This document shows positions 1 to 46,596 of a DNA stretch of 46,596 nt, piece after piece. The first letter of the stretch is position 1. Every line of letters starts with the position of its first letter. The DNA lies in contig JAFUNF010000017.1 in the NCBI GenBank assembly GCA_017473085.1, positions 1-46,596 of the forward strand, given 5' to 3'. A program made the translations under genes and the position numbers. This stretch comes from Clostridia bacterium. Lineage in GTDB: Bacteria; Bacillota; Clostridia; Oscillospirales; CAG-272. The notes beneath the pieces were generated by a model, which did no database searches, had not been told where the DNA came from, and saw only the letters and a program-made list of their open reading frames with translations.

Positions 1-867
1 TACTGGACTCATTCCTTTTAATTTCATTGAAATTCTTTCATTGTTGTAGTAATGTATGTATTCTTCTAACTTTTCAATGAATCCCCGAGGGGATTCAAAT
101 TTTTCGCCGTAATACATTTCAACCTTTAATCTACCAAAGAAATTTTCCATTATGCCATTGTCCATACAGTTTCCTTTTCTGGACATACTTTGCGTAATGT
201 TATGTTCGGCAAGTAATCGTTGATATTCTGCGTGTTGGTATTGCCAGCCTTGGTCAGAGTGAAACAGTGGTCGAGCATCAGCAGGAAGCTTATCAAATAA
301 ACCTTTTAACATATCTCTAATCTGCTGCAAGTTAGGACTTGTAGAAATAGAGTATGATACAATTTCACGATTAAACATATCCAGTACAGGAGAAAGGTAC
401 ACCTTTTCATCGCCTACCTTAAATTCTGTAACATCTGTTGTTAATTTTTCAAAAGGCTTGTCTGCATAAAAATCTCTATGTAACAGATTATCTGCAACCT
501 TGCCAACCTCTCCTTTGTACGAATGATATTTCCCATTTTTGCTCTGCTTACCACGTAAATTAAGTGTTTTCATCAGTTTTAGCACTGTTTTATGGTTAAT
601 TGTGTAACCTTTTGCTTTCAAAATAGCACAAATTCTTCGGTAACCGTATCTTCCCTTGTTGCTGTTGTAGATTTCCAATATATCTTGTTTTTCGCTTTCA
701 TATTTGTCTTTATCTTTCTGTTTCAGATAGTAATAGTATGTGCTTCTTGCTATACCGGAAAGCTCTAACAAATCTTTAAGCGGATACCTTTGCCTTAGTT
801 CAGCAATTATGAACGCTTTTTGCCGTTCTTTTGCTCTTCCGCAAGAACTAAGGCACTCAGTTTTTTT
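1..867 (-). CDS. IS3-family transposase orfB (partial, C-terminus off the window)
   Basis: Reading in the -1 frame from the slippery A7 at 861-867 gives a continuous integrase-core protein to base 1. It opens with IAELRQRYPLKDLLELSGIA, followed by STYYYYLKQ and GRYGYRRICAILKAKGY (HTH_21). The rve catalytic core has the three acidic residues in TTDVTEF, FHSDQGWQYQ and NGIMENFFGRLK, i.e. the D, D and E of the DDE triad. It would be made as an OrfAB fusion by -1 frameshifting. Because orfA is itself frameshifted near its start, this copy may be inactive unless translation starts inside orfA. Confidence 0.85.
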
Positions 868-1206
868 AAGTATTCTATTTTCATTCTGAGTCTTTGGTTC
901 TCGGCAATTAAATCTTCTTCAACCTTTTTATCAAGCTTGGGTGGTCTGCCTTTCCTTGTTTCGCTCGCTTTACAAGCTCTGCCTCGTCTTTCTTTCATTA
1001 GACCTTCGGCTCCTTCTTCTAAATATATGCGTTCCCACCTTTGTATCTGTTTCGTGTAATTGTGTTCTTGACCACGTGTAATATCCCAATCCCAATACTT
1101 TCTCAAGGTTTCGGAATAACTCAAGTAGTGTTCTCGCATGTCCATTATAACAGATATTTTGAATTCTGCCGAGTAGTTTTTGAAAATTTGTCCCTTTTTT
1201 TGCCAT
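807..1206 (-). pseudogene. IS3-family transposase orfA, frameshifted near its start
   Basis: OrfA is the DNA-binding subunit of IS3-type transposases. The frame ending at 807 reads KKGQIFKNYSAEFKISVI, the usual IS150 opening, and ends in a coiled stretch. The only start with a good SD (GGAGG, about 1216-1222) is the ATG at 1204-1206. From there the sequence reads MAKKGTNFQK and continues in the wrong frame. Removing one base from the run at 1192-1201 (A7 then GGG) would restore MAKKGQIFKNYSAEFK. The copy therefore carries a one-base insertion just after its start, or depends on slippage at that run. The alternative start at 1256 gives a hydrophobic extension and has no good ribosome site. Confidence 0.7.
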
Positions 1207-1265
1207 AAAAAAATATGCACCTCCAAAAGCAATATCATTAAGTTAAGAAAAAGCAAAAACTAAAG

Positions 1266-1307
1266 AATACTCCTAAACGAGCAAAAAAGCAAGTTTAGGA
1301 GTATTTT
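1266..1307 (+). terminator. Terminator-like hairpin inside the left IS end
   Basis: A perfect 13-bp stem, AATACTCCTAAAC (1266-1278) with GTTTAGGAGTATT (1293-1305), has a 14-nt loop and is followed by TT on the plus strand. It sits 15 bp inside the inverted repeat and past the transposase stop codon at 1377. Confidence 0.6.
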
Positions 1308-1376
1308 AATGAGAAAAAGGTATGACGAAAAAGACAGGTGGCAAATCTGTCAAAAAATATTGCAAAAAAGATAAAA

Positions 1377-2695
1377 TTATGATACTCTATACAAGAAGCT
1401 TGAAGCCCTTTTCGCAGAGGGAGCACCTCTTGGGTTGCTAATTTCTAAGCGAACAGGCAGTATATGAGAAGAGATAAGAGCTTCAACATCTAACGGAGAT
1501 ATATTCTTCAAGAGAAAATTGCGACAAATATGTACAGAAGAAGAAAAGTTAACCTTGTAGTTGTGCTTTCGTTTCTTTTGCTTGATGATTATGGTCGAGA
1601 TAATCAATTCAGTAAAGTTGTACATAATTAACTTAGCAAAGATTTCTTGAATAATATACTCCGTTTTCTTTGAATGGAAATGAAGTAAGCCTAATGTATA
1701 TTTTAAGCTTCTAAAAGAGGTTTCAATGCCCCAACGCAAAGAGTAAAGCTGTTTCAAATCCGAGGGAGAAAATTTCTCAGATTTTAAATTAGTAAGAAGC
1801 AATTCGTATGTATCATTAATTTTAACACGAACAAAGCGGCAATTAATTACATACGGCTTAACAGGAATACTTTTTTACAACAAAGAGGAAGAAAATCAAA
1901 ATTAGAGCACTTAGGAAGGATTTTTAAATTAGGAGTGTTTTTAACCTCGTTTGTTTGCTTTCTTGTCAATGAAATATCGGTAGATATATCAAATTCACCA
2001 TTGATTGGCAAATCCATGCCTAAAGCAATTCCACCGTGGGAAAAATCCTTAATTCTAAACAAGAAATATTGACCTTTTTCTTGGATGTGAGCAATGTTGT
2101 TGTAGGATTCATAGCCTCTATCTCCAATGTATATTGTTGGATAAGGCGAACCGTCTCTATCAACCATAGAGCAAAAAGCTTTGTATTCGTTAACACCATG
2201 AGAGTTTTGAATAATAGCATCTACATAAGTATTAGAAAGTAAATCATACAAAGCATTCAAATGTAGCAAATTGTATGGTTTTTGTCCATTAGTTCCAGCA
2301 TAATATGAGCCTTGTTCATCTATGTTTGTTGGTGTATGTAAATCAGAGCCGTCAGCGGCTAACAAACGATATCCCTTGAATAGCTTTTGTTCATTGCATA
2401 GTGAATTGAATTTGTTGAATAAAACTTCAAAAGCATTACAAGTAATCTTGTTTCTTTGCTGAACAAAAGCAGAAACTGTTGGCAAATTTACTTTTAAGCC
2501 AAAGTGCTCCATTAGCTCATTAGGCAAGGATTTTCCTGCCATAGAAAGTATTGTGTAAACCATTTGCTTGAAGGGGAGTTTTCTGTTTCTTGAAAAATCC
2601 TTGCCTAAATTCTTTGCATAAAGCTCAGGCTGTGTTGATATCTCGTTAATTACTTTTCTTAATGTGCGTTTAATGTTTTTTGGTGTTAATTTCAT
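1377..2695 (-). pseudogene. IS4-family DDE transposase, split by a one-base frameshift
   Basis: The 5' part (2695 to about 1877) holds the first two catalytic aspartates, in LLAADGSDLHTP and YIGDRGYES. The 3' part (about 1870 to 1377) holds the IS4 signature Y-x2-R-x3-E-x6-K in YSLRWGIETSFRSLKY. Both belong to one protein: the second frame continues upstream of its first ATG as PVKPYVINCRFVRVKINDTYE, the expected bridge. The frames meet at an A6 run (1871-1876), where one base is missing. Start chosen at 2695 because AAGGAG lies 6 nt upstream; the ATG at 2728 lacks a site. IS4-family transposases are normally one open frame, so this copy is probably dead, although slippage at the A-run cannot be excluded. 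Confidence 0.85.
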
Positions 2696-2741
2696 ACATT
2701 TCTCCTTGTAATCAAAAACAAATTTCATCTCTAATTACAAG

Positions 2742-2783
2742 GGTCGCCCCTATCAACTTCGTTTCTCGTTGATAGGGGCGACC
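2742..2783 (-). promoter_or_regulatory. Long perfect hairpin in the transposase leader
   Basis: GGTCGCCCCTATCAAC (2742-2757) and its exact complement (2768-2783) form a 16-bp GC-rich stem with a 10-nt loop, about 47 nt before the transposase start. Such leader hairpins in insertion sequences commonly block translation of transcripts entering from outside; that role is inferred here. The same left arm appears at the right window edge (after 46567), so it is part of the element. Confidence 0.7.
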
Positions 2784-2842
2784 GCACATTTTATCTCATT
2801 TGTCAAGTCTTTTTTTTAAATTTCTTTGCTTTTTTGCAAAAA

Positions 2843-2877
2843 AACAAACCGGGCTCATTTCTAAACTCGGTTCGTTT
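2843..2877 (-). terminator. Terminator hairpin inside the IS end, also serving the large operon
   Basis: Read on the minus strand, an 11-bp stem (AACGAACCGAG pairing with CCCGGTTTGTT, one mismatch plus wobbles) is followed by a T-run. It lies just inside the inverted repeat and 50 nt past the stop codon of the last gene of the large operon. It probably ends that operon's transcript and protects the transposase from read-through. Confidence 0.65.
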
Positions 2878-2927
2878 CTTAACTTAATGATATTGGGTAA
2901 GCACCTGTTTCTTTTTTATAACGTATG

Positions 2928-4454
2928 CTATGCGAGCAAACCCGAATACTCAAGGACGGTCGTTGTAATTATAAATGCAACGCCGACCAAGGTTAATATA
3001 CCAAAAACGATTTTTCCACGTCTTCCACTTGTAATAAAGCCATAAACAAAGGCAGCTGGATAGAAAAATATAAACAAAAGAATGAAAATTCCCCAGTTGA
3101 AGGTTCGAGTAGAAGGAGCATTCACTTGCCTTCTTCTTGGCTCGGAATAAGTCTCCACAGGGCTTCCGTTAGAACAACGAACACTAATAATATCGTTTCT
3201 GCCTTCCTTCTTTATAAGCACCCTGTTCATTTCCAATCCCGTAATTTCACTTTCCTCAACCCTCGGTCTATCTACGTGCTGCATGCTATAAACGTTTGCA
3301 GTAGATGAGCCTGGTAAAATTTGATCAAAGGTTGCATATGAATCGCCACTTGTTATGGTATTGTTTATTTCTACCTTTTGATATTTGCCAAAATATTTAG
3401 AAAACTTCTCGCTCGAGCTAGCCGAATCGTGTTGCGTAACGAACACTGTATTGGCTTTTCCCAACAACGTATCAAACAGACTTTCCGTACCTATGGTATC
3501 AGAATATGTATCATAAGAGGTATACACAAACTTACATCTGTTTGAGAAATTTCTAAGTAGCCTTCCAAGGGCTTCAGAGGCATCAACGGGGATTGAATCA
3601 AGAATAAAAACAAAGCGCCTGCCACCTGACATCGCATCCCTAATTTCCTGAACCAAAACGTTAAGCAACAAATCATTGGAGCTTGAAACAACGTCAATTG
3701 CTATCACGTCATTCTTATTAATTGCTCTGCGTATACTTATAGCACTGTCGCTATTCATCGCTTCTCTATTCGCTAAAATGCAACCAGCTTGGGAATTTAA
3801 CACTCTAAAATACTGCTCTACATTTCCTCGCTCAACCAGTCCCATAGAAATTTGGTCATTAATTTCCTTGGCTACAGCTTGTGATATGTCACCATTTCGA
3901 GCGTGCTCACCAACTCTACGCCACATATCGTCATGAGGACATCTGATATATGAGCTTGCACAAGGAGTATTGGATCTTGCTAGCAGGTAATCGGTCAAGC
4001 CCTTAATATATACTCCACCATTGTGTTGGATTTTACAAGAATCATTAGCTGAGCTTAAAACAAGCTGTGCTATTTGATGCTTGTCCAAATCTAAAAAAGG
4101 GTCATAATTCTTGTTTGTTCCATTCACAATGTGTAATCCACTTTCGGAAGAAAAGGCATCCTCTAACATATGCTCTAGCTGTTCATTCCCACAATGCAAG
4201 ACAATTACCGGATTGCCAAGCTTATAGGCGTTATATGCAGCTGCACAAGACACTCTGTCCCTAATATACTTATTGTTACCCGATGCAATAATATTTTCAA
4301 TTCGTTCCTTACTTACGTAAGTCTCAACTGGGGCATCATGATACTCTACAACGTGCTTGCCTTCCTCGTTTTGTCGATTGATGTTTCTTATTTGACGGCG
4401 AATCCGTGAACGCTCAATAATTCTACGAATAAAGCCAAAAATTAGTCCTAACAT
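2928..4454 (-). CDS. VirD4/TraG-like protein lacking Walker A, with two C-terminal membrane segments
   Basis: Last gene of the large operon, 508 aa, 7 nt after the VirD4-like ATPase gene. The order of blocks follows coupling-protein ATPases: YDPFLDL, a Walker-B-like FVFILDSIP, SYDTYSDTIG..LFDTLLGKANTVFVTQHD, KYFGKYQKVE, and PRVEESEITGLEMNRVLI. Where a P-loop is expected it reads IVLHCGNEQ, with no GKT/S. Two hydrophobic segments close the protein (about 455-475 and 482-502). The N-terminus is a short hydrophobic and basic stretch. I infer a catalytically dead, membrane-bound partner of the ATPase encoded just upstream. The family assignment rests on motif order only. Confidence 0.6.
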   Translation of the reverse strand: MLGLIFGFIRRIIERSRIRRQIRNINRQNEEGKHVVEYHDAPVETYVSKERIENIIASGNNKYIRDRVSCAAAYNAYKLGNPVIVLHCGNEQLEHMLEDAFSSESGLHIVNGTNKNYDPFLDLDKHQIAQLVLSSANDSCKIQHNGGVYIKGLTDYLLARSNTPCASSYIRCPHDDMWRRVGEHARNGDISQAVAKEINDQISMGLVERGNVEQYFRVLNSQAGCILANREAMNSDSAISIRRAINKNDVIAIDVVSSSNDLLLNVLVQEIRDAMSGGRRFVFILDSIPVDASEALGRLLRNFSNRCKFVYTSYDTYSDTIGTESLFDTLLGKANTVFVTQHDSASSSEKFSKYFGKYQKVEINNTITSGDSYATFDQILPGSSTANVYSMQHVDRPRVEESEITGLEMNRVLIKKEGRNDIISVRCSNGSPVETYSEPRRRQVNAPSTRTFNWGIFILLFIFFYPAAFVYGFITSGRRGKIVFGILTLVGVAFIITTTVLEYSGLLA

Positions 4455-4461
4455 ATATTAC

Positions 4462-5787
4462 CTACCTAAAAAGCTCAAATCTGAATTTAAATGGCTCGTG
4501 ATCTGTCAAGCCCACGACAGCCTCGCCCTTTTTTAAAGTGCCAAGGTCCCAGTCCTCAACAACGTTTCCGATTCTTTTGTCTTTGTGCTCATAATCGTAT
4601 TGCTCAATTATATAATTCTTGCCATACTTGCCTACCGTAAATTGTCTGGTTGCCTCATCATTTGCTCTAAATGAAAACACAGAAGAAAATCCTGCAATTA
4701 TATTTTTACCTCTCGCTTCTCCGTAGCTTTCTGTGATTTGATCAATGCTCTGTAATCCAGCAAACACCTTGAGCCCGAGTGAACGACCGAAATTAACCGC
4801 ATTTTCTATATGGAGAAGATCTGGCAGAAGCTTAAATTCGTCACAAAACAAATATACGTTTCCTCTTTCGCCCTCTTTTCTGCTCATAGCTTCCTTGAGA
4901 GCCAAGTCAATTAATAGCTTGTAAATTGGTGTCAGCATTGAGCCACGAGTCAAATCATATTCAATAAATAAGGCTTTAGCACCCTTGTTTCTTACAAAGC
5001 TACGAATGGAAAAATCGCCATTTTCAGCAAAGGAGCTAACGAAAATCTTTCTAATTACCGATTGTAGCTCTGCAAAAACTCCCAGTCCTTGATCGTTATT
5101 ACCATCTCCAACGTAGCTCATAACAGCAACCTGATCGGATTGATTTTCCAATAATTCTCTTAATTCCTTTACACTGAGAGTATTAAGATATGTTTTTAAA
5201 AAAGCGTTATTCAGATACAGCTCTTGAAGCTCTTGACCATTTCCATTTCCCGTTTTCCTAAATATACACGTTAAAATAGCAGAAAGCATATCTCTTGCGG
5301 CATTGGGGAAAAAGGGGTTACTTGTGTTCTTATTGATAGCCTCGCTGAATAAGCCCCAACAAATTTCAGAAATATTATCATTGAGTGTATAAGGGTCTGT
5401 GCCATCAACTAATATTTCCTCAAATACGTTCCAAGCTACTGAAAGATCCCTATATTTTTCAGCCGTTGACAATACACAGTCTCTTCCTTTGTCGAAAAAT
5501 CTCTCGTAATAATCGCCCTTAGTATCAAAGATAATCATTACGTCATTGTCGTCCATTTGATCCTTTAACTGGCTTACAATATGGAAGAAGGTGTTTGTTT
5601 TTCCACAACCAGTTCCACCAATAAGCATCAAATGTCTGCTTAAAATTTCCGAATTCATTTTAAAATCGGTATAACGGTCATTTGACTCTCCATACAAATG
5701 AATAGTCGGCTCCCCATATCCCGAATCGTCAATTCTCGGTGGCATATTTTCTTCCAGTAAGCTTCCGTTCAGCTTTTCCTTTTGCAT
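4462..5787 (-). CDS. VirD4/TraG/FtsK-like P-loop ATPase
   Basis: 441 aa. Walker A is GGTGCGKT at residues 57-64. Walker B is VYLFCDEF, with D316-E317. Then come the VirD4-type motif FAGLQSIDQITESYG and a TraG-like ending. Bona fide type IV coupling proteins are longer and carry N-terminal membrane helices; this one has none, so it may depend on the next protein for anchoring. It would use ATP to move DNA or protein through a ring. No relaxase, VirB4 or other conjugation gene is in the window, so a DNA-transfer role is unlikely. It starts 8 nt after the preceding gene. Confidence 0.75.
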   Translation of the reverse strand: MQKEKLNGSLLEENMPPRIDDSGYGEPTIHLYGESNDRYTDFKMNSEILSRHLMLIGGTGCGKTNTFFHIVSQLKDQMDDNDVMIIFDTKGDYYERFFDKGRDCVLSTAEKYRDLSVAWNVFEEILVDGTDPYTLNDNISEICWGLFSEAINKNTSNPFFPNAARDMLSAILTCIFRKTGNGNGQELQELYLNNAFLKTYLNTLSVKELRELLENQSDQVAVMSYVGDGNNDQGLGVFAELQSVIRKIFVSSFAENGDFSIRSFVRNKGAKALFIEYDLTRGSMLTPIYKLLIDLALKEAMSRKEGERGNVYLFCDEFKLLPDLLHIENAVNFGRSLGLKVFAGLQSIDQITESYGEARGKNIIAGFSSVFSFRANDEATRQFTVGKYGKNYIIEQYDYEHKDKRIGNVVEDWDLGTLKKGEAVVGLTDHEPFKFRFELFR

Positions 5788-5795
5788 CTCTTTGT

Positions 5796-6122
5796 CTATC
5801 TCCTCTTCTTCAAGCTGTAAGACTGAATTTCACATTCTCGTATTTGATGTAATGCAATAATCAAATCTGCATTTTTTTTCTTTTCCTCTTGTTTCTCATC
5901 CTTTTTCAAAGGGTTACTGTCATTGGTTTTGGATGAGGAGGGGGTGTAGTAATCTTGCAATAGAGTAATAATATCTATTAGCAGTCCCTCGTCGCACTTG
6001 CGTTGAGTGATTTGCAAGCGTAATGAAGAAACTAAAGGACCCATCTCAAAGGGTATGATCTCCTTGCTTTGGTCCAAAAGCTCTAATATACGATTGGCAA
6101 CGTGGTTGCTTATATCAATCAT
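5796..6122 (-). CDS. Small charged protein of unknown function
   Basis: 108 aa with no family I recognise. It has a helical N-terminal half (MIDISNHVANRILELLDQ) and a lysine/glutamate-rich linker (about 68-85). Its ATG overlaps the stop of the metallopeptidase gene by four bases (ATGA), so the two are translationally coupled. It precedes the VirD4-like ATPase gene by 8 nt. A small adaptor for either neighbour is possible, but nothing in the sequence proves it. Confidence 0.6.
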   Translation of the reverse strand: MIDISNHVANRILELLDQSKEIIPFEMGPLVSSLRLQITQRKCDEGLLIDIITLLQDYYTPSSSKTNDSNPLKKDEKQEEKKKNADLIIALHQIRECEIQSYSLKKRR

Positions 6123-7336
6123 CTCTTTTGACCCTTAGTTACATTTTCAACCTGTGATACGTCTTGACCCTCTCCCTCAGGCTTTTCATCCACCTTTTGA
6201 ACAACTGGATCTGTTTTTTGCATCACCTTCTCAAAGAAGGATTTGTCCGGCTGTGAATCTATCGTAGCAGAACGTTTTTTTTCTATTTCTTCGAAAAAGC
6301 TCCTGTCCTCGCTTGTATCAATTCCCTTCGATTTGTTTAAAACATTTTCAAAGAAATCTTTATCTCCTTCTTTTTTGTCATTAACCTCTCCGTTATCTCC
6401 CCATTTATATCTAGCGAAGGAATAACGATAGTGATCAGACTCATTTACCTTCTTAGTCTTAAACGTTTCCGTCTCATAAAAATTTGAATACGCTCTATTA
6501 CTACCAAAAATTGCTTTCATTTGTTCTTCAGTTGCTTTACCGCGAGAATCATATTGAAAAACTTCTTTGGCGGTTTCATAGTCTTTTTGGCGAGCGTACT
6601 CTAATACCTTTTGGCGATCTTCTTCTTTTACCTTTTTGTCAGAGATATAAGACAGTTCCTCTTTAGCCATTTCCTCACGCGAATGCATTCCCAAGCATCT
6701 CATCATCTGCTTATTATTGTTTATCTCGCGTGCCTTGGTCGTCTTGAGATAGGCATTAAGATATTTATCTTCTTGACCTTCAATTTTCAACTTTTCAACT
6801 GCAGTATATCCGGCAGCTCGTGCATCTGCTTCGCAAGCCTGAGCACGATACATTTGATAATCAGTTTGAGGATCAAATCTATATGTTCTACCTGTTCTAT
6901 CATTTTTAATCAGATCGCCTTTAGAACTAAAATAATGCTGATCGTTTAATCGTTGCTCTAAGGTTACAAAATCCGAATTCTTTATATCAAGATTTGAAGC
7001 ATGTTCATATTGCGACGCATGTTCCAATTCATGATTAATTGTGTTGAAAACTTTATATGGTGTGTAATAATCTTCGGTATCAGTCAAAACATCATCATTC
7101 AACTCAATAGTATGACCAACACATTTGTTTCCAATGATATTTTGTGAACATGAACCACGCAAGGAAGGAGACCCAGAAAAGAATTCAACCTTTACATTTT
7201 TCAAGCCTTTCTCTTTGCGAATTTCTTCTATAGAAAATCTAATGAGCTCTTCCCTCTTGTCCTCGTCCAAGTACCTAAATTTTTCCCATGCAAAATATGT
7301 TTTATAATTTTCTGAATTTAATGAAAAGTTGCTCAC
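6119..7336 (-). CDS. Predicted zinc metallopeptidase with C-terminal repeated FFE motifs
   Basis: 405 aa, GTG start at 7336 with GGAGG 7 nt upstream, inside the end of the preceding gene. The zinc-binding motif HELEH (H102-E103-H106) is followed by QACEADARAAGY, whose E169 is a likely third ligand as in gluzincin-type peptidases. There is no signal peptide. The tail (about 320-405) is highly charged and carries three spaced copies of a short motif: DKDFFENVLNK (FFE 328-330), DRSFFEEIEKK (347-349) and DKSFFEKVMQK (367-369), 19-20 residues apart. These may be docking sites. The substrate is unknown; another protein of the operon is an obvious guess. Confidence 0.65.
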   Translation of the reverse strand: MSNFSLNSENYKTYFAWEKFRYLDEDKREELIRFSIEEIRKEKGLKNVKVEFFSGSPSLRGSCSQNIIGNKCVGHTIELNDDVLTDTEDYYTPYKVFNTINHELEHASQYEHASNLDIKNSDFVTLEQRLNDQHYFSSKGDLIKNDRTGRTYRFDPQTDYQMYRAQACEADARAAGYTAVEKLKIEGQEDKYLNAYLKTTKAREINNNKQMMRCLGMHSREEMAKEELSYISDKKVKEEDRQKVLEYARQKDYETAKEVFQYDSRGKATEEQMKAIFGSNRAYSNFYETETFKTKKVNESDHYRYSFARYKWGDNGEVNDKKEGDKDFFENVLNKSKGIDTSEDRSFFEEIEKKRSATIDSQPDKSFFEKVMQKTDPVVQKVDEKPEGEGQDVSQVENVTKGQKR

Positions 7337-7339
7337 AAA

Positions 7340-7639
7340 TTATTCCTCCACATTTGGATTGTAAATATTAGGAGCTTCATTAGGCATAGATTCTATGTTA
7401 TGCAAAATAACAAGTGCCTGAATATAGGAAACCTCCATGGACGACTGCAAGATTTCGGTTGAATATTTGCGAAATTGAATATTAGTCATTTTTCCTGTTC
7501 TTATATATTCAACGCAAGCATTAAAATACTTATCCTCAAACCCATAAATTAATGGTGCATATATTGCAACTTCAGCATTAGTCATATCAGAATAAAGCAT
7601 AAAATCACAATTAAATGAAGTAAAATCTATTCTATTCAT
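7340..7639 (-). CDS. Small protein of unknown function
   Basis: 99 aa, strong SD (AGGAGGAG) before the ATG. No family recognised. It is acidic and rich in tyrosine and asparagine (FEDKYFNACVEYIRTGKM, IYNPNVEE), probably globular and cytosolic. It sits 8 nt after the transglutaminase-like gene and 3 nt before the metallopeptidase gene, whose ribosome site lies in its last codons. Tight coupling suggests a 1:1 partner of one of these enzymes. Confidence 0.6.
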   Translation of the reverse strand: MNRIDFTSFNCDFMLYSDMTNAEVAIYAPLIYGFEDKYFNACVEYIRTGKMTNIQFRKYSTEILQSSMEVSYIQALVILHNIESMPNEAPNIYNPNVEE

Positions 7640-7647
7640 AGCTCCTC

Positions 7648-8655
7648 CTACTGATTAATAAAATAAAATATCAACAAATTTAGATTTTCGTTTACGCCAT
7701 AATTCAATTGTGATGCGTAATTGCTTGCTGCCAGCTCGTCTCTCATCCACTCAAAAACCTCTTCATCCAAATTCTCTGTGCAAAGTGGCTTGGAAAATTT
7801 AGCAATTGCCATATAATTGTTTTTAAATGGAACTATATTAATTCTGGACAAGTCTGAATGATATTTAACCATTCCCTTGTTTCTTGCCCAAAAGGTTTTA
7901 GTGGCATCTGTGCAACAAGGATATTCATGGTCTGGAAAATGCTCAACGTGTGCTTGGCTATCGTCCAAAAACATATATTCTTGACCGGGTATGCCATATT
8001 GCCCTCTACCTGAATTCCACGTAAAATCGAAATGATAATACTGATCGTTAAAGGATATAATATTCCAAGCGTGTGCCTCACGGTATCTGCCGTTTAGCGC
8101 TTGACCACATGCAATTATTGAATTAAAGCCTACTTTATCTAGTATTAGCTTTGCCGCTTTAGCAAAGCCCTCACAGCGAGCCTCCCTTAATATTAAGGCT
8201 CCGTAGGCATCGCCGTATCTTCCAACCATAGAATTGTTTACACTTACACGTGAGCAAAGGTAACTATTTATTCTATGTATTTTATCAAATTTCCTAGGTA
8301 TAGCCTTTACTATTTCTGCAATACGGCTTATTTCGGCATCAAGCCTGCTCCACAGCGCTTCTAAGCTTTCATTACCGTACTTATTGGAAAAGGCAAACGT
8401 AATTTCATTTCCTATCCAAGATATGGCAACCTGTTGTTCAATGTAAAACAGCTCTGGGCAACCATAAATAATCGCCTCAATCACGGCATCAAAGCCACCC
8501 TGCATTTCTTTGCTTACGGCAGAATTAAACGTAACAGACGTTTTTAACGCCCCACGGGCGAGATTTTCCACGCTTGCATTGTACAAGCGCAGAAAATCTC
8601 CCGTAAGCCTTTGAGAGTAAAAATTAACTCTATTTGTTAAAGGAATATTAACCAT
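7648..8655 (-). CDS. Transglutaminase-like cysteine enzyme
   Basis: 335 aa. The C-terminal two thirds match a transglutaminase/papain-like fold. The catalytic triad is visible as C161 in LILREARCEGFAKAAKL, H195 in YREAHAWNII and D210 in YYHFDFTWN. The N-terminal ~120 residues resemble the helical lead domain seen in secreted bacterial transglutaminase-like proteins, but I see no signal peptide. Members of this fold cross-link, deamidate or cleave proteins; which applies here is unknown. It follows the InlB-Hint gene by 10 nt, and a Hint protein next to a cysteine enzyme suggests processing or attachment of that protein. Confidence 0.75.
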   Translation of the reverse strand: MVNIPLTNRVNFYSQRLTGDFLRLYNASVENLARGALKTSVTFNSAVSKEMQGGFDAVIEAIIYGCPELFYIEQQVAISWIGNEITFAFSNKYGNESLEALWSRLDAEISRIAEIVKAIPRKFDKIHRINSYLCSRVSVNNSMVGRYGDAYGALILREARCEGFAKAAKLILDKVGFNSIIACGQALNGRYREAHAWNIISFNDQYYHFDFTWNSGRGQYGIPGQEYMFLDDSQAHVEHFPDHEYPCCTDATKTFWARNKGMVKYHSDLSRINIVPFKNNYMAIAKFSKPLCTENLDEEVFEWMRDELAASNYASQLNYGVNENLNLLIFYFINQ

Positions 8656-8665
8656 AAAACCTCAC

Positions 8666-11600
8666 TTAATATATGTAACTATACATTACCATCAACTTAT
8701 AAACCTCTTCATATGTAGTAAACCCTTTGGCTTCCGCAAGACTAAAATAAGGAGCACATAATTGAACAAATTGCTCGTATGTTAAATACTCTTCGAATAA
8801 TGAATACTCGTAAAGTCCATACTTTTCTACATCCATTTCAAACTGCTCAACATCAAAGGTTAAATCGTCTTTTACATAAGAAGAAATCAATTCATAAATA
8901 GGTATATTTGGGGTACAAGTAACAATGTTTTCGGTAACTGCATTGAAATAATAAGCGGTTACAATTGCATAGGAGCCTACCTTTTCATTGGAAATATTAC
9001 CTGCAACCAATCTTGTCAAAGAATAGGCTTCGTCGGTATCATAGGCTAAAAATTCATGTCCTAAATAATCAGTGTAATTATCACTATTAATTGTTACGTA
9101 TTCTTTTATTGTAGCATCAAAGAATACATGATCGCCAATTATTCGAACAGCTTCTCCACTCTCAAATGATAGAGTTAAAATATTGCAATTGCCTTCCCCG
9201 TGATTAACAAGCAACGTTACAGGAGTTGCAACAAATTTTTGCGTCTTAAAATCCCATGCCAAAATCTCATCGCCCACTACAAGATCTTCAACCTTTTTTC
9301 TTGTACCATCTGGCAGTTTAACAAGAGTTCCTGAAGCAATACAGTGATCTTTTGTAACGTTTCCAGAGGACCACACAGCTGTCAGTGTATGATCTTTAGG
9401 GGTATCTAAAATCGTAGATGAAGTTATTTTTCTACCACTTGAATCTTTCCAATACGAGAAGTTGTAATAGGTATAGCAGTGGTTGCTTGTATCACAGTCT
9501 TGCCTATTTGATCTAGAAGCTGAGGGTAAAGCACCATAAGCTGTTCCATACACAACATCTATATAGGATGTGCTTCCATATCCACTATTATAATTAAATT
9601 CAACCCTATATGTATTTGGTGTCCAAGATACGTTGAAGGTAACGGTTTTGCTACAATCAAAATCGTTATCAGACGTGGAGCCTCTTAAAGCACGGTAGAT
9701 TGTAGCAATCTGCTCGATAGACAATACTTTTCCCTCTAAAGAAACAGAGCCATAATCCGAAATACAACTACTTTTGGAATGTCCTGTTTTAGAAATTTCG
9801 CCCTTAAAGGAGGCTTCTTCTCCGTAGGTTGCTACTGCTGGATTGTAATAAGACGAATCGGTCTGGTCTCCTGTAAACACCACGTTAAACGTATTTGCAA
9901 CCCAATCGGCTGTTAGGACTACCTTCGCGTTTGATTGTGGAATGTGCTTCATGCCCTCTGGCGCAGAATAACCGTATTCATTTTCTACAAGTATCTCAAC
10001 CTTATTAGTATACACGGTGTCATAATACTCCTTGTCCTTTTGGTAAAGGGCTTCGCTAATCCAAATATATCCTGCATTATCTACCCAGCCCTTGAACTTG
10101 TAGCCTTCCCTCTCAATCTGCTTGCTTAAATAAATTTGCACACCGCAAGGAATACCACTCTCTCCAACCGGTGTTGGGCTACCACCGTTTGCATCATAAG
10201 ACAAGTCGTATGATTCAAGTCTAAACACTGGATAAATACGAAGAATTCCATCTGTTTTAGAGGTTAATAGTTCCTTTATCGAGTCAAATCTTAAAACGTC
10301 GTTATACTTAAATTCTTCCTTTGACGCATCAGGCTTAAGTGCCCATCCCAAAAAGCTTCCATAACCACTTTCTGGAGCTCCAAGTGCCAGACTAAGAGTA
10401 ACGTTATCTCCGTAAACATGTTGCTTTGAAGAGCCATACTCTACGTACTCCTTTTGCGTATTCCAGGAGTAAAACTGTAAGGAGAATGCTTGATATACCC
10501 AAGTTGCGTAAAGCTCTATAACTCCGTTGTTGGTAGTTGTCAAATTTTTAACTATTTGCTTGTTATCGTAAACAACCTTCGAAGAGTCGGCAGAACTTGC
10601 CCAGCCTATTTGAACAAAGCCCGAGTAGCTCGGTGTATCGTCGCAAATAGCCGACTCACTATCGTATGTAAACTGCTTTTCGGTATATTCGTCTGTTCCG
10701 TCATTATGGTGCAATCTAACTGTGTAAGAATTTGCTTGCCATTTAGCGTAAAGCTTAATGTCGGATTTGAATTCAAAGGAATCAGACACTAGGTCTGAGG
10801 GATTTACCACGTCGCCATTACTGGAATACCAGCCTAAAAATTGATATCCAACTCTTGAAATTGCGTATTCAGTGGATAATGAAACTGATCCTCCATCCTC
10901 CACCTCAAAATTAGCTATCAGCTTACCGTTATCGTCCTCAAACACACCGCCATTTTTGTATAAAACTACGCTATGAGATGCTGTATCTACAACGATTGGA
11001 TATATTCTGTTAGCATAGCTCTGCCAAGTTTGATTTTCGCTATTTACGTATTCAAGATATTGGTTATCTTCAACGTAGATAGTAGCTGATGAAGGAAGCT
11101 CAAAGTTTTTAACTGAAATTAGCTTGCCTTCAGGCGTATCCTTAATAATAACCTTTTCCAAGCCCTCAAGCAGTTTAAAATCATTCAAATCAACAGACGC
11201 ACGCTTTTCAACACGGACAAGCTGAACGTCCTGCAATTCAGAGCTAGTAAAAACCTCATCCTCGGCAATCAAGGGGTAGCTTTCCGTTAAAATCCCATTG
11301 GTATCAACGGATTTGAATTTTGTTGTAAAGGGAACGCTGAAATTAACCGTTTTGTCAACCTTACTGATAAACTTAATTATTCCCTTTGAAACTCCCACTA
11401 CCTTGAAGGTGCGATCCTGATTTGAATATACAAGCACTTCTTTTGTGAGAACGCTTTCATCCTTGTCGTTTATTGCATACACCTCTACGTCAACATTATT
11501 AGATTTTATCCAGGTGTAGTTGTATTGCTCCTCTTCAAGAACGTCCTCAAGCGTGAATGAGCCACCGTAAGACAATTTATCACTCAAGCCCTCTGTCAAA

Positions 11601-11731
11601 TCCTCGCCAGCCGTAGCCTGACCAAAATAGAAATACAAGCCAATAGCCATTCCAACCGAAGCTATTGCAATAGTTAGCAAAAATATAAAGAAGGCTTTAA
11701 ATTTGCTTTTTTTGAAACTGATTTTTGTCAT
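8666..11731 (-). CDS. Membrane-anchored InlB-repeat protein with C-terminal Hint autoprocessing domain
   Basis: 1021 aa. A basic N-terminus and one hydrophobic segment (about 12-36) fit a signal anchor with the rest outside the cell. Residues ~245-790 hold several Listeria-Bacteroides (InlB B-type) repeats, recognised by the recurring GYxFxGW...IxLYAxW pattern. A Hint domain starts at C797 (CIASGTLVKLPDGTRKKVEDL, VGDEILAWD) and contains the GDHVFF block. Hint domains cut their own backbone at the first Cys. No His-Asn pair ends the domain, so it is closer to hedgehog or pre-toxin Hint than to a splicing intein. A ~90-residue tail of unknown role follows. SD AAGGAG; 10 nt after the GAP1-like gene. 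Confidence 0.8.
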   Translation of the reverse strand: MTKISFKKSKFKAFFIFLLTIAIASVGMAIGLYFYFGQATAGEDLTEGLSDKLSYGGSFTLEDVLEEEQYNYTWIKSNNVDVEVYAINDKDESVLTKEVLVYSNQDRTFKVVGVSKGIIKFISKVDKTVNFSVPFTTKFKSVDTNGILTESYPLIAEDEVFTSSELQDVQLVRVEKRASVDLNDFKLLEGLEKVIIKDTPEGKLISVKNFELPSSATIYVEDNQYLEYVNSENQTWQSYANRIYPIVVDTASHSVVLYKNGGVFEDDNGKLIANFEVEDGGSVSLSTEYAISRVGYQFLGWYSSNGDVVNPSDLVSDSFEFKSDIKLYAKWQANSYTVRLHHNDGTDEYTEKQFTYDSESAICDDTPSYSGFVQIGWASSADSSKVVYDNKQIVKNLTTTNNGVIELYATWVYQAFSLQFYSWNTQKEYVEYGSSKQHVYGDNVTLSLALGAPESGYGSFLGWALKPDASKEEFKYNDVLRFDSIKELLTSKTDGILRIYPVFRLESYDLSYDANGGSPTPVGESGIPCGVQIYLSKQIEREGYKFKGWVDNAGYIWISEALYQKDKEYYDTVYTNKVEILVENEYGYSAPEGMKHIPQSNAKVVLTADWVANTFNVVFTGDQTDSSYYNPAVATYGEEASFKGEISKTGHSKSSCISDYGSVSLEGKVLSIEQIATIYRALRGSTSDNDFDCSKTVTFNVSWTPNTYRVEFNYNSGYGSTSYIDVVYGTAYGALPSASRSNRQDCDTSNHCYTYYNFSYWKDSSGRKITSSTILDTPKDHTLTAVWSSGNVTKDHCIASGTLVKLPDGTRKKVEDLVVGDEILAWDFKTQKFVATPVTLLVNHGEGNCNILTLSFESGEAVRIIGDHVFFDATIKEYVTINSDNYTDYLGHEFLAYDTDEAYSLTRLVAGNISNEKVGSYAIVTAYYFNAVTENIVTCTPNIPIYELISSYVKDDLTFDVEQFEMDVEKYGLYEYSLFEEYLTYEQFVQLCAPYFSLAEAKGFTTYEEVYKLMVMYSYIY

Positions 11732-11741
11732 CGCTTACTCC

Positions 11742-14549
11742 TTATAGTACTAACAAAGCCAATAGACATTGTACCAACGTAAATACTCCCATTGTTGACA
11801 ATATAAATAATAAAGACTGCCACGTGCTTATCAAAAACATATTTTTAAGTCTTCTATTTTTATAGTTTGTCCAACATAAGATGAAGCTTACAACCAATGT
11901 CATACCAACAAATAAATCGTAAATGCCTTTAAAATATGAGCCTGCAACATTTGTGTATATTACAGCTCCAAGTATTCCAGCTATAATAGCCATTATAACT
12001 GCAAATATTGATGAGCCTATAAGTCCACCTAAGAGGTCTTTGCTAACTACACCGATATTTCTAACAATTCGCTTGCGTTCTTCTCTAACCTCATCACAAA
12101 AGGACTTTCTGTGCTCCTCATTTTTATCACAAAGGAAGCTTCTAACCTCGTTTTCTGCAAATTTTAAAAATTCAGGATGCTTATAAGCCATTCCTCGAAT
12201 ATTAGCCACTTGAAGATCCGACTTCAATTTATCCGCTCCAATATACTTAACAAGCATATTGTAAATGGTTTTGTTTTTCAAGAGCAAAAACTCCCTGACA
12301 ACAAAATCAATTCGGCATCTAATAATTTCGTCTTCGCGCTTAGTCTGAGCTTTGTAGGTGTCATGCTTATCTAAAGTCTCTTCTATTGCCGAAACAATCT
12401 CTTGAGGAATTGAGTCCTTGATAGAAGAAGATTTCAATTGTGAAACGAAATAACGATATTTTTCCACAATAGCATCATCCCAATTTTCAAAACGAACCTT
12501 TTTTAACGCTTCCTTATAATTAGGCTTCAAAACAGTTTCAGCATAGCCCTCAAACACGAGCTTACTCAAGGCTATCCTTGGATTTTCGCCTAATAGCTTT
12601 TTAGCCTTGCAAAATGCGTTGTAAATATCATTAAAGTTATTTTTGTTGGGGACAACGAAATAGTCGCCAAGCAAGTTTTTGAAAATCTTATCTAATATTT
12701 TGTCCTCATTTCTTTGCTTTGCATATCTATCGCTTACGTATTTTATCGCTTCATCTAACAAATTGTTATCCTTGATATAATCGCAAAGGAAACGAATATG
12801 ATTATTCAACAAATCCTCTTTGTCAAGGTTGGACTTTATAGCGGTGTCAAGTATATAAGCAAGCTTCTCGTGTAGCCCATCGTTGCCGTGAGAAAAAATG
12901 ATTTTTACAATTTTTTCGAATTTTTCTGGATTCTTTTGTAAAAAGTGTGAAACAAAGTAATTTCTCAGCATCACTCTTGAGTGCTTAACGTTAGACAGAT
13001 CGCCTAAGAATATTTCTAAAAATGATAGAGATATTTCACTAGAATCCTCTAAATAATTAGGTTCATTTAAGTAGTTGTTAAAAAATGGTTCCCAATCTCT
13101 CCAATTAGCTTCAATTGAGCTTATAAAATGAACATAATTAGGGCCCAACAACGAATTTATCTTATTGTGACAATCGAAAAATTTCTCATAGTGCTTTCTT
13201 TCCAGCGCCCTATTTTGTCTCGGAACTCCAATCAGTATGTGCTTTAGCCAACCAAGAACGCCCTCCGACTCCTTTGCTTTCCTTGATATACACTGATTGT
13301 AGAGAGCTATAATCGGCTTAATTAAGTACTCCTCAATATCGCGAGTTGAATATTCTCCAAATGCCCCGCAAATAGGTGTCAGCTGTCTATCAATTCCTTC
13401 AATTTGACTTTCAAGCTCTCCGTCAATTTTTGAAATAATGTCAAAATTGTCAGCAACCACCTCAATACAGTATGAAACATCACTTAAGGATTGCTTGGGA
13501 TTGTCAACGTCAAACTCCTTGCCGACAGTATTGGTATATAACGAAGCAACCATATCCATATCACTAAGGGTATGAATGGATCTATAATATCTCCTATCTA
13601 ACGAATCAAGCCAATCCTCTAAGGTCTCTGTGCTTGCCTTTTCAAGGAATGATGCAAAGGTTCCCTTATCTCCACCCAAATAATCGTCGCCATCAAGACC
13701 AGTAATTTTAATTACGTTCCCTTTGCTACGCAACGATGAAATATATTCCGAATCACTAGTAGGAATACCACAAATATTATAGTTTATCCTACTGGTTTTA
13801 CCAAGAGCAGTTACAAAGGATAGCTGGTTTGCAACGGTGGCTGGAAACATTTTCAAAACGATTTTCAAGTACTCAAGAAATTCGTCATATTCCTCGGGAT
13901 TGTACACCACGTACAAAACCTTATTCTCCTTTACAGAGGTCAAAAGAGCGTGGGAGAATTCAGCTATTGTTTTTATAGATTTTTTATCAAATCTCGAAAC
14001 GTCGCTTGCTGACAAGGAACGAGAGAAAAAGCTATCAAGGAATAGCTCGTCTAATTCATTAGGCTTAACCTCGCAAACTATGTCCTCGTTGTCCAATTCA
14101 ATAGATTCCGATTCATTTAACGCAATATCCTTATGCTTGGAAAAGTAGCTATGCTTTACCATATCTACAACGTAAAAATCCTCATCAATCTCATCGAATG
14201 TAATTACGTGGGTTAGCTCCTTGCTACCACGAATACTTTTGTTACGCAAGGATTTTCTAAGAGACGCACAGGAAAAGGTATTATATCCCCCATTTCTTGT
14301 GGGTAAATATGTATAGGACATCAAATCATAATTGGAGTCAACGCCGTTGGGATATAAGCAAACACCATTTTTGACATCGATTTTTGCAAGCTCTACACGT
14401 CCAACGTTTCGTATCGCTTCGGCTAACACAGATTTATCCTTTTCGGAAGAGTCTTTTGTAAGTGTGTAAATTTGATCCGCAGGAGAGCATGCTCCAACGT
14501 AATTGCATTTACAAATGTAAGCATATATGCATTCTAATATTTTTCCCAT
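11742..14549 (-). CDS. GAP1-like GTPase partner with C-terminal membrane segments
   Basis: 935 aa, directly after the GTPase gene (4-nt gap, SD GAGGTGAT). The N-terminal ~330 residues (including FPATVANQLSFVTALGK) resemble the N-terminal domain of 'GTPase-associated protein 1' families that accompany TRAFAC-type GTPases in proposed bacterial conflict systems. I recall this from the literature and cannot test it here. The middle (~330-800) is predicted helical. The last ~110 residues hold three hydrophobic segments (LIGSSIFAVIMAIIAGILGA, LFVGMTLVVSFILCW, SLLFILSTMGVFTLV), so the protein is membrane-tethered with most of it cytosolic. It would tether or regulate the GTPase at the membrane. Confidence 0.5.
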   Translation of the reverse strand: MGKILECIYAYICKCNYVGACSPADQIYTLTKDSSEKDKSVLAEAIRNVGRVELAKIDVKNGVCLYPNGVDSNYDLMSYTYLPTRNGGYNTFSCASLRKSLRNKSIRGSKELTHVITFDEIDEDFYVVDMVKHSYFSKHKDIALNESESIELDNEDIVCEVKPNELDELFLDSFFSRSLSASDVSRFDKKSIKTIAEFSHALLTSVKENKVLYVVYNPEEYDEFLEYLKIVLKMFPATVANQLSFVTALGKTSRINYNICGIPTSDSEYISSLRSKGNVIKITGLDGDDYLGGDKGTFASFLEKASTETLEDWLDSLDRRYYRSIHTLSDMDMVASLYTNTVGKEFDVDNPKQSLSDVSYCIEVVADNFDIISKIDGELESQIEGIDRQLTPICGAFGEYSTRDIEEYLIKPIIALYNQCISRKAKESEGVLGWLKHILIGVPRQNRALERKHYEKFFDCHNKINSLLGPNYVHFISSIEANWRDWEPFFNNYLNEPNYLEDSSEISLSFLEIFLGDLSNVKHSRVMLRNYFVSHFLQKNPEKFEKIVKIIFSHGNDGLHEKLAYILDTAIKSNLDKEDLLNNHIRFLCDYIKDNNLLDEAIKYVSDRYAKQRNEDKILDKIFKNLLGDYFVVPNKNNFNDIYNAFCKAKKLLGENPRIALSKLVFEGYAETVLKPNYKEALKKVRFENWDDAIVEKYRYFVSQLKSSSIKDSIPQEIVSAIEETLDKHDTYKAQTKREDEIIRCRIDFVVREFLLLKNKTIYNMLVKYIGADKLKSDLQVANIRGMAYKHPEFLKFAENEVRSFLCDKNEEHRKSFCDEVREERKRIVRNIGVVSKDLLGGLIGSSIFAVIMAIIAGILGAVIYTNVAGSYFKGIYDLFVGMTLVVSFILCWTNYKNRRLKNMFLISTWQSLLFILSTMGVFTLVQCLLALLVL

Positions 14550-14553
14550 GAGA

Positions 14554-16623
14554 TCACCTCTTAATTAATCCCTTTTTATACATCAACCAAATAATTGGGA
14601 GCTCTACTCTTAAGCGCCGAGGCCTAAACAAAACCTCTTTTGTTTTATCCTTAGGCTTGCCTAAGCAGTTATCACTTCCAAGCGCTGAGCAGGTAAAGAA
14701 CTTGATGTTTTTGTAGTTTTTCTTTATTTCATCGAAATTTGTTGGATCCTTAGCTTTTAAATAGTGCTCAAATTCATAGCTTGAGCAGTCGATATGACGC
14801 TCCAGTTCACTTCCCTCGTACACACCGTCCTTGGGAAGCATTTCAAAAATATTCTCTTTAACTATGTGACAATTTTCATCGAAGCAAAGCTCTGCCTCCT
14901 GGTCATTTTTCACGTAGTCTGTAAGCTTCAAATCGTGCTTTGTAAAGACGATAGCAATAGGAATATTTTTCATATCGATTTTGTTTTTAGATAGAAGAGG
15001 AATACGCTTCAGCGTAGCAAGAAGATCACCAACGGGGTCGACTTTTCCGTTAACAGAATCAGCCACCTTGTTCGAGCCGTTTATAACAGCCAGCAAGCAA
15101 TCTGCCATATCAAGAGCTCTTACGTTTTTAGTATTTTTATCTGCAAATGCTTCACCGGGAATGTCGTAGAAAAACGCATGTCCCAAATTGCCGAGTCTAT
15201 AACCAATAGGATGCCAAGACAATTTATCTGCATCGCCCTTATCGGTTTGAGCCTCCACGTTTTCTCCAACGGTCATTACATATCTCCTCTTAATTTCTTC
15301 TGTAGGAGATGTTCTTGTTTTTTCACAATCCTCAGATAGCCAATAACCCTTATCCTCATCTACGTTAAAAAATTTAATTTCCTCTACCGATTTATTGCCT
15401 TTTTTGCTTTTATCGTATGCAGATACAATTTTTTTCAATACGGACGGATGGGACTGAATACCACGGGCAGTGCCCCCATTTTGCATATTAAATAATGATG
15501 AAAGATAAATAGTTTTGCCTGATTTTGGAAAGCCTGCAACAACCACGTTCATACTTGGTCTCTCAGCATATCCCTCAGGGATTATAAGCTTATCCTTTTC
15601 AATATATGCTGCTTCCCCACTACCCTGGGGCTTTGATAGCTCAGTCAACTTTTTTCCACAAACAACCGTTAATTTTCCTTTAAGCCTGTCGTCCTTGGCT
15701 GTTTTGCTAAGCTCCTTTCCCTTGCAGCTAACTATGGCCGTGTCACCCTTTTTGTATTCATAAGGCGTCATAGAGTCTCCACAATAAGGGCACTTAGGGT
15801 TACTCAAGGATACCTGATTCTTTTCTTTTCTATCCTGTCTGCGTTCCTCCTTGTCCTCCATTGTAAAATCCGACTCGTCCACAAGCAAATAATGCCTGCT
15901 ATCACTTGGATTGCAGAAGGCTAGCCTATAATTGAATTTAATTTCATCATCAACACGGAAGGTCGCCTTGAATACGTCTTCAATTCTGCCCTTAGGCTTT
16001 AATTCAAAAACAAGCTTTTCATTACTTGTGCCGAATTTATTCACTTGATTTTCCCTATCTTGAACCAAGGTAGGCTTAGCATTCTCCTTTTGAATTACAC
16101 AAAGCTTTATGGTATTCCTAATGAGTGGATAAATTATCTGAACGTCGATAGAGCCTATTGACTCAACAATTTGATAGGATATCGTTTCCTTTTTTGAATA
16201 GTTAATTATAAATTTGTAGCAGTTATTTACCAAAGGAGCCTCGTTTAAGTCGTCGCTCTCTGAAAATGCGATAATACCACAGCCTGAAAGCACTCCGTTT
16301 TCGCTTTTGATAAAGATTGAGTTATCTGTGCTGATGTAATTTAATTCCGAAATCCTGTTTCCTACATTTTTATTGCAATACCATATTGTAGGCTTCACAC
16401 TTCCCGACGCAATATCGGGAAAGGCTATATCGTTTGCAGAAAAATACACCTTAGCAACAGCAAATTTTTCTTGTATGTCTTTAGGAATATAAATCTGAGC
16501 ACACATAGTGTTACCCTCGTCATAATCCTGGAAAAGATAAAAATCCAATGCCTTATCATTGGTCTTTCCATTAGCTTGCTCGCCCATAGCGATACACTTA
16601 TAGTCAAAATAAAATTCGCTCAT
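14554..16623 (-). CDS. Zinc-ribbon plus TRAFAC-like GTPase
   Basis: 689 aa. The N-terminal ~270 residues are an unrecognised beta-rich domain. A zinc ribbon follows (CPYCGDS... SCKG... VVCGKKL, about 277-325). The C-terminal GTPase domain has Walker A GFPKSGKT (364-371), switch II DIPGE (D487-G490) and the base-specificity motif TKHD (561-564), a form of NKxD. It should act as a GTP-controlled switch. The ATG overlaps the stop of the radical SAM gene (ATGA) and the SD is AGGAGAGG, so the two proteins are coupled. This resembles the double-GTPase families found beside GAP1-like proteins, but I see only one complete G domain. Confidence 0.75.
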   Translation of the reverse strand: MSEFYFDYKCIAMGEQANGKTNDKALDFYLFQDYDEGNTMCAQIYIPKDIQEKFAVAKVYFSANDIAFPDIASGSVKPTIWYCNKNVGNRISELNYISTDNSIFIKSENGVLSGCGIIAFSESDDLNEAPLVNNCYKFIINYSKKETISYQIVESIGSIDVQIIYPLIRNTIKLCVIQKENAKPTLVQDRENQVNKFGTSNEKLVFELKPKGRIEDVFKATFRVDDEIKFNYRLAFCNPSDSRHYLLVDESDFTMEDKEERRQDRKEKNQVSLSNPKCPYCGDSMTPYEYKKGDTAIVSCKGKELSKTAKDDRLKGKLTVVCGKKLTELSKPQGSGEAAYIEKDKLIIPEGYAERPSMNVVVAGFPKSGKTIYLSSLFNMQNGGTARGIQSHPSVLKKIVSAYDKSKKGNKSVEEIKFFNVDEDKGYWLSEDCEKTRTSPTEEIKRRYVMTVGENVEAQTDKGDADKLSWHPIGYRLGNLGHAFFYDIPGEAFADKNTKNVRALDMADCLLAVINGSNKVADSVNGKVDPVGDLLATLKRIPLLSKNKIDMKNIPIAIVFTKHDLKLTDYVKNDQEAELCFDENCHIVKENIFEMLPKDGVYEGSELERHIDCSSYEFEHYLKAKDPTNFDEIKKNYKNIKFFTCSALGSDNCLGKPKDKTKEVLFRPRRLRVELPIIWLMYKKGLIKR

Positions 16624-17219
16624 TTCCCTCTCCTAATCGTCAATAATTTTCTATACAATTTGTCATACCCATCAAATGGAATTCCAATAAAATGAATATC
16701 ATCCTCAAAGCAGAATATATCCACCGTCTTATCCTTAGTCATCAGGACCTCATATTTGTTCTTGTACCTTGAATTCAGTATCCACACGTTTTGGTTTGAC
16801 GAGCCTCTGAGTGGCACGTTGTCCACTAAATTAATATCAAAGGCTCCGTCAATTAAAACAGCTATATGAGACAGGATATAATTAATATCCTCGTCATTTC
16901 GCTCCGTCAGCTCCTTCAAGGTAAAGCCTGTATAAATTAGGATATCCTCATACCCCGCATCATTATAGAGCTCAACCAATGCCTTAAGATCTTGAATTTG
17001 AAGAAACGGCTCTCCACCAGAAATAGTCACACCATCAAATTCTAAATTTAAAGTTGCTTCAAGGATTTTGTCTGGGGATACATTTTTAGATTCATCAAAA
17101 ATTTGTAGCTCGGGATTTGAGCATCCCTTGCAAAATCGATTACAGCCTTGGACCCATATCCCCAGCCTTTTTCCAGGTCCTAAGGTAGTAATTGGAAATA
17201 GAATTTTACCAACCTGCAT
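16620..17219 (-). CDS. NrdG-like radical SAM protein without an NrdD partner
   Basis: 199 aa, the length of anaerobic ribonucleotide-reductase activases. The cluster motif C-x3-C-x2-C is in GCNRFCKGCSN near residue 30. The SAM-binding GGEP motif is in ITISGGEPFLQ-type sequence around residue 68, and a TGFTLKEL block follows. NrdG generates a glycyl radical on NrdD, but no glycyl-radical enzyme is encoded in the operon. It is translationally coupled to the GTPase (4-nt overlap). I infer that this family member has been recruited to modify or activate an operon protein, or that it acts on a distant partner. The ribosome site is weak (AGTAGG). Confidence 0.8.
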   Translation of the reverse strand: MQVGKILFPITTLGPGKRLGIWVQGCNRFCKGCSNPELQIFDESKNVSPDKILEATLNLEFDGVTISGGEPFLQIQDLKALVELYNDAGYEDILIYTGFTLKELTERNDEDINYILSHIAVLIDGAFDINLVDNVPLRGSSNQNVWILNSRYKNKYEVLMTKDKTVDIFCFEDDIHFIGIPFDGYDKLYRKLLTIRRGK

Positions 17220-17244
17220 AATTTTTGCCTACTTACGTTTTTTG

Positions 17245-19194
17245 TTATTTCTTAATCTCTCGCTTATTTTCAACAACGTCTTCTCTTTTACGGGGGTCGA
17301 TTACTATATCTGTTTCTCCAAGCATTTCTTTAATTTCTTCTTCTGTATAACCAGAAAGCTCCAAATACCTCCTCGACTCCTCATAGGAAGAAATATAATA
17401 GTAGTTTTTGATGTTATATAAGGACTGTAATACCTCCTTGGGCATCTCCTCATAGCTACCACAATTACTCATTCCAAAGGACTCAAAGGCACTATGAATC
17501 TCATCTGCCCAGTTACAGGATGCATGAAGCTTTTGCAATTCCTCAGGCGTAATTGTAGTCTTGCCATTACAAAGCACCACTCCTCTTGGGTAAATGCCTA
17601 CTCTTCCGTCAGCACCACAGTCCACGTCAAAAATTGCGCCCTTGCTTTCTTCTCTAACGTAAGCAAGATGTAAGCTATTGTCCTTATATTTTTCTTTTTT
17701 AAATGTCTTGCCAAGCTTTTTATCCTCTACTGCTGTCGCTATGGCACCAAACGTGCCCTCTTGTACACAACGGTTTAAAAGCTTAGTCAAATTATCGTTT
17801 TTCTTTTTTAGCTCCTCTATTTGCTTTTTTGGATTTTCATAAGCCAACGCAAGCTCAAGTGGAGAGCAAAAGTCTTGTTCTCCCTCTTCGTCTACTTTGT
17901 TTTCGGAATCCCTTTCATCCTCATCTACACTTATAAATCCTTGTAGCTTTATGTATAAATCCTCGTACCTTAAATGCTCCTCTTTAAATTGCAAATAAAT
18001 TTCGTTTCCACTAATGCAATCAGCCTCAAGGGTATGTAATTGGGTTATTATCGACTGCAATTTGCCAATCGTCGCTTCGGACATAACCGAGCTTCTTAAG
18101 GGATTCAAGCCATTAATTAGCTTGTCGATGCTCGCACGATTTTTGGTATTTACAAATTCCAATTGATTAATTCGAGCTATTATCTCGTCACTTTCTTTAA
18201 TAATCTTAGAGCTTCTTTGGGTATAATCTGCATTCGTTTCATTTTCAACAACGATTGACTTAAATACAGGCTTTAGTAAGCCACTTAAGTCACCCAATGA
18301 TTTTAATTGTGCAGATACTCTTTCCCTAATTTCTCTTGCATCTGCATTGGATTTTTCTCTTTCTCTTAATAGGGCAATTTCGTCCTCAATGCTTTTCAAA
18401 GCCTTCTCGATTTTCCCCTGTGCGCCCACGTCAAAGATGTCGATACTCTCCACCTCTTTTTTGATACGCTCAAAGTACCCCATCATATCCTTATCCTTCA
18501 TTACCTCAAAAAGCTTGTTGAGGAATGAAGTAAAATTCTCCAAGCGAGTAACCTTATCTTTTAGCGAAGCCTCCATAGCATCAATGGAATCGGCAGTGTT
18601 AGAGCTTGGAAGCCCTATTGAAGAAACGTTTCTTTGTAAGGAGGCAAGCTCCGTCATTGAGGTACACTTATCAATAGAGCTTTTCGCATTTCGACACTCA
18701 TTAACACACTGGTTTTTGCAATTATCAAGAGATGCCAGTTCAGCTTTAATCGTTTTCTCAGCTTCCCTTACCTTGTCAAGCTCCGAGCTTAAATCATAGG
18801 TACCAAAGGGAGTTGTGCGTGACAATACGTTTTCTCTTATAAGCTTACCACAGTGTGAAAGCTCACGATATAATTTTTCCTTTTGTAGCTCGTACTCCTT
18901 TTCAATATTTTTTACCTTAGCATCTATTTTTAATTTTTCTTTTTTCTTATTTTCATTTAAAATGCGCTTTATCTCTTCGTTTGCTCTGTGACGCTCCTTC
19001 GCCTTATTAATTTCCTCTTGTATAAAGGAATGGTTCACTCCTTGACTCCAAGCATTGTTGGATACAGTAAATTTAATTTGATTGTCTTCAACCCTAATCT
19101 TAACACCAAGTTGAAATCTGGATAGCTGTGCAAAAATGTTAGCAGCCTCCTGTGCCGAGCCGAATGGAAAATTGTAATATTTAGGACCACTCAT
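17245..19194 (-). CDS. Long coiled-coil protein beginning MSGPK
   Basis: 649 aa from the ATG at 19194, chosen because GGAGG lies 10 nt upstream; the ATG at 19203 is only 1 nt from it. The start overlaps the end of the zinc-ribbon gene by 14 nt. After MSGPKYYNFPFGS and a ~50-residue head, residues ~65-440 are charged heptad-like helices with several cysteine pairs. A C-terminal globular part follows (about 470-640: KGAIFDVDCGADGRVGIYPRG..) and ends in a charged tail. No enzyme motif. MSGPK openings recur, as far as I recall, in coiled-coil proteins of multi-gene conflict systems. It is probably a scaffold. Confidence 0.6.
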   Translation of the reverse strand: MSGPKYYNFPFGSAQEAANIFAQLSRFQLGVKIRVEDNQIKFTVSNNAWSQGVNHSFIQEEINKAKERHRANEEIKRILNENKKKEKLKIDAKVKNIEKEYELQKEKLYRELSHCGKLIRENVLSRTTPFGTYDLSSELDKVREAEKTIKAELASLDNCKNQCVNECRNAKSSIDKCTSMTELASLQRNVSSIGLPSSNTADSIDAMEASLKDKVTRLENFTSFLNKLFEVMKDKDMMGYFERIKKEVESIDIFDVGAQGKIEKALKSIEDEIALLREREKSNADAREIRERVSAQLKSLGDLSGLLKPVFKSIVVENETNADYTQRSSKIIKESDEIIARINQLEFVNTKNRASIDKLINGLNPLRSSVMSEATIGKLQSIITQLHTLEADCISGNEIYLQFKEEHLRYEDLYIKLQGFISVDEDERDSENKVDEEGEQDFCSPLELALAYENPKKQIEELKKKNDNLTKLLNRCVQEGTFGAIATAVEDKKLGKTFKKEKYKDNSLHLAYVREESKGAIFDVDCGADGRVGIYPRGVVLCNGKTTITPEELQKLHASCNWADEIHSAFESFGMSNCGSYEEMPKEVLQSLYNIKNYYYISSYEESRRYLELSGYTEEEIKEMLGETDIVIDPRKREDVVENKREIKK

Positions 19195-21322
19195 CGCCGT
19201 CATTCCTCCTTTTTTCTACTTTTATTGGTTTTTCATCTGTCGGTTTTTTATCTATCGGTTTTTTATCTAAAGAGCTCTTGTCCGATGGCATCTTGGAGAT
19301 AGGCACTTCATTTTTACGTCTTACACCACGTGCCTCGTCGTCAGCTAATTTCTTTCTTTGTGTCTCAAGCTCCTTGTTTAGCTCCTTTACCTTGGAAGCC
19401 AAGACATTGAACGCCTTTTCCTGCTCGGACTTAAATTTCGAAGCTCCTCCTTCCTTAGTGTTATCTAAAATATATTCAATAACACAAGCCACGTCAGAAT
19501 TGTTATAAAATCGACTTACTTCTCTTGCGATTGGTTCTGAGTTGACAGATTCAACTAACGCCTTGGTCTGCTCCAAAAGTGTAGCAAACCTACCCTTGTG
19601 CCAAAACTTAATCCTATTAATAGATTTACTTGATACGTCTAAGCACTTCAAGTATAAGCTAACAGAAGGCTCATTGCCAGTTTCATTTACAATCAAGTCC
19701 TTCAAGGAAGCAAAGGTTAAAACCGTTTTGGCTTCATTAGAGGTATGTGCTTCTCTAATCTTGACAAATCTATTATCATCGTCCCATAGAACGTGGTTTT
19801 TTAGTAATTCAACAAGCTGTTTATATCTTTTGATACACTCGTCAAGCTTTGACATATACGCATCACATATAATGCTTTTCATCTGCTTAAAGCCTTGAAC
19901 AGAATCACTTAAGACAATATCCTTATATCGGATTTCTTTCTTACCTTGAATAGCATATTGATAAAAGCATAGCCTGTCATAATACGTACCGTCAATCGAA
20001 TCAAAGTAATAGTCGTTGATGTCATCAAGGCTTCCCTTGACCTTGTCCCAAAAGCGACTATATCGTTTAATGCTCTCTATGAATATGTTTCTATTCGAAA
20101 TTAAATCGTCAAACCTGTGCAAATCTTCAATGAAAGAGGTGCCAAAGTTAATAAGCTGTCTATCATCTGTTACGTACACAAACAAGCCTGTTTTCTCATA
20201 TATCATAAAGGACAAGCCGATGCTAGAGTTCTCATAGTCACCAAAGAATGCCTTTTCCATTTCAATGCTTGCAACGGACATATATAGGTTAATCAGTTGT
20301 TCTCTTTTTGAGCTGTCTGCAATCAAAAGTGCATCAACAAACTGTCTTATACTATTGAAGCAGGCTATTTGACCTGAAAGGCTCCAACGCAATTCTCCTA
20401 CATTGCCTAAGCAGTACTCATTCATATACCAATAAAATGCCTTTTCTATTGGCAAAAGATCATATTCCTGAGAGTTTATCTTGTTTTCGATACTGCTTAA
20501 TTCCTTATAAATAGACGTATTAACGCCATAGTCATTTAAGCTTTTAAGATAATTCTTATAGCCTTGAGTGAAAGCAACACCCTTATCCGTCATGGTGAAA
20601 ACCTCTTGAACGGCAAATTCCTTATACAGCTCATGATGCAAGCTCCTGCAATCATTGTAGGAAACACGATAAACGTTTCCTTTAAAATAGAACGGAAAGC
20701 TACTTTTTATATTTGGTGCCGAATCAGCTGGTTCTTCCTTTTTCAATTGAAGCAGGTAAGAAATTGCATTAGCCTTGTTCTGTGCGCTATTTTGCGAATC
20801 AAACCTCTTAGCGTTTTCGATGCTGTCGTATATGTTATGGCTTTCGTGACAGTTACCACACGTCACTTTTTTCTTCTTTATGAGTTGAAGCTGTTTTTCT
20901 TGGCATTTTGGACACTGAAAAACCAAATACTCCTCATGAAACAACTCTTGCCTTAGCTCCTCAACGCGTAAAATTATATCCTCTGTGCTTTGCCTACCTT
21001 CGCATTCAGCGGCTTGATAAGCTTCCTTAGGTCCATCACTTATTTTTTTTAGCTTCCCTGTGGAAACCTGGTACCATCTAACCACTTCCGACTTCTTTGC
21101 CTCTTCTCTATACTCACGTATCATTTCATTAATCTCATTATCAGCATCTCTACTGCTCATAATATGCCTTTCTGCGTGAGGATACGCATCGGCTAAAATT
21201 CTTTTATGACTATGTTTAAAACTGATGAAGCTTTCGGGTAAAAAATCCTTCTGACCCGAAATCTTCTTAATGTAAAAATTATGCCTTTTATCATAGAAGA
21301 TTATAATTTTATCGTTTTCCAT
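19181..21322 (-). CDS. Zinc-ribbon protein of unknown function with repetitive basic tail
   Basis: 713 aa. Start chosen at the ATG at 21322 (AAGGG and GGAAG upstream) rather than the TTG at 21331. The N-terminal ~130 residues include an IIIFYDKRHNFYIKKI strand-rich part. A zinc ribbon (C137-x2-C140 ... C155-x2-C158) follows, then a long helical region with no recognised family. The last ~40 residues are a lysine/aspartate-rich low-complexity tail built from repeats such as DKKPIDKKPTDEKP (DNA tandem repeat about 19220-19270). It begins 12 nt after the 181-aa gene. An adaptor role is possible. Confidence 0.6.
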   Translation of the reverse strand: MENDKIIIFYDKRHNFYIKKISGQKDFLPESFISFKHSHKRILADAYPHAERHIMSSRDADNEINEMIREYREEAKKSEVVRWYQVSTGKLKKISDGPKEAYQAAECEGRQSTEDIILRVEELRQELFHEEYLVFQCPKCQEKQLQLIKKKKVTCGNCHESHNIYDSIENAKRFDSQNSAQNKANAISYLLQLKKEEPADSAPNIKSSFPFYFKGNVYRVSYNDCRSLHHELYKEFAVQEVFTMTDKGVAFTQGYKNYLKSLNDYGVNTSIYKELSSIENKINSQEYDLLPIEKAFYWYMNEYCLGNVGELRWSLSGQIACFNSIRQFVDALLIADSSKREQLINLYMSVASIEMEKAFFGDYENSSIGLSFMIYEKTGLFVYVTDDRQLINFGTSFIEDLHRFDDLISNRNIFIESIKRYSRFWDKVKGSLDDINDYYFDSIDGTYYDRLCFYQYAIQGKKEIRYKDIVLSDSVQGFKQMKSIICDAYMSKLDECIKRYKQLVELLKNHVLWDDDNRFVKIREAHTSNEAKTVLTFASLKDLIVNETGNEPSVSLYLKCLDVSSKSINRIKFWHKGRFATLLEQTKALVESVNSEPIAREVSRFYNNSDVACVIEYILDNTKEGGASKFKSEQEKAFNVLASKVKELNKELETQRKKLADDEARGVRRKNEVPISKMPSDKSSLDKKPIDKKPTDEKPIKVEKRRNDGDEWS

Positions 21323-21334
21323 TGCTTCCAACCC

Positions 21335-21880
21335 TTATTTTTTCGGTATAAAGTATTTATCATTTTCATTATGCAAATCTATTTGAGATGCATTAAGAAA
21401 TGCTTCAGCGCTTACGTTTGTATAAAAGCAAACCTGCTTCCCTGTTGAGTGCATTGCCATAAGCCTTGAGATAATAGCCTCGATTTGAAAAACAGTCCTT
21501 GAAAAATTCTCAACTAACCCTTTCCAGTCGTGATTCAAGCAAATGCTCTGTAAATTTTCAAATTCGACAATCAACTCAGCCGAAGCCTGCTTAACAGACG
21601 AATCGATCTCAACGTCGTTTCTGCGAACCCTACAATAGGGCTCCCTAAGAAACGACCTTAACGTTGAAACCAACCTGTCACACAAAATTTCTACGTTAAT
21701 CAAATATTGAATTTCGTCCTCGTCAAAGGAAAACGCTTCTCCCAGTAGCTTCTGCGTATATTTAAGTCTACCAGATGTTATCCAATATTTTTGAAGGAAC
21801 TCGGTTCCACTTTTTTCCGAGTCCACCTCTCCTATAATTTTCGACAAGAGATATGCTTCTTTATCGTTTGAAATATCCAT
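21335..21880 (-). CDS. Small helical protein of unknown function
   Basis: 181 aa. The ATG lies 2 nt beyond the stop of the ClpB-like gene, whose last codons contain the ribosome site GAGGT; translation is almost certainly coupled. It is mostly helical, with conserved-looking FSRTVFQIEAIISRLMAM and a hydrophilic N-terminus. There is no signal, membrane segment or catalytic motif. Its position suggests an adaptor or substrate-loader of the AAA+ protein; this is inference only. Confidence 0.6.
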   Translation of the reverse strand: MDISNDKEAYLLSKIIGEVDSEKSGTEFLQKYWITSGRLKYTQKLLGEAFSFDEDEIQYLINVEILCDRLVSTLRSFLREPYCRVRRNDVEIDSSVKQASAELIVEFENLQSICLNHDWKGLVENFSRTVFQIEAIISRLMAMHSTGKQVCFYTNVSAEAFLNASQIDLHNENDKYFIPKK

Positions 21881-21882
21881 GC

Positions 21883-24063
21883 TTACCTCAACTCAACAAA
21901 CAAATTTCCATTATCAACGTCCATCACAGCCGAAAGCTTCGTCTTTAAGAAATACTCAGGCTCCGATAAAAAGTCGCTTATAGGCTCGCTTATCAGCTTG
22001 TCAACACAAGACACAATTTCACGTCCACCCAGATTAATAACCTTTGGCTTTTTAACCTCGGCTTTAATAAATTGCTGTGCACCAGCCGTAATCTCCAAGT
22101 CAAGCTGACTATCGTGCTCCTCTTTCATAGTTTTAATAAACCTCTTAATTGTAACGTCAGCAATTCTTTCTGCAATTTCAGTAGTCATAAAGTTGAAGGT
22201 TAGGATATTACCGTCTCCAATTCTACCCAAAATCTCACGACGGCCAATGTTTTCAAAATAGCTCTGTATTCTTGCAGTTACACATTCGGAGGTAAATTTG
22301 TTAAATGCCGTCTCAGGTCCCTTCTCTCCTAACTCTTGATAGCACTTTTTGAAAATATAGTCGTCTTGAATATCACAGGTCAAGCCCTCCAAGCCAGCCC
22401 TAGTAAAGTACCTCTTATACAGCTTATCGACTAAAGCCTTTCGTTCTGCCTCGTCTTGAGACGCTTCAATTTTATACTCCAATGCTTTTATTTCTTCAGC
22501 CAAGATTTTTATAGAATTATCTCTTTCAATTCTAGCCACATCCGTTGTCACAGAATCTGCAGTTATACCTAAGTTTGATGTGAAAACAATGATAGACTGT
22601 GTAAAGGAAACGGTTTCTCCCTTTCCGTCGGTCAATCTACCGTCGCCAAGTATTTGAAGGAATTTATCCCAAATTCTTGGTGCCGCCTTTTCAATTTCAT
22701 CAAACAAAATAACTGAAAATGGGTTCTGCTTTACAGCCTTTGTAAGCTCACCGCCTGCCTCATAGCCAACGTATCCTGGAGGGGCACCGAACAATCTGGC
22801 ATCAGAATGCTCCTCTCTAAATTCACTCATATCGAATCTAATCATGCTATCTTGCTTTTGGAAGATATTTTCAGATATTTGCTTTGTCAGCTCCGTTTTT
22901 CCCACACCGGTAGGTCCGGCAAAGAATAGCACCGCACGTGGACGTCTGTCGTTCCTTTTGGAGCTTTTAACGCCGGTTGCAGCAACTCTCAGGGCTTTTA
23001 TCGCACTAACAATTGCTTTATCCTGTCCCAAAATTTCATTAGCAATATTTCCACCCATTTTATCAATTCTCGTCATCAATTCAGGGTCTCTCCATGGGTC
23101 CTTGCTTTGTCCTGAATCGAAACGCAAAACGGTTTTATCAATGTTTTCGATTTTTCTCAAGGATGGCACGTTTTCGTCAACGTTATCAGCCTCTTTTTCT
23201 ATAAACAATTTCAGCTGACGCAATCTTCTTAAGGAATAGTTTTCAGTATATGAAGAAAACTTTAGAATTTTAGCACCTGCCTCGCTCTCAGGAATTGGGT
23301 CCATAATGTCCTTCATTTCCAATTCAAAGAAGGTCTCTCTAAATTTGCTGTCAGGCGTTGGAATGTATAGCTTTTTGAGTGCCGAGTTATTATTCTCAGA
23401 TTCAAACCACGTGGGCAAGTCGTTTATTTTATCAACAAACATCATCAGCTTGCAGTCGGTTTTTTCTATCTGGGTTGCATTAAACAAAATCATTAAAATT
23501 GCATTTTCATTTTCGTCAGGACGGCCTGGGGTGGTCATATATCTGGAAACGCCTGGAAGAATAAACATAAAGGGCTTCGCTTCTGCATATCTTGGGTCCT
23601 TTTGTTTTTCCTCAAAATCGTTCATCGCATCGTAAATTCTACGAATGTCAATGGTTTTTCCACCTTGCATACGTTTGTTTGAGGATTCAGATATCTTGTT
23701 CAAATATTCACTCTTATAATATTCCTTAAAAAGCTCAATATTGGGCGAGGTTATTCTGTCACCACTCTCTTGTGAATAAATAGTTTTATTGTAGAAGGTA
23801 AAGGAATTAAACCAGGCATCGTCCACCTCTGCATCCTCCTCGATGGTCCCACCACACTGCTTGGTATGGTCATAAAACACAACGCAATAATTCTCGCTGT
23901 ATGCTTCTGCAATAGCCTCATTCAAGGAAACGTAGTCAATGTCGTTTTCATCATGCTCAATAGGCTGTAAGTCGTTTACGTTTCCCTCCATTACAAAGCT
24001 TTTAAATGTATTCATATACATTTTTAAATCGTTTTTCCATTTGATGTCGTAAGTAGCTGCCAT
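21883..24063 (-). CDS. ClpB/ClpA-D2-like AAA+ ATPase with degenerate N-terminal ATPase-like domain
   Basis: 726 aa, first gene of the operon. Start at 24063, 7 nt after GGAGG. The N-terminal ~330 residues (FVMEGNVNDLQPI, YVSLNEAIAEAYSENYCVVFYD, KPFMFILPGVSRYM) resemble the inactive AAA-like first half of Ycf46-type proteins. The AAA+ module has Walker A GPTGVGKT (383-390), pore loop region GYVGYEAGG, Walker B ILFDEIEKA (D455-E456) and sensor ILVFTSN-type FTSNLG. The C-terminal D2-small region follows (VDKLISEPISDFL). It lacks the Clp N-domain and the ClpB middle coil. A hexameric unfoldase or remodeller acting on operon products is likely. Confidence 0.85.
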   Translation of the reverse strand: MAATYDIKWKNDLKMYMNTFKSFVMEGNVNDLQPIEHDENDIDYVSLNEAIAEAYSENYCVVFYDHTKQCGGTIEEDAEVDDAWFNSFTFYNKTIYSQESGDRITSPNIELFKEYYKSEYLNKISESSNKRMQGGKTIDIRRIYDAMNDFEEKQKDPRYAEAKPFMFILPGVSRYMTTPGRPDENENAILMILFNATQIEKTDCKLMMFVDKINDLPTWFESENNNSALKKLYIPTPDSKFRETFFELEMKDIMDPIPESEAGAKILKFSSYTENYSLRRLRQLKLFIEKEADNVDENVPSLRKIENIDKTVLRFDSGQSKDPWRDPELMTRIDKMGGNIANEILGQDKAIVSAIKALRVAATGVKSSKRNDRRPRAVLFFAGPTGVGKTELTKQISENIFQKQDSMIRFDMSEFREEHSDARLFGAPPGYVGYEAGGELTKAVKQNPFSVILFDEIEKAAPRIWDKFLQILGDGRLTDGKGETVSFTQSIIVFTSNLGITADSVTTDVARIERDNSIKILAEEIKALEYKIEASQDEAERKALVDKLYKRYFTRAGLEGLTCDIQDDYIFKKCYQELGEKGPETAFNKFTSECVTARIQSYFENIGRREILGRIGDGNILTFNFMTTEIAERIADVTIKRFIKTMKEEHDSQLDLEITAGAQQFIKAEVKKPKVINLGGREIVSCVDKLISEPISDFLSEPEYFLKTKLSAVMDVDNGNLFVELR

Positions 24064-24097
24064 ATTATCCTCCAAAAAATAATTATTTATATCATAT

Positions 24098-24126
24098 ATT
24101 GTAACATAATTCGACAATGTAGTCAA
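24098..24126 (-). promoter_or_regulatory. Sigma-A promoter of the large operon
   Basis: On the minus strand, -35 TTGACT (24121-24126) and -10 TACAAT (24098-24103) are separated by exactly 17 bp. They lie 34 bp before the first start codon. No comparable promoter was seen between the 14 genes, where gaps are at most 25 nt. Confidence 0.8.
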
Positions 24127-24336
24127 TTGTTTTACAAAAAAACAACGTATATTTTAACGCCTTTGGATTTGACTATATCAACAATTTTTGTCCGCCTTTT
24201 TCCGCCTCGTTTTATTTTTATCGAATCCACCGACCTTATCAACTGACTAAGGGATTTGCATTTTTAAGCAGGGCTTTCTTCTTTTTTATATCGAAATTTT
24301 TATATCGAAATTGTTCAAACTTTCTTAACAAAATAG

Positions 24337-24345
24337 TGCTATAAT
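24337..24345 (+). promoter_or_regulatory. Extended -10 promoter of the activase gene
   Basis: TGCTATAAT (24337-24345) is a TGn-extended -10 with a perfect TATAAT. No good -35 lies 17 bp upstream, consistent with an extended -10 or an activator-dependent promoter. The tandem TTTTATATCGAAATT repeats end 25 bp upstream, where an activator or repressor could bind. Confidence 0.6.
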
Positions 24346-24409
24346 GTAGAGTGGATTAATATTGAAATCCATTCACAAGTAATTTTTCTGTATTTATATA
24401 TTGACCCAA

Positions 24410-24426
24410 TTGTGCCATTGGCACAA
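24410..24426 (+). promoter_or_regulatory. Hairpin directly before the activase ribosome site
   Basis: TTGTGCC-ATT-GGCACAA is a perfect 7-bp stem with a 3-nt loop, ending 3 nt before the AGGAG at 24430-24434. It could be part of a translational control device or an mRNA stabiliser. No terminator T-run follows. Confidence 0.5.
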
Positions 24427-24439
24427 GAAAGGAGAGAAA

Positions 24440-27400
24440 ATGAACAAATATCGTATAGGTATTGACGTTGGCTCAACTACTGTAAAGGTAGTTGTAATTG
24501 ACGAAAATAATCAAATACTGTTTGGCGAATATGAAAGGCATTGTGCCCACACTCAAGAAAAGCTTTGCGAGCTTTTGAAAAGAGCAATGGAAAAGCTCGG
24601 CGATTTTGAGCTTCAAGCTCAAATAACAGGCTCTGGAGCTATCAATCTTGGCAAGGCTCTGGATATTGATTTTATTCAAGAGGTTGCCTCTGTTGCCTCT
24701 GCCCTTAAATTTTTAGCACCTCAAACTGACGTTGCAATTGAATTAGGTGGCGAGGACGCAAAGATAATCTACTTTGATGGCAACAACATTGAGGAAAGAA
24801 TGAACGGAATTTGTGCAGGTGGCACAGGCTCCTTTATCGACCAAATGGCAGCTATTTTGCAAACAGATGCAACAGGCTTAAATCGTGAGGCTGAGAATTA
24901 CAAGCAAATCTACCCAATCGCTGCTCGCTGTGGCGTATTTGCAAAAACCGACATTCAGCCACTTATTAACGAGGGAGCAACAAAGGCAGACCTTTCTGCC
25001 TCAATTTTCCAGTCCGTTGTAAACCAAACTGTATCTGGTCTTGCCTGTGGCAAGCCAATTCGTGGCTGTGTTGCATTTTTGGGTGGACCCTTACACTTCT
25101 TGCCTGAGCTTAAAAAAGCGTTTATAAGAACACTTAAGCTAACCCCCGAAACAACAGTTGACCCTGACAACTCACACCTGTTTGCTGCCTATGGTGCTGC
25201 AATTGAGTGTACCGACAAGACAAATAGAACTACTCTTTCACAGCTTATTGAAAATCTTGATAAGGGTGTGAAAATGGAGTTTGAGCTTAAAAGACTTGAC
25301 CCCTTGTTCGAAAATCAAGAGGAATACGAAAAATTTAAGCAAAGACACGCAAAAGCGACAGTTAAAAAGGGCGACCTTTCTACATACCAAGGTAATTGCT
25401 TTTTAGGAATTGATGCAGGCTCAACCACAACTAAGCTTGCTTTAATCAGTGAGGAGGGCGAGCTACTTTATTCCTTCTACGAAAATAATCAGGGCTCCCC
25501 AATCAAAGCAACTCAAAAGGCTATGCGTCAGCTTTCTGCTCTTATGCCAAAGGGCGCTAAAATTGCCTACTCCTGTTCAACAGGCTATGGCGAAAAGCTT
25601 CTTAAGTCTGCCCTTTGCCTTGACTGTGGCGAGGTTGAAACCATTGCACACTGCACTGCTGCCGAATTCTTTGACCCAGCCGTTGACTGTGTTCTTGATA
25701 TCGGTGGACAGGATATGAAATGCGTTAAGCTAAAAAATGGTAGCGTTGACAATATTCTATTAAACGAGGCTTGCTCCTCAGGCTGTGGCTCATTTATTGA
25801 GTCCTTTGCCAACTCCTTAGGCTACACAGCTCGTGATTTTGCAAAGGAGGCAATCCTTGCTAAAAACCCAATCGACCTAGGCACAAGATGTACTGTATTT
25901 ATGAACTCAAACGTAAAGCAGGCACAAAAGGAGGGTGCAACTGTACCTGACATTTCAGCAGGTCTTGCCTACTCCGTTATCAAAAATGCACTTTATAAAG
26001 TAATTAAGCTAAATTCCCCTGCCGACTTAGGCTCTCACGTGGTAGTGCAGGGTGGCACCTTCTATAACCACGCAGTTTTGCGTGCCTTTGAAAAAATTTC
26101 AGGAGTAGAGGCTACCTGTCCTGACATTTCAGGAATTATGGGTGCATTTGGTGCTTCCTTAATTGCTAAAAACAAATGGCACGGCAAGGAAACTACTACT
26201 CTTTCCTTTGAGGAAATCGAAAACCTTACCTTTACCACCGAAACTATTCGTTGTGGTGGATGCTCTAACAAATGTATTTTAACAGTAAATAAATTCCCAG
26301 GTGGCAGACGTCACATCACAGGCAATCGCTGTGAAAAGGGCTCAGGCGAGAAAATCGAGGGACAAAAGGGAGAAAACCTTTGTGCCTATAAGCTTGATAG
26401 AATTTTAGGCTACGAGCCACTCCCCAAGGAAAAGGCTAAGCGTGGCGTAATTGGTATTCCCCGAGTTTTAAATATTTACGAAAACTATCCCTTCTGGGCA
26501 ACCTTTTTCAAGGAATTGGGCTTCCACGTGGTTTTATCTCCAAAATCCACAAGAAAGCTTTATGAGTTAGGCATGGATACAATCCCCTCGGAGTCGGAGT
26601 GCTATCCTGCTAAGCTTGCCCACGGACATATTAAATGGCTAATCGAAAATGGAATTGACACTATTTTCTACCCCTGCGTTTTCTATGAAAACCAAGAAAA
26701 CGAAGGTAGCCAAAACCACTACAACTGCCCTATCGTTGTTTCCTATTCCGAGAATATTAAAAACAACGTAGAGGAAATTGTGGAGGGTAAAATTCGTTAT
26801 CTCCGTCCCTTTATTGCCTTTACAAGTGAGGCTATTGCAAGCGAGCGACTTTGCAATTACTTTACCAAGGAGCGTCCCTTCTTCAATCTTACCGAGAGTG
26901 AAATTAAGAGAGCTGTTAATAAGGCGTGGCAGGAGCAACAAAATGCCAAAAACGACATACGCAAAAAGGGTGCAGAGGCACTTAAGGCCCTTGAAGAAAA
27001 GGGTGGTCGTGGCATAGTTCTTGCAGGCAGACCCTATCACTTAGACCCTGAAATCAACCACGGTATTCCTGAGCTTATTGCATCCTATGGCTTTACTGTG
27101 TTTACAGAGGACTCACTCCCAATTGTTCACAACGAGATTAAAAATCTAAGAGTAAACGACCAATGGGTTTACCACTCAAGGCTATATAACGCAGCCACCT
27201 TCGTTCGCACACGTAACGATATTGAGCTAATTCAGCTAAACTCCTTTGGCTGTGGTATTGATGCAGTTACAACCGACCAGGTAAGCGAAATTTTGGAGGG
27301 CTCTGGCAAGCTTTACACAGTTTTGAAGATTGACGAGGTAAACAACTTAGGTGCTGTCCGTATCAGAATCAGAAGTCTTATTTCTGCTATGAATATGCGA

Positions 27401-28744
27401 CGTGAAAAGGGCATTTTGCCCACCCCTGTGGCTGTAGATTACAAGCGCACAGAGTTTACTAAGCAAATGTATCAGGACAAATACACCATTCTTGCACCCC
27501 AAATGTCCCCTATTCACTTTGACATTTTAGGTCCTCTTTTCTCTCGTCATGGCTTTAATGTTGAGGTCCTTGACAACGATAATCGAGGTGCAATCGACAC
27601 AGGCTTAAAGTACGTAAATAATGATGCCTGCTTCCCCTCAATTACAGTTGTCGGTCAAATTATGGATGCAGTTTTAAGTGGAAAATACGACACTCATCGC
27701 TTGGCAATCATAATGACACAAACAGGTGGCTGTTGTCGTGCAAGTAACTATGTTGGCTTTATAAGACGTGCTCTTGACAAGGTAGGTATGTCCTATATTC
27801 CTGTAATTTCCCTAAACGCAGTTGGCATTGAGAAAAATGAGGGCTTTAAAATCACACTTCCCCTTATTATGTCAGCACTAAAGGGCGTAATTTTAGGCGA
27901 CTTGATTATGCGTTGCCTGTACGCAACTCGTCCTTATGAAAAGGAGGCTGGCTCTGCCAATGCTCTTTGGAAAAAGTGGACTGATATTTCAATTGAGCTA
28001 TTAACCTCAAAGAAAACTAAGTGGACCTATAAAAAGGTGTGCAATGGTATCGTTTCCGATTTTGATAATCTACCACTGATAGAGGGACTTAAAAAGCCTC
28101 GTGTGGGTGTGGTTGGCGAGATTTTGGTTAAGTATATGCCACTTGCAAACAACCACTTAGTTGACCTGCTTGAAAAGGAGGGCGCTGAGGCAGTTGTGCC
28201 TGATCTTGTGGACTTCCTTAATTATTGCATACATAACTCAGAATATAAGCATCGTTTCCTTGGCTTTAAATATACATCTAAGCTAATTGCTCGCTTAGGC
28301 GTTGACTTTATCGAAATGATAAGAAAGCCTGCTAAAAAGGCTCTTAAAAATAGCCGTCGCTTTGAGGAGCCTGTTCATATAAGAGCCGTTGCTAAAATGG
28401 CAAAGCCACTTCTCTCTATTGGCAACCAATATGGCGAGGGCTGGTTCCTGACAGGCGAAATGGTTGAGCTAATTAAGACAGGTGCTCCTAATATCGTATG
28501 TATTCAGCCCTTTGCTTGCCTACCTAACCATGTGGTTGGTAAGGGAGTAATTAAGCTACTAAGAAAGAACTACCCAGAATCTAACATAGTAGCAGTTGAC
28601 TACGACCCAGGTGCGTCCGAGGTTAATCAGCTTAATCGAATTAAGCTAATGCTAACAGTTGCTAAAAAGAATCTTGAGCGCCGTGAAAAGGGTCTTGACC
28701 CCATTCCACAGGGCGACGAAAGCCAAGATCCATTGCCAGTATAG
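24440..28744 (+). CDS. Giant acyl-CoA dehydratase activase-related protein (two BadF/BcrAD ATPase domains)
   Basis: 1434 aa. Start at 24440 after AAAGGAGAG. Two ASKHA-type ATPase modules follow each other: GIDVGSTT near residue 8 with CAGGTGSF near 125, and GIDAGSTT near 324 with CSSGCGSF near 445. The cysteines of the second and third motifs are the usual cluster ligands of HgdC-type activators. Then come a Cys-rich RCGGCSNKC (about 605), a DUF2229-like block starting VIGIPRVLNIYENYPFW, and a C-terminal part resembling the beta/alpha subunits of 2-hydroxyacyl-CoA dehydratases. Related proteins couple ATP hydrolysis to low-potential electron transfer in amino-acid fermentation. The precise substrate of this fused family is not known. 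Confidence 0.85.
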   Translation: MNKYRIGIDVGSTTVKVVVIDENNQILFGEYERHCAHTQEKLCELLKRAMEKLGDFELQAQITGSGAINLGKALDIDFIQEVASVASALKFLAPQTDVAIELGGEDAKIIYFDGNNIEERMNGICAGGTGSFIDQMAAILQTDATGLNREAENYKQIYPIAARCGVFAKTDIQPLINEGATKADLSASIFQSVVNQTVSGLACGKPIRGCVAFLGGPLHFLPELKKAFIRTLKLTPETTVDPDNSHLFAAYGAAIECTDKTNRTTLSQLIENLDKGVKMEFELKRLDPLFENQEEYEKFKQRHAKATVKKGDLSTYQGNCFLGIDAGSTTTKLALISEEGELLYSFYENNQGSPIKATQKAMRQLSALMPKGAKIAYSCSTGYGEKLLKSALCLDCGEVETIAHCTAAEFFDPAVDCVLDIGGQDMKCVKLKNGSVDNILLNEACSSGCGSFIESFANSLGYTARDFAKEAILAKNPIDLGTRCTVFMNSNVKQAQKEGATVPDISAGLAYSVIKNALYKVIKLNSPADLGSHVVVQGGTFYNHAVLRAFEKISGVEATCPDISGIMGAFGASLIAKNKWHGKETTTLSFEEIENLTFTTETIRCGGCSNKCILTVNKFPGGRRHITGNRCEKGSGEKIEGQKGENLCAYKLDRILGYEPLPKEKAKRGVIGIPRVLNIYENYPFWATFFKELGFHVVLSPKSTRKLYELGMDTIPSESECYPAKLAHGHIKWLIENGIDTIFYPCVFYENQENEGSQNHYNCPIVVSYSENIKNNVEEIVEGKIRYLRPFIAFTSEAIASERLCNYFTKERPFFNLTESEIKRAVNKAWQEQQNAKNDIRKKGAEALKALEEKGGRGIVLAGRPYHLDPEINHGIPELIASYGFTVFTEDSLPIVHNEIKNLRVNDQWVYHSRLYNAATFVRTRNDIELIQLNSFGCGIDAVTTDQVSEILEGSGKLYTVLKIDEVNNLGAVRIRIRSLISAMNMRREKGILPTPVAVDYKRTEFTKQMYQDKYTILAPQMSPIHFDILGPLFSRHGFNVEVLDNDNRGAIDTGLKYVNNDACFPSITVVGQIMDAVLSGKYDTHRLAIIMTQTGGCCRASNYVGFIRRALDKVGMSYIPVISLNAVGIEKNEGFKITLPLIMSALKGVILGDLIMRCLYATRPYEKEAGSANALWKKWTDISIELLTSKKTKWTYKKVCNGIVSDFDNLPLIEGLKKPRVGVVGEILVKYMPLANNHLVDLLEKEGAEAVVPDLVDFLNYCIHNSEYKHRFLGFKYTSKLIARLGVDFIEMIRKPAKKALKNSRRFEEPVHIRAVAKMAKPLLSIGNQYGEGWFLTGEMVELIKTGAPNIVCIQPFACLPNHVVGKGVIKLLRKNYPESNIVAVDYDPGASEVNQLNRIKLMLTVAKKNLERREKGLDPIPQGDESQDPLPV

Positions 28745-28773
28745 TTGACAAATAGGCTCTTGTGTGCTACAAT
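28745..28773 (+). promoter_or_regulatory. Sigma-A promoter of the 348-aa membrane-anchored gene
   Basis: TTGACA (28745-28750), a 17-bp spacer and TACAAT (28768-28773) start immediately after the stop codon of the activase gene, so the next gene has its own promoter. Confidence 0.8.
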
Positions 28774-28800
28774 ATAACAAATAATTTTAAGGAGATTTTT

Positions 28801-29847
28801 ATGAATAAAGGCTTAAAAATTACCCTAAGAGTGTTAGTTACAATAATACTTGTAGTTGTACTATTGCTTGCACTTGTTAAGGTAGGAGAAAGAATTTTCT
28901 TTACAGGCTTCTTTGCAAACGCAAATACAGAATTTAAAATCCCAGGCTTAAACGATGGCTACATTCCACAGGGCTTTGAAAAAATCGAGCTTGAGGGAAA
29001 AACACACTTCCTTGCTTGTGGCTATATGAAAAACAAGTCAAGCTCAAGAGTTTACTTGCTTGAGGAAAACGGAAATATTCTAAAAGAGGTTAAGCTCTTT
29101 AATGAGGATGGTGGTGCCTTTACAGGTCACGCAGGTGGTCTTACATATCAATATACAGATAAGGGCAACTACCTTTATATTTCAGGCTCAAAGTGTCTTT
29201 ACGTTTTCGACCTTGACGACGTTTTGGGAGAGGACGACAAGGCTACAAGAATTGGCAAATATAATATTGCAACATTAAACGAAAACGCAACCGAGCAAAC
29301 CGAGGTTAGCCCTGCTTACTGTAAGGTTTTTGACGGGTATCTTTACTGTGGCTCCTTCCACGACCAAAATAACGGCTACCCAACAACCTCAAATCAGCAC
29401 TTTACAAAGGGCGAGATTACAAACTGCTCCACAATTCTTAAGTATAAGCTAAACCCCGATGGAAAGTTTGGCCTTAGCGAAAAGCCTGAGGCAGTTTACT
29501 CAACTCCTTCAACAGTACAAGGAATGACAATTTCAAACGGAAAGCTATTCCTTTCCTGCTCCTGGGGACTTTCAATTTCAAAAATCCACGTTTATGACCT
29601 GAATAAAATCGAAGAAACCGAGCTTTGCAAAACCGACAAAGCAATTTGGAACGACGAGTACCCTGTTTATTTCGTGGGTGGCGACAACCACATAACAACA
29701 ATATCAGCTCCCCCAATGGCAGAGGAAATCGTTTACCATAACGGCAGAATCTGGATTATGAACGAGTCCGCTTGTAACAAATACATCTTCGGCAAATTCA
29801 CAAGTGGTAACTATTTGTATAGCTATAACTACGACACAAATAATTAG
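28801..29847 (+). CDS. Membrane-anchored extracellular protein, possibly beta-propeller
   Basis: 348 aa. Start at 28801 (AAGGAG 6 nt upstream); an upstream in-frame ATG has no site. One N-terminal hydrophobic segment (about 7-27) acts as signal anchor. The rest is beta-rich, with recurring strand patterns such as DGYIPQGFEKIELEGKTHFLACGY, KGNYLYISGSKCLYVFDLDDV and VYHNGRIWIMNESACNKY. These resemble blades of secreted propellers or esterase-like propellers, but no named family or catalytic motif is clear. Monocistronic, with its own promoter and terminator. Confidence 0.65.
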   Translation: MNKGLKITLRVLVTIILVVVLLLALVKVGERIFFTGFFANANTEFKIPGLNDGYIPQGFEKIELEGKTHFLACGYMKNKSSSRVYLLEENGNILKEVKLFNEDGGAFTGHAGGLTYQYTDKGNYLYISGSKCLYVFDLDDVLGEDDKATRIGKYNIATLNENATEQTEVSPAYCKVFDGYLYCGSFHDQNNGYPTTSNQHFTKGEITNCSTILKYKLNPDGKFGLSEKPEAVYSTPSTVQGMTISNGKLFLSCSWGLSISKIHVYDLNKIEETELCKTDKAIWNDEYPVYFVGGDNHITTISAPPMAEEIVYHNGRIWIMNESACNKYIFGKFTSGNYLYSYNYDTNN

Positions 29848-29848
29848 A

Positions 29849-29875
29849 AAAAAGTCCCCGTTTTGGGGACTTTTT
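29849..29875 (+). terminator. Intrinsic terminator
   Basis: AAAAAGTCCCC-GTTTT-GGGGACTTTTT: an 11-bp stem whose 3' arm ends in the T-run, just after the stop at 29847. Confidence 0.9.
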
Positions 29876-29879
29876 AACT

Positions 29880-30094
29880 CTTTCGAAGAAAGGATTTCAT
29901 TTTTCCAAAGGAAAGATTTCACTCGACTTTAGTCGGATTTCATTCTCGCAAGAGGATTTCATTAAAAAACAATGAAGCAACGCTTCATTTCAAGCACGAC
30001 ACCCGTCGTGCATTTCAAGATAGCCTTAGCTATCATTTCAAGTGCGTAGCACATTTCATTAAAAAAGGCACTTCTTTTCGAAGTGCCTTTTTCC
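29880..30094 (+). repeat. Mini-hairpin array A (eight hairpins plus terminal terminator-like hairpin)
   Basis: Short palindromes with different stems are separated by nearly constant GATTTCATT or ATTTCAAG. In order: CTTTC-GAA-GAAAG (29880-29892), TTTCC-AAA-GGAAA (29902-29914), CGACT-TT-AGTCG (29924-29935), CTC-GCAA-GAG (29945-29954), AATGAAGC-AAC-GCTTCATT (29971-29989), GCACGAC-ACCC-GTCGTGC (29994-30011), GATAGC-CTTA-GCTATC (30019-30034) and GTGC-GTA-GCAC (30042-30052). The last is the GGCACTTC/GAAGTGCC hairpin with T-run (30067-30094). The array lies downstream of a gene that already has a terminator. No protein-coding signal. Confidence 0.8.
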
Positions 30095-30098
30095 TACT

Positions 30099-30332
30099 AG
30101 GTATCCGTCGTGACGAGATAGATGGTGAGGAAAAATCGTCGTTTTCAACCGAAGGCGTACTTGGTACGTCGAGAGGTGAAAACGGCGATAATAACCCCGT
30201 ATAAAATGAAGAAAGGTGGAACACCTTTCAACCTTATTTCGTAGCTTAACAAAAAGAAAAGCAAGAACTTCCGTCCTTGCTTTCTATTGGTTATATGCCA
30301 CGGGGTTATGGTTTTACCAGCAGGTATCCGTC
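30099..30332. repeat. Palindromic intergenic segment between direct repeats AGGTATCCGTC
   Basis: AGGTATCCGTC occurs at 30099-30109 and 30322-30332. Between them lie a long hairpin (CGTCGTTTTCA...TGAAAACGGCG, about 30138-30187, with an inner GCGTAC/GTACGTC stem) and ATAACCCCGT (about 30191-30200), whose complement recurs at about 30300-30309. A terminator-like hairpin for the minus strand is at 30258-30283. The segment may be a small inserted element. No gene seen. Confidence 0.5.
30258..30283 (-). terminator. Minus-strand terminator downstream of the relic peptide tail
   Basis: AAAGCAAG (30258-30265) pairs with CTTGCTTT (30276-30283). On the minus strand the hairpin is followed by a T-rich run. 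It lies beyond the second copy of the small-peptide 3' end and was probably that gene's original terminator. Confidence 0.6.
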
Positions 30333-30334
30333 AA

Positions 30335-30400
30335 CTAGAACAACAAATCCTTAATATCAGCTGTTGAAGTACCCTTAGTAACTTCTACTTCTCCCTCGCC
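30335..30400 (-). pseudogene. Orphan 3' end of the 55-aa peptide gene (tail copy)
   Basis: 66 bp match the last 21 codons plus stop of the intact gene at 30515-30682, exactly 180 bp away. The tail reads GEGEVEVTKGTSTADIKDLLF and stops at TAG. The nucleotide differences (GGC/GGA, GAG/GAA, CTA/TTG, TAA/TAG) are all silent. There is no start or ribosome site. Homology ends where the REP-like element begins. Confidence 0.8.
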
Positions 30401-30401
30401 A

Positions 30402-30463
30402 CAGCCTTCCCCTTTGTTCGGAGGGGAAGGGGGACCACCAAAGGTGGTGGATGAGGTGTAGTC
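30402..30463 (+). repeat. REP-like element R1
   Basis: Two hairpins in a row: CCTTCCCC-TTTGTTCGGA-GGGGAAGG and GACCACC-AAA-GGTGGT, followed by GGATGAGGTGTAG. R2 (33229-33288) has the same first hairpin and the same trailing sequence but a different second stem. It sits between the tail copy and the intact peptide gene. Confidence 0.75.
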
Positions 30464-30472
30464 TTCTTACTG

Positions 30473-30504
30473 AAAAACAAAGGCTTAACCCAAAGAGTTA
30501 AGCC
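30473..30504 (-). terminator. Terminator of the 55-aa peptide gene
   Basis: On the minus strand GGCTTAAC (from 30504) pairs with GTTAAGCC (to 30482) and is followed by TTTGTTTTT. Confidence 0.85.
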
Positions 30505-30514
30505 CTATGTTCTA

Positions 30515-30682
30515 TTAGAATAGCAAATCCTTAATATCAGCTGTTGAAGTACCCTTAGTAACTTCTACCTCGCCCTCGCCGAAGTCAAATGTCTCCGTTG
30601 AGGTTGCAATATCATTAGGAGAAAACTCCATTATGTCCTCGCTTGATATAATTTCAAGCTTATATTCTGGTTTAATATACAT
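30515..30682 (-). CDS. 55-aa peptide of unknown function, family member 1
   Basis: ATG at 30682 with GGAGGAG 6 nt upstream; terminator right after the stop. The sequence starts MYIKPEYKLEIISSEDIMEF and ends KGTSTADIKDLLF. The protein at 35171-35350 is clearly homologous: shared PEY..E.ISSEDIMEFSPN, FDFG.G and KGT.TA.I.DLLF. There is no leader-type hydrophobic segment, no cysteine and no modification enzyme nearby, so a RiPP precursor is only one option. The N-terminal pattern resembles short Clostridia peptides of unknown role. Its ribosome site lies in a relic copy of the 3' end of the LRR gene upstream, so the two genes were probably an operon. Confidence 0.75.
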   Translation of the reverse strand: MYIKPEYKLEIISSEDIMEFSPNDIATSTETFDFGEGEVEVTKGTSTADIKDLLF

Positions 30683-30685
30683 ATC

Positions 30686-30713
30686 TTACTCCTCCTTACT
30701 TGGATTTAAAATA
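30686..30713 (-). pseudogene. Relic 3' end of the LRR gene, now the peptide's ribosome site
   Basis: 28 bp reading ILNPSKEE-stop match the end of the LRR gene (ILNPSEEE-stop, 30911-30938) with one mismatch. The GGAGGAG of the two Glu codons serves as SD for the 55-aa peptide. It shows that the LRR gene once ended directly before the peptide gene. Confidence 0.7.
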
Positions 30714-30910
30714 TAAATTTTTTATTGTGGAGATTTCACGCTACTTTGTAGCTACACCTCTTCGACTCGTTATACTCGCATGCATAAGTTCCACTAACCA
30801 ATCGCACTTCGCTTTGGCTCGTGTTCTTGGAGTGTCACTTAATCCACCAGCCGAGTTAGTCATATCACCCTCAAGGGCACCCTTTAGGGCGTGCCTTGTG
30901 CAGAAGGCTG
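30714..30910 (-). repeat. REP-like element R4 between LRR gene and peptide gene
   Basis: About 197 bp inserted between the two copies of the LRR gene's end. On the minus strand it opens with GCCTTCTGCACAAGGC and a GGCACGCCC-TAAA-GGGTGCCC hairpin, shared with R3 (33972-34041). It ends near GCTAC-AAA-GTAGC followed by GTGAAATC, the separator type seen in the hairpin arrays. No gene. Confidence 0.65.
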
Positions 30911-32761
30911 TTACTCCTCCTCACTTGGATTTAAAATAGCGCTAACCTGTGTATAGGTTATTGTTGATGCACTTGTGCTTACGGTTTCGTTTTCAATATA
31001 GTAAACGCTCTCTCCACCAATTACAAAGCCACAGAAGTAAAGGGCTGTGTCCTCGTAGCCGTCAATACCACCAATCTTAATTGCGATTTCATCGTATGGC
31101 TTTTCGGTAAAGTCAACCATTGCAATCTTTTCGTGTGCCTTGTTGCCCTGTGTGTCGATTAGGTTACCATTAAATGGTGACTCTGCGTTTTCGCCAACGG
31201 CTAAAACGCCAAGCTTAAGATTCTCGAAGTGTACCTTGTAATCATCAATGAGGTCCTTATCTACTACAAAGCTATGCATCATAGCCTTAGAGCCTGGAAT
31301 TTCACTATTTGAATAGCCTCTTGCGTGAATTAGCTTGTCAAGCTGTTCAATTACGTTTTCAGCACCACACTCACGACCACAAGCAGTATATACCTTATAC
31401 TCACTCATAAACTCTTGACCAAGGAAGGTCTTTAGTATTTCGCCACTTGCATCGTGAACGCCGTCGTAGTATGCAACACAATGATTTTGAATTGTTATCT
31501 TGCCGTTAAAATACTTTGTAAGGTGATCCGTATAGAAGGTGTCCTCTGTGCTACCTGTGTAAATTACGTTAGTTAAGCTATCGCAACCACTAAAGTCGTA
31601 TTGACAGTGGATTGAGCCCATTCCCTTAGGGAATATAACTGTTGCAAGCTTGGAGCAGTTTTTAAACATATCGTGTCCTGTTGTAGTCAAGCTCTCAGGA
31701 AGTCTTACGGAAGTAAGTGATGAACAGCCCTCAAATGCCTTATTTCCAATGCTTGCTGTGCTATTTGGAAGAATTAACGTTTTAAGCGCGGAGCAACCGT
31801 AGAATGCGCTATCACCAATACCTGGAGCCGCCTTAATTTCTACGTATTCCAAGCCTGTACAGCCAATAAAGTTATAGCCGTAGAAGGTTGTAACCGTTGA
31901 TGGGAACACAAGAGTCTTAAGACCTGTTGCATACTGACAGAAGTTTACAGGAATAGTTGCAACGCCCTCTGCAATAACAAAGGTTTCAAGATTTGTTGTT
32001 TTAGCGAAAACGTATTGACCATAAGAGGTTACGTTTTCAGTATTGATTGAGGTAAGTGAGCAATCATTAAACGCATAATCCTGAATCGAGGTAACTGTGC
32101 TTGGCAAAATTACTTTTCCAAGGCTTTTTGCACCTGATGCAAATGAGGTTTTTATGTATTCAATCCTTGTCTTTGACAAATCAAGCTCCTCAATGGTTGA
32201 GCCTGCAAAGCAGTGAGATGCGTTAATGTCAGAAATAGTTGCAGGGAATCTAATTTCCTTCAAAAGCGTACAATTCTGGAACTTTTGAGTGTCCTGAGCT
32301 ATCAGTGCAACGCCATTAATAATTTCAAGTCTTACCACGTTAGCAGAGTGACTTGTAAAGCTTGCAAAATGCTCTGTTCCGTTGTCCTCGTTAAGCTTAG
32401 CAATTGCAGCATTAATTCTTTCAAACTTCAAACAATGCTTGTAGCCGTTATGGTTGCCAGCTCTGCCTGTTTCAAAAGCCTCGTCCTTGTAAATATACCA
32501 CGCTGGAAAAACGTAGTAGCCACCGTTACCATCTGTTAATACCACACGGGACTCAGTGTCAAGTCCACCTGTAACGCTTGCCCAAGTGTTTGGTGTGTAG
32601 GGTGCATAATCGCCGTCAAGATATGAAACTAAGCTATCGTCACAATCCAAGCCAGGATCATAATCAAGCTTAACTATTCTTGACTCTGCGCTTACAGCAA
32701 ACGCAAGCACAACCACTAGCAAAGCTATAAAGGACAATGCTAAAAGTATCTTCTTTTTCAT
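30911..32761 (-). CDS. Secreted BspA-like leucine-rich repeat protein
   Basis: 616 aa. Signal peptide (KKKILLALSFIALLVVVLAF..VSA, cleavage near 25). Residues ~140-430 hold consecutive LRR_5 (BspA/Treponema-type) repeats with the pattern IGNKAFEGCSSLTSVRLPESL. A C-terminal domain of about 180 residues (NHCVAYYDGVHDASGE onward) contains several Cys and an Asp/Gly-rich part. No sortase motif or membrane anchor is visible. LRR_5 proteins of gut bacteria bind host or microbial surfaces; the target here is unknown. It has its own sigma-A promoter and was once directly followed by the 55-aa peptide gene. Confidence 0.85.
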   Translation of the reverse strand: MKKKILLALSFIALLVVVLAFAVSAESRIVKLDYDPGLDCDDSLVSYLDGDYAPYTPNTWASVTGGLDTESRVVLTDGNGGYYVFPAWYIYKDEAFETGRAGNHNGYKHCLKFERINAAIAKLNEDNGTEHFASFTSHSANVVRLEIINGVALIAQDTQKFQNCTLLKEIRFPATISDINASHCFAGSTIEELDLSKTRIEYIKTSFASGAKSLGKVILPSTVTSIQDYAFNDCSLTSINTENVTSYGQYVFAKTTNLETFVIAEGVATIPVNFCQYATGLKTLVFPSTVTTFYGYNFIGCTGLEYVEIKAAPGIGDSAFYGCSALKTLILPNSTASIGNKAFEGCSSLTSVRLPESLTTTGHDMFKNCSKLATVIFPKGMGSIHCQYDFSGCDSLTNVIYTGSTEDTFYTDHLTKYFNGKITIQNHCVAYYDGVHDASGEILKTFLGQEFMSEYKVYTACGRECGAENVIEQLDKLIHARGYSNSEIPGSKAMMHSFVVDKDLIDDYKVHFENLKLGVLAVGENAESPFNGNLIDTQGNKAHEKIAMVDFTEKPYDEIAIKIGGIDGYEDTALYFCGFVIGGESVYYIENETVSTSASTITYTQVSAILNPSEEE

Positions 32762-32796
32762 TTTTCTTCTCCTTTAAAGAATATTTATTCACTATA

Positions 32797-32825
32797 ATAT
32801 TAACACACGAGAAAAGAAAAGTCAA
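32797..32825 (-). promoter_or_regulatory. Sigma-A promoter of the LRR gene
   Basis: TTGACT (32820-32825), 17-bp spacer and TAATAT (32797-32802) on the minus strand, 36 bp before the start codon, which has AAGGAG in front of it. Confidence 0.8.
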
Positions 32826-32969
32826 ACGGATTCTTCGAAACAACCAATTTTTGTAAATTGTATCTAACTTTAGTATTTTTAAGATTAAGATAAAGCTCAA
32901 ATTTTGTTTACTTTTACCACAAAACCATTCGCCTTATTCTTAGAAGCGTAACTTCAAGCAATTTTCATT

Positions 32970-33120
32970 CGACCTTAGTCGGATTTCATTAAAACAATGA
33001 AGCAACGCTTCATTTCAAGCACGACACCCGTCGTGCATTTCAAGATAGCCTTAGCTATCATTTCAAGTGCACTTGTGCACATTTCATTAAAAAAGGCACT
33101 TCTTTTCGAAGTGCCTTTTT
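32970..33120 (+). repeat. Mini-hairpin array B, homologous to array A
   Basis: Five mini-hairpins and the same terminal hairpin occur in the same order as the second half of array A: CGAC-CTTA-GTCG, AATGAAGC-AAC-GCTTCATT, GCACGAC-ACCC-GTCGTGC, GATAGC-CTTA-GCTATC and GTGCAC-TT-GTGCAC, then GGCACTTC/GAAGTGCC with T-run (33097-33120). The fifth differs from A (GTGC-GTA-GCAC) yet is still a perfect palindrome. Separators are ATTTCATT and ATTTCAAG. The stretch 32826-32969 before it shows nothing recognisable. Confidence 0.8.
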
Positions 33121-33124
33121 GCCA

Positions 33125-33226
33125 TTATACTTCAACAAACGTTGGTGTATGTTTTAGGGCTGGAATAATCTTTTCTATTAAATCCTTTGTTTTAAGCTTT
33201 ATTGACGATGTATTGATACAAGGATG
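33125..33226 (-). pseudogene. Orphan 3' end of the ProX-like gene (tail copy)
   Basis: 102 bp match the last 33 codons plus stop of the intact gene (33290-33391), 165 bp away. Five differences, all at third codon positions and all silent (GTA/GTT, GAA/GAG, CAT/CAC twice, GCC/GCT). The translated end is identical: HPCINTSSIKLKTKD..ALKHTPTFVEV. There is no start. The copy lies next to array B and its terminator, so it is probably the gene's original end. Confidence 0.85.
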
Positions 33227-33228
33227 GA

Positions 33229-33288
33229 AAGCCTTCCCCTTTGTTCGGAGGGGAAGGTGTCAGCAACGCTGACGGATGAGGTGTAGTC
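33229..33288 (+). repeat. REP-like element R2
   Basis: GCCTTCCCC-TTTGTTCGGA-GGGGAAGG, then GTCAGC-AAC-GCTGAC, then GGATGAGGTGTAGTC. First hairpin and end are as in R1; the second stem is different but perfectly paired. It sits between tail copy and intact gene. Confidence 0.75.
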
Positions 33289-33289
33289 A

Positions 33290-33823
33290 TTAAACCTCAA
33301 CAAACGTTGGTGTGTGTTTTAGAGCTGGAATAATCTTTTCTATTAAATCCTTTGTTTTAAGCTTTATTGACGATGTATTGATACAAGGGTGACAGCTAAA
33401 ATACTCCTTTTCAAGCAAATCCTTGTCGATAACTAAGGAAACCTCGCACCCTGTGTCGCAAATTAGCCCCATTATACTAACAGACCCAGGTGTTAAATCA
33501 AGCATTCTTTCAAGGTCCTGTGGTGTGCCAAAGGACAAGCGAGAGGAGTTTACCTTGGGTGAAAAATCCTTAGTTACAAAATGCTTTCTTGAATCCATAA
33601 CCAAAAGATAAAAGCGAGTCTTTTGCCTGTTGCAAAGAAACAAATTCTTACAAATAAGGTTGTCAAGCACCTTTTCTACCACCTGACATTCCTCCATAGT
33701 CCCTGCACTTTCGTGGTCAACTCGATAATATTCAACCCCAAGCTTATCTAAAAAATCATATACTCTTATTTCCTTTTCAAGCCTACCCTCACAATTCAAG
33801 GGTCTTCCTACATATAGCTCCAT
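33290..33823 (-). CDS. ProX-type prolyl-tRNA editing protein (YbaK/ProRS INS family)
   Basis: 177 aa, close to the usual length of the free-standing INS-like deacylases. Recognised from VYDFLDKLGVEYYRVDHESAGTMEE at the N-terminus, LFLCNRQKTRFYLLVMDSRK, SSRLSFGTPQDLERMLDLTPGSVS and DKDLLEKEYFSCHP. The family hydrolyses mischarged aminoacyl-tRNA(Pro) in the cytosol. SD GAGG about 9 nt before the ATG. Upstream lies hairpin array C with no clear promoter. Its last 102 bp are duplicated downstream, separated by REP-like element R2. Confidence 0.85.
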   Translation of the reverse strand: MELYVGRPLNCEGRLEKEIRVYDFLDKLGVEYYRVDHESAGTMEECQVVEKVLDNLICKNLFLCNRQKTRFYLLVMDSRKHFVTKDFSPKVNSSRLSFGTPQDLERMLDLTPGSVSIMGLICDTGCEVSLVIDKDLLEKEYFSCHPCINTSSIKLKTKDLIEKIIPALKHTPTFVEV

Positions 33824-33850
33824 AATATTATCCTCGATTTCATATATATC

Positions 33851-33966
33851 CCTTGCGAAGCAAGGATTTCATCACAAAGTGATTTCATTGTGTAGGGGGA
33901 TCTCAAAGCGAAGTATGAGCTTTGAGGTCCACGTAGCGATTTCATTCTGCTTAGCAGGATTTCATT
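33851..33966 (-). repeat. Mini-hairpin array C in front of the ProX-like gene
   Basis: On the plus strand: CCTTGC-GAA-GCAAGG (33851-33865), TCAC-AAA-GTGA (33872-33882), an imperfect CTCAAAGC.../GCTTTGAG palindrome (33902-33926) and CTGC-TTA-GCAG (33947-33957), separated by ATTTCAT or GATTTCATT. It begins only 28 bp before the ProX start codon, so on the minus strand it could form part of that gene's leader. Confidence 0.7.
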
Positions 33967-33971
33967 TTACA

Positions 33972-34041
33972 CTTCCCCTTCTGCACAAGGCACGCCCTAA
34001 AGGGTGCCCTCAAGGGGAAGGCTGTGGGACAACCTGTCCCA
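33972..34041 (+). repeat. REP-like element R3
   Basis: Outer CTTCCCCTT/AAGGGGAAG (33972-33980, 34012-34020) encloses GGCACGCCC-TAAA-GGGTGCC; then TGGGACA/TGTCCCA (34025-34041). The inner hairpin is shared with R4. No tail duplication is seen beside this copy. Confidence 0.65.
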
Positions 34042-34070
34042 AACTTACCCCATTTCAAGAAATTTTTTCC

Positions 34071-34099
34071 TTGAAAATACACCCTTTGTGGCTTACAAT
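34071..34099 (+). promoter_or_regulatory. Sigma-A promoter of the zinc-finger/sigma-like gene pair
   Basis: TTGAAA (34071-34076), 17-bp spacer and TACAAT (34094-34099). Transcription would begin near 34105, at the foot of the leader hairpin. Confidence 0.75.
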
Positions 34100-34103
34100 A
34101 TAG

Positions 34104-34159
34104 TTGTACAGAAGCAGTACTCGTCCCGTTAGAGTATTTTCCCTCTGCTTACTGTACAA
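34104..34159 (+). ncRNA. Structured 5' leader, possible cis-regulatory RNA
   Basis: TTGTACAG (34104-34111) pairs with CTGTACAA (34152-34159). AGCAG (34113-34117) pairs with CTGCT (34145-34149). An inner TACTC (34118-34122)/GAGTA (34132-34136) stem carries the loop GTCCCGTTA. The outer stem is nearly continuous over 14 bp with one bulged A. It starts at the predicted transcript start, about 45 nt before the GTG start codon. No riboswitch class is recognised. Confidence 0.45.
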
Positions 34160-34203
34160 GTATATCACACAAAAACACACTATGTCAATAATCGGGAGGA
34201 ATT

Positions 34204-34617
34204 GTGGAAAATTTTATCCACCATCTACCGCAACATTGCAAGCTTACGTGTGAGTGTTGCGGAGAAAAAATCATCAAGGGGCAGGAATACTATTCTCTTT
34301 TAGACAATCACTTCCACTCAGATTGTCTTTTAGACAACTACACCCCTTACGAAATTTTGAGTATTTTAGGAATTGAGGAAAAAATAGCACAGGACTTGCC
34401 ACCCTTCAATTCCAAATTGGTTGCCATAGGCAAATACAAAAATATAAGGGTCCTACAAGGCTTTTATGATTACTTTTGTTCACGCTTTGAAAACTACAAG
34501 GAAATAATCGAGTCACTCTCCACACTCAAGTGGAAAAACGGAATTGAAACCAATGCCTCCGACCAAGCAATCCTTGAAAGATGGGCGCTAAGAAAAGAAA
34601 GAGAAAGCAACCAATAG
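34204..34617 (+). CDS. Small zinc-finger protein of unknown function
   Basis: 137 aa, GTG start at 34204 with GGGAGGA 4 nt upstream. Near the N-terminus CECCGEKI (C16, C19) and HFHSDC (H38, C41) form a LIM/treble-clef-like zinc site. The rest is helical and charged (ENYKEIIESLSTLKWKNG). It overlaps the next gene by 37 bp in another frame, so the two are coupled. The pair looks like a phage-type or mobile-element regulatory cassette. Confidence 0.65.
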   Translation: MENFIHHLPQHCKLTCECCGEKIIKGQEYYSLLDNHFHSDCLLDNYTPYEILSILGIEEKIAQDLPPFNSKLVAIGKYKNIRVLQGFYDYFCSRFENYKEIIESLSTLKWKNGIETNASDQAILERWALRKERESNQ

Positions 34618-35069
34618 CATCATCCGTATTCAAGCAAAGGATTTTCACATCCACACTTTTAGGGAAAATGAACAAATTAGATAAAATAAAAGAAGATCTA
34701 CGTTCAATGCGTAAAAACGCACACGTAATAGACGGGCTTTACAACCTGCAAAAAACACACGAAAAGCGAATTTCACTCCTTGAAAAGCTAAAGAGAGGAG
34801 AAAGAGTTCAAGGGGCAATCCTACAAGAAAAGCAATCCCTTGAACAAATCGACGTTTTAGGCTACATTCAAAGGTCAAGAGACTTAGAAAGCCGATACAT
34901 GAGGGCAATCGAATCCCTTGACCCAATTGATAGAACAATCATTATGGAAAGCTTTATCAACGGAGTTGCCTATTGGAAAATCGGCAACAAGCTCGGCTTT
35001 ACCTCCGAGGGAATTCGCAAAAGAATACAAAGAGCAATCACAAAAATAGCCGACCACGTGTCGAAATAA
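34581..35069 (+). CDS. Sigma-70 region 4-like / ArpU-type regulator
   Basis: 162 aa from the ATG at 34581 inside the preceding gene; an alternative start is 34668 (MNKLDKIKEDL). Both have weak ribosome sites. The N-terminal half is charged coil; the C-terminal ~55 residues are a helix-turn-helix like sigma region 4: LDPIDRTIIMESFINGVAYW-KIGNKLGFTSEGIRKRIQRAITKI. No sigma region 2, so it resembles phage late-gene activators (ArpU/RinA-like) rather than a full sigma factor. Followed by a terminator. Confidence 0.65.
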   Translation: MGAKKRKRKQPIASSVFKQRIFTSTLLGKMNKLDKIKEDLRSMRKNAHVIDGLYNLQKTHEKRISLLEKLKRGERVQGAILQEKQSLEQIDVLGYIQRSRDLESRYMRAIESLDPIDRTIIMESFINGVAYWKIGNKLGFTSEGIRKRIQRAITKIADHVSK

Positions 35070-35080
35070 CGCAAAAAAAG

Positions 35081-35126
35081 GCAGATGCTCAGGACTAATG
35101 GTCCTGTGTATCTGCACTTCTTTTTT
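35081..35126 (+). terminator. Intrinsic terminator of the sigma-like gene
   Basis: GCAGATGCTCAGGAC and GTCCTGTGTATCTGC (35081-35115, loop TAATG) form a long stem with a small internal mismatch, followed by TTCTTTTTT. Confidence 0.85.
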
Positions 35127-35138
35127 CAGTATAAAAAC

Positions 35139-35163
35139 AAAAGGCTTGATTTTTAATCAAGCC
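35139..35163 (-). terminator. Terminator of the 59-aa peptide gene
   Basis: On the minus strand GGCTTGATT pairs with AATCAAGCC (stem within 35143-35163), followed by TTTTGTTTTT. It sits 8 bp past the stop codon. Confidence 0.8.
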
Positions 35164-35170
35164 CCTTTGT

Positions 35171-35350
35171 TTAGTTGAAAAGTAAATCAAGAATACTTGC
35201 AGTGGCTGTTCCTTTTGAAACCGTTTGTGCGCCGTTGCCGTCGCCAAAGTCAAAGGACTCCTCAGAAACCTCAATGTTGTTAGGAGAAAACTCCATTATA
35301 TCCTCGCTGGATATAACTTCACGCATGTATTCAGGTGTTACATACTTCAT
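35171..35350 (-). CDS. 59-aa peptide of unknown function, family member 2
   Basis: ATG at 35350, SD GAGGAGGT 8 nt upstream. It starts MKYVTPEYMREVISSEDIME and ends GTATASILDLLFN. It aligns over its full length with the 55-aa peptide at 30515-30682, with a 2-3 residue insertion after FDFGDG. Both have a strong ribosome site, an independent terminator, an acidic middle and a Thr/Ala-rich end before DLLF. There is no cysteine, signal peptide or tailoring enzyme nearby. This copy has a strong promoter of its own and no neighbour on its strand. Confidence 0.75.
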   Translation of the reverse strand: MKYVTPEYMREVISSEDIMEFSPNNIEVSEESFDFGDGNGAQTVSKGTATASILDLLFN

Positions 35351-35403
35351 GGGGAATACCTCCTCATCACTTTTCTATAAATTTCGCCAAGTACTATAAA
35401 ATA

Positions 35404-35432
35404 ATACTACCATACTCTTTTTTATTTGTCAA
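35404..35432 (-). promoter_or_regulatory. Sigma-A promoter of the 59-aa peptide gene
   Basis: TTGACA (35427-35432), 17-bp spacer and TAGTAT (35404-35409) on the minus strand, 53 bp before the start codon. Confidence 0.75.
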
Positions 35433-35472
35433 CACCTAATCTAAAAAATATTATTGAAAGATAATTTTTATC

Positions 35473-35563
35473 AAGCATCTTGCTTTCATTTGCGACAGCA
35501 ACATCATTTGTGCATAGCACAACATCATTTACCGAAGGTAACATCATTTGCGTCAGCAACATC
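35473..35563 (+). repeat. Mini-hairpin array D1 (CATCATT separators)
   Basis: CAAG-CAT-CTTG (35473-35483), TTGC-GACA-GCAA (35490-35501), TTGTGC-ATA-GCACAA (35508-35522), TTACC-GAA-GGTAA (35529-35541) and TTGC-GTCA-GCAA (35548-35559). The last four are joined by CATCATT. Stem sequences differ but always begin TT and end AA. Confidence 0.8.
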
Positions 35564-35587
35564 GTTTTAACGCAAAAAGCACACCCC

Positions 35588-35711
35588 AATGGCGAGGCAC
35601 ACTTTCTTGTGTGTCTCGCAATGAAATCCGTCTTCGTCTCTGCTTCGACGGATGAAATCTACCTATGGTCGATGAAATCCATCTTTGATGGATGAAATCC
35701 TGCTTCGCAGG
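35588..35711 (-). repeat. Mini-hairpin array D2 (GATGAAATC separators)
   Basis: A large GCGAGGCACAC/GTGTGTCTCGC hairpin is followed by CGTC...GACG, ACC-TAT-GGT, CCATC-TTT-GATGG (35679-35691) and CCTGC-TTC-GCAGG (35699-35711), separated by (G)ATGAAATC. This separator is the reverse complement of the GATTTCAT(C) of arrays A-C, so D2 points the other way. It ends just before the nifJ terminator. Confidence 0.75.
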
Positions 35712-35720
35712 GTTATATAA

Positions 35721-35752
35721 AAAGATGCACTCCCAAAGGGGTGCATCTTTCT
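35721..35752 (-). terminator. Terminator of nifJ
   Basis: AAAGATGCACTCC-CAAA-GGGGTGCATCTTT, a long stem with A/T-runs on both sides, just past the nifJ stop. It could work in both directions. Confidence 0.85.
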
Positions 35753-35758
35753 TTAATA

Positions 35759-38700
35759 TTAGTTATTCTCGTCTGGAGCGTAGAGAGTGATAAATCTCTT
35801 AAGTCTTTCGTACTTAGCCTTAGCAGCCTCTTCGCTTGCAGTGAATAGCTTTTCAGCTCTTTCTGGGAACTGTTGAACAAGACGGCTATAACGTGTTTCG
35901 TTTGTCAAGAATGCACGATAATCGCCTGTTGGCTCCTTGGAGTCAAGTGTAAATGGATTCTTGCCCTCTGCCTTAAGCTGTGGATTGTATCTGAATAGAT
36001 CCCAATAACCAGCCTCAACAGCCTTCTTCATTTCGCCCTGGCAGTTTGTCATACCACCCTTAAGACCATGCATTTCACAAGGAGCGTAGCCGATAATGAG
36101 TGATGGACCATTGTATGCCTCAGCCTCTGCAATAGCCTTAATGGTTTGTGCAGGGTCAGCACCCATAGCGATTTGAGCTACGTAAACATAACCATAGGAC
36201 ATAGCGATTTCAGCAAGATTCTTCTTACCAACTGCCTTACCAGCTGCTGCAAACTGAGCAACCTGACCGATGTTAGAAGCCTTAGAAGCCTGTCCACCTG
36301 TGTTGGAGTAAACCTCAGTATCGAATACCATTACGTTTACGTCCTCGCCAGATGCAAGCACGTGGTCAAGACCACCGAAGCCGATATCGTAAGCCCAACC
36401 GTCACCACCGAAGATCCAAACGGACTTCTTGGAGAGGTATGTCTTTTCAGCAAGGATTTCCTTAGCTGTTGGACAGCCTGCTGCCTCAGCCTTTTCAAGC
36501 TCAACGATAAGAGCCTTTGTAGCCTTTTCGTTTTCCTTGCCGTTGTCCTTTGTATCAATGAAAGCTTGAGCAGCAGCCTTGAACTCGTCAGAAGCCTTGT
36601 CGCTTTCTGCCATAGAAGCAACCTTGCCGATAAGCTTTTCACGAATTGTCTTTTGACCGAGATACATACCAAGACCATGCTCAGCATTGTCCTCGAAGAG
36701 TGAGTTAGCCCAAGCTGGACCACGACCACTGTCCTTATTTACAGTGTATGGTGTAGCAGGTGCAGAGCCACCCCAAATTGATGAACAGCCTGTTGCGTTA
36801 GAAATGTACATTCTCTCGCCGAAGAGCTGTGTGATAAGACGTGCATAAGATGTTTCAGCACAGCCTGCGCATGAGCCTGAGAACTCAAGTAGTGGCTGAT
36901 TGAACTGGCTACCCTTTACGGTAACCTCTGCAAATGGAAGCTCCTTCTTAGAAACGTTTGCAACTGCGTAATCAAATGGAGCCTGTTGATCCATCTGTGA
37001 AGCCTGTGGAACCATTCTGATAGCAGTCTTTTCTGGTGTGCCGTTAGCCTTAGCCTTAATAGCAACAGGACAAACGTTTACGCAAAGACCACAGCCCATA
37101 CAATCAAGTGGGCTAACTGCCATTGTGAACTTATAATCCTCACAGCCCTTACCAATCATCTTAGCTGTGTACTTTGTAGCCTTAGGTGCCTTCTTTGCCT
37201 CATCTGCATTTAGAGCAAATGGACGGATTGTCGCATGTGGACAAACGTAAGCACAGTTATTACATTGGATACAGTTTTCAGGAATCCACTCAGGAACTAA
37301 AACTGCAACGCCACGCTTTTCGTAAGCTGCAGCACCCTGTGGGAATGTACCATCAACGTAGTCAACGAAAGCAGAAACAGGAAGCTTGTCGCCCTCCATC
37401 TTAGAAACAGGAAGAAGTACGTTTTCAACATACTTAACAAGGTCAGCTCTCTTGCCCTCAACCTTTTCCTTCTTGTTTGTTACCTTAATTGTCTTCCAGC
37501 TTTCAGGAACCTCAACCTTTACAAGTGCGTCCTTACCAGCGTCAATTGCCTTGTAGTTCATCTCAACCACAGCCTCGCCCTTCTTTAAGTAGGACTTCTT
37601 AGCCATGTACTTCATCTTCTCGATAGCCTCATCGATAGGCATAATGTTAGCAAGAGCAAAGAAAGCGGATTGAAGAATTGTATTTGTTCTCTTACCCATA
37701 CCGATTTCGACAGCCTTGTCAATAGCGTTTACGATATAGAAGTTGATGTTATTTGTAGCGATGTACTTCTTAGCCTCTGCTGGAAGATTCTTTTCAAGCT
37801 CCTCAACACTCCATTGGCAGTTGAGCAAGAATGTACCACCTGGCTTAACGTCGTTTACAATCTTGTAGCCCTTAAGCATATATGAAGGGTTATGACATGC
37901 AACGAAGTCTGCCTTTGTAATGTAGTATGGGCTCTTAATTTGCTTGTCGCCGAAACGAAGGTGAGAAATTGTTACACCACCTGTTTTCTTAGAGTCATAC
38001 TGGAAGTAAGCTTGAATGTATTTTTCAGTGTAGTCACCGATAATCTTAATAGAGTTCTTGTTAGCACCAACAGTACCGTCACCACCAAGACCCCAGAACT
38101 TGCAGGAGATTGTACCCTCGGCTGAAGTATCAGGAGCATTCTTTTCAGGAAGTGAAAGACCAGTAACGTCGTCAACGATACCAATTGTAAAGTTGGACTT
38201 TGGCTCTCTCTTCTTAAGATTTTCATATACTGCGAAAATAGATGCAGGAGTTGTATCCTTAGAGCCAAGGCCGTAACGACCACCAACAACCTTACCCTTG
38301 AAGCCCTTAAGTGCAAGAGCAGAAATAACATCAAGGTAAAGTGGCTCACCAAGTGAACCAGGCTCCTTAGTTCTGTCAAGAACAGCAATCTTCTTAGCAG
38401 TTGCAGGAATAACCTCGTAGAGCTTGTCTGCAACAAATGGACGATATAGTCTAACCTTTACAAGACCAACCTTTTGACCACTTGCGTTGAGGTAATCAAT
38501 AACCTCCTCACAAACGTCACATACAGAGCCCATAGCAACGATAACTCTGTCTGCATCTGGAGCACCATAGTAGTTGAATGGCTTGTAGTTAGTACCAATC
38601 TTTTCGTTAACCTTGTTCATATACTCTTCAACGATTGCAGGGAATGCATCGTAATATGTATTACAAGCCTCTCTGTGCTGGAAGAAGATGTCACCATTTT

Positions 38701-39361
38701 CAGCAGAGCCACGAAGAACAGGATGCTCAGGGTTGATTGAACGGCTTCTGAATGCTTGAATAGCATCCTTGTCAACCATTTCAGCAAGGTCGTTGTAGTC
38801 CCAAACCTCAATCTTTTGGATTTCGTGAGAGGTACGGAAGCCATCGAAGAAGTTAAGAACAGGAACTCTACCCTTAATTGTAGCAAGGTGAGCAACTGCA
38901 CCTAAGTCCATAACCTCTTGTGGGTTTGTGCAAGCCATCATAGCATAGCCTGTTTGACGACAAGCATATACGTCAGAGTGGTCGCCGAAAATGTTAAGTG
39001 CGTGTGAAGCAACACAACGAGCAGATACGTGAATTACGTTAGGAAGCAATTCGCCCGCTATCTTGTACATGTTAGGAATCATCAAAAGAAGACCCTGTGA
39101 TGCTGTGTAGGTGGTTGTAAGAGCACCAGCAGCAAGTGAGCCGTGAACTGTACCAGCAGCACCAGCCTCAGACTGCATCTCTGTAACCTTAACCTCTTCA
39201 CCAAAAATGTTCTTTAAGCCAGTAGCAGACCAAGAGTCTGTAAGCTCAGCCATAACACTTGATGGTGTGATTGGGTAAATCGCTGCAACCTCTGTAAACG
39301 CATAGCTGACAGTAGCGGCGGCGGTATTACCGTCCATTGATTGTTTTTTTCTTGTAATCAT
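35759..39361 (-). CDS. nifJ: Pyruvate:ferredoxin (flavodoxin) oxidoreductase
   Basis: 1200 aa, full length for the single-chain enzyme. It converts pyruvate and CoA to acetyl-CoA, CO2 and reduced ferredoxin, the central step of anaerobic fermentation. The N-terminal domain starts with DGNTAAATVSYAFTEVAAIYPITPSS. Two ferredoxin-type clusters follow (CIQCNNCAYVCP near 700 and CMGCGLCVNVCP near 755). The TPP-binding end has ATGCSSIWGG, GDGWAYDIGFGG and EVYSNTGGQ. SD CTGGAGGG lies 9 nt before the ATG. Monocistronic, with its own promoter and terminator. It provides the reduced ferredoxin an HgdC-type activase would need. Confidence 0.97.
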   Translation of the reverse strand: MITRKKQSMDGNTAAATVSYAFTEVAAIYPITPSSVMAELTDSWSATGLKNIFGEEVKVTEMQSEAGAAGTVHGSLAAGALTTTYTASQGLLLMIPNMYKIAGELLPNVIHVSARCVASHALNIFGDHSDVYACRQTGYAMMACTNPQEVMDLGAVAHLATIKGRVPVLNFFDGFRTSHEIQKIEVWDYNDLAEMVDKDAIQAFRSRSINPEHPVLRGSAENGDIFFQHREACNTYYDAFPAIVEEYMNKVNEKIGTNYKPFNYYGAPDADRVIVAMGSVCDVCEEVIDYLNASGQKVGLVKVRLYRPFVADKLYEVIPATAKKIAVLDRTKEPGSLGEPLYLDVISALALKGFKGKVVGGRYGLGSKDTTPASIFAVYENLKKREPKSNFTIGIVDDVTGLSLPEKNAPDTSAEGTISCKFWGLGGDGTVGANKNSIKIIGDYTEKYIQAYFQYDSKKTGGVTISHLRFGDKQIKSPYYITKADFVACHNPSYMLKGYKIVNDVKPGGTFLLNCQWSVEELEKNLPAEAKKYIATNNINFYIVNAIDKAVEIGMGKRTNTILQSAFFALANIMPIDEAIEKMKYMAKKSYLKKGEAVVEMNYKAIDAGKDALVKVEVPESWKTIKVTNKKEKVEGKRADLVKYVENVLLPVSKMEGDKLPVSAFVDYVDGTFPQGAAAYEKRGVAVLVPEWIPENCIQCNNCAYVCPHATIRPFALNADEAKKAPKATKYTAKMIGKGCEDYKFTMAVSPLDCMGCGLCVNVCPVAIKAKANGTPEKTAIRMVPQASQMDQQAPFDYAVANVSKKELPFAEVTVKGSQFNQPLLEFSGSCAGCAETSYARLITQLFGERMYISNATGCSSIWGGSAPATPYTVNKDSGRGPAWANSLFEDNAEHGLGMYLGQKTIREKLIGKVASMAESDKASDEFKAAAQAFIDTKDNGKENEKATKALIVELEKAEAAGCPTAKEILAEKTYLSKKSVWIFGGDGWAYDIGFGGLDHVLASGEDVNVMVFDTEVYSNTGGQASKASNIGQVAQFAAAGKAVGKKNLAEIAMSYGYVYVAQIAMGADPAQTIKAIAEAEAYNGPSLIIGYAPCEMHGLKGGMTNCQGEMKKAVEAGYWDLFRYNPQLKAEGKNPFTLDSKEPTGDYRAFLTNETRYSRLVQQFPERAEKLFTASEEAAKAKYERLKRFITLYAPDENN

Positions 39362-39401
39362 AAAAAAACCCTCCAGTTTTAATTTTAAACAAGTTAATAG
39401 T

Positions 39402-39453
39402 ATGGTGTTAATTTACCACTAACCATTTTAACACCATATTTATAAAAATTCAA
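39402..39453 (-). promoter_or_regulatory. nifJ promoter with overlapping inverted repeat (candidate operator)
   Basis: On the minus strand -35 TTGAAT (39448-39453), 17-bp spacer and -10 TAAAAT (39425-39430). A perfect 10-bp inverted repeat, ATGGTGTTAA (39428-39437) and TTAACACCAT (39402-39411), straddles the -10 and start region. GTTAA/TTAAC halves recall Rex sites, but the 16-bp gap is too long for a classical Rex box. Confidence 0.65.
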
Positions 39454-39574
39454 TAGTTTTAAGTTATTTTTTGAATTTTGTATGAATATAATAAGAAATT
39501 GTAGGCTTTTCAGCCACTTTTATGGTTTATCGACAAGAAAAGGGCTTCCTTTGAAAGCCCCTCCTTTTTACTTG

Positions 39575-42500
39575 TTATTGGCTAACTCCCCAGCTTATAT
39601 TATTCTCAAGTCCACCGTGCCAATTTGACTTCCAGCTACTTGGCTGGCTATCTGCCTCACAGCTTATAGCCACCTTGTTACAATCCAAAAATACATTTTC
39701 GCCAACCGTTAGCACAGTTATAGGAATGTATATTTCTTCAAGCACCACACAGCCCTCAAAGGCACTCTTGCCTATTCTTGTAATACCAGAGGCGAGCTTA
39801 ACAGTCTTTAGCTCCTTACAGCCTGCAAAGCAATAATCTCCTATGCTTTCAACGTCTAAATCCAATTCTGTAATCTTTACGTTTCTTACGTAATTATACT
39901 CAGCATAAAACATTGGATTTGCATACAGGCTACCGATTTCAACACTACACCAGTCGGTTGCGTTTTGTATGCTAACATATTTAATAGTATCACAATTATA
40001 GAAGCAATCTACACCCAAGCTCTTAATTTTCTCGTTGAAATCTACTCTTTCAAGAGAGGTACAGCCATAAAAGGCGTAATCGCCAATTTCCTCAACGTAA
40101 TCAGGCACAGTGAGTGTTGTTAGCTTTTCATTCTTTAATTGGGTACCCACATAAAGCTCTGCTCCGTTGTGCAGAGGATTTGCCTCTTTGTTTTGGAAAT
40201 CAAGGCTGAGCCATGCGTCTATATCACTTACATAAATTGCCTCAATCGAGGTACAGCCTAAAAATGCGTCTAAGCCTATTGTTATATTTCTTGCAAGAAT
40301 GGTAACTGTTTTCAAGGTGGTGTGGTTTTTGAAGGCATCTGCTACAATTTCAGTAACCCTCATTCCACCAACTGCCTCAGGTATAACTAAATTTTCAACC
40401 TCGCCTCCACCCATTACAGTTAGAGTGCCATCAGGCTTATTCATAAGGGTAATACCCTCATATAGCTCGCCCTCTCCGTTGCAGTCCCATATTACAGGAC
40501 ATTTTCCTGACGACAAATTTGCATTCCAGGTTGCACTCCAGCCCTTTGGCGCAGAGGTCGCCTGAGCATAAACAGTCAAGCTTTTACAATAAGCAAAGGG
40601 CATACCCTGTATTTCCGTTACACCCAAGTGAACATATATTTTACTCAAGGAAGAACAGTAGGCAAACGCTTCGTTCTCAATTATATTAACGGAATCAGGC
40701 ACACTAACACTCATTAAATTGTAACAATACTTAAACATATGCTTTGGTATTGTTTTTACGCCGTTTGGAATTGCAAAGGACCTAAGATTAGTACAGCCCT
40801 CAAGCAAATTAGTGCTTACCTTGTCAACCGTGCTACCAAAAACCACGCTTTGTAGCTTAGGATTGTCCTTAAAGGCACTCCAGCCAATTTCTCCTATTTT
40901 TCCATTAAAGCTTAGCTCCCTCAGAGAAAAGCAGTCGGAAAATGCAAAATTTCCAATAGAAAACAGGTCGCTATCCACAGAAAAGTCAGTCAAAGACTTA
41001 CATTGGTAAAACGCATAAGCGTCAATAAAATTAAGCACGTTACCTACCCTAACACTCTGTAATGCTTCACATTGAGAAAAGGCGTATCTGCCAATATTAC
41101 CCACCTCAGTAATATCAATAGACTTCAGGTACTTATTTTCATAAAAGGCATAGTTATTGACATACGTAACCCCTCTTGGCATAAGAAAGCTTTCGTCTGT
41201 CTTTGCCTGTGGGTATTTAATTATTCTGTTCCATAAATAGTTGTAAATGCTTCCGTCAACGGATTCGAAAATAGCATTTTCCTCTGCCACCTCGTAGGCA
41301 GTAACATTTATAGCTCCGTTAAAGGCTTCATCCTGAATGTAAAGAATTGTATCGGGTATGTATATGCTTGTTAGCTTGTTACAGTCAAGAAATGCACCAT
41401 TTGCAATATTGGTAATATATGCTCCGTTGTACTCTCTTGGAATTTCAAAGCGACCCTCAAGGCTACTATCAACACCACATAGAATATAATTTCCGTCGTT
41501 CTTTTCCTCAACCATAAAGCTAAGGTAGCTCCACCTTGCGTATAAATTAAGGCTACCCTCGTCCGTTACCTCAATTTTTTCAATCGGCTCAGTAAGCTCC
41601 TCATCTCTGTACCAGCCACCAAATACGTAATAATCCTTAGTTGGACTATATAGCTGAGTTATTTGTCCCTCTACATAGTGAGTTGGATTACTTTCGCTAT
41701 TCACTCCACCATTCAGGTGATAAACTATTTCGTTATTCGCCCACAACGCATAAAGGGTAATATCTCCTGTGCTTTCCTTTATCTCAGTTACCCTTGTTCT
41801 AAAGGAGCTATCAAGATACCAGCCCGCAAAGCCACAGCCACTCTTCGTTGGAGATACAAGGACAATTGTGTCGTTTATGTTATACTGATGTGGATTTCTG
41901 CCTGAGTTGATTCCACCATTAAGCACGTAATTTATTTTGTAATTTTCTACCTCCCAAACTGCGTACAGATTGTTTGTGTTAGGAAGAACTCTGTATTCCT
42001 CTCCAACGGATATAATTTTCTCTCCGTTTTCGGTATAGCTCCAGCCCACTAAGGAATAGCCATTTCTTGCCCAGCCATAGCTTATTTTTATAAGCTCATC
42101 GGTTTTTCCACTTATTTCCCTTGTTCTTAGTGTTCCGTCGTTTGAATTAAGAATAATTTTGTTTTCCTGTGGGGTTAGCTTAGCTACAAGGGTCATATTT
42201 TTAGTTACTATGCTATTTTCATAATCCCACAGAGTATCTCCGTCGTACCAGCCCTCAAAGGTATAGCCTGGTACCTGTATAAATCCAGGGTCAAAGCCTC
42301 CACCTGCAATTATCTCATCTGCACTGAATAAGCTTCCATTTACCATACAAACAATGGTAAAGTGTGAATCCTCCTGTGTAGGTGGGGTTGTACTATTTTC
42401 ATCTGTGGTAATTATCTCGCTACCTTCTCCTTGACTACCTGTATCGGCTGGGGGAGTGTCTTGATTATTCAATATAATGAGAGTAATTATCAGAGTAATA

Positions 42501-42880
42501 GCCACCACAAGCGCCACAGCACCACCTATAATAAATGGTAATATAGGTATTTTTTTAGCACCTTTCCCGTTTTCTGTGGGTGGAATGCCTTCCTCAGAGG
42601 TGGGCTTTTCTTCCTTCTTTTCTTCTTTTTTCTCTTCGGCTATTTCCTTTTCGATAACAGGCTCTTCATTTTTAGTAATATCTATGTCGTCGTCCAAAAA
42701 GTCGTTAAAGCTTATTTCAAACATAAATGCAAGCTTTTTTATTTTGTCAATCTCAGGATAGCTAATGCCCGACTCCCATTTATAAACTGCCTGTCTTGAA
42801 ACTCCAAGCTTAATAGCTAATTGCTCCTGACTCCAGCCTCTTTTCTTTCTTAGAAAAGCAATCTTTTCTGATATTTGCAT
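39575..42880 (-). CDS. XRE-type HTH fused through a membrane segment to extracellular InlB and LRR_5 repeats
   Basis: 1101 aa from the ATG at 42880 (GGAGA 6 nt upstream; the ATG at 42931 has no site). Residues 1-60 are a Cro/CI-type helix-turn-helix (GWSQEQLAIKLGVSRQAVYKWE). Residues 65-110 are an acidic/basic Glu-Lys linker. One membrane segment follows (about 112-138). Outside the cell are InlB-type repeats (about 185-460, GYTFEGWYDGDTLW pattern) and then some twenty LRR_5 repeats to the C-terminus (IGDYAFYGCTSLERVDF pattern). It would bind DNA inside and ligands outside: a one-component transmembrane regulator, or a membrane protein that acquired an HTH. Confidence 0.85.
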   Translation of the reverse strand: MQISEKIAFLRKKRGWSQEQLAIKLGVSRQAVYKWESGISYPEIDKIKKLAFMFEISFNDFLDDDIDITKNEEPVIEKEIAEEKKEEKKEEKPTSEEGIPPTENGKGAKKIPILPFIIGGAVALVVAITLIITLIILNNQDTPPADTGSQGEGSEIITTDENSTTPPTQEDSHFTIVCMVNGSLFSADEIIAGGGFDPGFIQVPGYTFEGWYDGDTLWDYENSIVTKNMTLVAKLTPQENKIILNSNDGTLRTREISGKTDELIKISYGWARNGYSLVGWSYTENGEKIISVGEEYRVLPNTNNLYAVWEVENYKINYVLNGGINSGRNPHQYNINDTIVLVSPTKSGCGFAGWYLDSSFRTRVTEIKESTGDITLYALWANNEIVYHLNGGVNSESNPTHYVEGQITQLYSPTKDYYVFGGWYRDEELTEPIEKIEVTDEGSLNLYARWSYLSFMVEEKNDGNYILCGVDSSLEGRFEIPREYNGAYITNIANGAFLDCNKLTSIYIPDTILYIQDEAFNGAINVTAYEVAEENAIFESVDGSIYNYLWNRIIKYPQAKTDESFLMPRGVTYVNNYAFYENKYLKSIDITEVGNIGRYAFSQCEALQSVRVGNVLNFIDAYAFYQCKSLTDFSVDSDLFSIGNFAFSDCFSLRELSFNGKIGEIGWSAFKDNPKLQSVVFGSTVDKVSTNLLEGCTNLRSFAIPNGVKTIPKHMFKYCYNLMSVSVPDSVNIIENEAFAYCSSLSKIYVHLGVTEIQGMPFAYCKSLTVYAQATSAPKGWSATWNANLSSGKCPVIWDCNGEGELYEGITLMNKPDGTLTVMGGGEVENLVIPEAVGGMRVTEIVADAFKNHTTLKTVTILARNITIGLDAFLGCTSIEAIYVSDIDAWLSLDFQNKEANPLHNGAELYVGTQLKNEKLTTLTVPDYVEEIGDYAFYGCTSLERVDFNEKIKSLGVDCFYNCDTIKYVSIQNATDWCSVEIGSLYANPMFYAEYNYVRNVKITELDLDVESIGDYCFAGCKELKTVKLASGITRIGKSAFEGCVVLEEIYIPITVLTVGENVFLDCNKVAISCEADSQPSSWKSNWHGGLENNISWGVSQ

Positions 42881-42931
42881 ATTGTTCTCCGTTCTAAAGG
42901 CTTTATCCTTTGCCAATTTTTTTACAATCAA

Positions 42932-42961
42932 ATTTTACCACAAGGGCAAGCCCTTTTACAA
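42932..42961 (-). promoter_or_regulatory. Candidate promoter of the HTH-LRR gene with palindrome in the spacer
   Basis: On the minus strand -35 TTGTAA (42956-42961), 18-bp spacer and -10 TAAAAT (42932-42937) with an extended TGG. The palindrome AAGGGC-TT-GCCCTT (42942-42955) fills the spacer almost exactly, where a repressor would block RNA polymerase. Autoregulation by the encoded HTH is a reasonable guess. Confidence 0.5.
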
Positions 42962-43010
42962 TAAACGAGAGGTTGCTTTTGTCAACCAGTGGTTAGCAAC
43001 CTCGTTTATT
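42961..43010 (-). terminator. Hairpin downstream of the small RHH-like gene
   Basis: ATAAACGAG-AGGTTGCT (from 42961) pairs with AGCAACCTCGTTTAT (to about 43009) across a 17-nt loop, with one bulged A. On the minus strand it lies 23 nt after the stop of the 70-aa gene. The U-run is weak. Confidence 0.5.
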
Positions 43011-43032
43011 TATTATTTTGACCACTTATTAG

Positions 43033-43245
43033 CTATTCCTCGTCAGACTCAAATTCAGCTAAATCAACACCCACTAAGTCGTTTTGCTTAATGTTGCCCT
43101 TTACCCTTTCAAAGTATTGGATTTTTTGTCTTGCCATTAACACGATTAGGTTTTGTAAGCTAACTCCCTCACTGTGTGCCACAAAGGCAAGCTTTTTGGC
43201 TATGTCCTCATTTAGTCTTAGCCTCAATATTTTATTCTTCTTCAA
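43033..43245 (-). CDS. Small ribbon-helix-helix-like protein
   Basis: 70 aa, TTG start at 43245 with GGGAG 7 nt upstream. KILRLRLNEDIAKKLAFVAHSEGVSLQNLIVLMARQKI matches the strand-helix-helix layout of CopG/Arc-type DNA-binding proteins, followed by an acidic tail (EFESDEE). No toxin gene accompanies it on either side, so it looks like a stand-alone regulator or an orphan antitoxin-type protein. It is divergent from yifB, with 107 bp between the starts. Confidence 0.65.
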   Translation of the reverse strand: MKKNKILRLRLNEDIAKKLAFVAHSEGVSLQNLIVLMARQKIQYFERVKGNIKQNDLVGVDLAEFESDEE

Positions 43246-43293
43246 AAAATCACTCCCTTCCCTATTATTTTAACATAAAAATTCATCAATGTC

Positions 43294-43322
43294 TTGCCTT
43301 AGTCAAATATTTGTGATAAAAT
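43294..43322 (+). promoter_or_regulatory. Sigma-A promoter of yifB
   Basis: TTGCCT (43294-43299), 17-bp spacer and TAAAAT (43317-43322), 30 bp before the start codon (SD GAGGT). Confidence 0.65.
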
Positions 43323-43352
43323 TTTAGTATAAATATAAATAACGAGGTAACT

Positions 43353-44903
43353 ATGTTAAGCTATTCTTATTCAGCGGGACTTTTGGGAATTGACGGCTTT
43401 TTGGTAACAGTTGAGTGCTATTCCACAAAGGGTATGCCAAGCTTTGAAATCGTCGGCTTGCCTGACAACGCAATAAAAGAGGCAAAGGAAAGAGTTCGCT
43501 CGGCAATGTGTGCCTGCTCCTTTCAGATGCCAAATCAAAAAATAGTAGTAAATCTTGCCCCTGCCGACTTAAAAAAGGAAGGCTCCAGCTTCGATCTTGC
43601 CATTTTAATGAGCCTTATTTCTCCAACAGAGTCAGCTCTTAAAAATTGCAAGGAGCTTGAGGATTGCTGTTTTATTGGCGAGCTTTCCCTCTCTGGTGCT
43701 GTAAGAGGTGTACGTGGTGCACTATGTATGACACTTTCTGCCAAAAACGCAGGAAAGAAATATATATTTGTGCCTGAGGAAAATGTTAAGGAAGCAAGCG
43801 CAGTTGACGGAATAACCGTTTACGGAATAAAAAAGGCAACGGATATTGTAGAGCATTTTGCAGGTGTCAAGCCACTTACTCCCCATACCTTTGTCAAGGA
43901 AAATTACCAAGTCTCAAGCACCTACCCCGACTTTCGTGATGTCTTAGGACAGCCTCATGCCTGTCGTGCTGCTGCAATTGCTGCCGCAGGTGGCCACAAT
44001 ATGCTCCTTATAGGTCCTCCTGGCACAGGAAAATCTATGATAGCAAAAAGACTTCCCTCAATCCTTCCCGAAATGACTCTTGAGGAATCCTTAGAAACTA
44101 CAAAGGTCCACTCTGTTGCAGGCATTTTGCCTGAGGGAGTGTCCCTAATAAGCGAGCGACCCTTTCGCTCTCCCCACCATACAATGTCAGCAGTCAGTTT
44201 GGCAGGTGGTGGCAAAAATCCAACACCTGGCGAAATTTCTCTTGCTAATAATGGTGTTTTGTTCCTTGACGAGCTACCCGAATTTCAACGCAATGTAATT
44301 GATGCACTTCGTCAGCCTCTTGAGGACGGAAAAATAACTATTACAAGAGTAGCAAGCCGAGTTACATACCCATCTAATTTTATGTTAGTATGTGCAATGA
44401 ACCCCTGTAAGTGTGGCTATTTTGGTCATCCCACAAGAGAATGCACCTGCTCCCCTGCCGATATAAAAAGGTATGTTTCCAAGGTAAGTGGACCCCTTGT
44501 TGATAGAATGGATATTCAAGTAGAGGTTCCTGCCATCGACTATAAGGAGCTTAATAAGGGCTACGCTCAGGAATCCTCTGCCGACATACGCAAAAAGGTA
44601 AACAAGGCACGTGAAATAATGAAAAAACGCTTCGAGGGCGAAACAAATGACAACGGACTTCCAATCACCTGTAATAGTCAAATGGAGCCAAGACACCTTC
44701 GAAAGTATTGTGCCCTAAACGAGTATTGTCAATCTCTTATGGAGCTGGCATTTGTCAACTTAGGGCTATCTGCTCGTGGCCACGACAGAATTTTGCGTGT
44801 GGCACGCACAATTGCCGACCTTGCAGGTAGCGAAAATATCGAGGCTTGCCATCTTACTGAGGCCATTACCTATCGTGGACTTGACAAAAAATATTTTAAA
44901 TAA
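43353..44903 (+). CDS. comM: YifB/ComM-family Mg-chelatase-like AAA+ ATPase
   Basis: 516 aa, the usual length. N-terminal S5-like/Lon-type domain (GLLGIDGFLVTVECYSTKGMPSFEIVGLPDNAIKEAKERVRSA), AAA+ core with Walker A GPPGTGKS (221-228), the sensor/Walker B region VLFLDELPEFQRNVIDALRQP, and the Cys-rich NPCKCGYFGHPTRECTC insert typical of the family. C-terminal Mg_chelatase_C domain (RGHDRILRVARTIADLAGSE). ComM is a branch-migration helicase that aids natural transformation in Gram-negatives; in Clostridia the role is less clear. The name rests on family membership. Confidence 0.92.
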   Translation: MLSYSYSAGLLGIDGFLVTVECYSTKGMPSFEIVGLPDNAIKEAKERVRSAMCACSFQMPNQKIVVNLAPADLKKEGSSFDLAILMSLISPTESALKNCKELEDCCFIGELSLSGAVRGVRGALCMTLSAKNAGKKYIFVPEENVKEASAVDGITVYGIKKATDIVEHFAGVKPLTPHTFVKENYQVSSTYPDFRDVLGQPHACRAAAIAAAGGHNMLLIGPPGTGKSMIAKRLPSILPEMTLEESLETTKVHSVAGILPEGVSLISERPFRSPHHTMSAVSLAGGGKNPTPGEISLANNGVLFLDELPEFQRNVIDALRQPLEDGKITITRVASRVTYPSNFMLVCAMNPCKCGYFGHPTRECTCSPADIKRYVSKVSGPLVDRMDIQVEVPAIDYKELNKGYAQESSADIRKKVNKAREIMKKRFEGETNDNGLPITCNSQMEPRHLRKYCALNEYCQSLMELAFVNLGLSARGHDRILRVARTIADLAGSENIEACHLTEAITYRGLDKKYFK

Positions 44904-45076
44904 AAGGAAATTTTCGGTTTTCCTTTGAAAATCCTTGAACAATTTGTAAACAATCAACTTTTTTCAAAATTTTTGAAGGTTATTTGTCGAAAAGCTACTC
45001 TTTAATTATGTAAGGAAAATTTTTCGACCTTTTTCAAATTTCATTAGTTTATCTTTAATAGAAAAGGAGAGATATT

Positions 45077-46435
45077 ATGAAAAAATTCAATCACAGATAC
45101 CTTTTAATCTCAGTGCTCATTCTTTTAGCCACCCTACTTTTGTGCTCCTGCAACAGCTTTGAAAAGCAATTAGAAAATATGACCGAAGAGGAGCAAGCAG
45201 AGGCAATTATTGAAAAGGCACTTTTAGACTTAGAGAATGCGTCCTCTTATCGTTCAAGCACAAGTACAAGCCTTGAGTTTAGTTACATTAAACACATTTC
45301 TATATCCGTAAATAGCAACAATGTTCTTTTCGCTAAGGGAACCGACGACCATTACCAATATACCGAAACAGTGCTTGAATCAAACGACACAACAGAAACC
45401 TATATCGAGGGCTACTCAAATGGTAAAATGTTTATGTCAGATGGCAAAACTAAGGTTTACTCCTCTTTACCAATAAATGAATATTTAGACCACCTTGAGC
45501 TAATTAGCTCCCTTGACGACACCTCCCATCTTAACGACCCTACTAAGATAACCTGTAAGAAAAGGTCCAGTGAGGACTGCTATCGTATTAAGGCGTCTGG
45601 CTTTGATGAGGAGGCAATAGAATATATATGCACCGAGGTTTTGACTGGCTTACCTCTAATTTACAAGGACTCGTTTGCTGTTTCAGATATCATTATATCT
45701 ATAAACGTGGGTCTTGACTTTAAGCTAAAGGACATCAGCTTTGCCCTTGAACACGAGCCGTTAATCAGTTCATACATTACCGCCCCCGTATTTGAAATGA
45801 GCACAACCTTTGAGGAGCTGGGCGAGGTTGAGGAGGACTCCTTAAATAAGATTTCACTAGACGACTACACCGACGCTTTAGACCTAAGGCTTTTAGACCT
45901 TGCAAGAATTGATGCAGAAAAAGCATTAGATTCAGATTGTATGGACTTTACCTCTGCCTATACAACCTCTACCGTAATAAACGGCTCAACAATGCCCTAC
46001 ACACAAACCTACACAGGTCGCTTGGATTACTATAAACGTGGTCTTGAATTTGAAGCAATTCAAGGCTCAAGCTCCTATATTTACAGAAAGGGCGAGCTAA
46101 GCGTTAACGATGGCGTGGGCGAGGAATTAAGCGAATACGAGGCAAAGGAAACCCTCAAGGGCATTATACTTCCAATTACCTTCTCCATTGATGGTCTTAC
46201 CAAATGCGAGGTAGTGGAAAAGGACAACACAAAAACCTACACTCTTACCTATAAAAAGATAGATGAATCCCTTACCACTGGGCTTGGTGTTACCATTGAC
46301 AACCAAAAGGGTAAGATAATAGTTACCCTAACCGACGGAGTAGTAACCAGCTATACCTATGAATCAAGTGGAATAGTTCGAAATGCGGGCTCTATCTTCA
46401 TCGGCGTAGAAAGTACCTTTGAGTATTACGAATAA
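45077..46435 (+). CDS. Predicted lipoprotein of unknown function
   Basis: 452 aa. Lipoprotein signal with lipobox LLCSC (Cys at about residue 25) after a basic start and hydrophobic core, so it should be anchored on the outer face of the membrane. The rest is acidic and beta-rich, and its two halves look alike: EKALLDLENASSYRSSTSTSL..YT and DAEKALDSDCMDFTSAYTTSTV..YT, suggesting an internal duplication of a LolA/LppX-like fold. SD AAAGGAGAG. No partner gene on either side. Confidence 0.7.
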   Translation: MKKFNHRYLLISVLILLATLLLCSCNSFEKQLENMTEEEQAEAIIEKALLDLENASSYRSSTSTSLEFSYIKHISISVNSNNVLFAKGTDDHYQYTETVLESNDTTETYIEGYSNGKMFMSDGKTKVYSSLPINEYLDHLELISSLDDTSHLNDPTKITCKKRSSEDCYRIKASGFDEEAIEYICTEVLTGLPLIYKDSFAVSDIIISINVGLDFKLKDISFALEHEPLISSYITAPVFEMSTTFEELGEVEEDSLNKISLDDYTDALDLRLLDLARIDAEKALDSDCMDFTSAYTTSTVINGSTMPYTQTYTGRLDYYKRGLEFEAIQGSSSYIYRKGELSVNDGVGEELSEYEAKETLKGIILPITFSIDGLTKCEVVEKDNTKTYTLTYKKIDESLTTGLGVTIDNQKGKIIVTLTDGVVTSYTYESSGIVRNAGSIFIGVESTFEYYE

Positions 46436-46455
46436 TAAAAAACAGGACGTTTGTC

Positions 46456-46596
46456 CAATACCATTAAGTTAAGAAAATCGACCTACTTCGAAAGAGGTAG
46501 GTCTTTTTTTTATTAAAAAAAATCAAAAAATATCAAAAAAGACTTGACAAATGAGATAAAATGTGCGGTCGCCCCTATCAACAGAGGGAACGAAGT
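46456..46596 (+). mobile_element. Transposase-proximal end of a second IS4-type copy (truncated by window edge)
   Basis: The inverted repeat CAATACCATTAAGTTAAG.. (46456-46476) differs at one position from the ends of the element at 1230-2895. Beyond a different hairpin, the sequence from about 46543 (GACTTGACAAATGAGAT.. through CGCCCCTATCAAC) matches that element's leader. The orientation is opposite to the left copy. The transposase gene lies outside the window. Confidence 0.85.
46480..46511 (+). terminator. Terminator hairpin inside the right IS end
   Basis: GACCTACTTC-GAAA-GAGGTAGGTC (46480-46503), a 10-bp stem with one wobble and a GNRA loop, then eight T. It would also end the lipoprotein transcript. 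Its position matches the hairpin at 2843-2877, but the sequence is unrelated. Confidence 0.8.

Follow-up and report, generated by a model that had tools for sequence, protein, structure and literature searches.

In the literature searched, DO-GTPases are treated in Kaur et al. 2020 (PMC7159879) and mentioned in passing in a 2024 paper (PMC11237479). Section 27 of the former describes DO-GTPase/GAP1-N2 systems, in which the GTPase carries a zinc ribbon and a Walker-B glutamate and the gene neighbourhoods follow tubulin, HSP70/GrpE and kinase themes (52+14+10%), and section 21 describes FtsH ternary systems, with an FtsH-type AAA, MoxR and vWA partners and an inactive N-terminal AAA domain. The passage in the 2024 paper places a DO-GTPase near PSP genes and predicts a role in membrane-related stress. 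In the main text of Kaur et al., radical SAM appears once, for the FtsH systems, ClpB appears only in a reference and as a ClpN domain, and VirD4, internalin, coupling protein and Hint domain do not appear; an anti-phage assay of the DO-GTPase/GAP1 class was not found in the literature accessed. Here we describe an operon that, from its sequence, we read as a variant of this little-studied class of predicted conflict systems.

The operon lies in a 46,596-nt stretch from an uncultured, gut-type Clostridia bacterium; the whole stretch is called the window below. An earlier note on this DNA had described 14 minus-strand genes with gaps of at most 25 nt, and this is borne out: 14 co-oriented ORFs run from 24126 to 2928, neighbours being spaced by −14 to +25 nt, and the overlaps it had named are present (ATGA at 16620–16623 and 6119–6122; 14 nt at 19181–19194). 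Translation of g03 could start at TTG 21331 or ATG 21322, giving a g02–g03 gap of 3 or 12 nt, and ATG 24063 is a more likely start for g01 than TTG 24126, because homologues begin there and GGAGG precedes it. Pfam backs the assignments AAA_2, Fer4_12/Radical_SAM, TrwB, Transglut_core, Flg_new and Hint, the last just under its curated cut-off (28.1 versus 29.7 bits). The note's single promoter is not confirmed as stated: the candidate site at 24126–24098 carries a TG extension and lies in a suitable position, yet promoter-like sites occur at chance number (34 found versus 34.1 expected; 27 versus 29.3), so internal promoters may or may not be present. The terminator said to occur only at the end is likewise present as a strong hairpin, but it lies inside an insertion sequence, the right end of which has 14 other matches in the genome, 10 stopping at window positions 2895–2898 and 4 extending to 2914–2920; other terminator-like sites are weak and at chance number.

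Features of the operon and its surroundings (window coordinates), with the related plasmid cassette; assignments are predictions
Feature	Position	Strand	Basis or remark
g01, ClpB-type AAA+ ATPase with its own ~350-residue N-terminal region	21883..24063	-	AAA_2, E 2.1e-44; ORF open to TTG 24126
g02, small protein, no known family	21335..21880	-	0 Pfam matches
g03, zinc-ribbon-like, polar tail, fast evolving	19181..21331	-	zinc-ribbon matches sub-threshold only
g04, MSGPK protein, coiled-coil-like	17245..19203 (start ATG 19194)	-	aligned homologues
g05, radical SAM, NrdG/Fer4_12 type	16620..17219	-	Fer4_12, E 2.4e-29
g06, DO-GTPase2-family GTPase, N-terminal zinc ribbon	14554..16623	-	PF19993, hhalign
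g07, GAP1-like, about four C-terminal membrane segments	11742..14549	-	GAP1-M; hydropathy of window protein
g08, membrane anchor at the N terminus, InlB B-repeats, Hint, conserved ~80-residue tail	8666..11731	-	Flg_new 3.9e-16, Hint 1.8e-6
g09, transglutaminase-like cysteine enzyme	7648..8655	-	Transglut_core 9.8e-8; no signal or membrane segment
g10, protein of 99 residues, unrecognised elsewhere	7340..7639	-	Pfam and locus comparison
g11, HExxH (zincin-like), polar tail	6119..7336	-	weak SprT-like match, 0.099
g12, small protein	5796..6122	-	position and size
g13, VirD4/TrwB-type ATPase without membrane segment	4462..5787	-	TrwB_AAD_bind 2.1e-41
g14, partner of g13, two C-terminal membrane segments	2928..4454	-	hydropathy; weak TrwB C-terminal match, 0.033
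Candidate promoter, TTGACT-17-TACAAT, TG extension	24098..24126	-	34 nt upstream of ATG 24063
Strong terminator-like hairpin, part of insertion sequence	about 2837..2874	-	-21.1 kcal/mol, z -6.4
IS4/DDE_Tnp_1-type insertion sequence, directly after g14	1230..2898 (ends approximate)		two ORFs make up the transposase
Cassette of helicase, PIN protein, ~370-aa protein, AAA, radical SAM	plasmids of Photobacterium, Acinetobacter, Moellerella, Polaromonas, Leisingera		

Loci of the same order number at least nine, in metagenome-assembled genomes (MAGs) labelled Clostridia and Bacilli; the listed loci referred to below are the window and eight others confirmed by a genome-contig scan, including the same-genus locus G008. 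In all nine, the order is ClpB-type AAA, g02, g03, g04, radical SAM, GTPase, GAP1-like and InlB-repeat protein, and since it recurs in loci whose GTPases are 24–71% identical to the window's, it goes beyond chance. The earlier note had proposed recurrence of the core in unrelated genomes as support, which is borne out, and a lack of co-occurrence as refutation, which the loci contradict. That unrelated genes happen to share an orientation has a next to negligible probability: promoter-like sites no commoner than expected by chance leave a single transcript unproved, but synteny across both MAG labels refutes this reading for g01–g08 and, in five loci, for g11, g13 and g14, leaving g10 alone unsupported. 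Judged by this comparison, the operon genes form a real unit.

Membership of the unit varies towards its distal end. The transglutaminase-like gene is present in eight of the nine listed loci (it is absent after g08 in L007), and the VirD4 pair with the HExxH gene in five, which does not support the idea of a fixed machine made up of all 14 genes; by its distribution, this trio is an optional distal module. Its HExxH motif is invariant in 5/5 copies (that of G008, lacking a BLAST match to the window's, being assigned by place and motif), and copies in the four other loci share 57–63% identity with g13 and 31–47% with g14. The place of g12 holds ORFs of 108–115 residues in G008, L017 and L018 and none in L016; that of g10 holds a CxxC/DUF2225-like protein in G008, and such a protein lies further along in L012. 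Behind the GAP1-like gene, all nine loci encode an InlB-repeat-type protein (partial in L009); in L012 an extra 320-residue protein comes first, and the repeat protein has 14 repeats and no Hint match. A 177–187-aa ORF occupies the g02 place in 9/9 loci (by position and size only in L011 and L012), and g03 is likewise found in 9/9 (by position and size only in L012). With L012 dropped, distances among the GTPase, GAP1-like, radical SAM, AAA and g02–g04 proteins correlate at r 0.82–0.98 (raw values that include shared history), and g02, g03, g04 and the GAP1-like protein average 27–31% identity.

Profile evidence places the g06 GTPase in the DO-GTPase2 family (Kaur et al. 2020). At E ≤ 0.1, PF19993 matched eight of nine family members, with a best value of 1.3e-7 and one of 0.002, under the curated cut-off, for the window protein, and the family aligned by hhalign (99.6%, 6.1e-25) with a three-row target built from the more distant GTPases L043, L044 and L045, of which L043 and L045, and not L044, are verified by Pfam. 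The G1, G3 and G4 motifs are invariant in 9/9 sequences, as are D487, G490 and E491 and the cysteines C278, C281, C300 and C322; in our reading, the glutamate of FYDxxGE corresponds to the Walker-B glutamate of Kaur et al. 2020. The GAP1 identity of g07 is weak. It sits directly downstream of the GTPase, as GAP1 does in DO-GTPase/GAP1-N2 systems, and GAP1-M matched six of nine family members at E ≤ 0.1 (best 1.4e-4; window 0.036, under the curated cut-off); GAP1-N2 matched none of the nine at that threshold, and hhalign gave no match to GAP1 of other systems, where one of three target rows (L044) itself lacks a GAP1 match. The proposed link to TRAFAC GTPases with GAP1-like partners thus stands for the GTPase and is weak for its partner. 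Profile comparisons of g07 with g03, g03 with g04, and g03 with the DZR/fn3 protein of an HSP70 system gave no homology.

The unit seems to move horizontally, because a Bacilli copy is nearer to the window's than the same-genus copy is and a housekeeping gene behaves in the opposite way: eight of nine core proteins are closer to those of the Bacilli-labelled L006 than to those of G008 (tree support for discordance 95), whereas a NifJ-like control is 89–95% identical to G008 and 53% to the genome of L006. A full-length GTPase occurs in 2 of 29 genus genomes (its own and G008) and in 2 of 145 relatives. Scans returned only its own genome among 394 of the order, and its own plus weak matches in G145 (1.3e-8), G596 (2.6e-6) and G731 (2.9e-5) among 391 of the class; the genus scan added four weak matches (G025, G006, G001 and G015; 1.4e-5 to 9.4e-4). 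The neighbourhoods of three of these seven were viewed (G145, G596 and G025). Among viral contigs, 56 stretches matched the pattern of the GTPase alignment and none was a relative. TIR genes adjoin two of the nine listed loci, the flanks of the others being partial, so that the expected proximity to defence genes or mobile elements has indirect backing, from the TIR genes, horizontal transfer and the helicase and PIN genes that neighbour g01 and g05 homologues on plasmids.

Those plasmid homologues offer a second view of the core. The Walker motifs of g01 are intact and invariant in 8/8 aligned sequences, and the CX3CX2C and GGEP motifs of g05 in 9/9. Among the records listed, g01 and g05 homologues are adjacent on unrelated plasmids in 13 of 20, and HMMs matched both AAA and radical SAM in seven of the eight AAA-bearing plasmid loci viewed; one plasmid g01 homologue (L055) has no radical SAM gene nearby. 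In five plasmid stretches the pair comes after an AAA-domain gene of helicase size and a PIN gene, and the one helicase examined is Mokosh-like (MkoA-like). Homology between cassette and operon is clear: plasmid g01 homologues with radical SAM neighbours align with g01 across 459 and 558 columns, and hhalign gives 9.1e-82 and 8.9e-76. The two genes are adjacent in the cassette, whereas g02–g04 separate them in the operon; the cassette has helicase and PIN and no match to the GTPase, GAP1-like, Hint, transglutaminase or g14 families (HMMs, a set without g13), and conversely Pfam found no helicase or PIN above cut-off among the 14 operon proteins. The ~350-residue N-terminal region of g01 aligns within whole-protein plasmid matches; searched alone it matched neither Pfam nor the plasmids, and by eye only it resembles a degenerate AAA domain. 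The MSGPK start of g04 is kept in 8/9 aligned sequences, its sole PDB match is 8qaf (sc-apCC-8, E 0.028), and solved-structure profile searches gave nothing useful for g03, g04, g14 or the GTPase. An AAA from Calothrix, encoded close to a related radical SAM gene, was set aside, as its homology to g01 does not extend past a short P-loop stretch. Two DO-GTPase-like genes lie near that AAA on the same plasmid.

A different reading centres on g08: the operon would build, self-process and anchor an InlB-Hint protein (in L012 an InlB-repeat protein), with the AAA and the VirD4-type motor exporting it and g09 processing or cross-linking it. We consider this unlikely. It draws on the large repeat protein found in all nine loci and on the better conservation of Hint plus tail than of the repeats (40% versus 30% mean identity, n=7 sequences). 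Among the core proteins, however, the Hint protein shows the weakest correlation with the rest (r 0.72–0.83), the VirD4 pair is absent from four of nine loci that keep the surface protein, and homologues of g01 with g05 and of g09 occur in loci without a recognised surface protein. Nor does hydropathy support the three extracellular-type enzymes proposed in the earlier note: an N-terminal membrane segment was seen in the InlB-Hint protein alone, and g09 and the HExxH protein, lacking one, look not exported. In g08, Cys797 and His868 are invariant in 7/7 sequences and the family profile matches 6y75/6tmm (4e-5), with no match for the C-terminal 244 residues in a single-sequence search; in g09, C161/H195/D210 are invariant in 8/8.

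The distal module also invites the view that g13 and g14 are coupling proteins in an element for conjugation or another form of DNA transfer, the remaining genes being cargo or regulators. g13 is a clear TrwB/VirD4-type ATPase with relatives at 35–39% identity on Paenibacillus and Curtobacterium plasmids, although the pair occurs in only five of nine loci and no transfer gene besides it was found by Pfam among 24 window proteins (three further large ones lying outside the set). A conjugation locus was rejected: the PF03432 relaxase was not found in the genome (87% complete; E ≤ 0.001, with other relaxase families and VirB4 outside the search) and the VirD4 module is optional. Around g13 relatives on two plasmids, no operon gene was annotated or matched. 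We hold DNA transfer in general to be very unlikely.

Our preferred reading, to which we give about an even chance, is that these genes make up a mosaic conflict system in the DO-GTPase/GAP1 class that moves horizontally and is probably directed against invaders. It is favoured because the order is kept, core protein distances correlate, the GTPase falls in DO-GTPase2, a canonical system of the genus carries a g09 homologue, motifs are conserved, inheritance is discordant, presence is sporadic and plasmids carry AAA/radical SAM pairs; from these we infer a defence role. We further infer how it might work. The zinc-ribbon GTPase would rest on the GAP1-like protein in the membrane and, together with fast-evolving g02–g04, sense perturbation nearby; the ATP-powered ClpB-type ring would remodel this complex, and its radical SAM partner would chemically arm one component. 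Arming would release a cytoplasmic enzymatic output, g09, most likely a peptidase or cross-linker, which the HExxH protein and the membrane VirD4-type motor pair could join where present. The InlB-Hint protein may form an outward-facing, membrane-anchored repeat stalk that Hint cuts or re-attaches through a thioester.

Several observations count against the conflict reading: the weak GAP1, the lack of any recognisable nuclease or other toxic effector among the operon proteins, the lack of fn3, g09 missing in L007 and Hint in L012. Defence-type genes stand beside the full operon in two of nine listed loci, PADLOC matches are partial, the viral-contig scan was empty, and no radical SAM gene lies near the plasmid g01 homologue of L055. 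The distant GTPases L043–L045 stand in other gene neighbourhoods, and the PSP-linked DO-GTPase, as that passage presents it (PMC11237479), also fits a non-defence role. A membrane-tethered remodelling ring under GTPase control could serve membrane-stress or protein-quality control with no part in conflict: the ClpB-type ring and, in the canonical system of the genus, HSP70 both come from chaperone families, and the same passage predicts membrane-related stress. Sporadic, discordant distribution and fast evolution of g02, g03, g04 and the GAP1-like protein would be unusual for such a role, which we regard as quite unlikely.

Under the conflict reading, what is new is the partners, with a ClpB-type ATPase and radical SAM standing where HSP70 or tubulin stands elsewhere, and the shared AAA/radical SAM pair ties together two separate predicted modules. 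We tentatively propose, as possible, that ring and NrdG-like enzyme form a general portable arming device, in which the ATP-driven ring hands a partner protein to the activating radical enzyme, plugged into conflict systems that otherwise differ widely: a helicase–PIN plasmid cassette in proteobacteria and, in gut Clostridia and Bacilli, a membrane switch of GTPase and GAP1-like protein, whose output is transglutaminase-like, together with a surface protein that processes itself. If radical chemistry does arm an immune output, this would add a new route to the activation of bacterial defence, and the optional VirD4 module and shared transglutaminase-like gene yield testable predictions.

Set against known systems, the operon appears to be of undescribed composition, because the literature searches, as far as they reach, turned up no recognisable account of this combination. 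PADLOC-DB 2.0.0, given 10 of the 14 proteins, returned partial matches only (including PDC-M37B, DolB, pVip, mad8 and HerA) and none to DolA or Mko; DolB and the candidate PDC-M37B match only the ClpB-like AAA core of g01. g08 shares the Hint fold and catalytic Cys/His with BIL/Hedgehog-type Hint proteins but lacks, by eye, their C-terminal HN motif and adds a conserved tail and an InlB-repeat fusion. Like the FtsH ternary systems, the operon pairs an AAA+ protein bearing a long N-terminal part with a radical SAM gene; unlike them, its AAA is ClpB-type (best match AAA_2/ClpB), there is no second AAA+ ring protein, and no vWA matched among the 14 proteins. Pfam found no tubulin, HSP70/GrpE or kinase among them either, so the operon would fit none of the three published DO-GTPase themes, and no fn3 at E ≤ 1, InlB repeats standing instead. 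It departs from DO-GTPase/GAP1-N2 systems in its ClpB-type AAA, g02–g04, radical SAM, InlB-Hint protein and optional VirD4 pair, in having one GTPase rather than two, and in lacking a detectable GAP1-N2. With them it shares a DO-GTPase2 with zinc ribbon and FYDxxGE glutamate, the placement and C-terminal membrane segments of the GAP1-like protein and an extracellular-type repeat protein, and a canonical same-genus system (HSP70 with VWA, a DZR/fn3 protein, two DO-GTPase2 and GAP1-N2/M) carries a homologue of g09.

Fourteen genes, all on the minus strand and spaced by -14 to +25 nt, make up the operon in the window, which forms the start of contig 15 in a 1.7-Mb genome (33 contigs, 87% complete); the earlier note's series of 14 minus-strand genes with gaps of 25 nt or less is thus borne out. 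Pfam recognizes a ClpB-type AAA protein in g01 (AAA_2, E 2.1e-44), a Fer4_12 radical SAM protein in g05 (2.4e-29), InlB repeats (3.9e-16) and a Hint domain (1.8e-6) in g08, Transglut_core in g09 (9.8e-8) and a TrwB/VirD4 ATPase in g13 (2.1e-41). The window's g06 and g07 match DO-GTPase2 (0.002) and GAP1-M (0.036) weakly. No useful match covers g02, g04, g10 or g12, or the greater part of g03, g11 and g14. The same genome also holds a second VirD4-type gene.

Positions of the operon and of features discussed with it
Feature	Source	Position (strand)	Remark
Operon, g01 to g14	window	24126-2928 (-)	g14 stop at 2928
Promoter-like site	window	24126-24098 (-)	
IS4-type insertion sequence	window	1230-2898	beyond g14 stop
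Gut-1 RNA (RF01706)	window	35619-35703 (+)	56.3 bits; adjoins NifJ-like gene
Control gene	window	35759-39361	called NifJ-like by eye
XRE/InlB-repeat protein	window	39575-42931	domain names by eye; sequence and hydropathy
Second VirD4-type gene	G000 (own genome)	C20:45869-47119	T4SS-DNA_transf, 3.4e-28
Second cluster	L003 (G008)	2126-9371	directly downstream of g14
Second cluster	L019 (G456)	6723-13661	
g05-like radical SAM gene and neighbours	L049 (Calothrix plasmid)	9938-19610	
Canonical HSP70-type DO-GTPase/GAP1-N2 system	L045 (G025, same genus as window)	2-11518	
Five-gene cassette	L051, L052, L053, L054, L056		plasmids, five proteobacterial genera

The earlier note had also given the operon a single promoter and a terminator only at its end, and neither claim stands as worded there. 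The promoter-like site is well placed, 34 nt ahead of ATG 24063, the likely start of g01 because homologues begin there, but such sites are no commoner than chance in either half of the operon region. A strong hairpin does lie at the operon end, yet it sits inside an IS4-type insertion sequence, and we therefore assign it to that element rather than to the operon as its own terminator. Elsewhere in the genome, 22 further matches to this stretch occur, 8 to its left end and 14 to its right; 10 of the 14 right-end matches stop at window 2895-2898, and 4 continue to 2914-2920. Right-end copies also occupy the extreme ends of several contigs of this genome, including the far end of the window's own contig, which suggests that the insertion sequence is where assembly tends to be interrupted.

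The unit recurs well outside this genome. Among 145 relatives (own genome counted), the GTPase was matched in the own genome and in the same-genus genome G008, and a scan of species-genome contigs (84,980 species per the tool description) with a two-row GTPase alignment yielded at least eight further loci, that of G008 among them, or at least nine with the window. All eight listed carry AAA, g02, g03, g04, radical SAM, GTPase, GAP1-like and InlB-repeat-type genes in the same order; g02, g03, g04 and the GAP1-like gene of L012 and g02 of L011 were assigned by position and size, having no BLAST match at 1e-3, and the L009 contig ends within g08. Locus L012 has a protein of 320 residues ahead of its InlB protein, which is 1784 residues long, contains 14 InlB repeats, has no Hint match and stands where the other loci have the Hint protein. 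Gene g09 follows g08 directly in five of the eight (L005, L006, L008, L010 and L011), stands upstream of AAA in L012 and ahead of g11 on another contig (L018) of the L009 genome, and is absent from locus L007. The distal g11, g13 and g14 occur in G008, L008/L016, L009/L018 and L012/L017, which with the window makes five of the nine loci listed; a g13 search of the L005, L006, L007 and L011 genomes, all MAGs that may be incomplete, found no match.

Key residues, whose catalytic roles we presume from family knowledge, are invariant: Walker A and B of g01 (8/8 aligned members, L005 left out), CX3CX2C and GGEP of g05 (9/9), the G1, G3 and G4 motifs and four zinc-ribbon cysteines of g06 (9/9), Cys161/His195/Asp210 of g09 (8/8), HExxH of g11 (5/5) and Cys797/His868 of the g08 Hint domain (7/7).

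Inheritance of the operon is discordant with that of its host. Eight of nine core window proteins are nearer to those of L006, from a Bacilli-labelled MAG, than to those of G008, the exception being g02 (27.1% identity to L006 versus 28.6% to G008), whereas the control gene gives the opposite signal, with 89-95% identity to two G008 pieces and 53% to the L006 genome. When six alignments are concatenated (3743 columns) and the tree is drawn with L012 as outgroup, the window pairs with L005 (support 100), and both group with L006-L009 before G008 (95). A full-length GTPase is present in 2 of 29 sampled genomes of the genus, with weak partial matches in four more, and in 1 of 394 of the order, the own genome. 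Pairwise distances of nine protein families correlate (r 0.72-0.98 without L012, the Hint protein lowest), as would be expected of a unit travelling together, although shared history alone also yields some correlation.

Beside two of the nine operons lies a second cluster, comprising a TIR protein, a protein of 653 or 681 residues (23% identical over part) and an ATPase (35% identical) that is ParA-like by eye, its G008 copy having no Pfam match. The G008 cluster adds a PAD_porph gene (peptidyl-arginine/agmatine-deiminase type) and an AdoMet decarboxylase. This TIR-containing cluster may be a conflict system in its own right. Elsewhere in the window, one protein combines a DNA-binding N-terminus of XRE type with a membrane segment, InlB repeats and leucine-rich repeats of BspA type, an architecture that could make it a one-piece surface-to-DNA sensor.

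Homologues of the AAA and radical SAM genes also pair on plasmids. Plasmid relatives of the radical SAM protein have AAA genes alongside, and for two of the encoded proteins the alignment with g01 spans 459 and 558 columns. A plasmid search with the Rhizobium AAA (E<=1e-60) gave 20 records, 14 of which were checked: the radical SAM gene adjoins AAA in 13 (7 from viewed stretches, L048, L050-L054 and L056, and 6 from match coordinates), and L055 had no radical SAM match within the viewed stretch. Five of these stretches share a cassette whose annotated order is a helicase-size AAA-domain protein, a PIN-domain protein, a protein of ~370 residues, a ClpB-type AAA and a radical SAM protein annotated as a 4Fe-4S single cluster protein. 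In the Photobacterium cassette, the one tested with PADLOC, helicase domains (AAA_11/AAA_12) are present in the first protein, which matches the Mokosh protein MkoA (7.9e-93). At the Aristaeella locus, a DUF4011/MTES_1575 helicase is accompanied by kinases and a phosphatase. The Calothrix AAA does not align with g01 and was rejected as a homologue. On that plasmid, the g05-like gene adjoins Hsp70 and TPR genes, and two DO-GTPase-like genes lie less than 10 kb away on the opposite strand.

How might such a unit work? The GAP1-like protein, which has about four hydrophobic C-terminal segments by hydropathy, would dock the GTPase at the membrane. The fast-evolving partners would act as sensors; without L012, mean pairwise identity is 27-31% for g02, g03, g04 and the GAP1-like protein versus 49-58% for the GTPase, AAA and radical SAM proteins. 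The AAA ring and the radical enzyme would provide arming, and output would run through g09. The Hint domain profile resembles structures that we take to be bacterial intein-like (BIL); the matched entries bear another molecule name. Because no C-terminal splice motif was seen by eye in the g08 Hint domain, N-terminal cleavage or transfer is likelier than splicing. The InlB protein is present in all nine loci listed, which fits the main rival reading, a surface-display machine for that protein, but we think this explanation unlikely. The reading that we favour, with moderate confidence, is a putative role in defence, a term based on the operon's published class, mobility and neighbours.

That class, the DO-GTPase/GAP1 systems, was defined by Kaur et al. 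2020 (PMC7159879). DO-GTPase2 is matched by 8 of 9 GTPase members (best 1.3e-7), and hhalign aligns the family profile over 299 columns (99.6%) with the GTPases of L043, L044 and L045, loci reached through weak GTPase matches; by these profile comparisons, the operon's family belongs to the GTPases of such systems. L043 encodes Tubulin_2, DO-GTPase2 and GAP1-M, and the content examined in L044 was the match to the operon's GTPase profile and one protein without a Pfam match. The L045 system comprises an HSP70+VWA fusion, truncated where the contig begins, together with a DZR/fn3 protein, a pair of DO-GTPase2 genes and GAP1-N2/M, and its last gene is a g09 homologue (HMM E 8.6e-32; hhalign 99.3%) that itself has no Pfam match at 0.01. 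Of the GTPase/GAP1-like pair proposed earlier, the GTPase half is thus supported, but the GAP1 link is weaker: six of the nine proteins match GAP1-M (best 1.4e-4), none of the nine matches GAP1-N2, and the family profile does not match the GAP1 rows of L043-L045. We therefore read the operon as a DO-GTPase system in which the GAP1-like protein has diverged and the other partners are new.
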